From: Pedococcus bigeumensis
GTDB lineage: Bacteria; Actinomycetota; Actinomycetes; Actinomycetales; Dermatophilaceae
Assembly: GCF_006438965.1 (NCBI RefSeq)
Contig: NZ_RCZM01000002.1
Location: 186,001-250,000 of the forward strand
Direction: 5' to 3'
DNA length: 64,000 bases
This document shows, in pieces, positions 1 to 64,000 of this stretch. A program made the translations under genes and the position numbers. The first letter of the stretch is position 1; the number at the start of each line of letters is the position of its first letter. The notes beneath the pieces were generated by a model that saw only the letters and a list, made by a program, of their open reading frames with translations, did not search any database and was not told the DNA's origin.

Positions 1-1519
1 ACTGGTCGCGCGGCACGTCCCGCCCGGTGAGGACGAACTGGTGCTTGTCGCGAGCCAGCTCGGGTGGCAGCCAGTCGCACCGCGGCTCGGCCCCGAGCAG
101 GAGGAACAGCCCTCGGGCCGGGGTGGTCCTGCGCGCTCCGGTGAGGGTGTCCTCGAGCGAGAGCCATTCGAGCTGGCCCTCACCTCCGCCGTCGACCACC
201 TGCGTGCAGGCCAGCACCTCGATCCGTTCGTTGTAGCTGATCTCGTCGATGAGGTACTTCGACATCGTCTCCTCGAGACCCGGCCGCCGGACGACGATCG
301 TCACCGACCGGGCGAACCGCGCGAGGTACAGCGCTGCCTGGCCGGCTGAGTTGCCACCACCGACGACGACGACGTCGTAGCCCTCCATCTCCCGGGCGGC
401 GGTCATGGCTGCGCCGTAGTTGACACCGGCGCCGACCAGGGCCTCGATCGAGGGGACCCCGAGCTTGCGGTAGGCCACGCCGCTGGAGATGAGGACTGAC
501 CTGGCCCGGACCTCGCCGCCGTCGGTGCGCAGCACGTGAGGGGTCTGGTCCGTGCCGACTTCCAGGGCGGTCACCTCCCACCCCGTGAAGAACTCGGTCC
601 CGAAGCGGAGCGCCTGGTTGCGGGCGCGCTGCGCCAGCCGCATCCCGGAGATCCCGCGGGGGAAGCCGAGGTAGTTGCGGATCATCGAGCTGGTGCCGGC
701 CTGGCCGCCGATCGCCTCGGCCTCCAGCACGACCACCGACAGCCCTTCGGACGCGCCGTACACGGCAGCGGCGAGACCCGCCGGGCCACCGCCCACGACC
801 GCGAGGTCGACGACGTCCGGGATCTCAAAGCTGGCCGGCCGGCCGTTGATCGCGATCGCCACGTCGCGGACGCTGGTCGCCTGGATCGGTGTCCGGTTCG
901 CGGCGACCACCACGGGCCAGCGCAGGGCCTCCACCCCCAGCTGCTCGCGGATCCCCGCCAGGTAGTCCTGGAGCGCGGGCTCGTCGGGGTGCCAGAACCG
1001 GTTCTGCATCCCCATCCGGTCGAGGAAGTCGCGGATCGCCATCGTGAGCGCGTCCTGGGTCGGCGAGATCACCTTGGCGACGACGATCTCGGGCTGCGGG
1101 ACGGTCGACGTCCACTCAGAGAGAAGGTCGGTGATCGCGTTGTGGAACTCCTCGTCGCGCTTGCCACGCGGCATGAGCAGGTAGGCGTCGTACTTGCCCT
1201 TGGCCATGCCGGCCCGCAGGGCAGGGGCATCAGTGAGGAAGTATTCCCAGTGGGCCGCCACGACCCGACGGGCGTTGGCGACCACCAGGCGCCAGCGGTG
1301 GAACGCCACGTGGACGCTCTCCACGTCCGGCAGCCGCGAGTCCGTGACGAAGAGCGCCACGTGGTCGCCACGTTCGCGGATCTCGCGGGCGATGGCCTCG
1401 GCCTCCGCGCAGGACCCGGCGGTGCGCAGGTCGTAGTCGCGTTGGTACCTGCTCTGGAACTCCTCGAGCAGCATGTCGGCGTGGTTCTCGGACACCAGGA
1501 TGATTGCGGGCTCCGCCAT
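1..1519 (-). CDS. Fused receiver-like/thioredoxin-reductase-like FAD oxidoreductase (partial, 3' end cut)
   Basis: Only the first 506 codons are visible; the gene leaves the window at its C-terminal end. Residues 1 to about 130 resemble a response-regulator receiver fold (start MAEPAIILVSENHADMLLEE). A flavoprotein follows, with an FAD-binding Rossmann motif (VVGGGPAGLAAAVYG, about residue 240), the GGQAG loop and an NADPH-binding motif (VVVGGGNSAGQAAL, about residue 380). In classical thioredoxin reductases the redox CATC pair lies just before the NADPH motif; here that stretch reads GVNYGAAMTAARE, so the active disulfide is missing. The protein is therefore unlikely to reduce thioredoxin in the usual way. 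The ATG at 1519 is preceded by TAAACT with an 8-nt gap and no Shine-Dalgarno, suggesting a leaderless start. Confidence in the family is high; the substrate is unknown. Confidence 0.85.
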   Translation of the reverse strand, partial: MAEPAIILVSENHADMLLEEFQSRYQRDYDLRTAGSCAEAEAIAREIRERGDHVALFVTDSRLPDVESVHVAFHRWRLVVANARRVVAAHWEYFLTDAPALRAGMAKGKYDAYLLMPRGKRDEEFHNAITDLLSEWTSTVPQPEIVVAKVISPTQDALTMAIRDFLDRMGMQNRFWHPDEPALQDYLAGIREQLGVEALRWPVVVAANRTPIQATSVRDVAIAINGRPASFEIPDVVDLAVVGGGPAGLAAAVYGASEGLSVVVLEAEAIGGQAGTSSMIRNYLGFPRGISGMRLAQRARNQALRFGTEFFTGWEVTALEVGTDQTPHVLRTDGGEVRARSVLISSGVAYRKLGVPSIEALVGAGVNYGAAMTAAREMEGYDVVVVGGGNSAGQAALYLARFARSVTIVVRRPGLEETMSKYLIDEISYNERIEVLACTQVVDGGGEGQLEWLSLEDTLTGARRTTPARGLFLLLGAEPRCDWLPPELARDKHQFVLTGRDVPRDQ

Positions 1520-1560
1520 GTCGTCCGAGTTTAGTTGCCCGCGGCGCCCTCACCCAGTGG

Positions 1561-2328
1561 TCAGGCCGGTCGCCAGCCCGCGAGGACAGCGCAGGCCGCG
1601 TTGGTCGCGTCGGCCAGCGCGCGCTCGGATGCCCGCTGCAGCCGCAACAAGTGCCGGTGCCGCGAGGCTGCTTCGGCCGCGGTCAGCGCTCCGTCGCCGG
1701 CGCCCAGCGCGACGTCGACCACCGAGTCGATGGTGCCGGCCAGCGCGATGACGCGGGCCGCTCGGGCGGGCAGCCCGGGTGGCAGACCCCACCGGCCGCC
1801 GAGCGCTGCATCGGCCAGCTCGCGGGCCGCGCCGGCACCGAACGGCTGGCCGCCGATCTCGTCGATCGCCTCGGTGGCCGCGCGGATCTCCTCGCGCAGG
1901 TGCCGCTCGAGCTGGGAGGCCTCGAGCGCCTCGACCCGGTGGCGCGGCACCGGATCGGCGTCGTATGCCGTCCAGTCCACCCGGGTGCCGACGTCCAGCC
2001 CTCCGTCGGTGCCGGAGCCGTAGCTCGAAATGGTGGGGACGAGCAGCCCTCCGAGGGCGGGCACGAAGACACACTCGCCACCTTCGGCGGCGGCGCCCTG
2101 GGCATCGACCGAGGCGCCCGGCATACCGACGAGGTCACCGGGAGCCGGGAGGGCAACCAGCAGGGCCTGCTCGCCGAGGTCGTGCCACAGCGTGAGGCGG
2201 TCGAGGTCGCCGGCGACGTGGTCGATGTCGGGGAGCGCGCGGGCGATCGCGCTCTCCAGGGGCGACCCGGTTGCCCAGGCATGCGTCGCCCACAGCGAAA
2301 GCCGCACGGACGCAGGCAGTTCGGGCAT
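1561..2328 (-). CDS. Conserved hypothetical protein, 255 aa
   Basis: I do not recognise this protein. It is soluble (no signal peptide or clear membrane helix), rich in Ala, Leu and Asp, with a long helical-looking C-terminal half (about residues 130-250) containing many charged residues. The N-terminal half has a pattern of hydrophobic strands interrupted by Gly/Pro. It lies downstream of nothing obvious on the minus strand and is divergent from the ABC ATPase at 2394 across a 65-bp gap. The ATG at 2328 has a TAGCAT hexamer six nucleotides upstream and no Shine-Dalgarno, consistent with leaderless transcription. Codon use with strong GC3 supports a real gene; function is not assignable. Confidence 0.7.
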   Translation of the reverse strand: MPELPASVRLSLWATHAWATGSPLESAIARALPDIDHVAGDLDRLTLWHDLGEQALLVALPAPGDLVGMPGASVDAQGAAAEGGECVFVPALGGLLVPTISSYGSGTDGGLDVGTRVDWTAYDADPVPRHRVEALEASQLERHLREEIRAATEAIDEIGGQPFGAGAARELADAALGGRWGLPPGLPARAARVIALAGTIDSVVDVALGAGDGALTAAEAASRHRHLLRLQRASERALADATNAACAVLAGWRPA

Positions 2329-2393
2329 CCCGTCATGCTAAGCCGTCGCGTCGGGGCCCAAGGGCGAGGTCGCGGCAGATAGGGTCCAGTGCC

Positions 2394-3212
2394 ATGAGTG
2401 ACGTCCTTGAGTTCGCAGGAGTGAGCGTCGTCCGGGGGCAGGCGACCCTGCTCGACGACGTCTCCTGGGAGGTCGAGGAAGGCCAGCGCTGGGTGATCCT
2501 CGGACCCAACGGCGCGGGCAAGACCACGCTGCTCCAGCTGGCCGCCGGACGGATGCACCCGACCCGCGGCGTGGCCGGGGTGCTGGGTGAGGTGCTCGGT
2601 GCGGTCGACGTGTTCGAGCTGCGGCCGCGCATCGGGCTGGCCTCCGCGGCCCTGGCCGAGCGGATCCCCTCCGACGAGATCGTCCACAACGTCGTCGTCA
2701 CCGCCTCCTACGGCGTGGTCGGCCGCTGGCGGGAGAGCTACGAGACGTTCGACCACGCACGCGCGTCCGAGCTCCTCGTGGCGCTGGGCGCCGACCACCT
2801 GGCCGACCGCACCTACGGGACGTTGTCCGAGGGAGAGCGCAAGCGGGTCCAGATCGCCCGGGCCCTGATGACCGACCCCGAGCTGATGCTGCTCGACGAA
2901 CCCGCCGCCGGGCTCGACCTGGGTGGCCGCGAGGACCTCGTCCGCCGCCTGGGCGTCCTGGCCGGTGACGTCGAGGCGCCGGCGCTGATCCTCGTCACCC
3001 ACCACGTCGAGGAGATCCCACCCAACTTCACCGACGTGCTCCTGCTGCGCGAGGGTCGCATCGTCGCCCAGGGGCCGGTGGAGATCACGCTCACCGAGGC
3101 CAACCTGTCGGCGACGTTCGGCATGCCGCTCGAGCTGGAGCGTCGAGGGGACCGCTGGACCGCCCGGCTGCGGGTCGGCGGGGGAACGCCAGAGCCTGCT
3201 CCTTCGTCCTAG
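2394..3212 (+). CDS. ABC transporter ATP-binding protein
   Basis: A 272-residue stand-alone ABC ATPase. Walker A is GPNGAGKT (about residue 37), the signature is LSEGERKRV, and Walker B is LMLLDEPAAGLD followed by the H-loop VTHHVEE. The C-terminal extension after the nucleotide-binding fold is short. No permease or binding protein is adjacent, so the partner must be encoded elsewhere, or it acts like the ModF/YlmA-type soluble ATPases that this sequence recalls. The ATG at 2394 was chosen because TAGGGT lies eight nucleotides upstream and the reading frame starts the conserved fold immediately (MSDVLEFAGVSVVRG). Its upstream gap is shared with the divergent hypothetical gene. Confidence 0.88.
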   Translation: MSDVLEFAGVSVVRGQATLLDDVSWEVEEGQRWVILGPNGAGKTTLLQLAAGRMHPTRGVAGVLGEVLGAVDVFELRPRIGLASAALAERIPSDEIVHNVVVTASYGVVGRWRESYETFDHARASELLVALGADHLADRTYGTLSEGERKRVQIARALMTDPELMLLDEPAAGLDLGGREDLVRRLGVLAGDVEAPALILVTHHVEEIPPNFTDVLLLREGRIVAQGPVEITLTEANLSATFGMPLELERRGDRWTARLRVGGGTPEPAPSS

Positions 3213-3243
3213 AGTTGCCTGACCACTGAGAGGGAGGGGCGTC

Positions 3244-3711
3244 ATGGACTGGTTCGCTGAGAACCCGTGGCTCGCGTGGCTGGGGTTGGCTCTGATCCTG
3301 GCGGCGATCGAGGCCGCCACCGTGGACTTCGTGTTCCTGATGCTGGCCGGCGGCGCTGCCGTCGGAGCCGGGGCCTCCGCGATCGGCGTGGCCTTCCCCG
3401 GTCAGGTCATCATCGCGGTCGTCGTCGCCGGACTGCTCTTGCTCCTGGTGCGCCCGATCATCACCAAGAAGCTGATGGTGGCCGAGGCCAGCCACGGCAT
3501 CGGCGCATCCGGTCTCGTCGGCCGGAGCGGCCGCGTGCTCCAGGCGGTCACCGCGACGGATGGTCGCGTCAAGGTGGGCGGCGAGACCTGGTCCGCGCGC
3601 ACGCCGCAGGGGAGCGACACATGCCAGCCCGGCCAAGAGGTACGGGTTGTAGCAATCGAGGGGGCCACCGTGATCGTCACAGGCGTCACGGCGGGTCAGA
3701 AAACGGAGTAG
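3244..3711 (+). CDS. NfeD-family membrane protein
   Basis: A 155-residue protein with two or three hydrophobic helices in the first 80 residues (WLAWLGLALILAAIEAATVD, then a Gly/Ala/Val-rich pair) and a C-terminal soluble beta-barrel region of about 65 residues (GLVGRSGRV ... VKVGGETWSAR), the OB-like domain of short NfeD proteins. NfeD proteins typically pair with SPFH/stomatin-like proteins. That is the case here: the SPFH gene begins three bases after this stop codon. The two are probably one operon acting in membrane microdomain organisation or quality control. A purine-rich GAGAGGGAGG ribosome site lies just before the ATG. Confidence 0.88.
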   Translation: MDWFAENPWLAWLGLALILAAIEAATVDFVFLMLAGGAAVGAGASAIGVAFPGQVIIAVVVAGLLLLLVRPIITKKLMVAEASHGIGASGLVGRSGRVLQAVTATDGRVKVGGETWSARTPQGSDTCQPGQEVRVVAIEGATVIVTGVTAGQKTE

Positions 3712-3713
3712 AC

Positions 3714-4901
3714 GTGGACGGCATTGGAGCAGGCTTCATCGTCCTGCTGATCCTGGTTGGCTTTGCGCTGATCGTGCTCTTCCGCACGGTGCGCATCGTG
3801 CCCCAGCAGACAGCACTGATCATCGAACGGCTGGGCCGCTACGCGCGCACCCTCGAGGGCGGCATCCACTTCCTGGTGCCGTTCGTCGACAAGGTGCGGG
3901 CCAACGTCGACCTCCGCGAGCAGGTCGTCTCGTTCCCGCCGCAGCCGGTGATCACCTCGGACAACCTGGTCGTCAACATCGACACGGTCATCTACTACTC
4001 GGTGATCGACGCGAAGTCGGCCGTCTACGAGATCGCCAACTTCATCCAGGGCATCGAGCAGCTCACGGTGACCACCTTGCGCAACGTCATCGGCTCGCTC
4101 GACCTCGAGCAGACGCTGACCAGCCGCGACCAGATCAACGCCCAGCTCCGTGGTGTCCTCGACGAGGCCACCGGCAAGTGGGGCATCCGCGTCAACCGTG
4201 TCGAGCTCAAGGCGATCGACCCGCCGCACTCCGTCCAGGAGTCGATGGAGAAGCAGATGAAGGCCGAGCGCGAGCGCCGTGCCCAGATCCTCTACGCCGA
4301 GGGCACCAAGCAGTCCGCGATCCTCACTGCCGAGGGTGAGAAGCAGAGCCAGATCCTGCGCGCCGAGGGTTCGGCGCAGGCTCGCATCCTCGAGGCCCAG
4401 GGCCAGGCCCGCGCCATCCAGCAGGTCTTCGACGCGATCCACCGTGGCAAGCCCACCCAGAAGCTGCTGGCCTACCAGTACCTCCAGGTGCTCCCGCAGA
4501 TCGCCCGTGGCGACGCCAACAAGATGTGGATCATCCCGAGCGAGCTCACCGACGCCCTCAAGGGCATCGGCGGGATGCTCGGGCGCGGCGAGGGCGGTGG
4601 CCCGTTCAGCGGCGGGACCGACGACGACGAGGGCTGGGTCGACCCCGGCCCGCTCAAGGACGCCTTCGACGAGACCCAGCTCGAGGACCCGATGCAGGCC
4701 CTCGCCGAAGCCCGCGGGATGGCCGGCAGGGCGAGCCAGGAGGCTACCGAGCACGCTGCTCCGGTCAAGCGGGTCCAGCCGCAGATGCCCCCGCCGGCTG
4801 ACGCGGTGCCCGAGTTCGAACCGCCGGTGGCGCCGACGCCTCCCGCGGTCGAGCCGATCCCGCCGGTGGAGACCGACGAGCCCAGGCCTCCGTCCGCCTG
4901 A
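3714..4901 (+). CDS. SPFH/Band 7 (stomatin/QmcA-like) membrane protein
   Basis: A 395-residue protein starting at a GTG with GGAG just upstream; the preceding nfeD-like stop is three bases away. Residues 5-25 form one membrane helix (GFIVLLILVGFALIVLF). It is followed by the SPFH domain with the typical PQQTALIIERLGRYARTLEGG entry and DLREQVVSFPPQPVITSDN core. Next comes a long charged coiled coil (about residues 170-250) with the repeated AEGxKQSxILxAEG pattern. The last 90 residues are Pro/Glu-rich and low in complexity, as in actinobacterial homologues. The protein is expected to oligomerise on the inner face of the membrane with NfeD. The hairpin at 4919-4954 follows the stop codon. Confidence 0.92.
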   Translation: MDGIGAGFIVLLILVGFALIVLFRTVRIVPQQTALIIERLGRYARTLEGGIHFLVPFVDKVRANVDLREQVVSFPPQPVITSDNLVVNIDTVIYYSVIDAKSAVYEIANFIQGIEQLTVTTLRNVIGSLDLEQTLTSRDQINAQLRGVLDEATGKWGIRVNRVELKAIDPPHSVQESMEKQMKAERERRAQILYAEGTKQSAILTAEGEKQSQILRAEGSAQARILEAQGQARAIQQVFDAIHRGKPTQKLLAYQYLQVLPQIARGDANKMWIIPSELTDALKGIGGMLGRGEGGGPFSGGTDDDEGWVDPGPLKDAFDETQLEDPMQALAEARGMAGRASQEATEHAAPVKRVQPQMPPPADAVPEFEPPVAPTPPAVEPIPPVETDEPRPPSA

Positions 4902-4918
4902 CCTGCACCGCACCACCC

Positions 4919-4954
4919 GGTATGCCGCCCGCTCGCCTGAGCGGGCGGCATACC
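4919..4954 (+). terminator. Perfect 16-bp hairpin built from two inverted GGTATGCCGC copies
   Basis: Arms at 4919-4934 and 4939-4954 are exact reverse complements, with a four-base loop (gcct). No T-run follows, as is usual in high-GC actinobacteria. It sits 17 bp after the SPFH stop codon and before the next promoter, so transcription termination is the simple reading. Each arm begins with one copy of the dispersed octamer GTATGCCG. Confidence 0.75.
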
Positions 4955-4993
4955 TGTGTCTGGGGTGGCGTCCGGCGTCGCTAGGGTGACGTG

Positions 4994-5779
4994 GTGTCCG
5001 TCATCGAAGCCCTGGGAATCTTCCTCGCAGGGCTGGCGGCCGGGACTATCAACACGGTCGTCGGGTCGGGCACCCTGATCACCTTCCCGATGCTGCTGTT
5101 CTTCGGCTACTCACCGCTCACCGCCAACATGTCGAACAACATCGGGCTGGTCGGTGGCGGAGTGACCGGCTCCTGGGGCTACCGTCACGAGCTCGTCGGC
5201 GCCGGGCCGGCGATCCGGCGGCTGATCCCGATGTCCCTGGCCGGCGGCATCACGGGTGCGGTGCTGCTCCGGGTGCTGCCGGCGTCGGCGTTCACGGCCA
5301 TCGTCCCGGTGCTCATCGCGGTGGGGGTGCTGCTGGTGGTGTTCGGCCCCACCCTGCAGCGCCGAGCCGCGGCCCGACGCGGGGATGACGACGTGCACCC
5401 GGTGCACCGCTTCGGGCGGACGACCATCCTGCGGCTCGTCGCCGTGTATGTCGCGGGGATCTACGGCGGCTACTTCGGCGCCGCACAGGGGGTCATCCTC
5501 ATGGGTGTGCTCAGCGTGCTGAGCTCCGAACCCCTGCAACGACTCAACGGCTACAAGAACGTCCTGGCCCTGGTCGTCAACACGGTGGCTGCGGTCGTCT
5601 TCGTGGTCTTCGGTCACCAGCTGATCGACTGGGCGGTCGTCGGCCTCATCGCTGTCGGCTCGCTGCTCGGCGGCGTGGTGGGTTCCACGGTCGGGCGCCG
5701 CCTGCCGCCTGCGGTGCTCCGCGGTCTGATCGTGGTCATCGGCGTGGTGGGCATCGTCAAGATCGTCTGGTTCAGCTGA
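4994..5779 (+). CDS. TSUP-family (TauE/SafE) membrane permease
   Basis: A 261-residue polytopic protein, about eight hydrophobic helices, of the sulfite exporter TauE/SafE superfamily. The N-terminal signature LAAGTINTVVGSGTLITFPM and the second repeat GIYGGYFGAAQGVILMGV are the paired motifs of this fold. Family members move sulfur-containing anions or small organic acids; nothing here fixes the substrate. Tandem GTG codons occur at 4991 and 4994. The second is chosen because TAGGGT (4982-4987) lies six nucleotides before it, matching the leaderless spacing seen across the window. A second TSUP gene starts eight bases after this stop, so the two are probably co-transcribed. Confidence 0.88.
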   Translation: MSVIEALGIFLAGLAAGTINTVVGSGTLITFPMLLFFGYSPLTANMSNNIGLVGGGVTGSWGYRHELVGAGPAIRRLIPMSLAGGITGAVLLRVLPASAFTAIVPVLIAVGVLLVVFGPTLQRRAAARRGDDDVHPVHRFGRTTILRLVAVYVAGIYGGYFGAAQGVILMGVLSVLSSEPLQRLNGYKNVLALVVNTVAAVVFVVFGHQLIDWAVVGLIAVGSLLGGVVGSTVGRRLPPAVLRGLIVVIGVVGIVKIVWFS

Positions 5780-5786
5780 TGGCCCG

Positions 5787-6512
5787 ATGCTGATGGACTG
5801 GACCACCGTCCTGCTGCTCGGGTTTGCCCTCTTCGCCGGCGCCTTCGTGCAGTCGTCCATCGGCTTCGGGATGGCCGTCGTCGCGGCGCCGTTCCTCGTG
5901 CTCTTCGCACCCGAGCTCATGCCGGGCGCGCTGCTGGTCACGAGCTTCTCGCTTCCCGTCGTCCAGCTCGTGCACGGTCCTCGCGACATCGCCTGGCGGT
6001 CGCTGTCGTGGGCGTTGGTCGCCCGCCTGCTGGTGACGCCGCTGGGCGTTGTCGCGGTCGCCGTCCTGTCGGTGCGCGCCATCTCCGTCGTGACGGGGCT
6101 GCTGATCCTGCTCACGGTTGTGGCGTCGGTGTCCGCGCTCGAGGTGCGGGCCACGCCGGCGAACTCGGTCGTGGCCGGGGCGATCGCCGGCTTCTCGGGC
6201 ACCGCGGCCTCGATCGGCGGGCCCTTCTTCGCGCTGGTGCTGCAGCACGAGCGCCCCACCCGGCTGCGAGCCACGCTGTCCGCCTTCTTCCTCGTCGGCG
6301 CGGCGATGGCCGTGACCGGCCTGTCGGTGGTGGGCGAGTTCACCCACGAGCACCTGGTGGCCGGGATCGTGTGGATCCCCTTCATGGCCCTCGGGTATGC
6401 CGCCGCGGCACCGGCCCGTGCCCGGCTGGACCGTGACCGGTTGCGTCGGGCCGTGCTCGCCTTCTGCGTCGTGGCCAGCGTGAGCGTCATCGTGCGCGCG
6501 GTGTGGTTCTAG
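5787..6512 (+). CDS. Second TSUP-family membrane permease
   Basis: A 241-residue polytopic protein with about seven or eight hydrophobic segments. It carries a TSUP-like first repeat (FAGAFVQSSIGFGMAVVAAP) and second repeat (AIAGFSGTAASIGGPFFALV). It differs clearly from the upstream TSUP protein, so the pair is not a recent tandem duplication; the two may transport different substrates or form a heteromer. The ATG is eight bases downstream of the previous stop codon and therefore probably translated from the same message. The rare TAT codon in LGYAAAA at about 6396 falls inside a copy of the GTATGCCG octamer. Confidence 0.8.
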   Translation: MLMDWTTVLLLGFALFAGAFVQSSIGFGMAVVAAPFLVLFAPELMPGALLVTSFSLPVVQLVHGPRDIAWRSLSWALVARLLVTPLGVVAVAVLSVRAISVVTGLLILLTVVASVSALEVRATPANSVVAGAIAGFSGTAASIGGPFFALVLQHERPTRLRATLSAFFLVGAAMAVTGLSVVGEFTHEHLVAGIVWIPFMALGYAAAAPARARLDRDRLRRAVLAFCVVASVSVIVRAVWF

Positions 6513-6522
6513 GCTGCTCGGC

Positions 6523-7344
6523 GTGCCCATCGCCATCACCAGTGCCGACGACGACCGCCTGACCGACTACGTCTCGCTGACCGACGTCGCGCTGCGACGG
6601 CGGACCGAGCCGGAGCGAGGGCTCTACATCGCCGAGTCGGAGAAGGTCATCCGGCGGGCGCTGCAGGCCGGGCACCGACCCCGCAGCTACCTCATGGCCC
6701 AGCGGTGGGTCACCGACCTCGCGGACCTCGTCGCCGCGGCCGAGGACGACGGGATCCCTGTCTTCGTCGGCGAGCACGACGTCATCGAGCAGCTCACCGG
6801 GTTCCATCTGCACCGGGGTGCGCTGGCCTCGATGCAGCGACCAGTGCTGCCCACCGTGGATGCCCTCGTCGCCGATGCGCGACGGGTCCTGGTCCTCGAG
6901 GACATCGTCGACCACACCAACGTCGGGGCGGTCTTCCGGTCGGCCGCGGCGCTCGGCGTCGACGCGGTGCTGGTCACCCCACGCTGCGCGGATCCGTTGT
7001 ACCGCAGGTCGATCCGCGTCTCCATGGGCACGGTCTTCCAGGTGCCGTGGACCCGCATCGCCCCGTGGCCGGGCGGCATCGCCGACCTCCAGCGCATCGG
7101 GTTCACGGTGGCGACGCTCGCACTGGCCGACGACGCGGTGAGCCTCGACGAGCTGGCCGCCAACCCGCCCGGGCGGCTGGCCCTCGTCCTCGGAACGGAG
7201 GGGGATGGCCTGTCGCACCACACCCTGGACGCCGCAGACCTCACGGTGACGATCCCGATGGCCGGGGGAGTGGACTCCCTCAACGTGGCTGCGGCGGGCG
7301 CAGTGGCCGCGTGGGCCCTGCGCCCGCCGCAGCGGGACCGCTAG
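6523..7344 (+). CDS. SpoU/TrmH-family RNA 2'-O-methyltransferase
   Basis: A 273-residue protein. The N-terminal 110 residues resemble the L30-like substrate-recognition domain found before SpoU folds (GLYIAESEKVIRRAL). The catalytic domain shows the three SPOUT motifs in order: motif 1 HTNVGAVFRSAAALG, motif 2 LVLGTEGDGLS and motif 3 IPMAGGVDSLNVAAA, which builds the trefoil knot binding S-adenosylmethionine. The target (23S rRNA or tRNA) cannot be read from the sequence. The GTG start has TAGGCT seven nucleotides upstream; this hexamer overlaps the stop codon of the upstream TSUP gene, so it may have its own leaderless promoter. Confidence 0.9.
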   Translation: MPIAITSADDDRLTDYVSLTDVALRRRTEPERGLYIAESEKVIRRALQAGHRPRSYLMAQRWVTDLADLVAAAEDDGIPVFVGEHDVIEQLTGFHLHRGALASMQRPVLPTVDALVADARRVLVLEDIVDHTNVGAVFRSAAALGVDAVLVTPRCADPLYRRSIRVSMGTVFQVPWTRIAPWPGGIADLQRIGFTVATLALADDAVSLDELAANPPGRLALVLGTEGDGLSHHTLDAADLTVTIPMAGGVDSLNVAAAGAVAAWALRPPQRDR

Positions 7345-7347
7345 GTA

Positions 7348-8760
7348 CTACTTGACGGAGGCGTTGTAGGTCTTGATCTGGGCAGCCACCGCATCGGCTG
7401 CCTTGGTCATCGCCGCCTTGGGGTCGGCGCCGTTGAGCGCCGCCTCGAGACCGTCCTCCGAGGCCTTGCGGGCCTGGGGCATGACACCGAGCAGGCAGCC
7501 CTGGGTCGCGGTGTTGAGCTCGGTGCCCTCGAGCTGCTTTACCGCGACGTCGAACAACGGGTTTGCCTTGCGGTAGGCCACGTCCACGGGCTGGTTGAGC
7601 GCACCCTTGGAGTTGGGGAAGTAGCCGGTGCCGGTGTGCCACTTGGCCTGGGTGGCGGGCTCGGCGAGGTACTTCACGAACTGCCAGGACGCTTCCTTGT
7701 TGGCGTCCTTGTGCCCGACGCCGTTCACCCAGAGCGAGGCGCCGCCGATGATCGGGCCGCCCGTCTGGCCGGCAGCCACGTGCGGGTAGTTCACCGCGCC
7801 GACCTCCCAGCCGCCCTGCTTGGCCGCGTCGCTGTAGCCGCTCAGCTGGCCGGTGGACTCAAGGTTCATCGCGAGCTGGCCGGACTTGAAGGCGGCCTGG
7901 GCGGCCTTGGTGTCACGCCCGGTGTTGGCTGCGAGACCGTCCTTGACCATCTTCTGCCACCACTGCACGACCTCCAGGTTCACGCCCTCGGCGAAGTTGA
8001 CGCCCGCGGCGCGCCCCGTGCGGCCGTTTGCCTGGTCGCAGTACTCGGCTCCGCTGGTAGCCATGAACTGCTCGAGGAGCCAGCCGTAGATCGCGGCGCC
8101 GAAGCCGTAGTCCGCCGGGCCCCCGTTCTTCTTCGAGAGCTTCTCCGCGGCGGTGCGCACCTCGGCGAGCGTGGTCGGGGGCTTGTCCGGGTCGAGACCG
8201 GCCTTCTTGAACATCGTCTTGTTGATGTACAGCAACGGCATCGAGGTGTTGAACGGCATCGAGTTGAGCTTCTTGTCGATGCTGTAGTAGCCCGCGATGT
8301 TGGGCTGGAGGTCCGACACGTCGACCTTGTCGCGGTCGATGAACGACTGCATGGGGACGGTCTGCTTGGCGTCGATCATGAACTGGGTGCCGATGTCGTA
8401 GACCTGGATCACGTCGGGCGTCGACTTGCTCTGGATCGCGGCCTTGTACTTGGTGATCGCGTCGTCGTACTTGCCGGCGTAGGTCGACTTCACCTCGATC
8501 TTGCCCTTGTGCGCGGCGTTGAAGTCACTCACCAGCTGGTTGAGCACCTCGGCGTTCTTGCCGTCCATGGCGTGCCAGAACGACACGGTGGTGACCCCCT
8601 TGGCGCTCTTGAGCGCGTCCGCCGAGGGGGCTGCCGCGCCGTCGGAGGACGAGGCGCCCCCGCCGCCGCCACAGGCGGCGAGCACGAGGGAGCCCGCCAC
8701 GATGCCCGCGGGCACGGCATACCTCATCCTGCTCCGGCGGGTGGTGCTGGTAGATCTCAT
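7348..8760 (-). CDS. ABC carbohydrate-binding lipoprotein
   Basis: A 470-residue extracellular solute-binding protein of the family that serves CUT1 sugar importers (UgpB/MalE-like; VTTVSFWHAMDGKNAEVLNQ). The signal peptide ends in a lipobox, LVLAAC, followed by a Gly/Ser-rich linker, so the mature protein is lipid-anchored on the outer face of the membrane. Two ATG codons are possible. The one at 8760 has AGGAG eleven nucleotides upstream and is preferred. The one at 8784 overlaps the permease stop (TAATG) but has no ribosome site. The gene is last in a three-gene operon with two permeases. No ATPase gene is present, so a shared MsmK/MsiK-like ATPase is expected. Confidence 0.92.
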   Translation of the reverse strand: MRSTSTTRRSRMRYAVPAGIVAGSLVLAACGGGGGASSSDGAAAPSADALKSAKGVTTVSFWHAMDGKNAEVLNQLVSDFNAAHKGKIEVKSTYAGKYDDAITKYKAAIQSKSTPDVIQVYDIGTQFMIDAKQTVPMQSFIDRDKVDVSDLQPNIAGYYSIDKKLNSMPFNTSMPLLYINKTMFKKAGLDPDKPPTTLAEVRTAAEKLSKKNGGPADYGFGAAIYGWLLEQFMATSGAEYCDQANGRTGRAAGVNFAEGVNLEVVQWWQKMVKDGLAANTGRDTKAAQAAFKSGQLAMNLESTGQLSGYSDAAKQGGWEVGAVNYPHVAAGQTGGPIIGGASLWVNGVGHKDANKEASWQFVKYLAEPATQAKWHTGTGYFPNSKGALNQPVDVAYRKANPLFDVAVKQLEGTELNTATQGCLLGVMPQARKASEDGLEAALNGADPKAAMTKAADAVAAQIKTYNASVK

Positions 8761-8783
8761 CACGTCGTGCACTCCTTTGCGCA

Positions 8784-9671
8784 TTACTTGACGGCACCCG
8801 CGGTGAGCCCGCGGACGATGAATCGCTGCCCGAAGATGACGAGCAGGAGGGTGGGGAAGAGGGCGAGCATCACGCCGGCGAGGACCATGCCGGGGGAGTC
8901 CCCGTCGGAGGACTGCAGCTGGCTGATCCCGATCTGGATCGTCTGGTGCTTCGGGTCCTCCGTGGCGAGCAGCGGCCAGAAGTACATGTTCCAGGCGGAC
9001 AAGGCCGACCAGATCCCCAGAGCAGCCAGGCTCGGACGGCTGAGCGGCACGAGGATCGAGAAGAGGAAGCGGAAGTGGCCCGCCCCGTCGACGCGGGCGG
9101 CGTCGCGCAGCTCGGTCGGGAAGGACAGGAAGGACTGGCGCAGCAGGAACGTGCCGAAGCCGGTCGCGAGGAACGGCAGGGTGAGCCCGGCGATGGTGTC
9201 CTTGAGCCCCCAGGTCGAGATGAGCAGGTAGTTCGGGATGATGATGGACTCGAACGGGATCATCATCGTCGACAGGAACACTGCGAACCAGAACCCGCGC
9301 CAGCGCAACGGCAGGAAGACGAACGCGTAGGCGGCGAGCACGCTGGTGACGAGCTGGCCGACCATGATCCCCAGGGTCTGCAGCACGCTGGTGAGGTACT
9401 GGTTGCCCAGCGGGATGATGTCGAGCGCGTCCCCGTAGTTCTCCGGGTGCAGCCCGTGGACCGGCCACAGCGCCGGCGGAAAGCTGTTGGTGTCGCGCTC
9501 GCCCATGAGCGAGCCGACCAGCCCGTAGTAGACCGGGAACAGCACGATGACGAACAGCACGCCGAGGATCAGGTAGCTGCCCAGGTTGCGACGGGACCGC
9601 CTGGGTCGCTTGGGTGGCGGCGAGGCCTCTTGCGGCTCGGTCGACGTGGACGTGTCGAGGGTGGAGGTCAC
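8784..9671 (-). CDS. ABC sugar permease, MalG/UgpE type
   Basis: A 295-residue inner-membrane permease with a charged N-terminus (Pro/Arg-rich, about 35 residues), six predicted helices, and the cytoplasmic EAA loop (ELRDAARVDGAGHFRFLFSI) that docks on the ATPase. It starts at a GTG whose last bases overlap the stop codon of the upstream permease (GTGA), indicating translational coupling. The C-terminus RFIVRGLTAGAVK is typical of MalG-like subunits. With the MalF-type partner it would form the heterodimeric channel for the sugar delivered by the lipoprotein encoded next. Confidence 0.92.
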   Translation of the reverse strand: MTSTLDTSTSTEPQEASPPPKRPRRSRRNLGSYLILGVLFVIVLFPVYYGLVGSLMGERDTNSFPPALWPVHGLHPENYGDALDIIPLGNQYLTSVLQTLGIMVGQLVTSVLAAYAFVFLPLRWRGFWFAVFLSTMMIPFESIIIPNYLLISTWGLKDTIAGLTLPFLATGFGTFLLRQSFLSFPTELRDAARVDGAGHFRFLFSILVPLSRPSLAALGIWSALSAWNMYFWPLLATEDPKHQTIQIGISQLQSSDGDSPGMVLAGVMLALFPTLLLVIFGQRFIVRGLTAGAVK

Positions 9672-10576
9672 CGGTAGAACACCCGCCGTTCCAGGACCCC
9701 GAACTGCAGGGCCGTGATGATCAGGACGATGAGGAGCAGGACCATGGCCTGTGCCGAGGCGTACCCGTAGTTGGAGTTGTTGTTGGCGAAGGCCTGCTCG
9801 TAGATCGAGTAGACGAGGGTCGTGGTGCGCCCCTCGGGGCCGCCGACGGTGAGGATCTTGATCTGGCCGAAGCTCTGCAGCGAGTGGATGGTGCCCACGA
9901 CGACCAGGAAGAAGAGCTGCGGCGTGATCAGCGGCATGATGATCGACCGTTGCAGCCGGAAGCCGGACGCCCCGTCGAGCCGAGCGGCCTCGAGGACGTC
10001 GTCGGGCAGTGCCCCGAGACCGGCCGAGATGACCAGCAGGTTGTAGCCGATCTGCATCCAGACGGTCGCGCCGGACACCGACCACAGTGCGAGGTCGGGG
10101 TTGGTCAGCCAGGCCACCTTGCCGACCCCGAAGTGCGACAGGATGCCGTTGAGGACGCCGGACGCTGGGTTGAACAGCACCCCGAAGATGACCGAGGCCG
10201 TAGCAACCGAGAAGGCGAACGGCAGGGCGAACGCGGTGCGGAAGAACCGCACCCCGCGGATCCGCCCGTGCAGGATCAGCGCGATGAACAGTGCGATCGC
10301 GATGCTCGGCAGCACCGTGAGGATCGTGAACGCGAAGGTCACCCACAGGACGGTGAGGAACTCCGGGTCGGTGAAGAGCGTGCCGTAGTTGACGAAACCG
10401 ACGTAGCCACTGGGGTTGCCCAGGATGTCGGTGCCCTGGACTGACAGGAGCATCGACTTCACCAGCGGCCAGAAGATGAAGACGCCGAACACGACCAGGG
10501 CCGGCAGGAGATAGACCAGCGCGGCCCATGCCCCCTTGCGCCTGGCCGTCCCAGCAACAGCGGTGGGGACGGTCAT
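9668..10576 (-). CDS. ABC sugar permease, MalF/UgpA type
   Basis: A 302-residue permease and the first gene of the importer operon. Six helices are visible, starting with WAALVYLLPALVVFGVFIFW. The EAA loop reads ALPDDVLEAARLDGASGFRL. The ATG at 10576 has TAGGGT six nucleotides upstream (10588-10583) and no ribosome site, so the operon is probably transcribed as a leaderless message. Palindromes at 10588-10612 overlap or abut this promoter. No transcription factor is adjacent. Confidence 0.92.
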   Translation of the reverse strand: MTVPTAVAGTARRKGAWAALVYLLPALVVFGVFIFWPLVKSMLLSVQGTDILGNPSGYVGFVNYGTLFTDPEFLTVLWVTFAFTILTVLPSIAIALFIALILHGRIRGVRFFRTAFALPFAFSVATASVIFGVLFNPASGVLNGILSHFGVGKVAWLTNPDLALWSVSGATVWMQIGYNLLVISAGLGALPDDVLEAARLDGASGFRLQRSIIMPLITPQLFFLVVVGTIHSLQSFGQIKILTVGGPEGRTTTLVYSIYEQAFANNNSNYGYASAQAMVLLLIVLIITALQFGVLERRVFYR

Positions 10577-10587
10577 TCCGTGACCCT

Positions 10588-10612
10588 ATAACCCGTTATG
10601 CCTGATCAGGCA
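10588..10612 (-). promoter_or_regulatory. Promoter/operator region of the sugar ABC operon
   Basis: Two palindromes abut. ATAACCCGTTAT (10588-10599) has 5-bp arms around CC, and TGCCTGATCAGGCA (10599-10612) is a perfect 14-bp palindrome. The inner edge of the first overlaps the -10-like TAGGGT (10588-10583, minus strand) of the operon, whose start codon follows six bases later. This placement fits a repressor site of the LacI, GntR or ROK kind; the cognate regulator is not encoded nearby. Confidence 0.6.
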
Positions 10613-10701
10613 CCTATGTCGGCCGTGTCGGCTTTGTGTGGAGGCGGGTCGAGAGGGGCCAACAGGCTGCGACCAGCCCCTTCCGCCGCCTGTCCCAGGG
10701 G

Positions 10702-11082
10702 TCAGTCGACCAGGCGCTGCAGGAGGTCGCGCAGCTCGGCTGCCGGGTCGGTCGTGAGGCCCCCGTGCACGGGCCCGGGCTGGACCACGGTGCTGCGCGG
10801 CGCGCTCAGCCAGCCGAACCTGCGCCCGAGCCCGCCCAGGGTGGGCAGGCCGTCGCCGGTGACCCCGCGGCATACCTGGCAGATGGTCTCGAGCGCCGCG
10901 TCGACGTCGTCGACGTCCACCTGGGGGGCGAACGAGCGCAGCCGCTCGGCATCGACTCGGTAGGCCGCCTCGAGGAAGTCGGCACCCTGGCTGTAGAGCA
11001 CCAGCCCGACGTTGAGGAACTCCTCCCGGTCCACGCGGGGGACGCACCGGAGCACGACGTACTGGTAGCCGTGGCGCGTCAT
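10702..11082 (-). CDS. DUF3037 family protein
   Basis: A 126-residue protein matching the actinobacterial DUF3037 family (YQYVVLRCVPRVDREEFLNVGLVLYS near the N-terminus, then LEAAYRVDAERLRSFAP). Its biochemical role is unknown. Its ATG overlaps the stop codon of the HipA-like kinase gene upstream (ATGA, 11079-11082), so the two proteins are translationally coupled. This pairing recurs in other bacteria as far as I recall, which suggests a physical or functional partnership. Downstream is a 125-bp gap that ends at the ABC operon promoter. Confidence 0.85.
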   Translation of the reverse strand: MTRHGYQYVVLRCVPRVDREEFLNVGLVLYSQGADFLEAAYRVDAERLRSFAPQVDVDDVDAALETICQVCRGVTGDGLPTLGGLGRRFGWLSAPRSTVVQPGPVHGGLTTDPAAELRDLLQRLVD

Positions 11083-11846
11083 GACGGGTTCCCGGGGAGC
11101 CAGGCCGACGGGTTCGCCACGCGCGCGAGGAGGTGCTCGACGTATGCCGTGCGGACGGCGTCGGGGGTCTCCAGACCCGGTGCCTGCTCGAGCCAGCCGT
11201 CGGGCACGGCCGCGACCACGGGGGCGAGCAGCTCGGCGGTGATCGCGGGGGAGAGGCGGTCGTGGGCTGCGGCCGGGCTGGAGGCGACGTCACGCAGGAC
11301 GTGGGTGCTGGCGTCGAAGGGCTGGGTCGCGAACCGGTGGGCGTCGGCGCCTCGCCCCGGCCAACCATGGTGGAAGTAGAGCGCTGCGCCGTGGTCGATG
11401 AGCCACGGGTTACGGTGCCAGACAAGAAGATTGGGGTTGCTCCACGTGCGGTCGACGTTGGCGGTGAACGCGTCGAGCCAGAGGATCTCGGCTGCCGTGG
11501 TCGACGTCGGCGGCCGTGACCCGTCGTAGCCGAACGAGCCGGGGAGGAAGTCGACCCCGAGGTTGAGGCCCAGGCTCGCGGTGAGCAGGTCCTGCACCTC
11601 CTCGTCGGCCTCGTACTTGGCGATGGGTGCCTGCAGGTCGACGACCGTCATCCGCGGCACGTCGAGGCCGAGCGCTCGGGCCAGCTCGCCCACGATGACC
11701 TCGGCGACGAGGACCTTGAGGCCCTGGCCGGCTCCGCGGAACTTCACGACGTAGGTGCCGAGGTCGTCCGCCTCGACGATGCCGGGCAGCGACCCCCCCT
11801 CCTTGAGGGGGGTGACGTAGCGCGTCGCGGTGACCTGGTCGAGCAC
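11079..11846 (-). CDS. HipA-like kinase family protein
   Basis: A 255-residue protein resembling the small HipA-like/phosphatidylinositol-kinase-like fold: an N-terminal nucleotide-binding region (GTYVVKFRGAGQGLKVLVAE), a central TAAEILWLDAFTANVDRTWSNPN segment containing the catalytic Asp and Asn, and a DHGAALYFHH metal-binding Asp. It is far shorter than toxin HipA (about 440 residues). No HipB-type HTH antitoxin lies beside it, so a toxin-antitoxin role is not supported. It starts with GTG, with TAGGCT seven nucleotides upstream (leaderless). It is coupled to the DUF3037 gene by a 4-bp overlap. Confidence 0.8.
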   Translation of the reverse strand: MLDQVTATRYVTPLKEGGSLPGIVEADDLGTYVVKFRGAGQGLKVLVAEVIVGELARALGLDVPRMTVVDLQAPIAKYEADEEVQDLLTASLGLNLGVDFLPGSFGYDGSRPPTSTTAAEILWLDAFTANVDRTWSNPNLLVWHRNPWLIDHGAALYFHHGWPGRGADAHRFATQPFDASTHVLRDVASSPAAAHDRLSPAITAELLAPVVAAVPDGWLEQAPGLETPDAVRTAYVEHLLARVANPSAWLPGNPS

Positions 11847-11903
11847 GACGCCCAGCCTAGGGTGCTGGACGTCGTGCCCGAGTCAGGTGGCGGTCAGGCA
11901 CCG

Positions 11904-13118
11904 TCAGGCGTCGCCGACCGTGAGCGCCGCAGCCTCGAGAGGACGGTCCTGCTCGACCGTGTCGGCGGCGTGCTCCACGTCGACGGCGTTGATCTCGCGC
12001 CGTGCCGTGAGCAGGACCAGGACGCCGAGGACGACCGCACCGGAGCCAACCCAGAAGGGCACATGGATCGAACGCTCGCCGAGCTTGCCGGCCAGCCACG
12101 GGGCGACGGCGCCACCGCCGAACCGGACGAAGCTGTAGGCCGCCGAGGCCACCCCGCGCTCGACCGGCGAGACCTTCATGACGGTCTCGGTGATGAGGGT
12201 GTTGTTGATGCCGAGGAGCGCGCCCGCGAGGATCACACCGACCACCAGGACCGGCTTGTGCTCGGTGCCGATCGCCATCGCCGCGAGGATGGCGGCGAAG
12301 CCGAGCAGGGCGCCGACCACTCCCGGAAGGGTGCCGAACCGCCGCTGCAGGCGCGGGGCCACCACCACCGAGGTGAAGGCGAGCAGCAGGCCCCAGCCGA
12401 AGAAGATCAGACCCACCTGGTGAGCGCCCATCCCGAGTGGGAACGGGGTGAAGGCCAGCAACGTGAAGAAGCCGAAGTTGTAGAGCAGTGCCGTGAGTCC
12501 GACGGTGAGCAGGCCGCGGTGCGACAGGGCGCGCAGCGGCGCGCTGATGCTGCTCCGCTGTCCGGTCGGTGGGGTGGCGGGCAGCGTCGTGATGATCGCG
12601 ACGAGGGCCACGGCCATGAGGGCCGAGACGCCCCAGAAGGGCCAGCGCCACGAGTGGCCGCCGAGCCAGCCACCGAGCAGCGGACCGGTCGCGATGCCGA
12701 CACCCAGCGCGGCCTCGTAGAGGATGATCGCCTGGCCGACCGAGCCGCGCGCCGCGCTCACGATGGTTGCGAGCGCGGTGGCGATGAACAGCGCGTTGCC
12801 GAGGCCCCAGACCGCCCGGAACGCGACGATCCCGCCGATCGAGTCCTGCGCGCCGGCCAGCCCGGCACCGATGATGATGACGACCAGCCCGAGCAGCAAG
12901 GTGCGCTTGGCGCCCGCACGGCTGGACACCCAGCCCGTCACGAGCATCGCCACTCCCATCACGGCCATGTAGCTCGTGAACAGCAGCGACACCTGCGAGG
13001 CGCTGGCCCCGAGGTCGTCGGCGATGGGCTTGAGGATCGGGTCGACCAGACCGATGCCCATGAAGGCGATGACACAGGCGAAGGCGACGGACCAGACGGT
13101 TTTGGGTTGGCGCCACAT
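11904..13118 (-). CDS. MFS efflux transporter
   Basis: A 404-residue major facilitator protein with twelve predicted helices. The N-terminal half carries MGIGLVDPILKPIADDLGAS in helix 1 and the loop-2/3 GWVSSRAGAKRTLLL motif A variant, features of drug:proton antiporters (DHA1-like). It is the second gene of an operon with a MarR regulator, whose stop codon lies 54 bp upstream. The pair implies drug- or phenolic-inducible efflux controlled by the operator at 13652-13674. The substrate cannot be predicted. Confidence 0.9.
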   Translation of the reverse strand: MWRQPKTVWSVAFACVIAFMGIGLVDPILKPIADDLGASASQVSLLFTSYMAVMGVAMLVTGWVSSRAGAKRTLLLGLVVIIIGAGLAGAQDSIGGIVAFRAVWGLGNALFIATALATIVSAARGSVGQAIILYEAALGVGIATGPLLGGWLGGHSWRWPFWGVSALMAVALVAIITTLPATPPTGQRSSISAPLRALSHRGLLTVGLTALLYNFGFFTLLAFTPFPLGMGAHQVGLIFFGWGLLLAFTSVVVAPRLQRRFGTLPGVVGALLGFAAILAAMAIGTEHKPVLVVGVILAGALLGINNTLITETVMKVSPVERGVASAAYSFVRFGGGAVAPWLAGKLGERSIHVPFWVGSGAVVLGVLVLLTARREINAVDVEHAADTVEQDRPLEAAALTVGDA

Positions 13119-13172
13119 GGTGGGACTCAGGCTTCTCTCTGCTGGGGTTTCGGGGTCGGGTGTTCGCAGGTG

Positions 13173-13643
13173 CTAGCGGGTATGCCGCGCGCCCGCGTCG
13201 GCGACGGTGTCGGCGGCGGCGGCGGCGCGGACAAGCAGGTCGTCGAGGGCGTCGACGGCGTCCTGCAGCCGTGCGACGGCGGCTGCATCGAGCTGGTCGA
13301 AGGCGGGGGAGAGGGCCTGGAGGCGGGCCCGCCGAACGCGGCCGAGTGCGGCCCGGCCCGCCGTCGTGAGCGAGATGAGGCTGGCGCGGGCGTCGGCAGG
13401 GTCGACGATGCGTTCGGCCCAGCCCTCGGCCTCCAAGCGCTGGAGCTGGGTGCTCATCGTCGGCTGGCTGCAGTGGTCGGCGGCGGCGAGCGAGCTGATG
13501 CGCGAAGGTCCGAGCTCTTCGATGAGGGCCAGCAGCCGCGCCTGGGCCATCGGCACGTCGAACGAGGCATTGCGCGATGCCCACCGGGTGAGGCGGGCGG
13601 CCGACCGCAGCACGCTGTTGCCGAGCTCGTCGCGGTTGGTCAT
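13173..13643 (-). CDS. MarR-family transcriptional regulator
   Basis: A 156-residue winged-helix regulator. The recognition helix region is ISSLAAADHCSQPTMSTQLQRLEAEGWAERI, followed by the wing (VDPADARASLISLTTAGRA), as in MarR/SlyA proteins. It precedes an MFS exporter in the same operon. The ATG at 13643 has TAATCT exactly six nucleotides upstream, and the perfect palindrome at 13652-13674 overlaps that -10 hexamer. The simplest reading is negative autoregulation of the regulator-exporter operon, relieved by a ligand. Confidence 0.92.
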   Translation of the reverse strand: MTNRDELGNSVLRSAARLTRWASRNASFDVPMAQARLLALIEELGPSRISSLAAADHCSQPTMSTQLQRLEAEGWAERIVDPADARASLISLTTAGRAALGRVRRARLQALSPAFDQLDAAAVARLQDAVDALDDLLVRAAAAADTVADAGARHTR

Positions 13644-13651
13644 GTCCCTAG

Positions 13652-13674
13652 ATTACATAGGCAGCCTATGTAAT
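13652..13674 (-). promoter_or_regulatory. Perfect MarR-type operator overlapping the -10 element
   Basis: ATTACATAGG (13652-13661) and CCTATGTAAT (13665-13674) are exact reverse complements separated by CAG. The -10-like TAATCT on the minus strand occupies 13655-13650, so a dimer bound here would block RNA polymerase at the marR-MFS promoter. Arm length, AT-richness and position are typical of MarR sites. Confidence 0.88.
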
Positions 13675-13700
13675 GCCAACCCGACGCGACCGTGCCCCGG

Positions 13701-13889
13701 TCAGGGAGCCAGGCAGGTGGCGTGGTTCAGGGCCGCAATGACGGCCTGACGCCAGCTCAGCGCCGAGGCGGCGGTCCGGCAGGACGCACCGCCGCAGTCG
13801 CACTGCCAGCGCCACGTGCCCGCGTCGGCGCGGCGCACGTGTGGGTGGTGGTGAGCGGTGTCGCCCCGTCCGGTGTGTCGCGTCCCCAT
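13701..13889 (-). CDS. Small CxCGGASCR protein, copy 1 (62 aa)
   Basis: A 62-residue protein starting at an ATG with GAGGGGG seven nucleotides upstream. The N-terminus is His/Arg-rich (MGTRHTGRGDTAHHHPHVRR). A Trp-flanked CDCGGASCR motif is followed by a short amphipathic helix (LSWRQAVIAALNHA). The protein at 17954-18136 shares this layout closely, so both are real and paralogous. The three cysteines and nearby histidines suggest metal binding, but no known family is recognised. The gene lies between the marR operon promoter and ligB, transcribed away from marR's operator. Function unknown. Confidence 0.7.
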   Translation of the reverse strand: MGTRHTGRGDTAHHHPHVRRADAGTWRWQCDCGGASCRTAASALSWRQAVIAALNHATCLAP

Positions 13890-14008
13890 GATGCTGCCCC
13901 CTCGGCCGCGCCGCCCCCGTGGCACGTCCTGACCTACAAGAGGACGCAGCCGGCACGGTGATACCTGCCCGGCCGGCGAGGTGTGGCGGGTGGGCGTGGG
14001 ACGGTTGC

Positions 14009-15541
14009 TCAGCGCAGGGAGCGCACGGTCTCCACGGTGTCGGCTTCGTCCCCCGTCTTGTCGTCGCGGTAACGCAGCACCCGCGCGAACCGCAGCGCCA
14101 TCCCACCGGGGTAGCGGGACGAGGTCTGGATGCCGTCGAAGGCGATCTCCACGACCTGCTCGGGACGGACCGTCACGACGTAGCCCTCCGTGCCGTCCAC
14201 CGCCAGCTCGGTGAACCGCTCGGTCTGCCACGCCAGCATCTCGTCGGTCATCCCCTTGAACGTCTTGCCGAGCATCACGAACCCGCCAGTGTCCGGGTCG
14301 CGGGCGCCGAGGTGGATGTTGGAGAGCCACCCCTGACGGCGACCACTGCCCCACTCGATCGCCAGCACCACGAGGTCGAGGGTGTGCCTTGGCTTCACCT
14401 TCACCCATCCCGCGCCGCGACGGCCGGCGGCATACGGCGCCGAAGGTGCCTTGACCACGACCCCCTCGTGTCCGTCGCGGACGAGCTGGTCGAAGAAGCC
14501 GGTCGCCTCACCCGCGCTCGCGGCAGTGATCCGGGGAACCAGGCTCGCCTCCGGGACGAGGGCAGCCAACCGGTCGAAGCGCTCGGAGGCGGGCAGCCCG
14601 AGCAGGTCGTCGCCGTCGACGTGCAGCAGGTCGAAGAAGTACGGCGTGACCGGCACAGCGGCCCTCAGCTTCTCGACCCCGGTGCTGCTCATCGTGCGGG
14701 ACGCAGTCTGCTGGAAGGGCAGCGGCCGCCCGGCGTCGTCGAGGGCGATGGCCTCGCCGTCGATGACGAGCCTGGTGGCTGGCAGCGCCAGCACCGCCGC
14801 CACCACCTCGGGCAGCCGGTCGGTGATGTCGTCGAGCGACCGGGTGAACAGGCGCACGTCGTCACCGTCGCGGTGGGCCTGGAGCCGGATCCCGTCGAGC
14901 TTGCCGTCGACGACGACCCCTTGGCTGGCGTCGCCCACCTGTTCCCACGCGGCGTCGATGTCGGGGGCCGACGCAGCCAGCATCGGCCGCACTGGTCGAC
15001 CCACCTCGAGGCTGATCTCGGCGAGTGCCTCAGTGCCACCGCTGAGCGCCGCGGCGGCCACCGGACCGGCATAGCCGGCCAGCATCACGGCTCGCCGCAC
15101 CTCGGCCTCGGGGACCTCGGCCGCTGCCGCGATCGCCGCGAGCATCACGCCGTCGAGGGCGCCCTGCCGGACCTGACCGGTCACGAGGGCACGCAGGTAG
15201 TCCTGTTCCGGTGCGGTCAGCCGAGCGAAAAGGTCGGACACGGCCGCCGTCCGTGCCGCTGCCGAACCGCTTCCCGCGATCAGCGCGATCTCACCGAGCG
15301 CTGCGTGGACCTCGCCGACGGTGGCCGTGGCCTCGGTCGCGGGCGTCGGGAGGGTGGACAGCCCGCGCCAGCTCACCCCGATGCGACGCTGCGGTAGCAC
15401 CCCCGAGAGGTATGCCGCGACTGTCGCCGCATCGTCGGGTCCGGCCGCGCGCAGCGCGCCGGCCACTGCTGCCGTCTTGGCCAGCCGTGACCGTGTCGCG
15501 GTGGCGGCCGTCGAGGCGGCGACGACGTCAGCGAGGAGCAC
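14009..15541 (-). CDS. ligB: ATP-dependent DNA ligase
   Basis: A 510-residue ATP-dependent DNA ligase of the actinobacterial LigB type (about 507 residues in mycobacteria). An N-terminal helical DNA-binding domain (residues 1-190) precedes the nucleotidyltransferase domain. The adenylated lysine is K214 in [12 protein letters not shown], motif III is around [11 protein letters not shown], motif IV is [11 protein letters not shown] and motif V is GWVKVKP. An OB-fold follows to the C-terminus. It would seal nicks in repair, supplementing the essential NAD-dependent LigA. The GTG start has TAGCCT six nucleotides upstream (leaderless). Its promoter lies just beyond the terminator hairpin of ald. 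Confidence 0.93.
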
Positions 15542-15561
15542 GGTCAGAGGCTAGCCGCGAC

Positions 15562-15601
15562 CGCCGACAACTCGCCGGGGCATTCGGGCGAGTTGTCGGC
15601 G
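15562..15601 (-). terminator. 15-bp perfect hairpin after ald
   Basis: Arms 15562-15576 (CGCCGACAACTCGCC) and 15587-15601 are exact reverse complements, with a 10-base loop. It lies 20 bp beyond the alanine dehydrogenase stop codon and before the ligB promoter on the same strand, so it should insulate the two genes. There is no U-tract. Confidence 0.8.
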
Positions 15602-15621
15602 ACCGGGACGAACGGGTCCGC

Positions 15622-16743
15622 TCAGGCCTTGCCGAGGATCGTCTGGAGGTCGACGGACTCGAAGCCGTGGGCCTCCGCGACGGGCGCGTAGGTCACCGCC
15701 CCGTCGTGGGTGTTGAGGCCCAGCGCGAGCGGCTGGTTGGCGCCGAGGGCGTCCCGCCACCCACGGTTGGCGAGCTGCACGGCATACGGGAGGGTGACGT
15801 TGGTGAGGGCGTAGGTGCTGGTGTGGGGCACCGCGCCGGGCATGTTGGCGACGCAGTAGAACACCGAGTTGTGGACCTGGTAGGTCGGGTCGGCGTGGGT
15901 GGTGGGCCGGGAGTCCTCGAAGCAGCCGCCCTGGTCGATCGAGATGTCGACGAGCACCGAGCCCGGCTTCATCCGGGAGACCTGCTCGTTCGTCACGAGC
16001 TTGGGCGCCTTGGCCCCTGGGACGAGCACCGCGCCGATGACGAGGTCGGCATCGATGACGGCGCGCTCCACCTCGTAGGCGTTGGACGCGACGGTCTGGC
16101 AGTGACCCTGGTAGATGGCGTCGGCATGACGCAGCTTGGCGATGTCACGGTCGAGCAGCAGCACCTCGGCCTGCATGCCGAGCGCGATGGCCGCGGCGTT
16201 CATGCCGGAGACACCGGCGCCGATGACGACCACCTTCGCGGCATACACACCGCTGACCCCGCCCATGAGAACACCACGGCCGCCCTGGGCGCGCATCAAG
16301 GTCTGCGCGCCGACCTGGGGGGCCAGCCGTCCCGCGACCTCGGACATGGGGGCGAGCAACGGCAGCGACCGGTCCGGGAGCTCCACCGTCTCGTAGGCGA
16401 TGCCGGTCACCTTGCGCTTGACGAGCTCCTCGGTGAGCGGCCGGTCGGCGGCGAGGTGGAGGTAGGTGAACAGGGTCTGGCCCGCACGCATCCGGTGGTA
16501 CTCCGGCTCGATCGGCTCCTTGACCTTGAGGATGAGGTCGCCGGTGCCCCAGACGTCGTCCGCGGTGTCGAGGATCGTCGCACCCGCGGCCGTGTAGTCC
16601 TCGTCGAGGATGGAGGAGCCCACACCGGCGTCCTTCTCCACGAAGACCTCGTGGCCGTGGACGACGAGCTCGTGCACGCCGGACGGGGTGATGGCGACGC
16701 GGTACTCGTTGTTCTTGACCTCGCGCGGGATGCCGACCTTCAT
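15622..16743 (-). CDS. ald: Alanine dehydrogenase
   Basis: A 373-residue enzyme, the normal length, that interconverts L-alanine and pyruvate plus ammonia with NAD. Diagnostic features are the N-terminal [20 protein letters not shown], the substrate-binding lysine in LILKVKEP, the catalytic His in TYLHLAADR and the NAD-binding motif [17 protein letters not shown]. The ATG has a full AGGAGG ribosome site five bases upstream. The gene stands alone. In actinobacteria ald is often induced by oxygen limitation or alanine, but no regulator is adjacent. The gap upstream (16744-16942) is divergent with the MEDS-ATPase gene and shows no clear operator. Confidence 0.96.
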
Positions 16744-16942
16744 CAAATCCTCCTGGGTTGCAGTGGTCCTCGAACCATGGCGCAGCCACGCCAGCCTGCC
16801 ACCCTCCACCCTCGCAGATGGGCGCTGGTGTTGACCCGGTTTCGCGGCTCACCCCGTTTCCCGGACGGGCAGCCATGGGAGGCGTACCCTTTGCACAGGT
16901 CCGGGGTGCTACGCCTCGGCCTGCCGCGCGCTCGGAGCTGCC

Positions 16943-17905
16943 ATGGGCATCACCACCTCCTCCCTCCCTGTGGGCCGAGCGCGGGCCGACGACGGTTACG
17001 TCCACGACGTCATGCTCTGGACACGTGCGGATGCGTTCGTTCGCGACACGGTCGACTTCGTGCGCGCGGGACTGCTCGCCGACGAGCGGGTCCTGGTCGC
17101 CCTGCCTGCTCCGCGGCTGCGTGCGGTGCGCGTGGCGCTCGGCGAAGGGGCCAGGCACGTGTCCTTCGCCGACATGGAGGAGCTCGGCTCCAACCCCGCG
17201 CGCATCATCGCGGCGTGGGTGCAGTTCGTGACCGAGTCAGGCGACCGACCCTCCCGCGGGGTCGGGGAACCCCTGTGGGCAGGCCGCACCAGGGTCGAGG
17301 TCAAGGAGTGCCAGCTCCACGAGGCCCTGCTCAACGACGCGATCCCCGCGACCGTGCCCCTGTGGCTGCGCTGCCCCTACGAAGTGGGTGCGCTCTCCAC
17401 CGAGGTGGTCGACGAAGCCCTGAGCTCGCACCCGTGGGTGGCCGAGACCGACGGCACGGCCCGCGCCAACGAGTCCTACGGCGGAGGGGCGCTCGGGGCG
17501 GTGGGCTTCGCCACGCCCCTCCCGGAGCCGCCGGCAGCGAGCATCCTGCGGACCATCACGCCCCAGACCTTGCGCACGGTGCGGGACCTGGCGTTGCACG
17601 TCGCCCGGGTCTGCGGAGTCGCCGAGGAACGCGCGGCGGACCTGGGACTCGCCCTGCACGAGCTGGGCGTCAACTCCGTCGTGCACGGCCACGGTGGCAC
17701 CCTCCGGCTGTGGCGCACCCCCGAAGCGCTGGTCTGCGAGGTCACCGACGCGGGCATCGTGGCGGACCCACTCACCGGACGGCTGGCCCCGGACACCGAC
17801 GAGCCCGACGGTCGTGGGCTGTGGATGGTCAACCAGCTGTGCGACCTGGTCCAGCTGCGTTCCTCGGAGTCGGGAACGACCGTGCGGGTGCACACCTGGC
17901 TCTGA
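16943..17905 (+). CDS. MEDS-domain/HATPase anti-sigma-type signalling protein
   Basis: A 320-residue protein. Residues 20-180 fit the MEDS (DcmR-like) sensory domain found in actinobacterial regulators (HDVMLWTRADAFVRDTVDFV and ALPAPRLRAVRVALG). Residues 195-320 form an RsbW-like HATPase: N box LALHELGVNSVVHGHGG, G1 box CEVTDAGI and G2 box PDGRGLWMVNQLCD. There is no phosphoacceptor histidine domain. The likely role is as an anti-sigma-factor kinase or switch protein reacting to a small ligand. No sigma or anti-sigma-antagonist gene is adjacent. CGGAG lies seven nucleotides before the ATG. Confidence 0.85.
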   Translation: MGITTSSLPVGRARADDGYVHDVMLWTRADAFVRDTVDFVRAGLLADERVLVALPAPRLRAVRVALGEGARHVSFADMEELGSNPARIIAAWVQFVTESGDRPSRGVGEPLWAGRTRVEVKECQLHEALLNDAIPATVPLWLRCPYEVGALSTEVVDEALSSHPWVAETDGTARANESYGGGALGAVGFATPLPEPPAASILRTITPQTLRTVRDLALHVARVCGVAEERAADLGLALHELGVNSVVHGHGGTLRLWRTPEALVCEVTDAGIVADPLTGRLAPDTDEPDGRGLWMVNQLCDLVQLRSSESGTTVRVHTWL

Positions 17906-17953
17906 GACTGGCTTTGGGGGCTCGCGGGGTGCCCGGGCGCCAGGGGCGCAGGC

Positions 17954-18136
17954 TCAGGGAGTGACGGTGGACGAGTGCAGCAGGGCCGCGATGAGTGCCG
18001 TCCGCCAAGCCAGGGGAGCCTGGGCCGGGGTCCGGCACGACGCGCCGCCGCACTCGCACACCCAGATCCAGCCCCGCGCTCCGCGCAGGACGCGCGGGTG
18101 GTGGCTGGTGGTGCGGTGGATGGTGTGCGTGCTCAC
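17954..18136 (-). CDS. Small CxCGGASCR protein, copy 2 (60 aa)
   Basis: A 60-residue paralogue of the protein at 13701-13889. Both have a basic His-rich N-terminus, a W-x-W-x-C-x-CGGASCR core and a terminal Leu/Ala helix (LAWRTALIAALLHSS). The GTG at 18136 is chosen because it makes the N-termini align (STHTIHRTTSHHPRV with GTRHTGRGDTAHHHPHV). A longer reading from a GTG at 18202 is possible but the extra 22 residues have no counterpart. No good ribosome site is seen at either start. It is convergent with the MEDS-ATPase gene. Function unknown; metal binding is a guess. Confidence 0.62.
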   Translation of the reverse strand: MSTHTIHRTTSHHPRVLRGARGWIWVCECGGASCRTPAQAPLAWRTALIAALLHSSTVTP

Positions 18137-18253
18137 GTCTACGAAGGTAGGAGCGATGGGGGTATGCCGCGGGCGTACGCGCCGGAGATCAGCCGAGTTC
18201 ACCGCCGACTAGGGCCGAACGGACGAGGTGGCCGGTCAGGAGGACGTCGCCGG

Positions 18254-19345
18254 TCACACCGTGAGCTTGTTGATCTTCACGATGGTCGAGTTGTTCATCC
18301 CGAGGTAGACGGTGCCGTTCACCACGGCGACCGACTGCGCGCCGGCGGGGGCGGTGCTCAGGGCCGTCCACTTGAGGCCGTCGAGGCTGCGGTGGACGCC
18401 GGTGCTGGTCAGGGCGTAGATGTACCCGTCGCCCGGTACGGCCAGGTCGGTCAGGGCTCCGATCGGCGCCGTCACTGCAGAGACCCCATCGAAGGTGGTG
18501 ACCCCGAAGGCCGTGCCTCCCGCGCAGACGATCCGGTTCTTGAAGACCTCGACCCGGTTCGCCGCAACGGTTCCGCACGGACGGCCGACTGAGGCCTCGG
18601 GCACGGTGGACCAGGTGGTGCCGTTGAAGGCGCGCAACGGGGCGCCCTCGGTGACGTCCTCGGCCTGGAGGTACATCGTGCCGTTGATCGCGGCCGCCCA
18701 GTAGTACCGCTCGTAGCCGTTCTCGACGACGGAGGTGTCCCTCGCGACGATCTGCCAGGTCTGGCCACCGTCCGTGGACCGGTATGCCGCCGCGCCACCA
18801 CCCGGGGTCGCAGCGTCGTACCGCGAGACCGAGCCAACCATCCACAGGTCGCTGCCGTTCATGGTGGCGACGTCGTAGATGTGCACGGCCGGAGCCTTCA
18901 TCTGGTTGGTCCAGGCACCGGTGGCATTCGTGGCGTAGCCGACGTTGGACGTCGAGGGGTCGCGCGGGTCGGTCATCGGCGCGTACAGCTTGCCGTTGAG
19001 CTTCCGGTAGACACTGATCTCCTCGGTCGGGACCTGGAGCAGGCTCGCGGAGAACTGACCGGAGACCGGGTCGAACGTGTGCACCTGCTGTGGCCCGGTG
19101 TTCGCGTCGTAGTCGCCGTACGCGACGTACAGCCTTCCGCCGTCGTGACCGAGGTCGCGCAGGAGGTGACCGGCCGCAGTGGGCTGGGCCGCAGCGAACG
19201 GGTCGGTACCCACCAGCGTCGTGGTGTGCGACGGAACCGGCCCGGGCTTGACGGGTTTGGCTGCCTGGGCCGGGCTCGCGGCGAGAGCCAGCGCGGCAGC
19301 CACGGCAGTGATGAGAACGACGGGTGCGGTGTGCCTCGTGTGCAT
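18254..19345 (-). CDS. Secreted beta-propeller-like protein
   Basis: A 363-residue exported protein. The signal peptide has a basic start, a hydrophobic core (VVLITAVAAALALAASP) and cleavage expected after AQA at about residue 28. The mature part is built of repeating beta-strand units with Asp/Gly turns. These include a BNR-type YRSTDGGQTW and similar VHRSLDGLKW, so a propeller fold is likely. A pair of Cys residues (GRPCGTV and RIVCAGG) may form a disulfide. The ATG at 19345 has GGAAGG upstream; longer reading frames lack a signal peptide. No enzyme motif is recognised. Upstream is the AT-rich gap. Confidence 0.78.
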   Translation of the reverse strand: MHTRHTAPVVLITAVAAALALAASPAQAAKPVKPGPVPSHTTTLVGTDPFAAAQPTAAGHLLRDLGHDGGRLYVAYGDYDANTGPQQVHTFDPVSGQFSASLLQVPTEEISVYRKLNGKLYAPMTDPRDPSTSNVGYATNATGAWTNQMKAPAVHIYDVATMNGSDLWMVGSVSRYDAATPGGGAAAYRSTDGGQTWQIVARDTSVVENGYERYYWAAAINGTMYLQAEDVTEGAPLRAFNGTTWSTVPEASVGRPCGTVAANRVEVFKNRIVCAGGTAFGVTTFDGVSAVTAPIGALTDLAVPGDGYIYALTSTGVHRSLDGLKWTALSTAPAGAQSVAVVNGTVYLGMNNSTIVKINKLTV

Positions 19346-19709
19346 GCGGACCTTCCGGGCTGGGGTGCTGGAGTCCACTGACCGCCGGACGGCGTCGGAC
19401 GCAGCGTGATGGGCCCGTTTGGGGGCCGCGGTACCGTCAGCCTTCCAATGGACCGTCTTGTGCGCCAGTTGTACCCGTGGGCGCTCGGTTGCCAGCGGTT
19501 GGCATTGGCGGAAATCCGTCGAGTGTTCGGTCAGCAACTCGCACTTGGTGGTCGGCACCGAGGTCAAACGCTCTCAAACGGCTTTGCCAAACCTTTAACA
19601 ACTTTTTCTGGTGTTTACCGAACGATGGACAGGCCAAAACGCTTTAATCGGCTCATCCGGTAAGAAGGCGGCAGATTTCCTTCTCCATCACCACCAGCAG
19701 GGAGTAAGC
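19346..19709. other. 364-bp AT-rich intergenic region
   Basis: This gap separates two divergent genes (secreted protein, minus; HTH protein, plus). A hand count of 19561-19660 gives 47 G+C in 100 bases, against about 70% elsewhere. It holds a direct TCAAACG pair (about 19563 and 19572), several T- and A-runs and GGAG before the HTH gene. I see no convincing gene in it; one or more promoters are likely. Confidence 0.6.
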
Positions 19710-20111
19710 ATGACGAACGAGCTCGGCACCGTCATCGAGGGCCGCCTCGGCGAGAAGGGGTGGTCGATCTCCCGGTTCATGCTCGAGAGCGGGGTCAGCC
19801 CGGACGTCATCGCGGGTCTGATCGGCCCGGACCAGCTGAGCGACATGCCGGACGAGTCGACGCTCGTCCGCTTCTCGGAGGTTCTCGACCTGCCGTACCG
19901 TCAGCTCGTCGTCGCGGCCGGAGTGGCGTGCGGTCTCCCCAAGAACCAGGAGGGCGAGCCCACGTTCGTCCTTCGTTTCGTCACGAACGAGGAGCTGCTG
20001 ACCGAGCTGCGGCGCCGGCTCGTCCGCGGTCGGAGCCACGGCGATGCCCAGCGACGACGACTGACCCACTTCGCCCTCATGCAGCACGCCCTGGCCGTCG
20101 AGGCGAGCTGA
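19710..20111 (+). CDS. Small XRE-like helix-turn-helix protein
   Basis: A 133-residue protein. Residues 8-65 look like a degenerate XRE/Cro-type HTH: GRLGEKGWSISRFMLESGVSPDVIAGLI then STLVRFSEVLDLPYRQLVVAAGV, where the second part matches the usual helix 4-5 of such repressors. The C-terminal half is a charged helical segment (EELLTELRRRLVRGRSHGDAQRRRLTHF). The ATG at 19710 is preceded by GGAG at 19701. It sits behind the AT-rich region and may autoregulate there. A regulatory role is inferred from the fold only. Confidence 0.65.
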   Translation: MTNELGTVIEGRLGEKGWSISRFMLESGVSPDVIAGLIGPDQLSDMPDESTLVRFSEVLDLPYRQLVVAAGVACGLPKNQEGEPTFVLRFVTNEELLTELRRRLVRGRSHGDAQRRRLTHFALMQHALAVEAS

Positions 20112-20123
20112 AGCACCGGCAGG

Positions 20124-20225
20124 ATGGCTGGTGCTCAACCCGGCACCTTCGCGCTCCAGATCGGCAGGTCGGTCCAGGATCTCGCGCGCACCCTGGAGAT
20201 CGAGCTCGCTTCCCAGTCGGGGTAG
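20124..20225 (+). CDS. Possible 33-aa small ORF
   Basis: A short frame starting 12 bp after the HTH gene stop, encoding MAGAQPGTFALQIG at its N-terminus and ending ASQSG. Its third codon positions are mostly G or C, as in true genes here, and a weak GGCAGG lies just upstream. It could be a real downstream micro-protein, a remnant, or chance. It ends 21 bp before the convergent stress-protein gene. No similarity is recognised. Confidence 0.25.
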   Translation: MAGAQPGTFALQIGRSVQDLARTLEIELASQSG

Positions 20226-20246
20226 GGGCCAAGAGTGCTGCCGCCA

Positions 20247-21044
20247 CTAGACAGCCAGGTTCAGTCCGAGCGGCGAGGGCGCCGTGTCGCCGGCGGGATG
20301 CTCCGCGGCTCGGGTCAGCAGGAGGTCGCACGGAGGTGCCTCCAACAGGGACGCATCCAGGTTGCCGGTAAGCACGCCGCAGGGCGAGTGCACGCCCACG
20401 ACGAGGACGTCCCCGGCCTCCACGTGGTCACGCAGTGCGTCGGTCACGGGTCGATCGGTGACGACCACTCGTGACGAGGGATGGGGAGCGCCGGAGTTGT
20501 CGGAGGGCAGGGCGGTCAACCAGCGACGCTCCAGCACATGCCTTGGCACATCGACTGCGCGCGACTGGGCATGCAGGACGATGAGGTCCCGGTGCCGCAG
20601 AACGGCCTCGCGCCCGGCTGCAGAGACAAGGTGCGTGGAGTCCGGGCTGTCTGGAACACCGACCACGACGGCCGGCTCTCGCAACCAGGTCAGCACCTGG
20701 ACCTGTGGTTTCGCCACGACGTACACATCGACGAGCTGCGCGAGCTGCGAACGGGCGGCTACCCCGAGGCTGCCCGTGTCGGTGACGACCAGGGCGGCCC
20801 GCGCCGCCTCGGCGAGCAAGGCGTCCGGCACACCATCACACGAGCCGTCCGCGACAACCTGCCAGCTCGCCGTCACTCCGAGACTTGCCGCAGCGGACCG
20901 CCACGACGACCACTGCGGTGGGGGCGGTGCAGGGGACAGGAGGCACAGCTCAGCACGGCGCACTGCGGACTCGGCGGTGGCCCGTGCCATCACGCGGACC
21001 GACGGGCCGGCCCGGAGCCAGGCCACGACGCGGGGGTACTTCAT
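20247..21044 (-). CDS. Universal-stress-protein-like protein
   Basis: A 265-residue protein that resembles a tandem but degenerate universal stress protein. The second half contains LIVLHAQSRAV and ends with DVLVVGVHSPCGVLTGNLDASLLEAPPCDLLL. This parallels the Usp ATP-loop GxHGxxGxxGxxxGS plus the final strand, though the Gly motif is eroded, so ATP binding is doubtful. Its ATG overlaps the stop of the upstream CBS-domain gene (ATGA, 21041-21044), showing coupling. Pairing of Usp and CBS genes next to a cytochrome bd operon is common in the dormancy/hypoxia regulons of actinobacteria, so a role in low-oxygen or energy stress is a reasonable inference. Confidence 0.65.
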   Translation of the reverse strand: MKYPRVVAWLRAGPSVRVMARATAESAVRRAELCLLSPAPPPPQWSSWRSAAASLGVTASWQVVADGSCDGVPDALLAEAARAALVVTDTGSLGVAARSQLAQLVDVYVVAKPQVQVLTWLREPAVVVGVPDSPDSTHLVSAAGREAVLRHRDLIVLHAQSRAVDVPRHVLERRWLTALPSDNSGAPHPSSRVVVTDRPVTDALRDHVEAGDVLVVGVHSPCGVLTGNLDASLLEAPPCDLLLTRAAEHPAGDTAPSPLGLNLAV

Positions 21045-21664
21045 CTCTCCGGCCCGGCCTCGTGGTCCGGGTCCTCCGCTGGTGACCCGAGCTGCACGCT
21101 CCGGACACCGGGCACGGTCGAGGCCGTTGCCAATGCAGCCTCCCCAAGGTCGGTGACGGGGGGATCGACCGTCACGTGTCCGGAGCGCACGACCGCAACC
21201 CACTCCGGGTGACCAGCTGCTGCAAAGGCGCCGAGCACCGCCTGGGTGGTGATCTCGTCGGGTACGGCCAGCGAACGCAGGATGTCGCTGCGGCTCACCA
21301 TTCCAACGAGATGGCCGTCCTCCACGACAGGCATGCTCTTCCAGCCGGTGTCCGCCAACGCCAGCGCCACGTCTGAGCAGTCGGTGTGCGCCGTGACGCA
21401 GACCGTGTCATCCGTCATCACGTCGTCGACGGTGAGGTCTCGGCGCACGATGGCCTCCGGAGGCCACAGGTGCGCACGAGGGTCACGGGGAAGGGGCTCT
21501 CGGAGGATGTCTGCCTCAGAGACGATCCCCACCACTCGCAACTCGGCATCCACCACGGGGAGGGCACTGATCCGCGCTGCCCCGAGTAGCTGGATGGCCT
21601 CCTCGAGCGGCGCGCCTCGGCGGATGCTCACCGCAGGCGAGGTCATCACATCGGCGACCAACAT
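21041..21664 (-). CDS. Tandem CBS-domain protein
   Basis: A 207-residue protein with two CBS motifs (about residues 1-60, ADVMTSPAVSIRRGAPLEEA, and 78-135, VDDVMTDDTVCVTAH). A C-terminal segment of about 60 residues (WVAVVRSGHVTVDPPVTDLGEAALA ... VPGVRSVQL) resembles a partial BON domain. CBS pairs bind adenosine nucleotides and sense energy charge. It is the first gene of a two-gene operon with the Usp-like protein and is divergent from cydA across about 195 bp that contain the near-perfect inverted repeat at 21730-21755. Confidence 0.88.
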   Translation of the reverse strand: MLVADVMTSPAVSIRRGAPLEEAIQLLGAARISALPVVDAELRVVGIVSEADILREPLPRDPRAHLWPPEAIVRRDLTVDDVMTDDTVCVTAHTDCSDVALALADTGWKSMPVVEDGHLVGMVSRSDILRSLAVPDEITTQAVLGAFAAAGHPEWVAVVRSGHVTVDPPVTDLGEAALATASTVPGVRSVQLGSPAEDPDHEAGPER

Positions 21665-21729
21665 GACCCACCGTGCCTTTCATCGTCCGATGACTCCAGC
21701 GTTCGCCATCCAGCCCCTCGTGCACAGGG

Positions 21730-21755
21730 CACTTGGTCCCGTCGGGGACCACGTG
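21730..21755. promoter_or_regulatory. Inverted repeat between the CBS gene and cydA
   Basis: CACTTGGTCCC (21730-21740) and GGGACCACGTG (21745-21755) are complementary except one position, around GTCG. It is 66 bp from the CBS start and 106 bp from cydA, so one protein could control both directions. It does not match the DosR box (there GGGAC comes first) nor a Rex site. The rest of the 21665-21860 gap shows nothing clear. Confidence 0.45.
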
Positions 21756-21860
21756 CCCGCAGCCGACGAGCGAGGACGGGACCTTCGGCCCTGTCCCGAG
21801 ATCCAGGACCTGTTTCGATGGACACCGGCCTGCTGTACAGACCCGACCCACGGAGCCTCG

Positions 21861-23294
21861 ATGGACAACCTGGACCTCGCGCGATGGCAGTTCGCCATCA
21901 CCACCGTCTACCACTTCCTGTTCGTTCCCGTCACGATCGGGATGTCGGCCCTGGTCGCGTACTACCACACCGCCTGGGTTCGCAGACGTCGTGATGACGA
22001 CCTCCGACTGGCCAAGTTCTTCGGCAAGCTGTTCACGATCAACTTCGCCCTCGGCCTGGTCACCGGCATCGTCCAGGAGTTCCAGTTCGGCATGAACTGG
22101 TCGGACTACAGCCGATTCGTCGGCGACATCTTCGGTGCGCCGCTCGCCATCGAGGCCCTGCTGGCCTTCTTCCTCGAGTCGACCTTCCTCGGCCTGTGGA
22201 TCTTCGGCTGGGGCCGCATCCCGGACAAGCTCCACGCCGGCTGCATGTGGGTCGTCCACGTGGGCACGCTCTTGTCCGCCTACTTCATCCTCGCTGCGAA
22301 CTCCTTCATGCAGAACCCGGTCGGATACCGCTACAACCCCACCACTCACCGGGCCGAGCTCACCGACTTCGTCGCCGTGCTGACCAACAAGGTGCAGCTG
22401 GTGACGTTCCCGCACGTCGTCGCCGCGGCATACATGGTCGGAGGCGCGATGGTGATGGCGGTCGCGCTGTGGCACCTTCGCCGCGCGGACGTCGGCGTGG
22501 ATGGCGGGATGTACCGCAGGGCAACGCGACTCGGCGCGGTGGTCACCCTCGTCGCCGGCCTGGCCGTCGCGGTCAGTGGCGACGTCCAGGGCAAGATCAT
22601 GACTGAGGTGCAGCCGATGAAGATGGCAGCCGCCGAGGCGCTCTACACCAGCTCGGACGGCAGCGCACCCTTCTCCCTGTTGACGGTGGGCTCGCTCGAC
22701 GGCTCCGAGGAGAAGTTCGCCATCACGGTGCCGGGATTGCTCAGCTTCCTCGCCACCGGGCACTTCGACGGCAGCGTCCAGGGCATCAACGAGCTCAAGG
22801 CGGAGTACGCGCAGAAGTACGGCACGGGCAACCCGCTCACCGTGGATGCGACCTACACGCCGAACATCCCGTTGTCCTACTGGAGCTTCCGGCTGATGAT
22901 CGGGGTGGGCGTTCTGGCGGCCGGTCTGGCGCTGCTGACCCTGTGGACCACTCGTCGCGACCGCGTCCCACGGGCCCGGTGGTGGCACTGGGCGATCATC
23001 GCGACACCACTGCTGCCCATCTTCGGCAACAGCTTCGGCTGGATCTTCACCGAGGTCGGGCGGCAGCCGTGGCTGGTCTTCGGCGTGATGGCGACGAAGT
23101 CGGGTGTCTCACCCTCGGTCGCAGCGGGGGAGGTCGTCACCTCCATGGTCGTCTACACCCTGCTCTACGGACTGCTCGCCGTCGTGGAGGTGAAGCTCTT
23201 CCTCACCTACCTCAGGGCTGGAGCGGAACCCTTCGCCGAGCCGCCCCCCGTCGCGTCACAGGACGACGACGCGCCCCTTGCCTTCGCCTACTGA
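21861..23294 (+). CDS. cydA: Cytochrome bd oxidase subunit I
   Basis: A 477-residue, nine-helix heme subunit of the quinol oxidase bd. The start MDNLDLARWQFAITTVYHF with the following HFLFVP region carries the heme ligand histidine of helix 1, and FGMNWSDYSRFVGDIFGAPLAIE is the conserved second region. The periplasmic Q-loop is of the short type. The C-terminus is a hydrophilic Asp-rich tail. GGAG precedes the ATG at 21861. It opens the cydABDC operon, which allows respiration at low oxygen and under nitric oxide or sulfide stress. Confidence 0.97.
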   Translation: MDNLDLARWQFAITTVYHFLFVPVTIGMSALVAYYHTAWVRRRRDDDLRLAKFFGKLFTINFALGLVTGIVQEFQFGMNWSDYSRFVGDIFGAPLAIEALLAFFLESTFLGLWIFGWGRIPDKLHAGCMWVVHVGTLLSAYFILAANSFMQNPVGYRYNPTTHRAELTDFVAVLTNKVQLVTFPHVVAAAYMVGGAMVMAVALWHLRRADVGVDGGMYRRATRLGAVVTLVAGLAVAVSGDVQGKIMTEVQPMKMAAAEALYTSSDGSAPFSLLTVGSLDGSEEKFAITVPGLLSFLATGHFDGSVQGINELKAEYAQKYGTGNPLTVDATYTPNIPLSYWSFRLMIGVGVLAAGLALLTLWTTRRDRVPRARWWHWAIIATPLLPIFGNSFGWIFTEVGRQPWLVFGVMATKSGVSPSVAAGEVVTSMVVYTLLYGLLAVVEVKLFLTYLRAGAEPFAEPPPVASQDDDAPLAFAY

Positions 23295-23315
23295 TCCCGA
23301 AAGGACAGTCACGCA

Positions 23316-24341
23316 ATGGAACTCAGCACCGTCTGGTTCATCATCATCGGCATCCTGTGGACCGGTTACTTCGTCCTGGAGGGCTTCGACTTCGGTGTCG
23401 GCATGCTCCTGCCCGTCCTCGGGCGAGGCACCGACGCGGCCGACACCGAGGCTCGCAAGCGGGTCATGGTCAACACCATCGGTCCCGTCTGGGACGGCAA
23501 CGAGGTGTGGGTCCTGACCGCCGGGGGAGCCACCTTCGCAGCCTTTCCCCATTGGTACGCAACGATGTTCAGCACCTTCTACCTGCCCCTGCTGCTCATC
23601 CTCGTGGCCCTGATCATCCGCAACCTCGGCTTCGACTACCGGGGGAAGCGGGATGACCCCCAGTGGCGGGCGCGGTGGGACCAGGCGATCGTCATCGGCT
23701 CCTTCGTGCCGGCCCTGCTCTGGGGCGTCGCCCTCACCAACCTCGTGCGTGGCCTGCCCATCGACGCCGACAAGGAGTTCACCGGCAACCTCTTCACCCT
23801 CCTGAACCCGGTGTCCCTCCTCGGAGGTTTCGTGACCCTCGGCCTGTTCCTCACCCACGGCGCCCTGTTCGTCGCCCTCAAGACGACCGGCCCGATCCGG
23901 GCGGACGCCCGGGCCCTGGCCACGCGTACCGGCGTCGTGACGGCGGTGCTGGCCGTGGTTCTCCTGGGCGTCCTCGGGGTGGCCAGCGGCACGGTCGCAT
24001 CCTGGCTCACGACGGTGGTCGCGGCCGGTGCCCTCGTCGGGGCGCTCATCGCCAACCTGCGCGGCCGTGAGGGCTGGGCCTTCATCGGCACCTTCGTCAC
24101 CATCGCGATGGCGGTGGCGACCTACTTCCTGCTGCTCTTCCCCGATGTCATGCCCAGCAGCACCAACGCGGCATGGTCGCTCACGACCGCCAACGCCTCC
24201 AGCACCTCCTACACGTTGACGATCATGACGTGGGTGGCTGTGGTCTTCACTCCCGTCGTCCTCCTCTACCAGTCGTGGACCTACTGGATCTTCCGCAAGC
24301 GGATCGGAACCCAGCACATCCCTGCCCCGGCGATGCACTGA
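23316..24341 (+). CDS. cydB: Cytochrome bd oxidase subunit II
   Basis: A 341-residue partner of CydA with eight or nine membrane helices. The family signature is near the N-terminus (TGYFVLEGFDFGVGML equivalent: TGY is here TGYFVLEG), followed by VNTIGPVWDGNEVWVLTAGGATFAAF, which contains the conserved Trp and Asp. It begins 21 bp after cydA. Its stop codon overlaps the ATG of cydD (TGATG at 24339-24343), so the four genes are translated as one unit. Confidence 0.97.
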   Translation: MELSTVWFIIIGILWTGYFVLEGFDFGVGMLLPVLGRGTDAADTEARKRVMVNTIGPVWDGNEVWVLTAGGATFAAFPHWYATMFSTFYLPLLLILVALIIRNLGFDYRGKRDDPQWRARWDQAIVIGSFVPALLWGVALTNLVRGLPIDADKEFTGNLFTLLNPVSLLGGFVTLGLFLTHGALFVALKTTGPIRADARALATRTGVVTAVLAVVLLGVLGVASGTVASWLTTVVAAGALVGALIANLRGREGWAFIGTFVTIAMAVATYFLLLFPDVMPSSTNAAWSLTTANASSTSYTLTIMTWVAVVFTPVVLLYQSWTYWIFRKRIGTQHIPAPAMH

Positions 24342-25936
24342 TGCGTCCGTTCGACCCTGCGATCCTGCGCACCCTTCCCCAAGCCCGTCGGCCGCTGGCC
24401 ACGCTGGCGGCCATCGGGGTGGCGCAGGGTGCGGCCACCATCGGGACGGCCTTCGCGTTGTCCTCCGTGGTGGTTGCGGTGGTGAAGGGTATGCCGCTGG
24501 GTCACCCCGCGGCATACCTTGCCCTCCTCTTCGTGTTCAGGGGCACGCTGGCCCTTGCGGGCGAGCGGGTGGCCGCGGCAGCTGGCACCTCGGTGAGCGG
24601 CGCACTGCGCGAGCAGCTGCTCAGCCGTTGGCTGGCTCAGACGGCGGACGAGCGCCCTGACCCGGCGACGGGGGTGACGCTGGCGTCGCAGGGTGCTGCG
24701 AGCGTGGAGCCCTACGTCGCGCGCTATCTTCCAGCCCTGGTTTCGGCAGCCGTCGTGCCGGTGCTCGCGGTCCTGGTGCTGGTCTTCGTCGACTGGCTCA
24801 GTGCCCTCGTCGTGGTGCTGACGCTCCCGCTGCTGCCGTTGTTCGCCGCACTCATCGGGGCAACCACCCGCGACGCCACCGAACGCCGTTGGGGTGCGCT
24901 GGCCGACTTGTCCGGACACTTCCTCGACGTCGTGCGCGGCCTGCCCACCCTCGTGGCCTACGGACGGGGTGACCGTCAGGTCAAGACGATCGGGGAGGTC
25001 AGCCAGGCGCATCGTCGGACGACGATGGTGACCTTGCGGCTGGCCTTCCTGAGCTCGGCTGCGCTCGAGCTGCTCGCCACCATCTGCGTGGCGATCGTGG
25101 CGGTGACCGTCGGGCTGCGGCTCACGCACGGTTCGATCGACCTGGGCACGGGACTTGTCGCGATCCTGCTCGCTCCCGAGGCGTACTGGCCGATACGCAG
25201 GGTCGGAGCCGAGTTCCACAGCGCGGCCGACGGTGCCGAGGCCCTGGCAGCGGCGATCCCGATGCTGGACGTGGTGTCCACCATGCCGACCACGGCCGGA
25301 CCGGGAACACTGTCGGCGCGCGATCTGGGCTACACCTATCCCGGGTCCACCGAGCCCGTCATCGAGGGACTCGACCTCACCATCGCGCCGGGACTCACCG
25401 TCCTGACCGGGCCGTCCGGCTGCGGCAAGTCAACCCTCCTCGAGCTGCTCGCCGGTCTGCGCCGTCCGTCCGCCGGCTCGGTCACCGCACCTCCTACCCA
25501 CCTGGTCACCCAGCGCCCGTTCCTCACCACTGCGAGCATCCGGGACAACCTCGTCATGGGTGCCGGCCGCGCCGTGCCGGACGACGAGATCTGGGCGACA
25601 CTGCGCGAGCTGGAGCTCGACGGCGTGGTTGCGGCCCAGCGCCAGGGCCTGGACACGCCCCTCGGTGATGACGGACGTGGCCTCTCCGCCGGTCAGCGGG
25701 CCCGGCTGGTCCTCGCGCGGGCAGGTCTGGGCAGCGCCGACGTGGTGCTCCTGGACGAACCCACCGCCCACCTCGACGACGACTCAGCGGCCTTGGTGCA
25801 CAGCGTGATCCGGCGGATGGCTCGGGATCGGCGCGTGGTTGCGGTGACCCACCGTCCGGAGCTCCTGGCCTTGGCAGACCAGCACGTTCCGTTGCTCACC
25901 CGCTCCATCCCGGCTGGGCGCGAGGTACGCGCGTGA
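24341..25936 (+). CDS. cydD: Cysteine/glutathione ABC exporter subunit CydD
   Basis: A 531-residue half-transporter: six membrane helices (residues 1-290) and an ABC ATPase domain with Walker A GPSGCGKST, signature LSAGQRARL and Walker B VVLLDEPTAHLDDD. With CydC it exports cysteine or a related thiol needed for bd oxidase heme assembly. The mycothiol-using host makes the true substrate uncertain. The ATP domain is compact, without the usual long linker to the membrane part. A GTATGCCG inverted pair is embedded in the coding sequence at 24488-24518. Confidence 0.93.
   Translation: MRPFDPAILRTLPQARRPLATLAAIGVAQGAATIGTAFALSSVVVAVVKGMPLGHPAAYLALLFVFRGTLALAGERVAAAAGTSVSGALREQLLSRWLAQTADERPDPATGVTLASQGAASVEPYVARYLPALVSAAVVPVLAVLVLVFVDWLSALVVVLTLPLLPLFAALIGATTRDATERRWGALADLSGHFLDVVRGLPTLVAYGRGDRQVKTIGEVSQAHRRTTMVTLRLAFLSSAALELLATICVAIVAVTVGLRLTHGSIDLGTGLVAILLAPEAYWPIRRVGAEFHSAADGAEALAAAIPMLDVVSTMPTTAGPGTLSARDLGYTYPGSTEPVIEGLDLTIAPGLTVLTGPSGCGKSTLLELLAGLRRPSAGSVTAPPTHLVTQRPFLTTASIRDNLVMGAGRAVPDDEIWATLRELELDGVVAAQRQGLDTPLGDDGRGLSAGQRARLVLARAGLGSADVVLLDEPTAHLDDDSAALVHSVIRRMARDRRVVAVTHRPELLALADQHVPLLTRSIPAGREVRA
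24488..24518. repeat. Inverted GGTATGCCGC pair inside cydD
   Basis: GGTATGCCGC at 24488-24497 and its reverse complement at 24509-24518 are separated by 11 bases, all within codons for GMPLGHPAAY. It has the same geometry as the intergenic hairpins but lies in the middle of a gene, so termination is not its purpose here. Confidence 0.7.
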
Positions 25937-27570
25937 ACCTCCCCTCGGCACGGGTCCTGACCGCAGGTGGGCTCGGGGCCACCGCCCTGGGGTCGGGCGT
26001 GGCCCTGACCGCCACATCGGGGTGGCTCGTGGTCCGGGCCAGTGAGCAACCAGTGATCCTCACCCTCCTGACCGCCATCGTGGCAGTCCGCACGTTCGGG
26101 ATGGCCAGACCGGTGTTCCGCTACTGGGAGCGGCTGCGTTCGCACGACGCGGCCCTTGACGAGCTGGCCACCGCCCGCACCCGGCTGTATGCCGCCCTCG
26201 TGCCACTCACGCCGGGCCGGCTGGCTCGGCGCGGACGTGCCGCCATGCTGACCGGCGTCGTCGACGACCTCACCGAACGGGTCGAGGCGCAGGTGCGGGT
26301 GACGGTTCCGATCCTGACGACGGCGCTCACGGGTGCGGCCACCGCCGTGCTGTGCGCGGTGGTCGAGCCGGCAGCGGGAGCCGCCGTGGCGGCGCTGCTC
26401 GTCGTGGCCGGCGCGACGACCACGATTGCCTGGCGTGTGGAGTCGCGCGGGATGGCAGACCTGACCGCAGCCCGCGGGGACGTGACACGCACCACCGAGC
26501 TCGTCGCGAGCCAGGCCCTCGACCTGCAGGCGGTGGGTGCGCAGTCCGTGGCCATCAACCTGGTGCGGACCGCCCAGCGCCGGGCCGACGCGCTCATCCG
26601 CCGCCAGAGCTGGGGGCGAGCGGCGACTGCGGCCACCATCCCCTTCGCCACCGCGTTGGCCACCGTGGTCTGCGCAGCAGTCGCCGTCGGCTCGGACCAC
26701 ACGGCGCCTGTGGCGGCTCTGCTGGTGCTGGCCCCGTTCTCGCTCGCCGAGGTGTTCGGCGCACTGCCCGAGGCTGCTCGTGCCCTGGCGCGGGCGCAGG
26801 AGGCGGGGGTACGGCTCACCCAGCTCCTGGACGAGCGGCCGGCCGTCGCAGCCTCGCCCGCGACATCGACGTCGTCGGCCCCGGATGACCCCGCTAGGGC
26901 GGGGACGCCGCACCTGCGCCTGAGCGGCGTATGCGCCTCGTGGGACGGCATCGGGAACGCCCTCGACGAGCGTGACCTCGAGGTCGAGCCCGGCCAGGTC
27001 GTCGCCGTCACCGGCCCGAGCGGATGCGGCAAGTCGACGATGCTGGCTGTCCTGGCCAGGCAGCTCGACCACAACGCCGGCAGCTACACGGTCGACGGGG
27101 TCGAGGCCACCGACCTTGACCTCGAATCCGTCCGAAGCCTGTTTGCCGTCGTCGACGACGAGCCCCACGTCTTCGCCACGAGCGTGCGCGAGAACCTGCG
27201 ACTGGCCAGCGCGGAGGCGGACGACTCCGAGGTCAGCGAGGCGCTGCACGCCGCCGGACTCGGCGACTGGGTGCGATCACTGCCTGACGGTCTGGACACC
27301 AAGCTCGGAACAGGCGCCCGCGGTCTCAGCGGCGGTGAACGGGCCCGCCTGTCCATCGCCCGCGCCCTGCTGTCACGTCGGCCGGTGATCCTGCTCGACG
27401 AACCGGTGGCCCACCTCGACCACCCCACCGCGGTCGCCGTCCTGCGCGACCTCGTGCGGTCGCGAGCCGGCCGAAGTGTGGTGGTGGTCAGCCACCGCCC
27501 CGAGGGACTGGAAGGCGCCCAGCAGACACTGCCCTGGGACGACGCCACCATGGAGCTCGCGCACGGGTGA
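25933..27570 (+). CDS. cydC: Cysteine/glutathione ABC exporter subunit CydC
   Basis: A 545-residue half-transporter with an N-terminal six-helix membrane domain and a C-terminal ATPase (Walker A GPSGCGKSTM, signature LSGGERARL, Walker B VILLDEPVAHLDHP). It starts with GTG overlapping the cydD stop (GTGA), typical of a coupled heterodimer. Residues 300-330 form an Ala/Ser/Thr/Asp-rich linker. The gene ends the cyd operon and is convergent, with only six bases between, with the next membrane protein gene. Confidence 0.93.
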   Translation: MNLPSARVLTAGGLGATALGSGVALTATSGWLVVRASEQPVILTLLTAIVAVRTFGMARPVFRYWERLRSHDAALDELATARTRLYAALVPLTPGRLARRGRAAMLTGVVDDLTERVEAQVRVTVPILTTALTGAATAVLCAVVEPAAGAAVAALLVVAGATTTIAWRVESRGMADLTAARGDVTRTTELVASQALDLQAVGAQSVAINLVRTAQRRADALIRRQSWGRAATAATIPFATALATVVCAAVAVGSDHTAPVAALLVLAPFSLAEVFGALPEAARALARAQEAGVRLTQLLDERPAVAASPATSTSSAPDDPARAGTPHLRLSGVCASWDGIGNALDERDLEVEPGQVVAVTGPSGCGKSTMLAVLARQLDHNAGSYTVDGVEATDLDLESVRSLFAVVDDEPHVFATSVRENLRLASAEADDSEVSEALHAAGLGDWVRSLPDGLDTKLGTGARGLSGGERARLSIARALLSRRPVILLDEPVAHLDHPTAVAVLRDLVRSRAGRSVVVVSHRPEGLEGAQQTLPWDDATMELAHG

Positions 27571-27576
27571 GTGGCG

Positions 27577-28068
27577 CTAGCTGCCGAGGCGCTGCCAGTC
27601 AGTCCTGGCCCCGCGGATCAGGACGAACACGGCAGGGATCGACCATGCCCAGAAGCCCCACCCGAACAGCATCAGCAGCACCTGGAAGGCCACTGTGCAC
27701 ACCCAGCCGACGCGGGCGGGGCGTCCGCCGCGCAGGAGCATGGAGCCAATCAGGATCTCTCCAGCGGCCAAGAGCAGCCCCCACACGACCGGGGCCGCCA
27801 TGAACACCTCGGACCACCCCGTCCGGACGAACCCGAAGAGGGCGCCGTCGGCGAAGTGACGGTACGTCTCGGTGTCGGCCGCGACGATCCCGATGTGGAC
27901 ACCGCCCATGGCGAGGAAGAAGCCACCCGTGGCTCGAGTTCTCCCAGGGATGGCTCGCGCCCCGCTGGTCGGGCCGGGTGACGTACCTCTGCCAGCCGGC
28001 TTTCCGGTTGATTCAGTCTCGTGGTCATCTTCTCCACCTCCACCTTCAGACTCTCCCTCGCTGGCCAC
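27577..28068 (-). CDS. Uncharacterised four-helix membrane protein
   Basis: Up to 163 residues. The C-terminal 115 residues form about four hydrophobic helices (ATGGFFLAMGGVHIGIVAAD, MAAPVVWGLLLAAGEILIGS, VGWVCTVAFQVLLMLFGW, a final WAWSIPAVFVLI) with the motif ETYRHFADGALFGFV between helices 1 and 2. The first 48 residues are Gly/Glu/Ser-rich and may not all be translated. The GTG at 28068 has no clear ribosome site and no better in-frame start is evident. It is convergent with cydC and divergent from the 28241 gene. The family is not recognised. Confidence 0.6.
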   Translation of the reverse strand: MASEGESEGGGGEDDHETESTGKPAGRGTSPGPTSGARAIPGRTRATGGFFLAMGGVHIGIVAADTETYRHFADGALFGFVRTGWSEVFMAAPVVWGLLLAAGEILIGSMLLRGGRPARVGWVCTVAFQVLLMLFGWGFWAWSIPAVFVLIRGARTDWQRLGS

Positions 28069-28211
28069 AGGTGCTCAGGGTCGAAGGTCCTTCGGTCCAC
28101 GGCTTCTCGCCGCGGCCAGTACGCCGCCCACGGCGCCGGGACCTTTGCCTCTCGTCGCGCACCACGGTGGGGCGAAACGCTTGACCTGTGAACACAGCAG
28201 GAGACCGGTCC

Positions 28212-28244
28212 ATGACTCACGTGACACACCGGTCGTCGCCATGA
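28212..28244 (+). CDS. Candidate 10-aa leader ORF (MTHVTHRSSP)
   Basis: An ATG with an excellent AGGAG (28199-28203) eight nucleotides upstream opens a 10-codon frame. Its TGA overlaps the ATG at 28241 of the following membrane-protein gene (ATGA), which has no ribosome site of its own. This is the arrangement of a coupling or attenuating leader peptide. The peptide is Thr/His/Ser-rich. It could also be accidental. Confidence 0.4.
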   Translation: MTHVTHRSSP

Positions 28245-28948
28245 CGGCCCCACACGGACGGTTGCTCGTGGGGGAGTCTCGGCGCCCAGACCACCCGACG
28301 ATGTCCGGCGCCGATCCGGACCGCCCGCACGGACTGCTCGGGCGGTGGGTGAGGTGGACCGTCGCGGGCGAGGTGCTTGGCTTCGTCGCACCCGCCGTAC
28401 TCGGCATGGTCAGCGCAGCCTGGTCGCCCGCGGAAGCCATCCCCACCATGATGGCGGCGGGTGCAGTGGAAGGGCTCCTGGTCGGTGGGGCGCAGGCTCA
28501 CGCCCTGGCGCCCTTCGTCCCCGCACTGCGCTCGACCAGGTTTGCCGTCGGGACGTCACTCGCCGCCGCGCTGGCCTATCTGCTCGGCATGCTGCCGTCC
28601 GCCCTCGGGCCCCGGCTGGTGGAGGCGCCGCGCGCCCTCGTCGTGCTCGCCGGATTACTGGGCGGAATCGTCCTGCTCGGCTGCATCGGAGCCGCCCAGT
28701 GGCTCGAGCTGCGACGACACGTAGACAGGGCCTGGACCTGGATCGCGACGACAGCGGCTGCCTGGCTCCTGGGCCTGGCTGCCTTCCTGCTGATCGCCAT
28801 GCCCCTGTGGCACCCCGGTCAGGGATCAGCTGCGATCGTGGCGATCGGGCTGGTGGCCGCGGGCGCGATGGCGACGACAGTTGCCATCGTCACTGGGTGG
28901 GCACTGCGCCGGCTCCTCGCTCCCAGGGGCGGCAAGTCGCGGCCCTAG
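28241..28948 (+). CDS. Uncharacterised polytopic membrane protein
   Basis: A 235-residue protein (or 215 from the ATG at 28301) with about six hydrophobic segments. The visible core is WTVAGEVLGFVAPAVLGMVS, then a Met/Ala-rich helix (IPTMMAAGAVEGLLVGGAQA). A further pair spans residues 95-150, and two C-terminal helices precede a basic end (RRLLAPRGGKSRP). Such proteins are common in actinobacteria without known function. The start at 28241 is favoured by the ATGA overlap with the leader frame, not by its own ribosome site. It lies downstream of nothing on this strand and is convergent with the FMN-binding gene (gap 83 bp). Confidence 0.65.
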   Translation: MTAPHGRLLVGESRRPDHPTMSGADPDRPHGLLGRWVRWTVAGEVLGFVAPAVLGMVSAAWSPAEAIPTMMAAGAVEGLLVGGAQAHALAPFVPALRSTRFAVGTSLAAALAYLLGMLPSALGPRLVEAPRALVVLAGLLGGIVLLGCIGAAQWLELRRHVDRAWTWIATTAAAWLLGLAAFLLIAMPLWHPGQGSAAIVAIGLVAAGAMATTVAIVTGWALRRLLAPRGGKSRP

Positions 28949-29031
28949 CGCCCAACGTCCTGGTCCCGCCCTTCGGACGACGGGGGCAGTTGCGTGTGTG
29001 GCGAGCTTGCCACCACGAGTCTGACTGCCGC

Positions 29032-29547
29032 TCAGAGGTGGGCCTTGTCGATCGCGGACTGGAGGGACTGGATGTAGCCGTCGGACGTGAAGGTCGCGCC
29101 ACTCACCATGTCGATCGTGCCGCTCTGGGCCTTCACGACCTCCTTGTTGAGGATGGGCACCGCATACCCGTTGATCTCCTGGTCACGTCCGTCGTTCCAG
29201 GGAACCTGGGTGACCTTCGCCTTGGTGACCTTGCCGTCGACGACGGTGATCTGCACCTGCACCGGCCCGTAGTTGGTGTCGATGCTCGCCCCGGTATAGG
29301 TCTTGGTCGCGCCGGCGGCCTTCGTGGCGGGTGGCTTCGGCGTGCCACTGCCGGAGGACGCCGTGCTCGTCCCGCTCGGTGTGCTGCCGGAGTCAGTGGG
29401 TGTGCTCGGGCCGTTGGCCGACACGTCCCCGCCGTTGCGACCGGCTGCGACCGACGACCCGGGCAGGCTCGAGGTGGAGGTGCGGTAGCTGAGCAGGAGC
29501 ACGAGGATGGTGATCGTCGACAAGGACCAGACGGTGATGCGGCGCAC
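29032..29547 (-). CDS. FMN-binding domain protein, exported
   Basis: A 171-residue protein. Residues 1-20 are a membrane anchor or uncleaved signal (ITVWSLSTITILVLLLSY). A 65-residue Ser/Thr/Gly/Pro linker follows, and the C-terminal 85 residues are an FMN-binding domain of the RnfG/NosR type. The site of covalent FMN attachment is the Thr of VSGATFTSDGY. The GTG start has AAGGAG five bases upstream. It follows the ferric-reductase-like gene by ten bases on the same strand, so the two are one operon. Together they would move electrons from the membrane protein to an extracytoplasmic flavin. Confidence 0.9.
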   Translation of the reverse strand: MRRITVWSLSTITILVLLLSYRTSTSSLPGSSVAAGRNGGDVSANGPSTPTDSGSTPSGTSTASSGSGTPKPPATKAAGATKTYTGASIDTNYGPVQVQITVVDGKVTKAKVTQVPWNDGRDQEINGYAVPILNKEVVKAQSGTIDMVSGATFTSDGYIQSLQSAIDKAHL

Positions 29548-29557
29548 GGGGTCTCCT

Positions 29558-30991
29558 TCAGTACGCGAAGCGTTCGAGGTGGATGTGGGCAGAGGAGACA
29601 CCGGCTTCGCGGGCGGCATTGCGGGCTGCGTCCATCCAGGCCGGCGCACCGCAGAGATAGACGTCGCGCTCGGCGACATCGGGACACAGGTGGCGCAGGG
29701 CCTCGCTGTCGGTCAGGTGCGCCGCGCTGGCCGGCAGCCAGGAGTCCCGCCCGGGAGCGCGGTGCCCCTCGACGACGACGTAGTGAGCCCCGCGCTCCTT
29801 CGCCAGCGCGTCGATCTCGCGGTCGAGGACGAGGTCGGCCTTCGTGCTCACCCGGTGCACGATGGTCACGTCCCCGCGCCCTTGCGGCAGGCCCTCCAGC
29901 AGCGCCCTCATCGGCGTGATGCCGATCCCGGCGCCCATGAGCAGCACCTTTCGACGAGTGCGGGTCCCCGCGTGCATGCGGCCGTAGGGTCCCTCGACGA
30001 GAACCTTGGTGCCGGGCCGTAGCGCGGCGAGCCGTGAGCTCCCGTCCCCGGCATGGGCCGCGGTGAAACGCAAGGTGCGGCCGTCCGGAGCGGCTGAGAG
30101 GGAGTAGGGGTTGGCCCTGGTCCAGCCGGGCCCGTCGAGGAAGCGCCAGTGGAAGAACTGACCGCCGTGGGCCGCCAGCGAGGCCAGGCGCGAGCCGGCG
30201 ACCGTCACGGTGGTGACCCCGGGCGCTTCGTGTCGGACGTCGATGACGCGCAGCCGGTGTCGGCCCATCCTGGCCAGCGGGACGCCGACCCGGAAGACGA
30301 GGACGGCGGCCAGGCAGACGGCATACAGGCTCCACCAGAAGACGGTCGACGCGGTCGAGGCGAGGAACTCCTGGCCGGTCCACAGCTGGTGCGGCAGGGC
30401 GAGACCGGCACCGAGGTAGCCGTAGAGGTGGATCAGGTGCCAGGACTCGTACCGCAGCCGGCGCCGGGCCCGCTTGACCGAGGTGACCACGACCATGCAC
30501 AGCGCGACGGTGCCGGCGATGGCCAGCAGCATCCCGGGGTAGTTGAGGGTGAAGTCGACGATGGTGCCCCACAGGCCCAGCGGTGAGGCGGCGGCATACC
30601 CGAGGGTGATGAGCACGATGTGCGCCCACAGCAGGTTGAACGACGTGAAGCCGACCAGCCGGTGGGTGCGGGCGAGCTGGTCCTGGCCCCAGGCCTGCTC
30701 GAACCAGGGGATCCGCGCCATCAGGAAGACCTGGACGAGCAGCAGGGCCGAGGCGATGAGGCCGCTCAGCCGACCCGTGGAGGTGAGGGCGCCGGTGACT
30801 GTGGTCAGAGCCTGGACACCGCCACCGGCCACCCACAGCGCGCTGACGAAGAGGAGCACCGCCCAGAAGACGGCAACGGACGTGTCCCGCCACCAGCTGG
30901 GGACCCGGCGTACGCGTGTTGCCCTCACCGTGGCGCCGAGGTGGCGGCCGGTCCGGCGGGTGGGCATCTCAGTGCGGGTCACCCCACCCAT
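29558..30991 (-). CDS. Ferric-reductase-like transmembrane oxidoreductase
   Basis: A 477-residue protein. Residues 45-245 contain about six helices of a ferric-reductase/NADPH-oxidase-like heme domain; candidate heme histidines lie in ARTHRLVGFTSFNLLWAHIV and SWHLIHLYGYLGAGLALPHQ. Residues 250-477 form a ferredoxin-NADP-reductase-like part: FAD motif ANPYSLSAAP, NAD(P) motif LLMGAGIGITPMRALLE and the final VYLCGAPAWMDAARNAA. It should oxidise cytosolic NAD(P)H and pass electrons outward through heme. The ATG at 30991 has no ribosome site; an internal ATG at 30967 is possible. The regulatory repeat at 30994-31012 lies between it and the divergent two-component genes. Confidence 0.88.
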   Translation of the reverse strand: MGGVTRTEMPTRRTGRHLGATVRATRVRRVPSWWRDTSVAVFWAVLLFVSALWVAGGGVQALTTVTGALTSTGRLSGLIASALLLVQVFLMARIPWFEQAWGQDQLARTHRLVGFTSFNLLWAHIVLITLGYAAASPLGLWGTIVDFTLNYPGMLLAIAGTVALCMVVVTSVKRARRRLRYESWHLIHLYGYLGAGLALPHQLWTGQEFLASTASTVFWWSLYAVCLAAVLVFRVGVPLARMGRHRLRVIDVRHEAPGVTTVTVAGSRLASLAAHGGQFFHWRFLDGPGWTRANPYSLSAAPDGRTLRFTAAHAGDGSSRLAALRPGTKVLVEGPYGRMHAGTRTRRKVLLMGAGIGITPMRALLEGLPQGRGDVTIVHRVSTKADLVLDREIDALAKERGAHYVVVEGHRAPGRDSWLPASAAHLTDSEALRHLCPDVAERDVYLCGAPAWMDAARNAAREAGVSSAHIHLERFAY

Positions 30992-30993
30992 GG

Positions 30994-31012
30994 TTCTGAG
31001 CGCATCTCAGAA
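30994..31012. promoter_or_regulatory. TTCTGAG-N5-CTCAGAA inverted repeat at the divergent promoter
   Basis: Seven-base arms at 30994-31000 and 31006-31012 are exact reverse complements. The repeat lies three bases before the oxidoreductase start and 32 bp before the response regulator start. A related palindrome TTCTC-T-GAGAA recurs at 32950-32960 before the third gene of the cluster, suggesting a common regulator, most simply the OmpR-type protein encoded here. Confidence 0.55.
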
Positions 31013-31043
31013 AGTTATGAGTCGGGGCTGGCAGGGTGGCACC

Positions 31044-31721
31044 ATGACCATCCCTCCGAGCGGTGCCCGCGTCCTGCTCGTCGAGGACGACCGGGACCTG
31101 TCCACGATGCTCGCGGAGCTGCTGGGGGAGGAGGGGTATGCCGTGACGGTCGCCCCCGACGGACAGGCAGGACTGCACCTGGGCCTGGTTCGCCCCTGGG
31201 ACCTGCTCGTCGTGGACCGCGGGCTGCCAGGTGTCGAGGGAGTCGACCTGGTGCGGCGGCTGCGCCAGCGGGGCGTCGCGACCCCGGCGCTCGTCCTCAC
31301 CGCGCGCGGCACCGTGGCGGATCGAGTGGAGGGACTCGACGCAGGCGCCCAGGACTACCTCGTGAAGCCGTTCGAGGTGGACGAGCTGTTGGCGCGGCTG
31401 CGCGCGCTCCTGGGCAGGGCGACCCTGGGTGAGGGCGCCGCCGAGCTGCCGATCGGCAGTCGTCGGCTGATCGTGGGCGAGGGCCGGGTGGTCGGTGGCG
31501 AGTCGGAGGTCATCCTGTCGCGTCGGGAGGCCCTGCTGCTGGAGACCCTGGCCCGCCGGCCACGCCAGGTGTTCACCCGGGAGAAGCTCCTCGACCACGC
31601 CTTCGACAACGCGGAGACGGAGGGGGCGGTCGACACCTACGTCTACTACCTGCGCAAGAAGCTCGGCAAGAACACCATCGAGACCGTGCACGGCGTCGGC
31701 TACCGCCTGGGTTCCTCGTGA
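31044..31721 (+). CDS. OmpR-family response regulator
   Basis: A 225-residue regulator. The receiver domain (residues 8-122) has the acidic pair EDD, phosphoacceptor D58 in LLVVDRGLPG, Thr in LVLTARG and Lys in DYLVKPF. The winged-helix DNA-binding domain (130-225) has the recognition region TEGAVDTYVYYLRKKLG and wing ETVHGVGYRLG. It is coupled by a GTGA overlap to the sensor kinase downstream. It is divergent from the oxidoreductase/FMN genes, which it probably regulates through the repeat at 30994-31012. Confidence 0.94.
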   Translation: MTIPPSGARVLLVEDDRDLSTMLAELLGEEGYAVTVAPDGQAGLHLGLVRPWDLLVVDRGLPGVEGVDLVRRLRQRGVATPALVLTARGTVADRVEGLDAGAQDYLVKPFEVDELLARLRALLGRATLGEGAAELPIGSRRLIVGEGRVVGGESEVILSRREALLLETLARRPRQVFTREKLLDHAFDNAETEGAVDTYVYYLRKKLGKNTIETVHGVGYRLGSS

Positions 31722-32932
31722 CCACCCCCACAGTCGTCGGCAGCCAGGGGGACCCGGTACGCAAGGCTGCCCGGTCAGTCGCCCTGACCGTCGGGCTGGC
31801 GTCGCTGGTCCTCGTCGTCCTCGTCACTGCGGCAGCGGTATGGCTGTTCGACCGGGAGCAGTGGGCCGAGATCGGCGACCGGGTGCAGGCCGCAGCCAGC
31901 ACGGCCGATGACACGACCGACTCGCCGCCCGGCATCTGGCTCATCGAGATCGAGTCCACGGGCCGCGCCGCCACCCCCGGCACGCCGCGGTACGTCCTCG
32001 ACTCACCAGACCTGCGTGCACCGAACGTGGACGCCACGAGGGTGGGCACGTCGGCGGGCAGCTACCCCGCCTCGGTGTCGGTCCACTCGGGGCGCACCTT
32101 CGTCGCGGTGTACGACGTGACCCTGCACCGTGACGAGGAGTCCCGGCTGATTCGCTCCGCCCTGCTTGCCGGCGGTGGCGGGATCCTGCTCGCCGGTGGT
32201 GTCGGTCTCATCGCGGGACGGCGGGCGGTCCGCCCGCTGGCGGCAGCCCTGGACCTCCAACGGCAGTTCGTCGCCGACGCGAGCCACGAGCTGCGGACCC
32301 CATTGGCCGTGGTGAGCACTCGAGCGCAGATGATCCAGAGACACCTGACGCCAGAGGTCAGCTCTGCGCACCGGCTCGAGGTCGAGCAGCTCGTCGAGGA
32401 CACCCGCGCGATGGGTGAGGTGGTCTCCGACCTGCTCCTGTCTGCCCAGCTGGAACACAGCCGCACCGCGGCCGAGACGGTCGACCTGAGCGCCCTTGCC
32501 GCCGAGGTGGTCAGGAGCCTTTCCGCGTATGCCGCGGACCACTCGGTCTCGCTCGTCACCGAAGAGGCAACGGACCCAGCGGTCCGGGTTGTCGGTGTTC
32601 CCACCAGCCTGCGCCGAGCCATCCTCGCGCTCGTGGACAACGCGATCGCGCACTCTCCGGCAGGTGGCGAGGTCCGAGTCACCGTCGAGGCGACGGCCGA
32701 GAGCACCCGCCTCACCGTCGCCGACCACGGCCAGGGAGTGGAAGCCGAGGACCTGGTCCGGATCACGCGTCGCTTCGCGCGGTCGCGACCAGGAGAGAGT
32801 GGTGGTCGCAGGGTCGGCCTGGGGCTCGCGCTGGTCACCCAGATCGTCCGATCGCACCACGGTCGCCTGCTCGTGGAGGACACTCCCGGTGGGGGCGCCA
32901 CGTTCACGATCAGCCTCCCCGCGGTCAGCTGA
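31718..32932 (+). CDS. Sensor histidine kinase
   Basis: A 404-residue kinase with a first membrane helix at about residues 20-45 and an extracytoplasmic domain of about 95 residues. The second helix is near 145-165. It then has a HisKA domain with phosphoacceptor H190 (FVADASHELRTPLAVV) and a HATPase domain (N box ILALVDNAIAHSP, G1 VADHGQGV, G2 GGRRVGLGLALV). There is no obvious HAMP repeat. The extracytoplasmic loop presumably senses a cell-envelope or redox signal for the neighbouring redox genes. The start overlaps the response regulator stop codon. Confidence 0.93.
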   Translation: MTTPTVVGSQGDPVRKAARSVALTVGLASLVLVVLVTAAAVWLFDREQWAEIGDRVQAAASTADDTTDSPPGIWLIEIESTGRAATPGTPRYVLDSPDLRAPNVDATRVGTSAGSYPASVSVHSGRTFVAVYDVTLHRDEESRLIRSALLAGGGGILLAGGVGLIAGRRAVRPLAAALDLQRQFVADASHELRTPLAVVSTRAQMIQRHLTPEVSSAHRLEVEQLVEDTRAMGEVVSDLLLSAQLEHSRTAAETVDLSALAAEVVRSLSAYAADHSVSLVTEEATDPAVRVVGVPTSLRRAILALVDNAIAHSPAGGEVRVTVEATAESTRLTVADHGQGVEAEDLVRITRRFARSRPGESGGRRVGLGLALVTQIVRSHHGRLLVEDTPGGGATFTISLPAVS

Positions 32933-32949
32933 TCGGCTCAGCCTGACCT

Positions 32950-32960
32950 TTCTCTGAGAA
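32950..32960. promoter_or_regulatory. TTCTC-T-GAGAA palindrome before the cytochrome-like gene
   Basis: An 11-bp perfect palindrome 17 bp after the kinase stop and 21 bp before the next ATG. It shares CTGAGAA with the repeat at 30994-31012. Taken alone it is too short to be convincing; its value is the recurrence at the second promoter of the same cluster. Confidence 0.4.
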
Positions 32961-32981
32961 TTGGTCGAGAGGGTGACGCCC

Positions 32982-33662
32982 ATGGACCTCAGCCACCACC
33001 CGGAACCCGACCGCTGGGAGATCGGTAGCCTCGTCGCCGAGGCGACCGGGCGGGCCGCCAGACCCGATCCACACCTGGACCGGACCGGAGGCCCGGCGGG
33101 CAACGCACGCCTCACTGCCTGGACCGGGATGGTCCTGCTCGTCCTGCTGGCAGTCGAAGGCATCACCCTCATCGACGTCCGCGGACTCATCACCTGGCAC
33201 ATCGTCGTGGGTTCGCTCCTCGTGCCCCCCGCCCTGCTCAAGACGGCAACCACCGGGTGGCGGATGGTCCGCTACTACGCAGGCAGCCGTGACTACCGCA
33301 CGGCCGGACCACCGCCGCTTCTCCTTCGCCTCCTCGCACCACTCGTGGTCGTTTCGACCCTGGCCCTGCTGACCACCGGGATCGTGGTGGGGGTGGTCGG
33401 GCCCGACTCGGCGCGCGCGTCGTTCTGGGGGACACCGGCCAGCCTGTTGTTCCTCCACCAGGCGTCCTTTGCCGTGTGGGTCGGCGCCACGTCCTTGCAT
33501 GTCCTGGGGCGGCTGGTCCCGGCTGTCCGCATCATCGGGGGTCGAGCGGCCTCGGCTGTCGACGGACGGGCCCTTCGCGGTCTCGCGGTCCTCGTGGCCC
33601 TGGCTCTCGCGGTCTGGGTCGCCACCATCGTCCTGGCCGGATCGGCCGGCTGGGTGGGCTGA
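32982..33662 (+). CDS. Cytochrome b561-like membrane protein
   Basis: A 226-residue protein with about five helices after a hydrophilic N-terminus of 45 residues. Histidines suited to heme ligation occur in helix 2 (GLITWHIVVGSLLVPPALLK) and helix 4 (LLFLHQASFAVWVGATSLHVLG). The spacing resembles DUF4405/cytochrome b561-type proteins, though an exact family call is not safe. It follows the two-component genes by 49 bp and lies before a strong terminator, so it closes the redox cluster. GAGAGGG precedes the ATG. Confidence 0.68.
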   Translation: MDLSHHPEPDRWEIGSLVAEATGRAARPDPHLDRTGGPAGNARLTAWTGMVLLVLLAVEGITLIDVRGLITWHIVVGSLLVPPALLKTATTGWRMVRYYAGSRDYRTAGPPPLLLRLLAPLVVVSTLALLTTGIVVGVVGPDSARASFWGTPASLLFLHQASFAVWVGATSLHVLGRLVPAVRIIGGRAASAVDGRALRGLAVLVALALAVWVATIVLAGSAGWVG

Positions 33663-33692
33663 CCCGCCAGACCCTGCCTCCCCGACAACGTT

Positions 33693-33725
33693 GAAGGACC
33701 CTCCGAACAGCCCGGAGGGTCCTTC
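33693..33725. terminator. 13-bp perfect hairpin terminator
   Basis: Arms GAAGGACCCTCCG (33693-33705) and its exact complement (33713-33725) enclose a 7-base loop, followed by a T-containing stretch (gtcgtcgttgtgt). It lies 30 bp after the cytochrome-like gene and just before the 3' end of the convergent tRNA-Leu gene, so it can stop transcripts from both sides. Confidence 0.88.
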
Positions 33726-33737
33726 GTCGTCGTTGTG

Positions 33738-33821
33738 TGTCCGGAGGGGGACTTGAACCCCCACGCCCGTTAAGGGCACTAGCACCTCAAGCTAGCGCGT
33801 CTGCCATTCCGCCACCCGGAC
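33738..33821 (-). tRNA. tRNA-Leu (anticodon GAG)
   Basis: The minus strand folds into a class II tRNA of 84 nt. The acceptor stem GTCCGGG pairs with TCCGGAC (last pair G-U), the D arm is around GGCGGAATGGCAGAC, and the anticodon stem-loop CTAGC-TTGAGGT-GCTAG carries GAG. A variable arm (TGCCC-TTAAC-GGGCG) and the T arm GGGGGTTCAAGTCCCCC follow. The discriminator base is A at 33738. CCA is not encoded (the next bases are CAC), as is usual for many actinobacterial tRNAs. GAG decodes CTC/CTT, the dominant Leu codon pair here. Confidence 0.95.
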
Positions 33822-33971
33822 AAGGTGCTCAGCAGGCCCCTTGGGGAGTGCCTGCTGCGACCCGGAACGATAGCACGCAGGCCACCCCTTCTCCCAAACG
33901 GCCCAGCCCACAACGAAACCCGCAGAACTGCCGGCCGCGCGGCATACCCCAGGGCGCTTAGTCTGGAACGC

Positions 33972-35312
33972 ATGAGCGAGGTCACCGAGCCCACGAGCGC
34001 ACCCACCAGCCCTGTCGACGAGGTGGTGCGCTTGTGCCGCGACCTGATCCGGATCGACAGCACGAACTACGGCGACGGCAGCGGGCCGGGGGAGCGGGAA
34101 GCCGCCGAGTACGTCGTCGCCCAGCTGCGCGAGGTCGGTCTCGAGCCCACCGTGATCGAGAGCGACCCGGGTCGTACCAGCGTGGTCGTCCGGATCGAGG
34201 GGGCGGACCGGGACCGGTCGGCCCTCTGCATTCACGGCCACCTCGACGTCGTCCCGGCCAATGCCGCCGACTGGCAGGTCGACCCGCTCGCCGCTGAGCT
34301 CAAGGACGGCTGCATCTGGGGTCGCGGCGCCGTCGACATGAAGGACATGGACGCCATGATCCTGGCCAACATCCGCGACCTCGCCCGCCGCGGGGCCAAG
34401 CCGCCGCGCGACATCGTGTTCGCCTTCTTCGCGGACGAGGAGGCCGGCGGCGTCAAGGGCAGCCACTACGTCGTCGACCACCACCCGGAGCTGTTCGACG
34501 GGGTCAGCGAGGCGGTGTCCGAGGTCGGTGGCTACAGCGTCACCGTGCCCACGGCGGGCGGCGACACCCGCGCCTACCTCGTCCAGACCGCGGAGAAAGG
34601 CATCCTCTGGCTGCGCCTCACCGCACACGGTCGGGCCGGCCACGGCTCGGTGCCCAACGACGAGAACGCCCTCGTCCGTCTCGCCGAGGCCATCACCCGC
34701 ATCAACGAGCACAAGTGGCCCCGCGAGTACATCGCCTCCGTCCGCGAGCTGCTCGACGGGCTGTCCGCCCTCACCGGCACGTCCTACTCGGACGAGGACC
34801 TCGACGAGCTCCTCGACCACCTCGGCGGGGCACAGGGATTCGTGCGAGGGACGTTGCAGGACACCGCGAACTTCACCATGGCCGAGGCCGGCTACAAGCA
34901 CAACGTCATCCCGCAGAGTGCCTGCGCCTCGCTCGACTGCCGCTTCCTCCCGGGCCATGACGACGAGCTGCTGGAAACCATCCGCGAGCTCGCCGGAGAG
35001 CACGTCGAGGTCGAGATCGTGCACCGGGACATCGCCCTCGACGCGCCCTTCGAGGGCCCCCTCGTCGAGGCGATGAAGGCGGCCCTCCTCGCCGAGGACC
35101 CGGGCGCCGAGGTGCTGCCCTACTGCCTCTCCGGAGGCACCGACAACAAGGCGTTGAGCACCCTCGGCATCACCGGCTACGGGTTCGCCCCGCTGCAGCT
35201 CCCGGCCGACCTCGACTTCGCACCCATGTTCCACGGGATCGACGAACGGGTGCCGGTGTCCGCCCTCGAGTTCGGGACCAAGGTGCTGCAGCGGTTCATC
35301 GCCACCTGCTGA
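33972..35312 (+). CDS. M20-family metallopeptidase
   Basis: A 446-residue dinuclear zinc hydrolase of the M20 (ArgE/DapE/CPG2) family. Metal and catalytic residues are visible in order: HGHLDVVP (His, then Asp), GRGAVDMKDM (bridging Asp), FADEEAGG (catalytic Glu and metal Glu) and a C-terminal FHGIDERV His. The dimerisation domain begins near LRLTAHGRAGHGS. The substrate could be an acetylated amino acid or dipeptide. The ATG has TAGTCT seven nucleotides upstream and no ribosome site (leaderless). Terminator-like repeats follow at 35324-35355. Confidence 0.92.
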   Translation: MSEVTEPTSAPTSPVDEVVRLCRDLIRIDSTNYGDGSGPGEREAAEYVVAQLREVGLEPTVIESDPGRTSVVVRIEGADRDRSALCIHGHLDVVPANAADWQVDPLAAELKDGCIWGRGAVDMKDMDAMILANIRDLARRGAKPPRDIVFAFFADEEAGGVKGSHYVVDHHPELFDGVSEAVSEVGGYSVTVPTAGGDTRAYLVQTAEKGILWLRLTAHGRAGHGSVPNDENALVRLAEAITRINEHKWPREYIASVRELLDGLSALTGTSYSDEDLDELLDHLGGAQGFVRGTLQDTANFTMAEAGYKHNVIPQSACASLDCRFLPGHDDELLETIRELAGEHVEVEIVHRDIALDAPFEGPLVEAMKAALLAEDPGAEVLPYCLSGGTDNKALSTLGITGYGFAPLQLPADLDFAPMFHGIDERVPVSALEFGTKVLQRFIATC

Positions 35313-35323
35313 CGCGGTGCGGA

Positions 35324-35355
35324 GGTATGCCGCGTGGCTGGCGCCGCGGCATACC
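35324..35355 (+). terminator. 11-bp hairpin of inverted GGTATGCCGCG copies
   Basis: GGTATGCCGCG (35324-35334) and CGCGGCATACC (35345-35355) are exact complements with a 10-base loop, 12 bp after the M20 stop codon, followed by AAGTCTTT. It is one of three intergenic hairpins in the window that include the GTATGCCG octamer. Confidence 0.75.
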
Positions 35356-35441
35356 AAGTCTTTGCCTCGCGGCGCGTAGCCCCGGGGCTCGCCCCGTCGT
35401 TTGACCGGATGAGAGGTCCGATCGCGATGGAGGAGCACCAC

Positions 35442-36185
35442 ATGATGAACCGGTCACAGGCACGGCTGGCCGCACGGCTCGTCATGGCGGGGGTCGCGAC
35501 CGGTCTCGCGTGCCTGTCCTCCACCGGCACAGCAGGGGCAGCGACGCTGCCCGACCCACTGGGCGCCGCGCACAGTGCACCAGCCAGCGGGAGCGACCCA
35601 CTCGGCGGCGCGCTGACCGGCACCACCGCCACCGTGGGCCATTTGCTCGGGGCGACGGCCACCCCGCCGCCGGGTCTGCCCAGCGGTCAGCCGAGCGGGC
35701 TCCCCGCGCTGCCGGCCGCGCCCGGGCAGACGCCTGCGGGCGGATCGCAGGGGGACTCGGGAGCCAGCGCCGACGCGCAGGCGCCGTCGGGCGACAACCT
35801 CGCCGCCGTCGACGCCGCCGTCGCGAACTTCCTGGGAGTCTGCGTGCGGGTGCCTCACGACGTCGTGCCGATCCAGGCGGACATCGTCGTCCTCGACCGG
35901 AACCTGATCACCGAGCTGGTCGATGCCGGGGTGCCCTTGCAGAAACTCGTGGTGCCCTGCCCGAAGGGTGCCGCGGTCGCGCCGCCGACCGGCGGCGTCC
36001 CGGCCGGGCCGGCGGCCTGTGTGCGTCCGACGAGGTCAGGCCTGTCCGCGTCCGCGCTGCCCGCCTCGCTGGCCTTCACCGGCACCGACGTGGCGCCCAC
36101 CCTGCTGTTGGCCGGCGGGTTGCTCGCCCTCGGGCTCGCCTTCCTGCGCAAGGCCCGGATGCTCGTCGAGGTCCGGGAAGACTGA
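35442..36185 (+). CDS. Secreted LAFTG sortase-anchored protein
   Basis: A 247-residue surface protein. The start MMNRSQARLAARL with GGAGGA upstream leads into a signal peptide (MAGVATGLACLSSTGTAGA). The middle is Pro/Gly/Ala/Ser-rich low-complexity sequence with one conserved-looking domain (LAAVDAAVANFLGVCVRVPHD to LQKLVVPCP, two Cys). The C-terminus is a sorting signal: LAFTG, a hydrophobic helix (VAPTLLLAGGLLALGLAF) and a basic tail RKARMLVEV. LAxTG is the motif of class E sortases in high-GC actinobacteria. No sortase gene is in the window. Confidence 0.83.
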   Translation: MMNRSQARLAARLVMAGVATGLACLSSTGTAGAATLPDPLGAAHSAPASGSDPLGGALTGTTATVGHLLGATATPPPGLPSGQPSGLPALPAAPGQTPAGGSQGDSGASADAQAPSGDNLAAVDAAVANFLGVCVRVPHDVVPIQADIVVLDRNLITELVDAGVPLQKLVVPCPKGAAVAPPTGGVPAGPAACVRPTRSGLSASALPASLAFTGTDVAPTLLLAGGLLALGLAFLRKARMLVEVRED

Positions 36186-36245
36186 CCACAGGACGCCTGA
36201 CGGGACATCCGGGGAGTCCGGCGCCGAGCGGGCGGGGCAGTCGCG

Positions 36246-36431
36246 TCAGCCCTGGCGAGGAGCCCGGATGATCTTGCGCCGCAACCAGGTCCGCTGCTGA
36301 CCGCCGAGGTAGATACGGGTCCGGTGCAGCTCCCAATGGCCATACTCGGCATGATCGGTCAACGTCCGGCGGATGTCGGATCGGGAATCTTTTCGCGTGA
36401 AGCTCACCACGCGGTACTCGTACTCAACCAT
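36246..36431 (-). CDS. DUF5703 family protein (61 aa)
   Basis: A 61-residue basic protein (MVEYEYRVVSFTRKDSRSDI start; HAEYGHWELHRTRIYLGGQQ; WLRRKIIRA end) that matches my memory of the actinobacterial DUF5703 family, whose function is unknown. The N-terminal residues have a beta-strand pattern and the end is Arg-rich, which may suit nucleic-acid or membrane contact. It is divergent from the acidic protein gene, only 39 bp apart, so the basic and the acidic protein share a promoter region. Confidence 0.82.
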   Translation of the reverse strand: MVEYEYRVVSFTRKDSRSDIRRTLTDHAEYGHWELHRTRIYLGGQQRTWLRRKIIRAPRQG

Positions 36432-36470
36432 CGTGCGCCATTTTGCCCCAGAACCCGCTACCGTCGGCAC

Positions 36471-36824
36471 ATGACCGCAGACCCGCGTGGCGCGCTGGCC
36501 AACCTCATGACTGCTTTCGAGCGTCACCTCGAGGCATCGGCCTCCAAGCGGGGCGAGGAAGACCCGACGGTGATCGCGGCCTACGACGACCTGGCCGACG
36601 CGTTTGCGGCCTACGACGACGAGCTGCTGCAGGCCTACGGCGAGATGACGCCGCTCGACATCTACGACGGTGACGACGACGAAGATGACGACGACGACGA
36701 TGACGACGATGACGACGACCAGCAGGACGACGGTGACGACCAAGAGCTCGACGACCATCCCGACGAGGACGGCGACGGCAGCGTCTACTCAGGGCTGGCC
36801 GACTCGGACTACGACGAGTCCTGA
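36471..36824 (+). CDS. Small acidic protein with a poly-Asp tract
   Basis: A 117-residue protein. Residues 1-62 form a helical domain (GALANLMTAFERHLEAS and VIAAYDDLADAFAAYDDELL). Residues 65-110 are almost only Asp, Glu, Gln and Gly, including a run of twelve Asp encoded by GAC/GAT repeats (about 36669-36720). The repeat tract may vary in length by slippage. No family is recognised. TACCGT lies six nucleotides before the ATG (leaderless). Its opposite charge to the divergently encoded basic protein is noteworthy, but interaction is a guess. Confidence 0.75.
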   Translation: MTADPRGALANLMTAFERHLEASASKRGEEDPTVIAAYDDLADAFAAYDDELLQAYGEMTPLDIYDGDDDEDDDDDDDDDDDDQQDDGDDQELDDHPDEDGDGSVYSGLADSDYDES

Positions 36825-36872
36825 CTCCTCAGGCCGGAACTGATCCGGCCAGAGCTGCTGAGACCAGAGCGG

Positions 36873-37811
36873 TCAGGCTGAGATCTCGTCCAACGCGGCG
36901 ACGAGCTCGTCGGGCAGCTCGAGGGACTCGCTGGCCAGCGATGTACGCAGCTGGGCAGTGGTGCGGGCGCCGACGACCGGGCTGACCACGCCGGGTCGGT
37001 CCCGCACCCACGCGAGCGCGACCTCGGTGGGGCTCACCTCGAGGCCCTTGGCAGCAATGGCCAGGGCCTCGACGATGCCGGTGCTGCGGTCGTCGAGGTA
37101 GCGCGCCGTGAACCGGGGGAAGTCGCGCGACGCAGCCCGGGAGTCCGTCGGGATCCCGTTGCGGTACTTGCCCGTCAGCACGCCTCGGCCGAGCGGGGAC
37201 CAGGGGAGCAGGCCGAACCCCAGGGCCTGGGCAGCGGCAAGCAGGTCGGGCTCCGCGCTCCGGTTGGTCAACGAGTACTCAACTTCGTTGGCCACCAATG
37301 GAACTCGCGCCTGCTCGAGCAGCGACATCGCCCGGGCAACCTGCCATCCGCTGAAGTTCGAGACCCCGACGTAGCGCGCCCGCCCGGTGTTGACGGCCCA
37401 CTCCAGCGCCGACAGCGTCTCGGTCAGTGGTGCCTCGTCGGACCAGGTGTGGACCAGCCAGAGGTCGACGTGGTCGGTCCCGAGGCGTTCGAGGGAGGTG
37501 TCGAGCTGGCTGAGCAGGCTGTGCCGTGAGGTGTCGACGACACGGTTGCCCGAGCGGCGCGAGATGCCTGACTTGGTGCAGATGACGAGGTCCTCGCGCT
37601 GGACGTCGTCCTCGATGAGGCGGCCGATGATCTCCTCGGAGGCGCCGTCGGAGTACCCGTGAGCCGTGTCGACCAGGTTGCCCCCGGCGTCCAGGAAGGT
37701 GCGCAGCTGTTCGCGGGCGCTTTCCTCGTCGGTGGTCCGGCCCCACGTCATGGTCCCGAGGGCAAGGCGGGACACCGAGAGTCCGGAGGTCCCCATTCGT
37801 CGCTGGCGCAT
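36873..37811 (-). CDS. Aldo/keto reductase
   Basis: A 312-residue NADPH-dependent oxidoreductase of the AKR superfamily, probably the Tas/YajO-like branch. The catalytic tetrad is visible: Asp and Tyr in NLVDTAHGYSDGASEE, Lys in VICTKSGI and His in WLVHTWSDE. The cofactor region GLLPWSPLGRGVLTGK and the C-terminal SPVVGARTTAQL also fit. The ATG at 37811 has TACCGT eight nucleotides upstream. The gene is divergent from the LLM oxidoreductase gene with a 64-bp gap. The physiological carbonyl substrate is unknown. Confidence 0.92.
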   Translation of the reverse strand: MRQRRMGTSGLSVSRLALGTMTWGRTTDEESAREQLRTFLDAGGNLVDTAHGYSDGASEEIIGRLIEDDVQREDLVICTKSGISRRSGNRVVDTSRHSLLSQLDTSLERLGTDHVDLWLVHTWSDEAPLTETLSALEWAVNTGRARYVGVSNFSGWQVARAMSLLEQARVPLVANEVEYSLTNRSAEPDLLAAAQALGFGLLPWSPLGRGVLTGKYRNGIPTDSRAASRDFPRFTARYLDDRSTGIVEALAIAAKGLEVSPTEVALAWVRDRPGVVSPVVGARTTAQLRTSLASESLELPDELVAALDEISA

Positions 37812-37875
37812 GGTTCCGTACGGTAGTCGGCCGTCGCCGCGCTGACGCGTCGCACTCGCCGCTAGCCTCGCTTCC

Positions 37876-38934
37876 ATGGAACTCGGAGTGAACCTCGGCT
37901 ACTTCGGCATGGGCGTGGACCAGGACAACGTGGCGGTCGCGCAGGAGGCCGACCGCCTCGGGTATGCCGTGGCGTGGGCTGCGGAGGCGTACGGGTCGGA
38001 CGTGCCCACGGTGCTGTCGTGGATCGGTGCCCTCACCGAGCGCATCGACCTCGGTGCGGCCGTCATGCAGATCCCCGCGAGGACGCCGGCGATGACCGCG
38101 ATGACCGCAGCCACGCTGGACACCCTGTCCAAGGGCCGGTTCCGGCTGGGTCTGGGCGTCAGCGGCCCGCAGGTCAGCGAGGGGTGGCACGGGGTCCCGT
38201 TCGCGGCTCCACTCGGGCGCACCCGCGAGTACGTCGAGATCGTCCGGATGGCGTTGCGGCGCGAGAGCCTGGCCTATGCCGGGAAGCACTTCACGCTCCC
38301 CGTGCCCGACGGTCCCGGCAAGGCGCTCAAGCTGACCATCCACCCGCCCCGCCCCGACCTGCCGATCTACCTGGCTGCGGTCGGTCCGAAGAACCTCGAG
38401 CTCGCCGGTGAGGTCGCCGACGGGTGGCACGCGATCTTCTTCAGCCCGGAGCACTCGGGCGACCTCGTGCAGTCCGTGGTGACCGGTCGCCGGCGAGCCG
38501 GTCGCGGCACCGAGGACGACCCGCTCGACGGTTTCGACATCGCACCCTCGGTCCCCGTGGTCATCGCAGACGATGTCGAAGCCGCCGCTGACGCGATCCG
38601 CCCCTACGCCGCTCTGTACATCGGCGGGATGGGTTCGCGGGAGAAGAACTTCTACAACCAGCTCGCCGTGCGGATGGGGTTCGGGGACGCCGCAGCCAAG
38701 GTGCAAGACCTCTTCCTCGCCAGGCAGCACCGCGACGCCGCTGCAGCGGTGCCGTTCGAGTTCATCGACGCCACCGCGCTGATCGGCCCCCGCGACCGGA
38801 TCCGGGACCGGCTGGCCCGCTACTCCGAGGTCGGGGTCGGCACGCTGTCGGTCGCGCCCTTCGCCGGCGGCCTCGAGGACCGGTTGCATGTCGTGCGGAC
38901 CATGGCCGAGCTCATGGGGGAGACTGGCCTCTGA
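37876..38934 (+). CDS. LLM-class F420-dependent oxidoreductase
   Basis: A 352-residue luciferase-like (alpha/beta)8-barrel flavin/deazaflavin oxidoreductase. The start MELGVNLGYFGMGVDQDNVA, the motif LDTLSKGRFRLGLGVSGPQVSEGWHG and GPKNLELAGEVADGWH are typical of the mycobacterial and actinobacterial F420 group. The substrate is unknown. TAGCCT lies seven nucleotides before the ATG, so it is probably leaderless. It shares its promoter gap with the aldo/keto reductase. Confidence 0.92.
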   Translation: MELGVNLGYFGMGVDQDNVAVAQEADRLGYAVAWAAEAYGSDVPTVLSWIGALTERIDLGAAVMQIPARTPAMTAMTAATLDTLSKGRFRLGLGVSGPQVSEGWHGVPFAAPLGRTREYVEIVRMALRRESLAYAGKHFTLPVPDGPGKALKLTIHPPRPDLPIYLAAVGPKNLELAGEVADGWHAIFFSPEHSGDLVQSVVTGRRRAGRGTEDDPLDGFDIAPSVPVVIADDVEAAADAIRPYAALYIGGMGSREKNFYNQLAVRMGFGDAAAKVQDLFLARQHRDAAAAVPFEFIDATALIGPRDRIRDRLARYSEVGVGTLSVAPFAGGLEDRLHVVRTMAELMGETGL

Positions 38935-38992
38935 TCTCGGCCATCGCAGTTGTGCCGACGCCCCCATCGTTTCCTACTCTGAAAGCGGACCG

Positions 38993-39850
38993 TTGACCCT
39001 GAGCTATCTCGACGCCCTCATCCTCGGCATCGTGGAAGGGCTGACCGAGTTCCTCCCGGTTTCCTCCACCGGGCACCTGACGATCACCGAGAAGCTGCTC
39101 GGCCTGACGGTCGACGACCCCGGTGTCACGGCCTACACCGCGGTGATCCAGCTCGGGGCGATCTTCGCCACGCTCCTCTACTTCGGCAAGGACATCATCC
39201 GACTGCTGATGGCCTGGGTGTCCGGACTGACGAGCGCAGAGGCCCGGACCCACCACGACTACCAGCTGGCCTGGGCCGTCATCGTGGGGTCGATCCCGGT
39301 GGGCATCGTCGGCTTCGCGGCCAAGGACCTCATCAGCGGAGGTCTGCGCAGCCTGTGGGTCGTCGCCGTCGCCCTGATCGCGTGGAGTGCCGTGATGTGG
39401 CTGGCAGAGAGCCGCCACGCGATGCTCACCGACAAGGGGCAGGAACGCGGCGAGGGCCAGGTCACGCTCAAGGACGGACTGGTCATCGGGCTGGTCCAGT
39501 GCGCGTCACTGGTCCCCGGTGTGTCCCGGTCGGGCGCCACCATCTCGGCAGGGTTGTTCCGCGGTCTCGACCGGCTGACGGCGACCCGGTTGTCCTTCTT
39601 CATGGCCATCCCCGCGCTGACCGCAGCCGGCGTCTTCGAGCTGCTCAGCGAGACCGACCACCTCAAGCTCCTGGGTGTCGGTCCGATCATCGTCGGCATC
39701 ATCGTCTCGTTCGTCGTGGCCTACGCCTCGATCGCCTGGCTGCTGAAGTTCGTGAGCAGCAACAAGATCACGGCGTTCGTCTGGTACCGCGTCGCCCTCG
39801 GTGTCGTGCTGCTCGTCGTCCTCGCCGCGGGATGGATGACCGCCACCTAG
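38993..39850 (+). CDS. uppP: Undecaprenyl-diphosphatase
   Basis: A 285-residue integral membrane phosphatase (BacA/UppP) that recycles the C55 lipid carrier for peptidoglycan synthesis and gives bacitracin resistance. Both active-site motifs are present: ILGIVEGLTEFLPVSSTGHL and VPGVSRSGATIS. The TTG at 38993 is chosen because it puts the first conserved residues (TLSYLDALILG) at the N-terminus; no ATG or GTG gives this. TACTCT occurs 12 nt upstream. The gene is followed 11 bp later by the convergent corA. Confidence 0.94.
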   Translation: MTLSYLDALILGIVEGLTEFLPVSSTGHLTITEKLLGLTVDDPGVTAYTAVIQLGAIFATLLYFGKDIIRLLMAWVSGLTSAEARTHHDYQLAWAVIVGSIPVGIVGFAAKDLISGGLRSLWVVAVALIAWSAVMWLAESRHAMLTDKGQERGEGQVTLKDGLVIGLVQCASLVPGVSRSGATISAGLFRGLDRLTATRLSFFMAIPALTAAGVFELLSETDHLKLLGVGPIIVGIIVSFVVAYASIAWLLKFVSSNKITAFVWYRVALGVVLLVVLAAGWMTAT

Positions 39851-39861
39851 GCCCTGCAGCG

Positions 39862-40842
39862 CTACAGCCAGCCGGACTTCCGGAACGCGCGGTACAGCCC
39901 GAGACACGCGGTCGCCATCACACCCACGACGATGAAGTAGCCGTAGTGCCACTTCAGCTCGGGCATGTTGTCGAAGTTCATCCCGTAGATCCCCGCGATC
40001 ATCGTGGGCACGGCGGCGATCGCGACCCACGCGGAGATCTTCCGCATGTCGCTGTTCTGCTGCACGGTGATCTGGGCGAGGTGGGCGTTGAGGATGTCGG
40101 TGAGCAGGCGGTCGTACGACTCCACGTGGTCGATCACCCGCAGCAGGTGGTCGGCCACGTCACGGAAGAGCAGCCGCACCTCCTTCTGCGGGAGGGGCGA
40201 GCGGGACCCGTCGTGGAGCATCTTCAGCGGCGCTGCCAAGGGGACGGCCGCGCGGCGGAACTCCAGAACCTCGCGCTTGAGCCGGTAGATCGTCGCCGAG
40301 CTGACCCTGTTCGCACCCGTGAAGACCGACGCCTCGATCTCCTCGAGGTCCTTCTGCAGCTCGGCGTCGATGGAGACGTAGTTGTCGACGAGACTGTCCA
40401 TCACCGCGTGCACGACCGCGATGGCCCCGAAGCGCAGGGCGTCGGCATTGCCCTCGAGCGCGTGGCGCACCCCCGCGAGCGGGTTGGCCTCGCCGCGTCG
40501 CACGGTGACGACGAAGCGGTCGCCGACGAAGAGCATCACCTCGCCGGTCTCGACGTCCGAGGTCTCCTCGATGTACCGCAAGGTCTTCATGACGACGAAG
40601 ATCGTGTTGTCGTAGAGCTCCACCTTGGGCCGTTGGTTGCCCTTGACCGCATCCTCGACGGCCAGCGGGTGCAGCTTGAGCTCGTCGTTGACGAGGTCGA
40701 ACTCGGCGTCGGTGGGGTTCTTGAGGCCGATCCAGAGGAACGCGTGCGGGTCGTCGCCGCCGCGCAGCTCTTCGAGGGCGTCACTGAGGTCACCGCACGG
40801 CAGCCGTTGGCCCTGGCGGTAGATGGCTTGGTCGACGATCAC
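39862..40842 (-). CDS. corA: CorA-family magnesium/cobalt transporter
   Basis: A 326-residue transporter. The cytoplasmic domain of about 260 residues has the helical funnel (VHAVMDSLVDNYVSIDAELQ and onwards). Two C-terminal helices flank the selectivity loop YGMNFDNMPEL, the GMN signature of CorA. The C-terminus is short and basic (RAFRKSGWL). It starts with GTG, divergent from the phosphatase gene (58-bp gap). Expected to carry Mg2+, possibly Co2+ or Ni2+. Confidence 0.94.
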   Translation of the reverse strand: MIVDQAIYRQGQRLPCGDLSDALEELRGGDDPHAFLWIGLKNPTDAEFDLVNDELKLHPLAVEDAVKGNQRPKVELYDNTIFVVMKTLRYIEETSDVETGEVMLFVGDRFVVTVRRGEANPLAGVRHALEGNADALRFGAIAVVHAVMDSLVDNYVSIDAELQKDLEEIEASVFTGANRVSSATIYRLKREVLEFRRAAVPLAAPLKMLHDGSRSPLPQKEVRLLFRDVADHLLRVIDHVESYDRLLTDILNAHLAQITVQQNSDMRKISAWVAIAAVPTMIAGIYGMNFDNMPELKWHYGYFIVVGVMATACLGLYRAFRKSGWL

Positions 40843-40900
40843 GGCCCTACTTCACCACGTCCGCGACGGCCCGGCGAGCAGCGCGCCGTAGAGTGCGCTC

Positions 40901-41599
40901 GTGCCCACCGTCCTGCTGGTCCGTCATGGCCACTCCAGCGCCAACGGCGAGGGCATCCTCGCCGGCCGGCTGCCCGGCATACACCTCACCGACCGGGGTC
41001 GGGAGCAGGCTGACCACCTGGCCGACCGGTTCCGTGGCCTCCCCGTCGTGCGGGTGGTGAGCAGCCCGCTCGAACGATGCCTCGAGACGGCGGCCCCGCT
41101 CGTTGCGGCGCTCGGCGTGGAGGTCACCGTCGACGACGACCTCCAGGAGTGCGCCTACGGCGCGTGGACCGGGCGCCCGCTCGGTGAGCTCGCGAAGGAG
41201 CCGTTGTGGGCCACCGTCCAGGACGACCCCGAGACCGCGCGCTTCCCCGACGACGACAGGTATGCCGCGGAGAGCCTTCGCGCGATGAGTGACCGCGTCG
41301 TGGCAGCAGTGCGACGCCACGACGCCGAGGTCAAGGAGTCCTCCGGCGACTCGGCCCTGTGGGTGGCGGTGACCCACGGGGACCTGCTCAAGGCGGTCCT
41401 GGCCGACGCGACGGGTTCGGGCCTCGGTCGGTTCCAGCGCTACACCGCCGACCCCGCGTCGGTCTCGGTGGTCCGGTTCGGTGGGCGGCACACGTTCCTG
41501 CTGACGGCCAACGACGTGACCCCCGACCTGACCCGGTTCCAGCCGAAGCCAGAGGCCCACGTCGCGGGCGACGCAACCGTCGGCGGGGGAGCCGGTTAG
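40901..41599 (+). CDS. Histidine phosphatase (MSMEG_4193-type phosphomutase-like)
   Basis: A 232-residue member of the histidine phosphatase superfamily. The phospho-accepting His is in LVRHGHSSAN, followed by the Arg of SSPLERCLETA, a Glu in QECAYGAWTG and the second His in VAVTHGDLLKAVL. It begins the conserved actinobacterial block phosphatase-DUF3090-SCO1664-mshC. The GTG has TAGAGT six nucleotides upstream (leaderless). The substrate is unknown; some have speculated a link to mycothiol or cofactor metabolism because of the neighbourhood. Confidence 0.9.
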   Translation: MPTVLLVRHGHSSANGEGILAGRLPGIHLTDRGREQADHLADRFRGLPVVRVVSSPLERCLETAAPLVAALGVEVTVDDDLQECAYGAWTGRPLGELAKEPLWATVQDDPETARFPDDDRYAAESLRAMSDRVVAAVRRHDAEVKESSGDSALWVAVTHGDLLKAVLADATGSGLGRFQRYTADPASVSVVRFGGRHTFLLTANDVTPDLTRFQPKPEAHVAGDATVGGGAG

Positions 41600-41608
41600 A
41601 GTTTTGCC

Positions 41609-42148
41609 ATGGGGCTCGTCGAGTTTGATCCACCTGACCGGTTCGTCGCCGGCACCGTCGGTCCTCCGGGACAGCGGACCTTCTTCCTGCAGGCCAGCGA
41701 GGGACGCCGGCTCACCAGCGTCTCGCTCGAGAAGCAGCAGGTGTCAGTCCTGGCCGACCGCATCAACGACCTGCTCGACAGCTACGCCGCGGGGGAGGGC
41801 GCCGACCACGCCGCCGCGGAGGTGGTCGACAACGCCCCGCTGGACACCCCGATCGAGGACGAGTTCCGGGTCACCGCGCTGAGCCTGGCCTGGGACGACA
41901 GTCGCCGGGTCGTCGTCATCGAGTGCCTCGACCGTGACCCCGACGACCCCGAGGCCGGCGTCGACCCCGAGATCCTGACCGAGGAGCCGCGTCAGGTGCG
42001 GGTCGTCCTCTCGCCGTCGCGGGCACGCGCATTCGCGCGACGCGCTCAGTCGGTCGTCTCCGCAGGCCGCCCGCCCTGCCCGTTCTGTGGTGGACCGCTC
42101 GAACCAGAGGGGCACATCTGCCCCCGCGCGAACGGCTACAAGCGCTGA
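41609..42148 (+). CDS. DUF3090 family protein
   Basis: A 179-residue protein of the DUF3090 family, always near mshC-type loci in my knowledge of actinobacteria. The N-terminal beta-rich part (FVAGTVGPPGQRTFFLQASE) is followed by a helical region. The C-terminus carries a zinc-ribbon-like CPFCGGPLEPEGHICPR. No enzymatic role is known. The ATG has TAGAGT six nucleotides upstream, so the gene may also be expressed from its own promoter, nine bases after the phosphatase stop. It is followed, probably with overlap, by the SCO1664-type gene. Confidence 0.9.
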   Translation: MGLVEFDPPDRFVAGTVGPPGQRTFFLQASEGRRLTSVSLEKQQVSVLADRINDLLDSYAAGEGADHAAAEVVDNAPLDTPIEDEFRVTALSLAWDDSRRVVVIECLDRDPDDPEAGVDPEILTEEPRQVRVVLSPSRARAFARRAQSVVSAGRPPCPFCGGPLEPEGHICPRANGYKR

Positions 42149-42204
42149 CCCAGCCAGCAGGTGGCCCGTCGGTCAGCCTCGACCTCCTGACGCGCGCAGA
42201 CCTG

Positions 42205-42957
42205 GTGGTGCTCGGGGCACTGGCCGACGCCTCCAACCTGGCGCTCCTCGTCCGGCTCGGCGACGACGAGGGACCCCTGGCCATCTACAAGCCGATCGGT
42301 GGCGAGCGCCCCCTCTGGGACTTCCCGGATGGATCGCTCGCGGCCCGTGAGGTCGCGGCGCACCTCATCAGCGCGACGGGCGGCTGGGACGTCGTTCCCG
42401 AGACGGTGCTGCGCGACGGCCCGCAAGGGCCCGGATCGGTGCAGCGCTGGGTGGGCGACCCGCAGACCCTGCCGGAGTACGTCGTCGACCTCGTCATGCC
42501 CGACTCCATCCCCGCAGGGTGGTTGGCGGTGCTCCGGGGTGAGGACGAACGTGGGAACCCGGTGGTGGTGGTGCACGAGGACACACCACTGGTCCGTGGC
42601 GTCGCGGCCTTCGACGCCGTCATCAACAACTCCGACCGCAAGGGGAGCCACCTCATCCGCGAGGGCGACCGGCTCCGCGGGTTCGACCACGGCGTGAGCC
42701 TGCACCAGGACGACAAGCTCCGCACCGTGCTGTGGGGCTTCGCCGGGCAGCCACTGTCCGCGCCGGACCTCACGCGGATCACCGCGGTCCGGGACGCCTT
42801 GAACAACCCCGCGTCCGCCCTCCGACACGATCTGGCACCCCTCCTGACCGCCGACGAGGTCACCGCGCTGGAAGCCCGCTGCGCCGCCTTGCTCGAGCAG
42901 GCGGCATACCCGATGCCGTCGGGGGAGTGGCCGGCCATCCCGTGGCCGCCCCTGTGA
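42205..42957 (+). CDS. SCO1664-family (PI3/4-kinase-like) protein; true start probably upstream
   Basis: The visible frame from GTG 42205 gives 250 residues. Motifs are the nucleotide-binding YKPIGGERPLWDFPDGSLAARE, then catalytic AAFDAVINNSDRKGSHLI (Asp and Asn) and RGFDHGVSLH (metal Asp), as in the HipA/PI-kinase-like SCO1664 family. The family's N-terminus normally includes a segment like LDLLTRADLVVLGALADASN, which here begins before the GTG. No ATG, GTG or TTG exists in frame between the DUF3090 stop and 42205. A CTG at 42145 overlaps that stop (CTGA) and would restore the domain. I list the conventional start but suspect 42145. A kinase role is inferred. Confidence 0.82.
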   Translation: MVLGALADASNLALLVRLGDDEGPLAIYKPIGGERPLWDFPDGSLAAREVAAHLISATGGWDVVPETVLRDGPQGPGSVQRWVGDPQTLPEYVVDLVMPDSIPAGWLAVLRGEDERGNPVVVVHEDTPLVRGVAAFDAVINNSDRKGSHLIREGDRLRGFDHGVSLHQDDKLRTVLWGFAGQPLSAPDLTRITAVRDALNNPASALRHDLAPLLTADEVTALEARCAALLEQAAYPMPSGEWPAIPWPPL

Positions 42958-42979
42958 GCCGCACCCGTAGGCTTCCGCT

Positions 42980-44227
42980 GTGATCTCCTGGCCCACCCCT
43001 TTCCTCCCCGCCGTGCCCGGCACCGGCCACCCCGTGCAGGTCTTCGACTCCGCTACCGGTGCGGTCCGTGCGATCACCCCGGGACCCACGGCACGCATGT
43101 ACGTCTGTGGCATCACCCCCTATGACGCCACCCACATGGGGCACGCAGCCACCTACGTCACCTTCGACATCCTGGGCCGGGCACTGCGCGACTCAGGGCA
43201 CGACGTCGAGTACGTCCAGAACATCACGGACGTCGACGACCCCCTCCTCGAGCGGGCGACGCGCGACGGGATCAACTGGGAAGACCTTGCGGCACAAGAG
43301 ATCTCACTGTTCCGTGAGGACATGACCGCGCTGGCTGTCATCCCGCCCGACCACTACATCGGCGTCGTCGAGAGCATCGAGCCAGTGGGTGCGGCAGTGC
43401 GCACGCTGCTCAAGCGCGGTGCTGCCTACGCGGTCGACACCCCCGAGTCCGAGGGCGACGACCTGTACCTCGACATCTCGACCGACGACGGCTTCGGTGC
43501 GGTGTCGAACTGGGCCCGCGACGAGATGCTGGCCGTCTTCGCCGACCGAGGCGGGGACCCGTCGCGGGCGGGCAAGCGCGACCAGCTCGACCCCCTGCTG
43601 TGGCGCGCCGCCCGGGAGGGAGAGCCGTCCTGGCCCGTCGAGGGCCTGCCCGACGGCCGGCCCGGCTGGCACATCGAGTGCACGGCCATCGCCCTGGACC
43701 ACCTCGGGATGTCCTTCGACGTCCAGGGCGGCGGGACCGACCTGGTCTTCCCGCACCACGAGATGAGCGCGACCCAGGCCGTGGTGCTCACCGAGCAGCG
43801 ACCCTTCGCGCGGACCTACGCCCACCAGGCGATGGTGGGCCTGGACGGCGAGAAGATGAGCAAGTCCAAGGGCAACCTCGTCCTCGTCTCGAAGCTGCGC
43901 GCCGACGGAGTCGACCCGATGGCAATCCGGCTCGCACTGCTGGCACAGCACTACCGCACCGAGTGGTCCTGGACCTCCGACCTCCTGGAGCGGGCGCAGC
44001 AGCGCCTGGAGACCTGGCGCGCGGCCCTCTCGGTCAACACCGCGCCCGACTCCGACGACGCCGTCGAGACCATCCGCACCCGTGTCGCCGACGACCTTGA
44101 CACGCCCGGAGCCCTGGCCGCCGTCGATGCCTGGGCCTCCCAGACCCTGAACCGTGGCGGGAGCAACGGCACGTCCGCCGGGGTCCTCGCGCGCGCCCTG
44201 GACGCGATCCTCGGCGTCCGGGTCTGA
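42980..44227 (+). CDS. mshC: Cysteine:1D-myo-inosityl 2-amino-2-deoxy-glucopyranoside ligase
   Basis: A 415-residue mycothiol biosynthesis enzyme related to cysteinyl-tRNA synthetase. It joins cysteine to glucosaminyl-inositol using ATP. The first zinc/HIGH region is MYVCGITPYDATHMGHAATY and the KMSKS loop is GEKMSKSKGN. HIECTAIALDHLG and FPHHEMSATQAV carry the other conserved zinc ligands. It lacks the tRNA-binding C-terminal domain of CysS, which confirms MshC. The GTG start has TAGGCT six nucleotides upstream. It ends the conserved four-gene block and is followed by the hairpin at 44233-44253. Confidence 0.96.
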   Translation: MISWPTPFLPAVPGTGHPVQVFDSATGAVRAITPGPTARMYVCGITPYDATHMGHAATYVTFDILGRALRDSGHDVEYVQNITDVDDPLLERATRDGINWEDLAAQEISLFREDMTALAVIPPDHYIGVVESIEPVGAAVRTLLKRGAAYAVDTPESEGDDLYLDISTDDGFGAVSNWARDEMLAVFADRGGDPSRAGKRDQLDPLLWRAAREGEPSWPVEGLPDGRPGWHIECTAIALDHLGMSFDVQGGGTDLVFPHHEMSATQAVVLTEQRPFARTYAHQAMVGLDGEKMSKSKGNLVLVSKLRADGVDPMAIRLALLAQHYRTEWSWTSDLLERAQQRLETWRAALSVNTAPDSDDAVETIRTRVADDLDTPGALAAVDAWASQTLNRGGSNGTSAGVLARALDAILGVRV

Positions 44228-44232
44228 GTCCG

Positions 44233-44253
44233 CCCGACGACCGCTGCGTCGGG
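44233..44253. terminator. Short hairpin between mshC and a convergent gene
   Basis: CCCGACG (44233-44239) and CGTCGGG (44247-44253) pair around a seven-base loop, six bases after the mshC stop. The convergent hydrolase gene ends at 44289. It is a plausible but modest terminator. Confidence 0.5.
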
Positions 44254-44288
44254 AGGCCTGGCTGGGCGGCCGCGTCAGGCGGTCACGG

Positions 44289-44972
44289 TCACGCCGTCGC
44301 TGCGGCCGCGAGCAGCTGGGCGAGCTCCTTGGGCCTGGTGACCATCGGCCAGTGCCCTGAGTCGATGTCGACCAGGTCGACGTGCCTGGCCTTGGCGAGC
44401 TCGGGCAGCTCACCCTCGTCGATCCAGGCCTGGGCCTGGACCGGGTCGAACTCGGGGCACACCAGCACGACAGGAACGTCATAACGGCGGTCGTCGCCGA
44501 GATGCACCACACCCTTGGACACCCCCTCGGGGACCGGGATCGCCGCAGCCTCGAAGGTGCGCTTGGCCTCCTCGTCGAGGTCGGCAGAGTCTGCTCCCTC
44601 GAACGGCCCCCAGCCGGGAAACGCCATCAAGCCGTCCTTGGCCTCGAAGAAGTCGGCGTAGGCCTCTCCGTCGGCGGACGGGAACCCGCCGATGAGGGCA
44701 ACCTTGGCCACCTTCTCGGGTCGGGCGTCGGCGGCCAGCCACGCGAGGGTGCAGGCGGCGGAGTGCCCGACGACCATGGCCGGCTGGTCGGCCCGGTCCA
44801 CCGCGCTGAGCACCGCTGCCACCTGGTCCTCGAGGGTGGCTGTGGTTGCTCCGTCGCCCTGACCGGGGAGGGTGAGCGGCACCGGGTGGTGGCCCAGTGC
44901 CTCGAGCTCGGGCACGACGTCGTCCCACGCGGACCCGTCGAGCCACAGTCCGGCGATGAGCAGGATGTCCAT
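44289..44972 (-). CDS. Alpha/beta-fold hydrolase
   Basis: A 227-residue single-domain hydrolase. The nucleophile elbow is VVGHSAACTLAW (Ser), the oxyanion region is LLIAGLWLDGSAW at the N-terminus, the acid is probably Asp in VCPEFDPVQA and the base His is in DIDSGHWPMV. The length and layout fit small esterases of the RsbQ/EstC-like kind. No neighbour suggests a substrate. The ATG at 44972 lies after a 140-bp gap in front of the PAC2 gene, where I see no clear operator. Confidence 0.88.
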   Translation of the reverse strand: MDILLIAGLWLDGSAWDDVVPELEALGHHPVPLTLPGQGDGATTATLEDQVAAVLSAVDRADQPAMVVGHSAACTLAWLAADARPEKVAKVALIGGFPSADGEAYADFFEAKDGLMAFPGWGPFEGADSADLDEEAKRTFEAAAIPVPEGVSKGVVHLGDDRRYDVPVVLVCPEFDPVQAQAWIDEGELPELAKARHVDLVDIDSGHWPMVTRPKELAQLLAAAATA

Positions 44973-45112
44973 TGGTCAAGCCCCTTCTCCAGCCGGCGCG
45001 GTCGGTGCCCGTCGCCGAGGTCCCTGCAGGCTAGGGGGAGTTCAGGACGATACGCTTCCGGTTCGGCGTGTCACCAACGCAGCAACCGGCCCCGGTTGCG
45101 GAGCCGGCTGCC

Positions 45113-45967
45113 TCAGCCGGGGCCTTCCTGACCGCGGCGGCGCAGGTAGCGCTCGAACTCGCGGGCGATCGCGTCGCCGCTCGCCTCGGGGAGGTCCGCG
45201 GTGTCCTGGGCCTCTTCGAGGGACTGGACGTACTCGGCGACCTCCTCGTCGGTGTCGGCGAGCTCGTTGATGCCGCGTTCCCACGCCTTGGCGCCGTCGG
45301 TCAGGTCGCCGTGGGGGATCGTGGCGTCGAGCAGCTCCTCGAGCCGAGAGATCAGGGCGAGGGTGGCCTTGGGTGACGGGGAGTGGCCGGCGTAGTGCGG
45401 AACCGCCGCCCAGCAGGAAAGGGACTGCATCCCCGACTGGGTGGCCGCGTCGGCGAGCACCCCGACGATGCCGGTCGGGCCCTCGTAGCGGCTCGGTTCG
45501 AGGTCGAAGCGGTGGATGACGTCGTCGTCGTCCGAGGTCGCGGTGACCGGGATCGGCCGCGTGTGGGCCACGTCCGCCATCAGGGCGCCGAGGGTGAACA
45601 CGGTGCTCGCGCCGACCTCCTGGGCGAACTCCATCAGCTCGATCGTGAAAGCCCGCCAGCGGAACGACGGCTCGATGCCCTGGATGAGGATGACGTCCCG
45701 GTCCAGTCCTGCTGAGCGCGCCACGAGGATCCGGGTGGTCCGCCAGTGGATCCGGCGACGGCCGTCCTCGAGCACGACCCGCGGGCGGTTGACCTGGAAG
45801 TCGTAGTACTCCTCCGGGTCCAGCGCTGCGATGGCGTCGGCATCCCACACGTCGACGAGGTGGTCGATGGCCGCGGTCGCTGCCTCGCCGGCGTCGTTCC
45901 AGCCCTCGAAGGCAGCAATCACGACGGGGTTGTTGAGCTCAGGGACGTCTTCGAGTTCGATCACCAT
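45113..45967 (-). CDS. PAC2-family protein
   Basis: A 284-residue protein of the PAC2 family (proteasome-assembly-chaperone-like fold). The core reads NPVVIAAFEGWNDAGEAATAA, then DRDVILIQGIEPSFRWR and VGVLADAATQSGMQ, and the C-terminus is acidic and helical. In proteasome-bearing actinobacteria these genes lie near the mshC and proteasome loci, but a chaperone role for the bacterial 20S particle is not established. The start at 45967 has AGGAG five bases upstream. Confidence 0.9.
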   Translation of the reverse strand: MVIELEDVPELNNPVVIAAFEGWNDAGEAATAAIDHLVDVWDADAIAALDPEEYYDFQVNRPRVVLEDGRRRIHWRTTRILVARSAGLDRDVILIQGIEPSFRWRAFTIELMEFAQEVGASTVFTLGALMADVAHTRPIPVTATSDDDDVIHRFDLEPSRYEGPTGIVGVLADAATQSGMQSLSCWAAVPHYAGHSPSPKATLALISRLEELLDATIPHGDLTDGAKAWERGINELADTDEEVAEYVQSLEEAQDTADLPEASGDAIAREFERYLRRRGQEGPG

Positions 45968-46090
45968 CGCTCCTTCCTGTGCAGCCGAAACACCGTGTCC
46001 GCCCAGCCTACGGTCCGTGGTGTGGAGCCATCCGCACGGCTGCGTATAGTCGGGCGCGCCGCCATCCCCGCACCACGAAGGCCGTCCGCC

Positions 46091-46801
46091 ATGTCGCCCC
46101 ACCAGTCCACCTCGAGCGAGCACCTGTCGCCAGCCGTGGACGCCCTCCCGGCCGCGGTGTTCTGGGACATGGACGGCACCCTCGTCGACACCGAGCCCTA
46201 CTGGATCAACGCCGAGCACACGATCGTCGAGGAGGCCGGTGGGGTCTGGAACGACGAGTACGCCCACCAGCTGGTCGGCAACGACCTCATGGTGTCCGCC
46301 GAGTTCATCCGCGACAACAGCCCCGTCTCGCTGGACCCTCTCGAAATCGTCGAAGAGCTCCTGAAGCGCGTCATCGTGCAGGTCCGCGAGCACGTGCCGT
46401 GGCGACCCGGTGCTGTCGAGCTGCTCACGGCGCTGCGGGACGCAGGGGTGCCGAACGCGCTGGTGACCATGTCCTGGCGATCCCTCGCCGACAGCGTCGT
46501 CATCGCCCTGCCCGAGGGCACCTTCACTGCCGTGATCACGGGTGACGAGGTCGAGCACGGCAAGCCACACCCAGAGCCCTACCTGGCCGCGGCCCGCGCG
46601 CTCGGGGTCGAGGTGGCCGACTGCGTGGCGATCGAGGACTCACCCACGGGGGTGCGCTCGGCCGTTGCGGCGGGGGTGCCCACCCTCGCGGTACCGCACG
46701 TCGTGCCGGTGCCGTCGATGGTCGGCGCCGTGCAGGTGCCGAGCCTGCGCGGACTGACCCCACGGGACCTGCGGACCTTGTTCGACGGGTCCCGTCAGTG
46801 A
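46091..46801 (+). CDS. HAD-family hydrolase
   Basis: A 236-residue haloacid-dehalogenase-like phosphatase. Motif I is VFWDMDGTLVDTEP (nucleophile Asp), a four-helix cap follows, motif II is ALVTMSWRS, the conserved Lys is in HGKPHPEPYL, and motif IV is CVAIEDSPTGVRSA. The layout fits subfamily I with beta-phosphoglucomutase-like or sugar-phosphatase activity. The gene is divergent from PAC2 (123-bp gap with TATAGT near 46043) and convergent with the nuclease gene (19 bp). Confidence 0.92.
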   Translation: MSPHQSTSSEHLSPAVDALPAAVFWDMDGTLVDTEPYWINAEHTIVEEAGGVWNDEYAHQLVGNDLMVSAEFIRDNSPVSLDPLEIVEELLKRVIVQVREHVPWRPGAVELLTALRDAGVPNALVTMSWRSLADSVVIALPEGTFTAVITGDEVEHGKPHPEPYLAAARALGVEVADCVAIEDSPTGVRSAVAAGVPTLAVPHVVPVPSMVGAVQVPSLRGLTPRDLRTLFDGSRQ

Positions 46802-46820
46802 CTCCGCCGAGACGGTCTGC

Positions 46821-47666
46821 TCACTCGTCGGTCGGAGCGACCTGACCGGAGATGGCGGGGTTGAGGGCGATCAGGGCGGCGTTCTCGGGCAGCGGTGGGG
46901 GAGTGCCGCCCCAGGCCGGGCAGAACTCGCGGTAGTCACACCAGTCGCACAGCCGTGAGGTCTTGGGCCGCCAGTCACCGGTGGTCGCCGCGTGCTCGAT
47001 GGCCGTCCACACGGCCTTGAGGTTGCGCTCGAGACTGAGCAGGTCGTGCTCGTCGGGGGCGTAGCGGACCACCTCGCCGTTGCCGAGGTAGACCAGCTGG
47101 AGCAGGCGCGGGATCTCGCCGCGCAGCCGCCAGAGGACCAGGGCGTAGAACTTCATCTGGAACAGCGCCTTGCCCTCGAACAGCTCGCTCGGGGACCGAC
47201 CGGTCTTGTAGTCGACCACCCGCATGGCGCCGTCGGCAGCCACGTCGAGGCGGTCGACGTAGCCGCGCAGCACGAGGCCGTCGACATCGGCCTCGACGTA
47301 GAGCTCGCGCTCTGCGGGTTCGAGCCGGGTCGGGTCCTCGAGGGTGAACCAGGTCTCGATGAGCGCTTGGGCGTCGCCGAACCAGCCGGCCTCGGTCAGC
47401 TTGTCGTCGCCCGCGATCATCTCGGCGAGCTCGGGCTCCTGCTCGACGAGGGCGTCCCACTGGGGGCTCAGCAGCGCCTGCGCGGCCTCCGGCGTGCGCT
47501 CGTCGGCGGGCAGGTCGAACAACCGCTCCAGGACCGCGTGCACCAGGGTGCCGCGCGCTGCCGCCGGGCTGGGCGCGGACGGCAGCTTGTCGATCGTGCG
47601 GAACCGGTAGAGCAACGGACACTGCTTGAAGTCCGAAGCTCGGCTCGGTGAGAGGGCGGGAACCAT
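46821..47666 (-). CDS. RecB/Cas4-like PD-(D/E)XK nuclease with Cys cluster
   Basis: A 281-residue stand-alone exonuclease-like protein. The N-terminal ALSPSRASDFKQCPLLYRFR has the first Cys (residue 16). Later LCDWCDYREFC supplies three more, a 4-Cys arrangement that holds an Fe-S cluster in AddB and Cas4 proteins. Nuclease motifs are GTLVHAVLERL (His), DVDGLVLRGYVDRLDV (Asp) and MRVVDYKTGRSP (Asp-x-Lys), with FQMKFYALVLW as the QxxxY motif. It likely acts in DNA repair. The start at 47666 excludes an upstream reading frame across the metH terminator. Confidence 0.9.
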   Translation of the reverse strand: MVPALSPSRASDFKQCPLLYRFRTIDKLPSAPSPAAARGTLVHAVLERLFDLPADERTPEAAQALLSPQWDALVEQEPELAEMIAGDDKLTEAGWFGDAQALIETWFTLEDPTRLEPAERELYVEADVDGLVLRGYVDRLDVAADGAMRVVDYKTGRSPSELFEGKALFQMKFYALVLWRLRGEIPRLLQLVYLGNGEVVRYAPDEHDLLSLERNLKAVWTAIEHAATTGDWRPKTSRLCDWCDYREFCPAWGGTPPPLPENAALIALNPAISGQVAPTDE

Positions 47667-47699
47667 GGACCACACGGTATGCCGCGCCGCCGACAGCGG

Positions 47700-47730
47700 T
47701 GCCGTGGCGCACCGACGGTGCGCCACGGCA
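47700..47730 (-). terminator. 14-bp hairpin after metH
   Basis: TGCCGTGGCGCACC (47700-47713) and its exact complement (47717-47730) enclose a GAC loop, 14 bp beyond the metH stop on the minus strand. The right arm runs into a CGGCATAC copy; another GTATGCCG copy lies at about 47678. Confidence 0.8.
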
Positions 47731-47743
47731 TACGACTGCCTGC

Positions 47744-51541
<3,798 letters not shown>

Positions 51542-51599
51542 CGCACAAGTATGGCGCAGTGCGGGAAATGGCGTCGGGGCGGTCACGTAGGGTCAGCCC

Positions 51600-53817
<2,218 letters not shown>

Positions 53818-53952
53818 CCCGAATCTCTCACCCAAACCTCCCCGACACCTGAGGGGTTCGGGGTTAGGTTTGAGTCATCGGCCGCGCCCAGGCTCGCGCA
53901 GGGCTCGGTCGGTACCGCTCGATCGCCACCGCGTTGTCCTGAGGGAGCCGAC

Positions 53953-55692
53953 ATGACCGATCACAGCACCCCCGCAGACCACTCCGAGGACCGCCGCCAG
54001 GTGGAGCTGCTCGCCGAGGAGGTCGCCGCGCTGCGCCAGCGCCTGGCCGACAGCCCGGTGCGGTCGCGTGAGCTCGAGACCAAGGTGCTGCAGCTGCAGT
54101 CCAACCTCGCCACGGTGTCCTCGCAGAACGAGCGCCTCGTGCGCACCCTCAAGGAGGCGCGCGAGCAGATCATCACCCTCAAGTCCGAGGTGGACCGGCT
54201 GGCCCAGCCACCCGCGGCCTATGGCGTGATCCTCGAGTCCTACGACGACGCCACCGTCGACATCCTCACCGGCGGTCGCAAGATGCACGTCGCCGTGAGC
54301 CCGGCGGTCGACCCGGCCGAGCTGTCCAGCGGGCGCGAGGTCCGGCTCAACGAGGCGATGAACGTGGTCGCCACGTGCGGCTACGAGCGCATCGGCGAAG
54401 TCGTCATGATCAAGGAGCTGCTGGGCGAGGGCCGGGTGCTGGTGGTGGCGCACGCCGACGAGGAGCGGGTCTGCCGGATGGCCGACTCCCTCGAGGGGGA
54501 GCCGATCCGGGTCGGCGATGCGCTGCTGCTCGAACCGCGGTCGGGGTTCGTCTACGAGCGGATCCCCAAGGCCGAGGTCTCCGAGCTGGTCCTCGAAGAG
54601 GTCCCCGACATCGCCTACGAGGACATCGGCGGCCTGGCCGGCCAGATCGAGGCGATCCGCGACGCGGTCGAGCTGCCCTACCTGCACCCCGACCTGTTCA
54701 CCGAGCACAAGCTCAAGCCCCCGAAGGGCGTCCTGCTCTACGGCCCTCCCGGGTGTGGCAAGACGCTGATCGCGAAGGCGGTCGCCGCCTCGCTGGCCCG
54801 GAAGGTCGCGGAGAAGGAGGGCAAGCCGGTCGGCAAGTCGTTCTTCCTCAACATCAAAGGCCCCGAGCTGCTCAACAAGTACGTCGGCGAGACCGAGCGG
54901 CACATCCGGCTGATCTTCCAGCGGGCCCGCGAGAAGGCGTCCGACGGCACGCCCGTGGTCGTGTTCTTCGACGAGATGGACAGCCTGTTCCGCACCCGCG
55001 GGTCGGGCGTCTCCTCCGACGTCGAGACCACGATCGTCCCGCAGCTCCTCTCGGAGATCGACGGTGTCGAGCGCCTCGAGAACGTCATCGTCATCGGCGC
55101 CTCCAACCGTGAGGACATGATCGACCCGGCGATCCTGCGACCCGGCCGCCTCGACGTGAAGATCAAGATCGAGCGCCCCGATGCCGAGAGCGCCCGCGAC
55201 ATCTTCACCAAGTACCTCGTGGCCGACCTGCCCCTGCACGAGCACGACCTGGCCGAGCACGGCGGGTCTCCGCAGGCCACCGTGGACGCGATGATCACCG
55301 CGACGGTGGAGCGGATGTACTCCGAGATCGAGGAGAACCGGTTCCTCGAGGTGACCTACGCCAACGGCGACAAGGAGGTCCTCTACTTCAAGGACTTCAA
55401 CTCGGGCGCGATGATCCAGAACATCGTCGACCGGGCCAAGAAGATGGCGATCAAGGACTTCCTCACGGTTGGGGCAAAGGGCATCCGGGTCGACCACCTG
55501 CTCGCCAGCTGTGTCGACGAGTTCAAGGAGAACGAGGACCTGCCCAACACCACCAACCCGGACGACTGGGCCCGCATCTCCGGCAAGAAGGGCGAGCGGA
55601 TCGTCTACATCCGCACGCTGGTCACCGGCAAGAGCGGCACCGAACCGGGTCGGTCGATCGACAACGTCGCCAACACCGGCCAGTACCTCTGA
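53953..55692 (+). CDS. arc: Proteasome-associated AAA ATPase (Mpa/ARC)
   Basis: A 579-residue hexameric ATPase that captures pupylated proteins and unfolds them into the 20S proteasome. Residues 12-75 form the N-terminal coiled coil that binds Pup ([18 protein letters not shown]). Tandem OB folds follow to about residue 235. The AAA module has Walker [15 protein letters not shown] (about residue 263), Walker [12 protein letters not shown] (about 335), sensor 1 [12 protein letters not shown] and the arginine-finger region [10 protein letters not shown]. The protein ends in GQYL, the docking motif with penultimate Tyr. Five unrelated genes separate it from dop-pup-prcB, an unusual layout. Confidence 0.97.
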
Positions 55693-55758
55693 CCGGTACG
55701 TCCCGTTCTTCCGCACCCGGGTGGTGCCGGACGGGTGACGCGCGACGCAAAGGCTGGA

Positions 55759-55791
55759 CGAGGCTAACTTACTCTCGGTAACTTAGCCTCG
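55759..55791. promoter_or_regulatory. Inverted repeat overlapping the leaderless promoter of the desaturase-like gene
   Basis: CGAGGCTAACTTAC (55759-55772) and its complement (55778-55791) match with one mismatch in the arm. The right arm contains TAACTT (55779-55784), six nucleotides before the GTG start and so likely the -10 element; the same TAACTT occurs in the left arm. A protein bound here would block transcription. It carries TTAC/GTAA as in many TetR sites and only half resembles an iron box. Confidence 0.6.
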
Positions 55792-56651
55792 TGGATCACC
55801 TGCTGCGGGACCCCTCACTGCTCGCCGTGCCGTTCTTCGTGCTCTTCATCGTCCTCGAGCTCGTCGCCCTCAAGGTCCTCGACGACGGTGAGCGGGACGG
55901 GCCCAACGCTCCGCTGATGGGCTACGCCGGGAAGGACTCCCGCGCCAGCCTGTCGATGGGCCTGGGGTCCGTCGTCATCAACGGAGGAGCCCGCGCCGCC
56001 GCCCTGCTCGGCTACACCGTGTTGTATGCCGTGACGCCGCTGCGGCTCGACCCGCACGGCTGGTGGACCTGGGTCGTCGCGCTGCTCCTCGTCGACCTGC
56101 TGTGGTACTCCTACCACCGCAGCAGCCACCGGATCCGGGTGCTGTGGGCGATGCACCAGGCGCACCACAGCAGCGTGCACTTCAACTACACGACCGCATT
56201 GCGGCAGAAGTGGAACCCGTGGGGTGAGCTGCTGTTCTGGGTCCCGCTGCCGCTCCTGGGGATCCCGCCGTGGATGATCTTCTTCGTCTTCTCGCTCAAC
56301 CTCGTCTACCAGTTCTGGGTGCACACCGAGACGATCCCCAAGCTGTGGCGGCCGATCGAGCTGGTCTTCAACACCCCGTCGCACCACCGCGTCCACCACG
56401 CCAGCGACGCCGAGTACCTCGACCGCAACTACGGCGGGATCCTCATCGTCTGGGACCGGCTGTTCGGCACCTTCCGCGAGGAGCAGCAGCGCCCGAGGTA
56501 CGGCCTGACCCACCCGGTCACCACGTTCAACCCGTTCCGGCTGCAGTACGCCGAGTTCGCCCAGATGGTCCGCGAGGTCAGAGCGGCGCGTCGGTGGCGG
56601 GACCGGCTGGGGTACGTGTTCGCACCACCCGGCTGGTCACCTGAGTCCTGA
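55791..56651 (+). CDS. Sterol desaturase/fatty acid hydroxylase family protein
   Basis: A 286-residue membrane di-iron oxygenase. The histidine clusters are YHRSSHR (HxxxH), HQAHHSS (HxxHH) and, after the central helices, NTPSHHRVHHASD (HxxHH). These are the eight or more His that hold two irons in alkane-, sterol- and lipid-hydroxylating enzymes. There are four or five helices around them. The GTG start follows TAACTT by six nucleotides. The 3' end overlaps the convergent gene at 56578 by 74 bp. With that neighbour it may modify a lipid or acyl chain; the substrate is unknown. Confidence 0.88.
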   Translation: MDHLLRDPSLLAVPFFVLFIVLELVALKVLDDGERDGPNAPLMGYAGKDSRASLSMGLGSVVINGGARAAALLGYTVLYAVTPLRLDPHGWWTWVVALLLVDLLWYSYHRSSHRIRVLWAMHQAHHSSVHFNYTTALRQKWNPWGELLFWVPLPLLGIPPWMIFFVFSLNLVYQFWVHTETIPKLWRPIELVFNTPSHHRVHHASDAEYLDRNYGGILIVWDRLFGTFREEQQRPRYGLTHPVTTFNPFRLQYAEFAQMVREVRAARRWRDRLGYVFAPPGWSPES

Positions 56652-59247
56652 GGTCCCGGCGGGCCACCAGAGCCCTGAACACCCGTCGCACGGTCGCTTC
56701 GAGCCCGGTCCACAACCGGCAGTAGGCGATTCCGACGACGAGGCAGCAGGCCATCGCCAGCAGCGAGCTGTAGCCCATGATCCGCGGGTAGACCACGAAG
56801 TGGGTCAGGTAGACGAACAGCGACGCCGTGGCGATCTGCGAGGCTGCCCGGCCGACCCAGCCGGGGACCCTGGCGGTCGGGAACCAGATGAGCGCGAGCA
56901 GCCCCACGACGATGGTCACCTCACGGCCGGGCATGCTGGGCCAGAACCCCGGCACGGTGAGCACCGGGATTGCCGACACGAGCAGCCGCTGCCGCGTCGT
57001 GGTCGCCCGCGCCGCCGCCCAGCCGGTCGCGAACAGCCAGATCAGCACGTAGGCGTTGGCGCCCCGGTACGGCCCCGCGTCGGGGACGAGCACGCCATAC
57101 CTCGTCAGCAGGCCCACGCCCACGAGGGCGAGGGGGAAGGCGAACGGCCACCGCCGCTCCCAGCGGTCCACGGCCGGAATCGCCATCAGCAGCGCGGTCC
57201 CGAGCAGCAGTGACGTGATCGCCTCGATGAACCAGTAGTGCCAGTGGGGCGACCACTGGGCCCAGTCGCCGAGCACCTGGTTGACCATCAGCACGTTGCG
57301 CCAGTCGTAGGTGCCGGCCACGAGGGCCACTGCCCCGATCCACGCCGCGCTGGGCAGCACGACGCGAGCCACGCTGCGCCCGATCCCGCGGACCCGCTCC
57401 CGCCGGGGGCGTGAGGTGAGCTGGAACCGCGCCACGTTGTAGCCGACAAGGGCCAACAGGGTGTGGGCTCCTCCCGGCACGAAAGACAGGTGGGTGTGGT
57501 TGGCCAGGATGAGCAGGATGGCCATTGCGCGGACCAGCACCGTCGTGTCGACGGTGTGCAGCCGCCGTCGGGTGCGCACGGCACCGGGAGCCGAAGCAGC
57601 CGCACCCAGCTCGCTGGGCGCGAGGAGGTGCCAGCCGTGGGGCAGCGCGTCGAGCAGGCCTTCCAGGCGCAGCGACACCTCGACATAGGACAGCGAGTCG
57701 CCGCCGAGGTCAACGAAGCTCGTTGTCTGGTCGGCCTGTGGTGCCGACAGCAGGGACCGGTAGAGCGTCACCACGTCCTCGGTCAGGTCCCCTGTCTGGC
57801 GCTGCAAAGCGCCCGCAGCGGCAGACTGTGCGGCCTGTGCGGCCTGTGCGCGGTGCGCACCGATCAGCTCCGCCATGCCGGGGTAGTCGGGCTTGCCGGT
57901 CGCCAGCCGCGGCGCCTCCGAGCCGTCGAGCACCACCACCCCCGACGCAGGTATGCCGTGCCGCCGGGTCACGGTCTGCGTCACGTCGGCGCCGCTGCCG
58001 GGTGCCGCGACCAGGACGCCGATGGCGTCACCGAGGTCGACGCAGTGCGTCTCGTGGCCGGTGGCCGCCAGGTCTCGTTCGACCTGGTCGAGGTCGATGC
58101 GCAGCCCCACGACCTTGGCGAACCGGCTGCGGCGCCCGACGATCTCGACGAGGCCGTCGGGGCCGAGGCGGGCGAGGTCACCTGTCCGCAGCTCGTGCAC
58201 CTCGCGGCCTCGCGCGAGGTCGAGTCCGGACTCGGCATAGCCGAGCATGACGTTGGGACCGGAGTAGACGAGCTCGCCCAGGCCACAGTCGATCTCGCTC
58301 AACAGGTCCAGCCGGAACGAGCCGCCGGGTACCGGCCGACCGACCGACTCCGGGCGGGCCGAGAGGAGGTCAGGAGGTAGGACGGCCATCCGGGCGGTCG
58401 CCTCGGTCTGCCCGTACATGACGAACAGGTCCCAGCCGTGCCCGCGGCCGAGCGCCGCATAGCGCTGCACCGTGTCTGGAGCCAGCCGGCCGCCGGCCTG
58501 GGTGACTACGCGCAGGGACGGGTGCGTCCGCTGGGTGAAGCCACTGCGGTCGAGCAGGTCGAAGCTGTGGGGGACGCCGGCCAGGGTGGTCGCCCCGACC
58601 TCGTCGAACAGGGTCCAGAAGCAGGGGTCGACGACCGAGAGGTCGGTCAGCACCACTGCCGCACCGGCGCTGAGGTGGCTGTGCACCACGGACAGGCCGT
58701 AGCAGTAGTGCAGCGGCAGGCTCGTGATGGCCCGGTCGGTCCGACGCACGCCGAGCGACTCGGCGATGGCAGCGGCGTTGCTGTCGAGGTTGTCGTGCGA
58801 GAGGCGGACCACCTTGGGCGACCCTGTCGACCCGCTGGTGGTGAGCAGCAGGGCCAGGTCGACGTGCAGGTCGTGGGCGGCGACGGTTCGGCGCGCGGTC
58901 ACCTGCCAGCCCGAGTCCCCGCGGCCGGCGACGACATCCGGGTCGTAGGCGTCGATCAGGCCGTCGAGGTGCTGCAGCCGGTCCCCGGGAGCCAGCAGCG
59001 GGACGTGGCCGGCGTGCAGCGCGCCGAGGTAGGTGACCAGGGCGTCCAGCGAGTTCTCGGCGGCGATGAGGACCAGGCGTCGTCCGGTGCCCAGGGCGAT
59101 GCCGGCGGCAACCACCCGGTCGGCGAGCGCGGCATACGTGAGGCACGTGTCGCCGGTGTGGACGGCGATGTCCTGGCCCCGGTCGGCGAGGGTGGCGACG
59201 AAGCCGACGCGGCGGCGGGTGGGGGAGGACAGCGGTCGAACGGGCAC
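56578..59247 (-). CDS. Adenylation-carrier-membrane acyltransferase fusion, iron-box controlled
   Basis: An 889-residue three-part protein. Residues 1-475: AMP-forming adenylation domain, with A3 motif LLTTSGSTGSPKVVRLSH (about 140), A5 MYGQTEATARM, A7/A8 RTGDLARLG and the A10 lysine in ATGKPDYPGM. Residues 480-545: acyl/peptidyl carrier with phosphopantetheine Ser518 in VDLGGDSLSYVE. Residues 570-860: membrane acyltransferase-3-like domain of about ten helices (VLVRAMAILLILANHTHL). The order matches what DltA, DltC and DltB do as separate proteins: activate, carry, transfer. The activated acid and the acceptor are unknown. The leaderless promoter (TACGAT, six nucleotides before GTG) abuts a DtxR/IdeR-type iron box at 59260-59278. 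Confidence 0.87.
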   Translation of the reverse strand: MPVRPLSSPTRRRVGFVATLADRGQDIAVHTGDTCLTYAALADRVVAAGIALGTGRRLVLIAAENSLDALVTYLGALHAGHVPLLAPGDRLQHLDGLIDAYDPDVVAGRGDSGWQVTARRTVAAHDLHVDLALLLTTSGSTGSPKVVRLSHDNLDSNAAAIAESLGVRRTDRAITSLPLHYCYGLSVVHSHLSAGAAVVLTDLSVVDPCFWTLFDEVGATTLAGVPHSFDLLDRSGFTQRTHPSLRVVTQAGGRLAPDTVQRYAALGRGHGWDLFVMYGQTEATARMAVLPPDLLSARPESVGRPVPGGSFRLDLLSEIDCGLGELVYSGPNVMLGYAESGLDLARGREVHELRTGDLARLGPDGLVEIVGRRSRFAKVVGLRIDLDQVERDLAATGHETHCVDLGDAIGVLVAAPGSGADVTQTVTRRHGIPASGVVVLDGSEAPRLATGKPDYPGMAELIGAHRAQAAQAAQSAAAGALQRQTGDLTEDVVTLYRSLLSAPQADQTTSFVDLGGDSLSYVEVSLRLEGLLDALPHGWHLLAPSELGAAASAPGAVRTRRRLHTVDTTVLVRAMAILLILANHTHLSFVPGGAHTLLALVGYNVARFQLTSRPRRERVRGIGRSVARVVLPSAAWIGAVALVAGTYDWRNVLMVNQVLGDWAQWSPHWHYWFIEAITSLLLGTALLMAIPAVDRWERRWPFAFPLALVGVGLLTRYGVLVPDAGPYRGANAYVLIWLFATGWAAARATTTRQRLLVSAIPVLTVPGFWPSMPGREVTIVVGLLALIWFPTARVPGWVGRAASQIATASLFVYLTHFVVYPRIMGYSSLLAMACCLVVGIAYCRLWTGLEATVRRVFRALVARRDLRTQVTSRVVRTRTPAGPATDAPL

Positions 59248-59259
59248 TCCGGGATCGTA

Positions 59260-59278
59260 TTAGGTAAGGCTTACCAAA
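59260..59278 (-). promoter_or_regulatory. DtxR/IdeR-type iron box
   Basis: The 19-mer at 59260-59278 begins TTAGGTAAGG and ends TTACCAAA. It matches the mycobacterial IdeR consensus at 16 of 19 positions, by hand comparison with the consensus I remember. It lies directly upstream of the -10 hexamer TACGAT (59259-59254) of the fusion gene. A metal-bound regulator here should repress the gene when iron is plentiful. Confidence 0.8.
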
Positions 59279-59312
59279 CTCAAATGGTCCGCACAGCCGC
59301 GAGACAGGTGGC

Positions 59313-59720
59313 TCAGCGTCGCGCTGCGGCCCTGTCGGCCCAGCGACCCAGACCCCCGACGGCGAACCGGAGGACCTCGGCCGCGCACCGCCAGCCGAGG
59401 AGGAACAGGCCCAGGGCGAGCAGGGTGACCACGCCGAAGCTCCAGGCGAAGCCGCCGCCGGTTGCCACCCGGAGGAGCAGGCCAAGGACGACGGTCACCA
59501 GCCAGACGGTGCTGGACCCGGGCATCCGCACCGGCCATCCGGTGCGCAGTCGAGCGACCTCCCACCCGACCAGCAGCGCCACGACGAACGGCCAGGCCAC
59601 GCCGAGGACACCACCGAGGGTGACTCCCTCCGTGTGGCTGATCCGCCCGATGGTGGCGAAGAGCACGACGAAGGCCAGGTCGGCGACGAGGGCGAGCCCC
59701 GCTGCGCGCAGGGGTCTCAC
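59313..59720 (-). CDS. DUF3054 membrane protein
   Basis: A 135-residue membrane protein with four helices (ADLAFVVLFATIGRISHTEG near the start, then VAWPFVVALLVGWEVARL, WLVTVVLGLLLRV and VVTLLALGLFLLGWR). This matches the DUF3054 family of unknown function; IGRxSH is a family hallmark. The GTG at 59720, seven bases after the prs stop codon, is preferred over an ATG inside prs. It is therefore likely co-transcribed with prs. The 65-bp stretch downstream holds the iron box region of the next gene. Confidence 0.88.
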   Translation of the reverse strand: MRPLRAAGLALVADLAFVVLFATIGRISHTEGVTLGGVLGVAWPFVVALLVGWEVARLRTGWPVRMPGSSTVWLVTVVLGLLLRVATGGGFAWSFGVVTLLALGLFLLGWRCAAEVLRFAVGGLGRWADRAAARR

Positions 59721-59727
59721 CCAGGCC

Positions 59728-60717
59728 TCAAGCGTGGACCTTGTCGAACAGCGAGGCCTGCGGCGGCGCGTGGGTCGGGTCGACACCGTCGAACAGGCTG
59801 CTCACCGACTCGCCCGCGTGGATCCGCTTGATGGCCTCGGCGAAGAGCTGCGACACGGAGCGGACCTTCAGCTCGGGCCAGCGACCCGGGGCGGGGACCG
59901 TGTCCGTGGTGATGACCTCGCCGATCATGGGGTGGTCGCGGAGGCGCTCCACCGCCTTGCCGGCGAACAGGCCGTGGGTGCAGGCGACGTCGGCCCGTGG
60001 GCACCCGAGGTCGGCCAACCGGTCCAGCAGCTCGACGATGGACCCACCGGTCGCGATCTCGTCGTCGAGGATGATCGCCCGCTTGCCGGTGACGTCACCC
60101 ACGATGGAGTCGATGATGACCCGGTCGTCGGCGAGGCGTTGTTTCGACCCGGCGGCAACAGGCAGCCCCAGCAACCGCGCGAACTGGGTGGCCGTCTTGG
60201 CGTTGCCCAGGTCGGGGGAGACGACGACTGAGTTCTCGAGGTCGGTCCCACGGAAGTGGTCGGCCAGCACGCCGATGGCGGTGAGGTGGTCCACCGGGAC
60301 CGAGAAGAACCCATGGACCTGCGGCGCGTGCAGGGTCATCGTGAGGACCCGGTCCACGCCGGCCGCCACGAGCATGTCGGCGACCAGCCGACCGCCGAGC
60401 GAGATCCGGGACGCGTCCTTCTTGTCGGAGCGGGCGTAGGCGTAGTGGGGGATGACTGCGGTGATCTGGGCTGCCGACGCGCCCCGGGCGGCGTCGATCA
60501 TGAGGAGCAGCTCCATCAGGTGCTCCTGCGTCGGGGGCACGAGCGGCTGCACGATGTAGACGTCGCGCTGACGGCAGTTGGCGAGCAGCTGGGCCTGCAG
60601 GCAGTCGTTGCTGAACCGCTTGATCTCGGCGGGCGACAGGTCCACGCCGAGTGCGTCGCAGATGCGTTGGGCCAGCGCGCGGTGCGCGCTCCCGCTGAAG
60701 ACCACGATGTCCCGCAA
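59728..60717 (-). CDS. prs: Ribose-phosphate diphosphokinase (PRPP synthetase), divergent paralogue
   Basis: A 329-residue enzyme expected to make PRPP from ribose 5-phosphate and ATP. Conserved elements are FSGSAHRALAQRI, the metal and ATP region SNDCLQAQ, VVIPHYAYARSDKKDASR and the PRPP loop AIILDDEIATGGSIVEL. Housekeeping Prs proteins have a catalytic KRR loop and DDMIDTAGT; here these are SKQRLADDR and DDEIATGGS, so this may be a second, specialised PRPP synthetase. The start is TTG (MRDIVVFSG) with AGGAG five bases upstream. A GTG two codons earlier overlaps that ribosome site and is rejected. Confidence 0.85.
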   Translation of the reverse strand: MRDIVVFSGSAHRALAQRICDALGVDLSPAEIKRFSNDCLQAQLLANCRQRDVYIVQPLVPPTQEHLMELLLMIDAARGASAAQITAVIPHYAYARSDKKDASRISLGGRLVADMLVAAGVDRVLTMTLHAPQVHGFFSVPVDHLTAIGVLADHFRGTDLENSVVVSPDLGNAKTATQFARLLGLPVAAGSKQRLADDRVIIDSIVGDVTGKRAIILDDEIATGGSIVELLDRLADLGCPRADVACTHGLFAGKAVERLRDHPMIGEVITTDTVPAPGRWPELKVRSVSQLFAEAIKRIHAGESVSSLFDGVDPTHAPPQASLFDKVHA

Positions 60718-60763
60718 TGGCACTCCTGGTGGATGGGTGTCCGGCAGACGGTCTGCAACGAGC

Positions 60764-61801
60764 CTAACCCGCCGGACCGCCCTGTGGCGCGCCGGCGGCA
60801 TACAGGTGGGACCGAAGCTCGGACACGAGCTCGGCGCGGTGCTGGGCCGCGACCGGAACGGCGCCCGGTATCGACGCAAAGCCGTGGGGGACCCGGACGT
60901 AGTTGGTGGCCCTGACCTCGACACCGGCAGCCCGAAGCGCCGCGGCGTAGCGAAGGCCGTCGTCGCGCAGTGGATCCAGGTCGGCGGTCTGGACCAATGC
61001 CGGCGGCAGGCCCTCCAGGTTGCCGAACAGCGGCGAGACGACGGGGTCTCGCCAGTCCGAGCCGGTCGGGGCGTAGTGCTCGCGGAAGACCACGATGCTC
61101 TTACGGGTCAGCATCGGGGCGTCGGCATGCAGGTCGATGGACGCCGAGGCCAGGGTCATGTCCGTGGCGGGGTACAGCAGCGCCTGGTGACGGATGGGGG
61201 AGTCGCCCCGGTCGCGCAGCTGCTGCGCCGTGACCGCGGCGAGGGTGCCTCCGGCGCTGTCGCCGCAGACGGCGATCCGGCTGGTGTCCGCCCGGAGGAC
61301 GCTGCCCCGCCCCGCGACCCACGCCGTGGCGTCGACGCAGTCCTGAGCCGCGGTGGGGGCTCGGTGCTCGGGAGCCAGCCGGTAGTCGACCGACACGACC
61401 ACGGCGCGTACCTGCGCGGCCACGTGGGAGCAGAGCGGGTCGAACATGACGACGTTGCCCTGGACGAAGCCGCCGCCGTGGAGGAAGACGATGACGGGCA
61501 CGTCGGTGTCGGTGTCGCGCACCGACCGGGGCCGGTAGATCCGCAACGGGATCTCGTAGCCGTCCCTGGCCCGAGCCGTGCCGTAGGTGATCCCCACCGA
61601 CCGGTCCACGGGGCCGGCGACCCACGAGAACGGCGGTCGGTCCGGGTAGGTCATCCCGCGGCCGGCCTGGATCTGCTCGACCGTGCGGCTCTCGACGGCC
61701 GGGCGCAGCCAGTTGTCGAGCACGGCGGTCACCAGGGCTGTCTGGGGGTACATCGCGAAGGGGGAGTGCCGCATGGTGCGCCACTCTTCCACCATGGGCA
61801 C
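60764..61801 (-). CDS. HSL-type alpha/beta hydrolase (esterase/lipase)
   Basis: A 345-residue hydrolase of the hormone-sensitive-lipase family. The oxyanion motif is VFLHGGGFVQG, the nucleophile is VCGDSAGGTLAA (Ser), the acid is Asp in TADLDPLRDDG and the base His is in VPHGFASIPG. The N-terminal cap is about 90 residues. It would cleave short-chain esters. It starts at GTG 61801 (or ATG two codons later), divergent from dop with 34 bp between. It ends 46 bp before the prs start and is the last of the five genes between the ATPase and dop. Confidence 0.92.
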   Translation of the reverse strand: MPMVEEWRTMRHSPFAMYPQTALVTAVLDNWLRPAVESRTVEQIQAGRGMTYPDRPPFSWVAGPVDRSVGITYGTARARDGYEIPLRIYRPRSVRDTDTDVPVIVFLHGGGFVQGNVVMFDPLCSHVAAQVRAVVVSVDYRLAPEHRAPTAAQDCVDATAWVAGRGSVLRADTSRIAVCGDSAGGTLAAVTAQQLRDRGDSPIRHQALLYPATDMTLASASIDLHADAPMLTRKSIVVFREHYAPTGSDWRDPVVSPLFGNLEGLPPALVQTADLDPLRDDGLRYAAALRAAGVEVRATNYVRVPHGFASIPGAVPVAAQHRAELVSELRSHLYAAGAPQGGPAG

Positions 61802-61818
61802 CGCCTAGGGTGAGTCCC

Positions 61819-61839
61819 ATGAGCGTGAGTCACGCATGA
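61819..61839 (+). CDS. Candidate 6-aa leaderless leader ORF (MSVSHA) before dop
   Basis: TAGGGT (61806-61811) lies exactly seven nucleotides before an ATG that opens a six-codon frame. Its TGA overlaps the ATG of dop (ATGA). Dop itself has no Shine-Dalgarno. Translation of the mini-frame from the 5' end of the message could deliver ribosomes to dop. Confidence 0.45.
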   Translation: MSVSHA

Positions 61840-63353
61840 CGGTCCGCAGGGTGATGGGGATCGAGACGGAGTACGGCATCTCGGTGCCCGGGGACCCGGC
61901 CGCCAACCCGATGATCCTGTCCGGACAGGTGGTCAACGCCTACGCGTCCGCGCAGGGGATCAGGGCCGCCCACGCGTCGTGGGACTACGCCGACGAGGCG
62001 CCGCTGCGGGACGCCCGTGGCTTTGAGATGGGCCGCGGCGCTGCCGATGCGAGCCAGCTCACCGACGAGGAGGACCCCACCCTCGCCAACGTGGTGCTGA
62101 CCAACGGCGCCCGGCTCTATGTCGACCACGCGCACCCGGAGTACTCCTCACCCGAGGTGACCTCACCCCGTGCAGCCGTGGCCTTCGACCGGGCCGGCGA
62201 GGCGATCATGGCCGAGTCGGTGCGGAGGCTCTCGCAGGTCCCGCCCGGCGTGAACCTCTACAAGAACAACACCGACGGCAAGGGCCAGTCCTACGGCACC
62301 CACGAGAACTACCTGATGCGCCGCGAGACACCGTTCACCGACATCGTGCGCCACCTCGTGCCGTTCTTCGTCGCGCGCCAGGTCGTCACCGGGTCCGGCC
62401 GGGTGGGGATCGGCATGGACTCGCGGACCGCCGGGTACCAGCTCAGCCAGCGCAGCGACTTCTTCGAGGTCGAGGTCGGGTTGGAGACGACCCTGAAGCG
62501 GCCGATCATCAACACCCGTGACGAGCCGCACGCCGTGGCCGACCTCTACCGGCGGCTGCACGTCATCATCGGCGACGCCAACCACTGCGACGTCGCCAAC
62601 CTGCTCAAGCTGGGCACCACCTCGCTCGTGCTGGCCATGATCGAGGACCGCGCGATCGACGTCGACCTCACCGTGGCCCGGCCCGTGGCGACCCTCCAGG
62701 CGGTCAGCCACGACCCGACCTGCACCTCGCTCATCGAGCTGCGCGACGGCACCAAGCTCACGGCGGTGCAGCTGCTCTGGCGCTACCACGCCCTCGCGGA
62801 GCGCTACCTCAAGAGCAGGTATGCCGGCGAGCTCGACAGCGACACCGACGAGGTGATGCGGTGGTGGGCGATCGTCCTCGACCGGCTCGAGCGTGACCCA
62901 CGCGAGGCGTCGCGGGAGCTCGACTGGGTGGCCAAGCAACAGGTGCTGCAGGGCTACATCGACCGCGACGGCCTCGACTGGACCGACTCCCGGTTGCGGG
63001 CCATCGACATCCAGTGGTCCGACGTGCGTCCCGACAAGGGGATCTTCCACAAGCTGCGGGCGGCCGGACGGTTCGAGGAGCTGGTGACGGAGAGCGCCGT
63101 CATGGAGGCCGTGCACGAACCGCCGCACGACACGAGGGCCTACTTCCGGGGCAAGTGCCTGGAGAAGTACCCCGACCAGATCGCGGCCGCGTCCTGGGAC
63201 TCGGTCATCTTCGACATCCCCGGCCAGACGTCCCTGCAGCGAGTCCCGATGCTCGAGCCGCTCCGGGGCACCAAGGCCGCCGTCGGGGCCTTGTTCGACC
63301 GCAGTCCGGACGCCGCCACCCTGTTGCGTGAGTTGGCCTCCGCATCGGGATAG
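61836..63353 (+). CDS. dop: Pup deamidase/depupylase
   Basis: A 505-residue enzyme of the glutamine-synthetase-like pupylation family. It converts the C-terminal Gln of Pup to Glu and removes Pup from proteins. The start [20 protein letters not shown] has the conserved nucleotide-binding Glu. The insertion loop characteristic of Dop but not PafA appears around residues 35-70. [20 protein letters not shown] and [18 protein letters not shown] [11 protein letters not shown] also fit. Here Pup ends in GGQ, so deamidation is required. The gene is followed by pup after 35 bp. Confidence 0.97.
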
Positions 63354-63388
63354 GTTGATCACAAGCACCGCGAGCGAGAGGTCACACC

Positions 63389-63595
63389 ATGCCCAGCCAA
63401 GAGCAGAGCCGGCCACAGCGGCGCGACGACGCCCCCGACGAGGCGCCCGAGCCCACCCCCGCAGCGCCGGAAGCCACGGCCCGCAAGGAGAACCTCGACT
63501 CGGACATCGACAGCGTCCTCGACGAGATCGACGGCGTCCTCGAGTCCAACGCGGAGGAGTTCGTCCGCGGCTTCGTCCAGAAGGGCGGCCAGTGA
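63389..63595 (+). CDS. pup: Prokaryotic ubiquitin-like protein Pup
   Basis: A 68-residue, largely disordered protein tag. The N-terminus is Gln/Arg/Asp-rich, the C-terminal half has the helix that binds the ATPase coiled coil ([20 protein letters not shown]) and the end is [11 protein letters not shown]. The final Gln must be deamidated by Dop before PafA can attach Pup to lysines. GAGAGG lies eight nucleotides before the ATG, and TAGGTT (just after the dop stop) may start a separate transcript. Its stop codon overlaps the prcB start (GTGA). Confidence 0.98.
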
Positions 63596-64000
63596 CCACT
63601 GGCGCCGACGCGGGGAAGCTCCCCGCGGCATACCTCTCGGCAGGGTCGTCGTCGTTCACCGAGTTCGTCGGCGTCCACGCCCCCCAGCTGCTGCCCTCGC
63701 GACGGGTGCTGCCCCCGGGCAACATGCTCGAGGCGCCGCACGGCACCACCATCGTCACGGCGACCTTCGCCGGGGGCGTGGTGATGGCAGGCGACCGCCG
63801 GGCGACGATGGGCAACCTCATCGCCAACCGCGACATGGAGAAGGTCTTCGCCGGTGACGAGTACTCCGCCGTCGGCATCGCCGGCACGGCGGGGATCGCC
63901 ATCGAGCTGGTCAAGCTCTTCCAGGTCGAGCTCGAGCACTACGAGAAGATCGAGGGCACGCTGCTCTCGTTGGAGGGCAAGGCAAACCGGCTCGCCTCGA
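63592..64000 (+). CDS. prcB: Proteasome subunit beta (partial, 3' end cut)
   Basis: The first 136 codons are visible. A 51-residue propeptide ([20 protein letters not shown] at residues 10-29) precedes the catalytic threonine T52, exposed by cleavage in [12 protein letters not shown]. The Asp and Lys of the active site are in [14 protein letters not shown] and [13 protein letters not shown]. The GTG overlaps the pup stop. prcA and probably pafA should lie beyond the window. Confidence 0.97.

Follow-up and report, generated by a model that had tools for sequence, protein, structure and literature searches.

A dispersed octamer in Pedococcus bigeumensis as a candidate actinobacterial DNA uptake sequence

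Only two families, both of Gram-negative bacteria, have to our knowledge been reported to use self-recognition tags for DNA uptake. Near-matches are common around the USS of Haemophilus. HIP1 of cyanobacteria is palindromic and has been linked to methylation. The core of the DUS is CTG and that of the USS is GCGG, according to PMC12616744. Angelov et al. 2015 (PMC4322843) report that both tad clusters of Micrococcus luteus are needed for transformation. The open-licence papers searched contained no actinobacterial uptake-sequence case. The octamer described here, GTATGCCG, is, to judge from the genome comparisons, very probably a DNA uptake sequence of P. bigeumensis.

The window, which is the whole stretch of DNA analysed, comprises 64,000 nt of P. 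bigeumensis (GCF_006438965.1, contig NZ_RCZM01000002.1, 186,001-250,000 of the forward strand). An initial annotation had counted about 41 copies of the octamer, 21 plus and 20 minus, and a search for exact matches returned the same 41 (21+/20-), as against a mean of 0.96 and a maximum of 4 in 100 dinucleotide-preserving shuffles. The coordinates that it gave were off by one base, the first copy lying at 1963-1970. The copies of GTATGCCG are as follows.

1963..1970, plus, exact match
2119..2126, minus, exact match
4920..4927, plus, exact match, left stem of hairpin 4920-4953
4946..4953, minus, exact match, right stem of hairpin 4920-4953
6395..6402, plus, exact match
8715..8722, minus, exact match
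10868..10875, minus, exact match
11142..11149, plus, exact match
13180..13187, plus, exact match
14428..14435, minus, exact match
15410..15417, plus, exact match
15780..15787, minus, exact match
16239..16246, minus, exact match
18162..18169, plus, exact match
18782..18789, plus, exact match
22426..22433, minus, exact match
24489..24496, plus, exact match, left stem of intragenic hairpin 24489-24517
24510..24517, minus, exact match, right stem of intragenic hairpin 24489-24517
26187..26194, plus, exact match
30319..30326, minus, exact match
30592..30599, minus, exact match
31136..31143, plus, exact match
32527..32534, plus, exact match
33940..33947, minus, exact match
35325..35332, plus, exact match, left stem of hairpin 35325-35354
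35347..35354, minus, exact match, right stem of hairpin 35325-35354
37962..37969, plus, exact match
40975..40982, minus, exact match
41260..41267, plus, exact match
42902..42909, minus, exact match
47677..47684, plus, exact match, one side of hairpin region 47677-47733
47726..47733, minus, exact match, other side of hairpin region 47677-47733
50746..50753, minus, exact match, inside metH
51308..51315, plus, exact match, inside metH
51856..51863, plus, exact match
56024..56031, plus, exact match
57951..57958, plus, exact match
59130..59137, minus, exact match
60796..60803, minus, exact match
62819..62826, plus, exact match
63626..63633, minus, exact match

Inverted pairs of GTATGCCG are found at four places.

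4920..4953, no strand, inverted pair 18 bp past the end of a Band_7 (SPFH) gene
24489..24517, no strand, inverted pair within a cydD-like ABC transporter gene (24341-25936)
35325..35354, no strand, inverted pair 12 bp past the end of an M20 peptidase gene
47677..47733, no strand, inverted pair 10 bp past the 3' end of metH (47744-51541, minus)

Three of these pairs had been claimed to follow genes and one to lie in cydD, and this was borne out, with 4920/4946, 35325/35347 and 47677/47726 all 3' of genes and 24489/24510 within the cydD-like gene. Three of the four fold much better than shuffled sequence: MFE was -45.9 kcal/mol for 4912-4970 (z -6.3), -28.7 kcal/mol for 24480-24525 (z -4.7) and -53.2 kcal/mol for the minus strand of 47660-47745 (z -4.5). 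The pair at 35325-35354 does not, with an MFE for 35317-35372 of -25.6 kcal/mol (z -0.8) and 43 of 200 shuffles doing as well. The two copies at 47677-47733 are not mutually paired over their full length in the predicted fold. When neighbouring copies less than 120 bp apart were considered, 14 of the 16 pairs were in the +- orientation, compared with 5.4 expected per orientation; ten of the 14 were intergenic and every one of the ten was located 3' of a gene. Inverted pairs at gene ends can form stems in these models and are putative terminators.

In the whole genome there were 2551 copies of GTATGCCG as against 74 of the reversed word. Over-representation had been put at ~18-fold, and while the enrichment itself stands the figure was too low, being ~43-fold by the window shuffles and ~34-fold genome-wide by the reversed-word control. 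Comparison with a third-order Markov model, set by the initial annotation as a refuting test, gave 294 copies observed to 13.3 expected in 464 kb, the model having been trained on the same DNA with GTATGCCG included. Most of the one-mismatch neighbours (17 of 24) were at or below expectation, and the octamer is not its own reverse complement, i.e. it is not palindromic. Sites were identical in related genomes in 25 of 44 aligned cases, compared with 22% for background 8-mers. The copies are evenly spaced at intervals of about 1.6 kb, the longest gap in 464 kb being 5193 bp; their CV of 0.738 compares with 0.993 for Poisson, and none of 5000 simulations was as even. They are denser between genes, at 1.46 per kb, than in coding sequence, at 0.56 per kb.

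Within the GTDB family 107 of 186 genomes had at least 390 copies of GTATGCCG (390 being the cut, with all rows kept), and genomes weakly enriched just under the cut were G034 (361), G181 (341), G028 (322), G026 (295), G004 (293) and G019 (293). In 19 sister families, from which 362 genomes were sampled, no genome exceeded 180 copies. A second word, CGAAGGGG, was present in all 19 genomes of genera g27 and g36 and in no others of the 186, and a third, GGATGCCG, in seven genomes of three genera (g9, g15 and g51), which fall in two separate places on a 26-genome tree. Two of these seven genomes carry two words; the alternative words are near-exclusive. By analogy, CGAAGGGG and GGATGCCG look like dialects of the kind found among Neisseria uptake sequences. 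Further dialects were sought by a codon-shuffle k-mer scan that covered 60-120 kb of each of 19 relatives (40 kb of G001) and gave peaks for GTACGCCG in g35 (100 observed, 21.4 expected), CGATGCGG in g32 (94, 26.3) and CGTACGCC in g6 (71, 19.0), together with weaker peaks (z up to ~12) in G084, G021, G015 and G008. None of these peaks was accepted as a dialect, because the three words likewise have some raised one-mismatch neighbours and GTACGCCG was raised in Nocardioides as well. A clustered tandem repeat in G184 is different in kind from the dispersed words.

A search for com/pil genes had been proposed, and the genome does carry comEA and comEC, plus two Tad loci, T2 and T3. The TadE and TadF of M. 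luteus (tad-1) have as best matches E1 and E2 of T2, and its Flp (tad-2) the Flp of T3, with TadE2 undecided, so that three of four pilins are as expected. ComEC was found in 180 and ComEA in 179 of the 186 family genomes whatever the motif, and being near-universal they are uninformative and were dropped as discriminating genes. The first candidate machine, the larger Tad locus T1 (about C1:382-391 kb), does not track the motif: many motif-rich genomes lack a high-identity match to its TadA, and T1 was therefore dropped in favour of T2. The tadA of T2 had a match at E 1e-90, in some cases partial, in 123 of the 131 word-carrying genomes. None of the six T2-less genera has any of the three words as against 34 of the 47 with T2 (Fisher p 0.0012 by genus, uncorrected for phylogeny), and four T2-less genomes scanned for k-mers showed nothing above z 8. 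T2 is present and all three words absent in 13 genera, some of which (g3, g10, g13) are weakly enriched for GTATGCCG, and the motif-less genomes G008 and G114 retain a complete-looking T2 operon. T2 tadA is broken or fragmentary in the word-rich G139, G146, G100, G177, G073, G074, G118, G121, G124 and G093, and the T2 operon is interrupted in G178; word-rich genomes with a broken T2 need either recent breakage or another route. T2 is interrupted by mobile elements, among them some that carry serine recombinases, and the inserts read in tadA, from three genomes rich in the motif and in one case over part of its length, hold 3 copies of the motif where 20.5 were expected (P 2e-6). The T2 pilins showed a handful of dialect-specific residues, which were not convincing. 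AlphaFold models of two T2 TadE-like proteins were confident (mean pLDDT 92.2 and 93.3), and Foldseek found no match to them in the PDB with E below 0.001.

The octamer could instead mark sites of methylation or restriction-modification. A methyltransferase present across the family would then target it, and the octamer would be kept because methylated sites enjoy protection or are recognized by a partner protein, somewhat as has been discussed for HIP1 in cyanobacteria. GTATGCCG is indeed sharp and non-degenerate, and the word differs between lineages as methyltransferase specificities do. However, genomes usually avoid the target sites of restriction systems rather than carrying them at ~35-fold enrichment, HIP1 is palindromic and GTATGCCG is not, and neither gene-end hairpins nor a link to a pilus locus is predicted; such a mark is unlikely. 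A Chi-like recombination hot spot, or a chromosome-handling signal (KOPS/AIMS, nucleoid-protein site), would accord with the lineage-specific words and with the frequency and even spacing of the copies. Polarity of action and strand skew are features of Chi and KOPS, yet the skew to be expected of the hot spot that the initial annotation had listed is absent, the strands being balanced at 1264/1287 over the contigs of the genome (binomial p 0.66) and also within each of four sampled blocks. Inverted hairpins at gene ends would be unexpected, Chi requires RecBCD whereas many actinobacteria use AdnAB, and an explanation of this type is very unlikely. Hairpin pairs at gene ends would also fit a mobile or REP-like dispersed repeat, or the spread of a plain terminator module, but 237 of the 294 copies in the 464-kb sample are coding, most of them single, and around most copies there is no conserved unit longer than 12 bp; there is little information in the flanking bases and hence no sign of a longer shared unit, and the idea is highly improbable. 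A codon-pair or amino-acid effect, Tyr-Ala as TAT-GCC, deserves next to no credence: 119 of 277 TAT codons fall in the motif and that phase is shared by 119 of the 237 coding copies, but synonymous shuffling within genes (n=100, 464-kb sample, codon-pair preference not kept), also set beforehand as a refuting test, leaves 22.0 (sd 5.0) of the 237, enrichment extends to the antisense strand and to intergenic DNA, and some relatives within the family lack GTATGCCG. The density between genes (1.46 per kb) is by itself enough to refute such an effect. Codon use does not account for the enrichment.

An uptake-sequence-like motif, the reading that the initial annotation had named first, is the best supported, by strand symmetry, even spacing and gene-end hairpins, and also by restriction to one family among those sampled, the near-exclusive alternative words of relatives, a transformation-type Tad pilus with ComEA/ComEC, and the absence of the words from the six T2-less genera. 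The genomic evidence points to a DNA-uptake-sequence system of independent origin and without precedent outside the Gram-negatives, which probably uses a Tad pilus. In the proposed mechanism the octamer on outside DNA would be bound by a protein of the Tad competence pilus, either a pilin or an accessory one, pilus retraction would deliver the tagged DNA to ComEA and ComEC, and single strands would then enter and recombine. Tagged alleles would be copied back into the population by preferential uptake of tagged fragments, and copies would thereby accumulate where they are tolerated, i.e. at Tyr-Ala codons, gene ends and hairpins. Drift of receptor specificity would lead to a re-tagged genome and hence to dialects, and loss of the pilus to decay of the tags. 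For the family as a whole, it is likely that this is a system of sequence-specific DNA uptake that evolved independently, the third of its kind and the first outside the Gram-negatives, in which genomes are tagged with a word read by a Tad/Flp competence pilus, with at least three word switches, two to GGATGCCG in separate lineages and one to CGAAGGGG, on the assumption that GTATGCCG is ancestral, one genus with two words, and word-poor mobile elements repeatedly inserting into the tadA of the pilus. If so, a third unrelated case, in a Gram-positive and with a different pilus, would mean that self-tagging evolves repeatedly, and many dialects and losses would be available for finding the receptor. 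Dozens of little-studied actinobacteria would be predicted to be, or to have been, naturally transformable, and the tag required for transforming them would be to hand.

Comparison with known systems shows both likenesses and differences. Like HIP1, GTATGCCG is an octamer that is sharply defined and very abundant both within and outside coding sequence, but HIP1 is palindromic and GTATGCCG is not. The common near-matches of the Haemophilus USS contrast with the 17 of 24 one-mismatch neighbours of GTATGCCG at or below expectation. The Neisseriaceae DUS, as described by Frye et al. 2013 (PMC3630211), resembles the present case in its many short copies, inverted pairs at terminators and dialects among relatives. 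However, GTATGCCG / CGGCATAC is without CTG or CAG, the words GTATGCCG, GGATGCCG and CGAAGGGG are unrelated, of 8 bases and with most one-mismatch neighbours not enriched, the host is Gram-positive, and a Tad pilus would take the place of a type IV pilus with ComP. The Pasteurellaceae USS, as presented in PMC12616744, is likewise an abundant short exact word, of more than one type per family, with a receptor sought among minor pilins, but GCGG is absent from GTATGCCG / CGGCATAC and both the phylum and the uptake machine are different. The term 'uptake sequence' is absent from PMC4322843. The Flp/Tad transformation of Micrococcus luteus shares with P. bigeumensis two Tad loci with similar pilin N-termini (four pilins compared), comEA and comEC, and the same phylum.

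A count of the window gives 41 copies of the octamer GTATGCCG (21 plus, 20 minus), in agreement with the initial annotation, whose coordinates for the copies are one base off. In 100 dinucleotide-preserving shuffles 0.96 copies were expected and the maximum was 4. The genome as a whole (4.22 Mb in 13 contigs) has a density similar to that of the window, 0.60 against 0.64 copies per kb, with 1264 forward and 1287 reverse copies (strand balance, p 0.66). The same word read backwards, used as a control, has 35 forward and 39 reverse copies.

Two ordinary explanations had been foreseen in the initial annotation, base composition and codon preference, and both are excluded by a 464 kb sample of the genome (the window plus 400 kb of stretches). 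The sample contains 294 copies against Markov expectations of 7.1 at order 2 and 13.3 at order 3; orders 4, 5 and 6 expect 72, 192 and 281, high values that arise because such models learn the word itself. With coding and intergenic DNA separated by a simple gene finder made for this analysis, 237 copies were coding (0.556 per kb), 55 were intergenic (1.457 per kb) and 2 more straddled a gene edge. Within-gene shuffling of synonymous codons gave a mean of 22.0 against the 237 observed (sd 5.0, maximum 37, 100 shuffles), and under the same shuffle the reversed word gave 7.1 against 7 observed. The most frequent coding phase is G-TAT-GCC-G, with 119 copies, and 119 of the 277 TAT codons in the sample fall within the octamer.

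The copies are spaced more evenly than a Poisson process predicts (CV 0.738 versus 0.993, with none of 5000 simulations as even), and the largest gap is 5193 bp compared with ~9444 for Poisson. Neighbouring copies less than 120 bp apart are in the hairpin-capable +- orientation in 14 of 16 pairs (5.4 expected per orientation); ten of the 14 are intergenic, every one 3' of a gene, and four are intragenic. The window has four hairpins; all but the one at 35325-35354 have folds far better than those of shuffled sequences. Sites are also conserved in related genomes, 25 of 44 being identical versus 22% of background 8-mers (78% mean identity; the aligned pairs are non-independent).

At least 390 copies, on near-equal strands, were found in 107 of 186 genomes and 30 of 53 genera of the GTDB family (Dermatophilaceae), whose members seem to be spread in NCBI over Intrasporangiaceae, Ornithinimicrobiaceae, Dermatophilaceae and Kytococcaceae. 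The 11 genomes of the genus itself hold 625 to 3986 each, and 362 genomes sampled from 19 other families of the order never exceed 180. Named records with the word include Terracoccus sp. 273MFTsu3.1, Serinicoccus kebangsaanensis and a MAG; it is missing in records of Marihabitans asiaticum, Phycicoccus jejuensis, Mobilicoccus massiliensis and Kytococcus aerolatus, and in Nocardioides potassii of another family. Copy counts that agree exactly suggest that the other seven records are genomes of the 186, and the spread over NCBI families follows from them.

K-mer scans of relatives without GTATGCCG revealed alternative words, or dialects. Every genome of genera g27 (16 genomes) and g36 (three, Marihabitans among them) holds 1198 to 3180 copies of CGAAGGGG, which is abundant in none of the remaining 167 (at most 396 copies); the 19 genomes rich in CGAAGGGG hold at most 41 GTATGCCG each. 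GGATGCCG reaches 2099 to 4480 copies in seven genomes of g9, g15 and g51, against 241 to 1336 in the other 179. Within g15, G034 and G035 combine 4480 and 3619 GGATGCCG with 361 and 288 GTATGCCG, and G036 and G037 have 2195 and 2099 GGATGCCG plus 1217 and 1189 GTATGCCG; the genus is apparently in transition between dialects. Taking the three words together, 131 of the 186 genomes have one or more of them at these levels.

Some further word patterns were noted. In a Marihabitans asiaticum record (G548), whose own dialect is CGAAGGGG, 9 of 41 GTATGCCG lie within 10.7 kb (C1:329128-339807), probably a segment gained from a GTATGCCG-type relative. GTACGCCG, one base off GTATGCCG, is ~5-7 fold enriched in G089 of g35 (L205-L208, L042) and in Nocardioides loci L058-L060, and could be a further dialect or a codon-pair effect. 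In G041 of g18 (L050) all eight TATGCCGC in 20 kb lie within a longer common context, CGTATGCCGCTGRGCYSGC, which exceeds the octamer in length. G184 of g53 carries a clustered or tandem repeat, unlike the dispersed octamers (L041:3400-3600 and 18400-19700; common form GTCGAGTAGGTGCGGAGCGTTAGC, spacing partly 59 bases).

The genome encodes competence proteins and three Tad pilus loci:
L151: comEA and comEC, adjacent
L155: Tad locus T1
L156:10177-14793: Tad locus T2, with tadA, tadB, tadC, a Flp-like, two TadE-like and a TadG-like gene (Pfam); the Flp-like protein, of 69 aa, is without a Pfam match
L157: Tad locus T3

Transformation of M. luteus is described in PMC4322843 as requiring two Tad clusters and comEC. 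Among its pilin N-termini given in PMC6370729, that of tad-1 TadE best matches T2 E1 (shuffle z 9.5), that of tad-1 TadF best matches T2 E2 (z 10.0) and that of tad-2 Flp best matches T3 Flp (z 7.0); the comparison does not settle the best-matching locus for TadE2. From these similarities T2 is equated with tad-1 as its putative counterpart and, less firmly, T3 with tad-2.

T2 tadA was matched at E 1e-90 in 164 of the 186 genomes, some matches being partial, and 32 genomes, picked mostly for an absent or partial match, were inspected more closely. One representative each of g2, g12, g16, g28, g29 and g38 had just paralogues (36-42% identical), and the seven remaining genomes of these genera had no match at E 1e-90. 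The other 26 retain a T2-like tadA, whole or fragmented, except G101, G122 and G181 (68-75% complete), in which paralogues alone were found. None of the six T2-less genera has any of the three words, compared with 34 of the 47 others (p 0.0012, ignoring shared descent). ComEC (180/186) and ComEA (179/186) do not discriminate. T2 is present and all three words absent in 13 genera; their DNA uptake may depend on other words, may need no word at all or may have been lost. Two genomes, G008 and G114, are word-less despite a complete-looking T2. In a TadA+B+C tree of T2 from 26 genomes CGAAGGGG forms a single clade (support 1.0), GGATGCCG appears in two separate places, and word-less genomes are scattered, some sister to motif-rich ones (G008/G009, G114/G115, G084/G086).

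Foreign DNA has repeatedly inserted into T2 tadA, the gene of the competence-type Tad ATPase. In seven of the 32 chosen genomes (G139, G146, G100, G099, G177, G159, G161) it is split on one contig, with halves 3.9 to 79 kb apart and breaks between residues ~165 and ~235; in G100, G099, G177 and G159 the break hits the Walker A segment (GGTQAGKT, residues 201-208), at ~200-210. Inserts were read whole in G100, G177 and G159, each with a large serine recombinase (PF00239 + PF07508) at one end, and for the first 9.5 kb in G139. The G139 insert, of roughly 70 kb, carries in its first part (L268, G139:C1:2353001-2363000) homologues of DpdD, DpdK and DpdJ (PADLOC), which belong to a defence system that modifies DNA with 7-deazaguanines. 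After tadC, G184 has a large serine recombinase with no pilin genes downstream in the region read, and G178 and G084 have lower-G+C DNA without pilin genes. The G100, G177 and G139 inserts contain one GTATGCCG each, 3 versus 20.5 expected from genome density (P 2e-6); their short flanks contain 5 in 5.0 kb, 0 in 4.6 kb and 0 in 0.5 kb, respectively. G159 lacks GTATGCCG enrichment, so its insert is uninformative on word content. Insertion into competence genes is a prediction of intragenomic conflict over transformation (PMC4774983, PMC11472951).

The most likely mechanism is Tad-pilus uptake of octamer-tagged DNA. A Tad pilus protein would bind the octamer on outside DNA, retraction would hand the tagged DNA to ComEA and ComEC, recombination would copy tagged alleles, and tags would spread to places of little cost. 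Such uptake would account for the strand symmetry, spacing, hairpins, dialects, site conservation and word-poor mobile DNA read. It fits less well with the 13 T2-bearing genera that have none of the words, with the word-less G008 and G114, and with the lack of enrichment of most near-matches. Some word-rich genomes have a broken T2, and under the uptake reading that breakage must be recent.

In open-licence PMC literature, judged partly by title and the start of the abstract, no report of an actinobacterial DNA uptake word was found; the same literature yielded nothing since 2021 on an Actinomycetota uptake sequence, and nothing on natural transformation in Intrasporangiaceae, searched under that NCBI family name only. 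The flanks of GTATGCCG show weak preferences only, G preceding in 60% of copies and A being scarce on both sides. Near-matches are enriched around the Haemophilus word, whereas most near-matches of GTATGCCG are not: three one-mismatch neighbours are clearly raised (CTATGCCG, 20 versus 5 expected; GGATGCCG, 84 versus 47; GTAGGCCG, 51 versus 26), and 17 of the 24 are at or under expectation, so that the eight bases are sharply defined.
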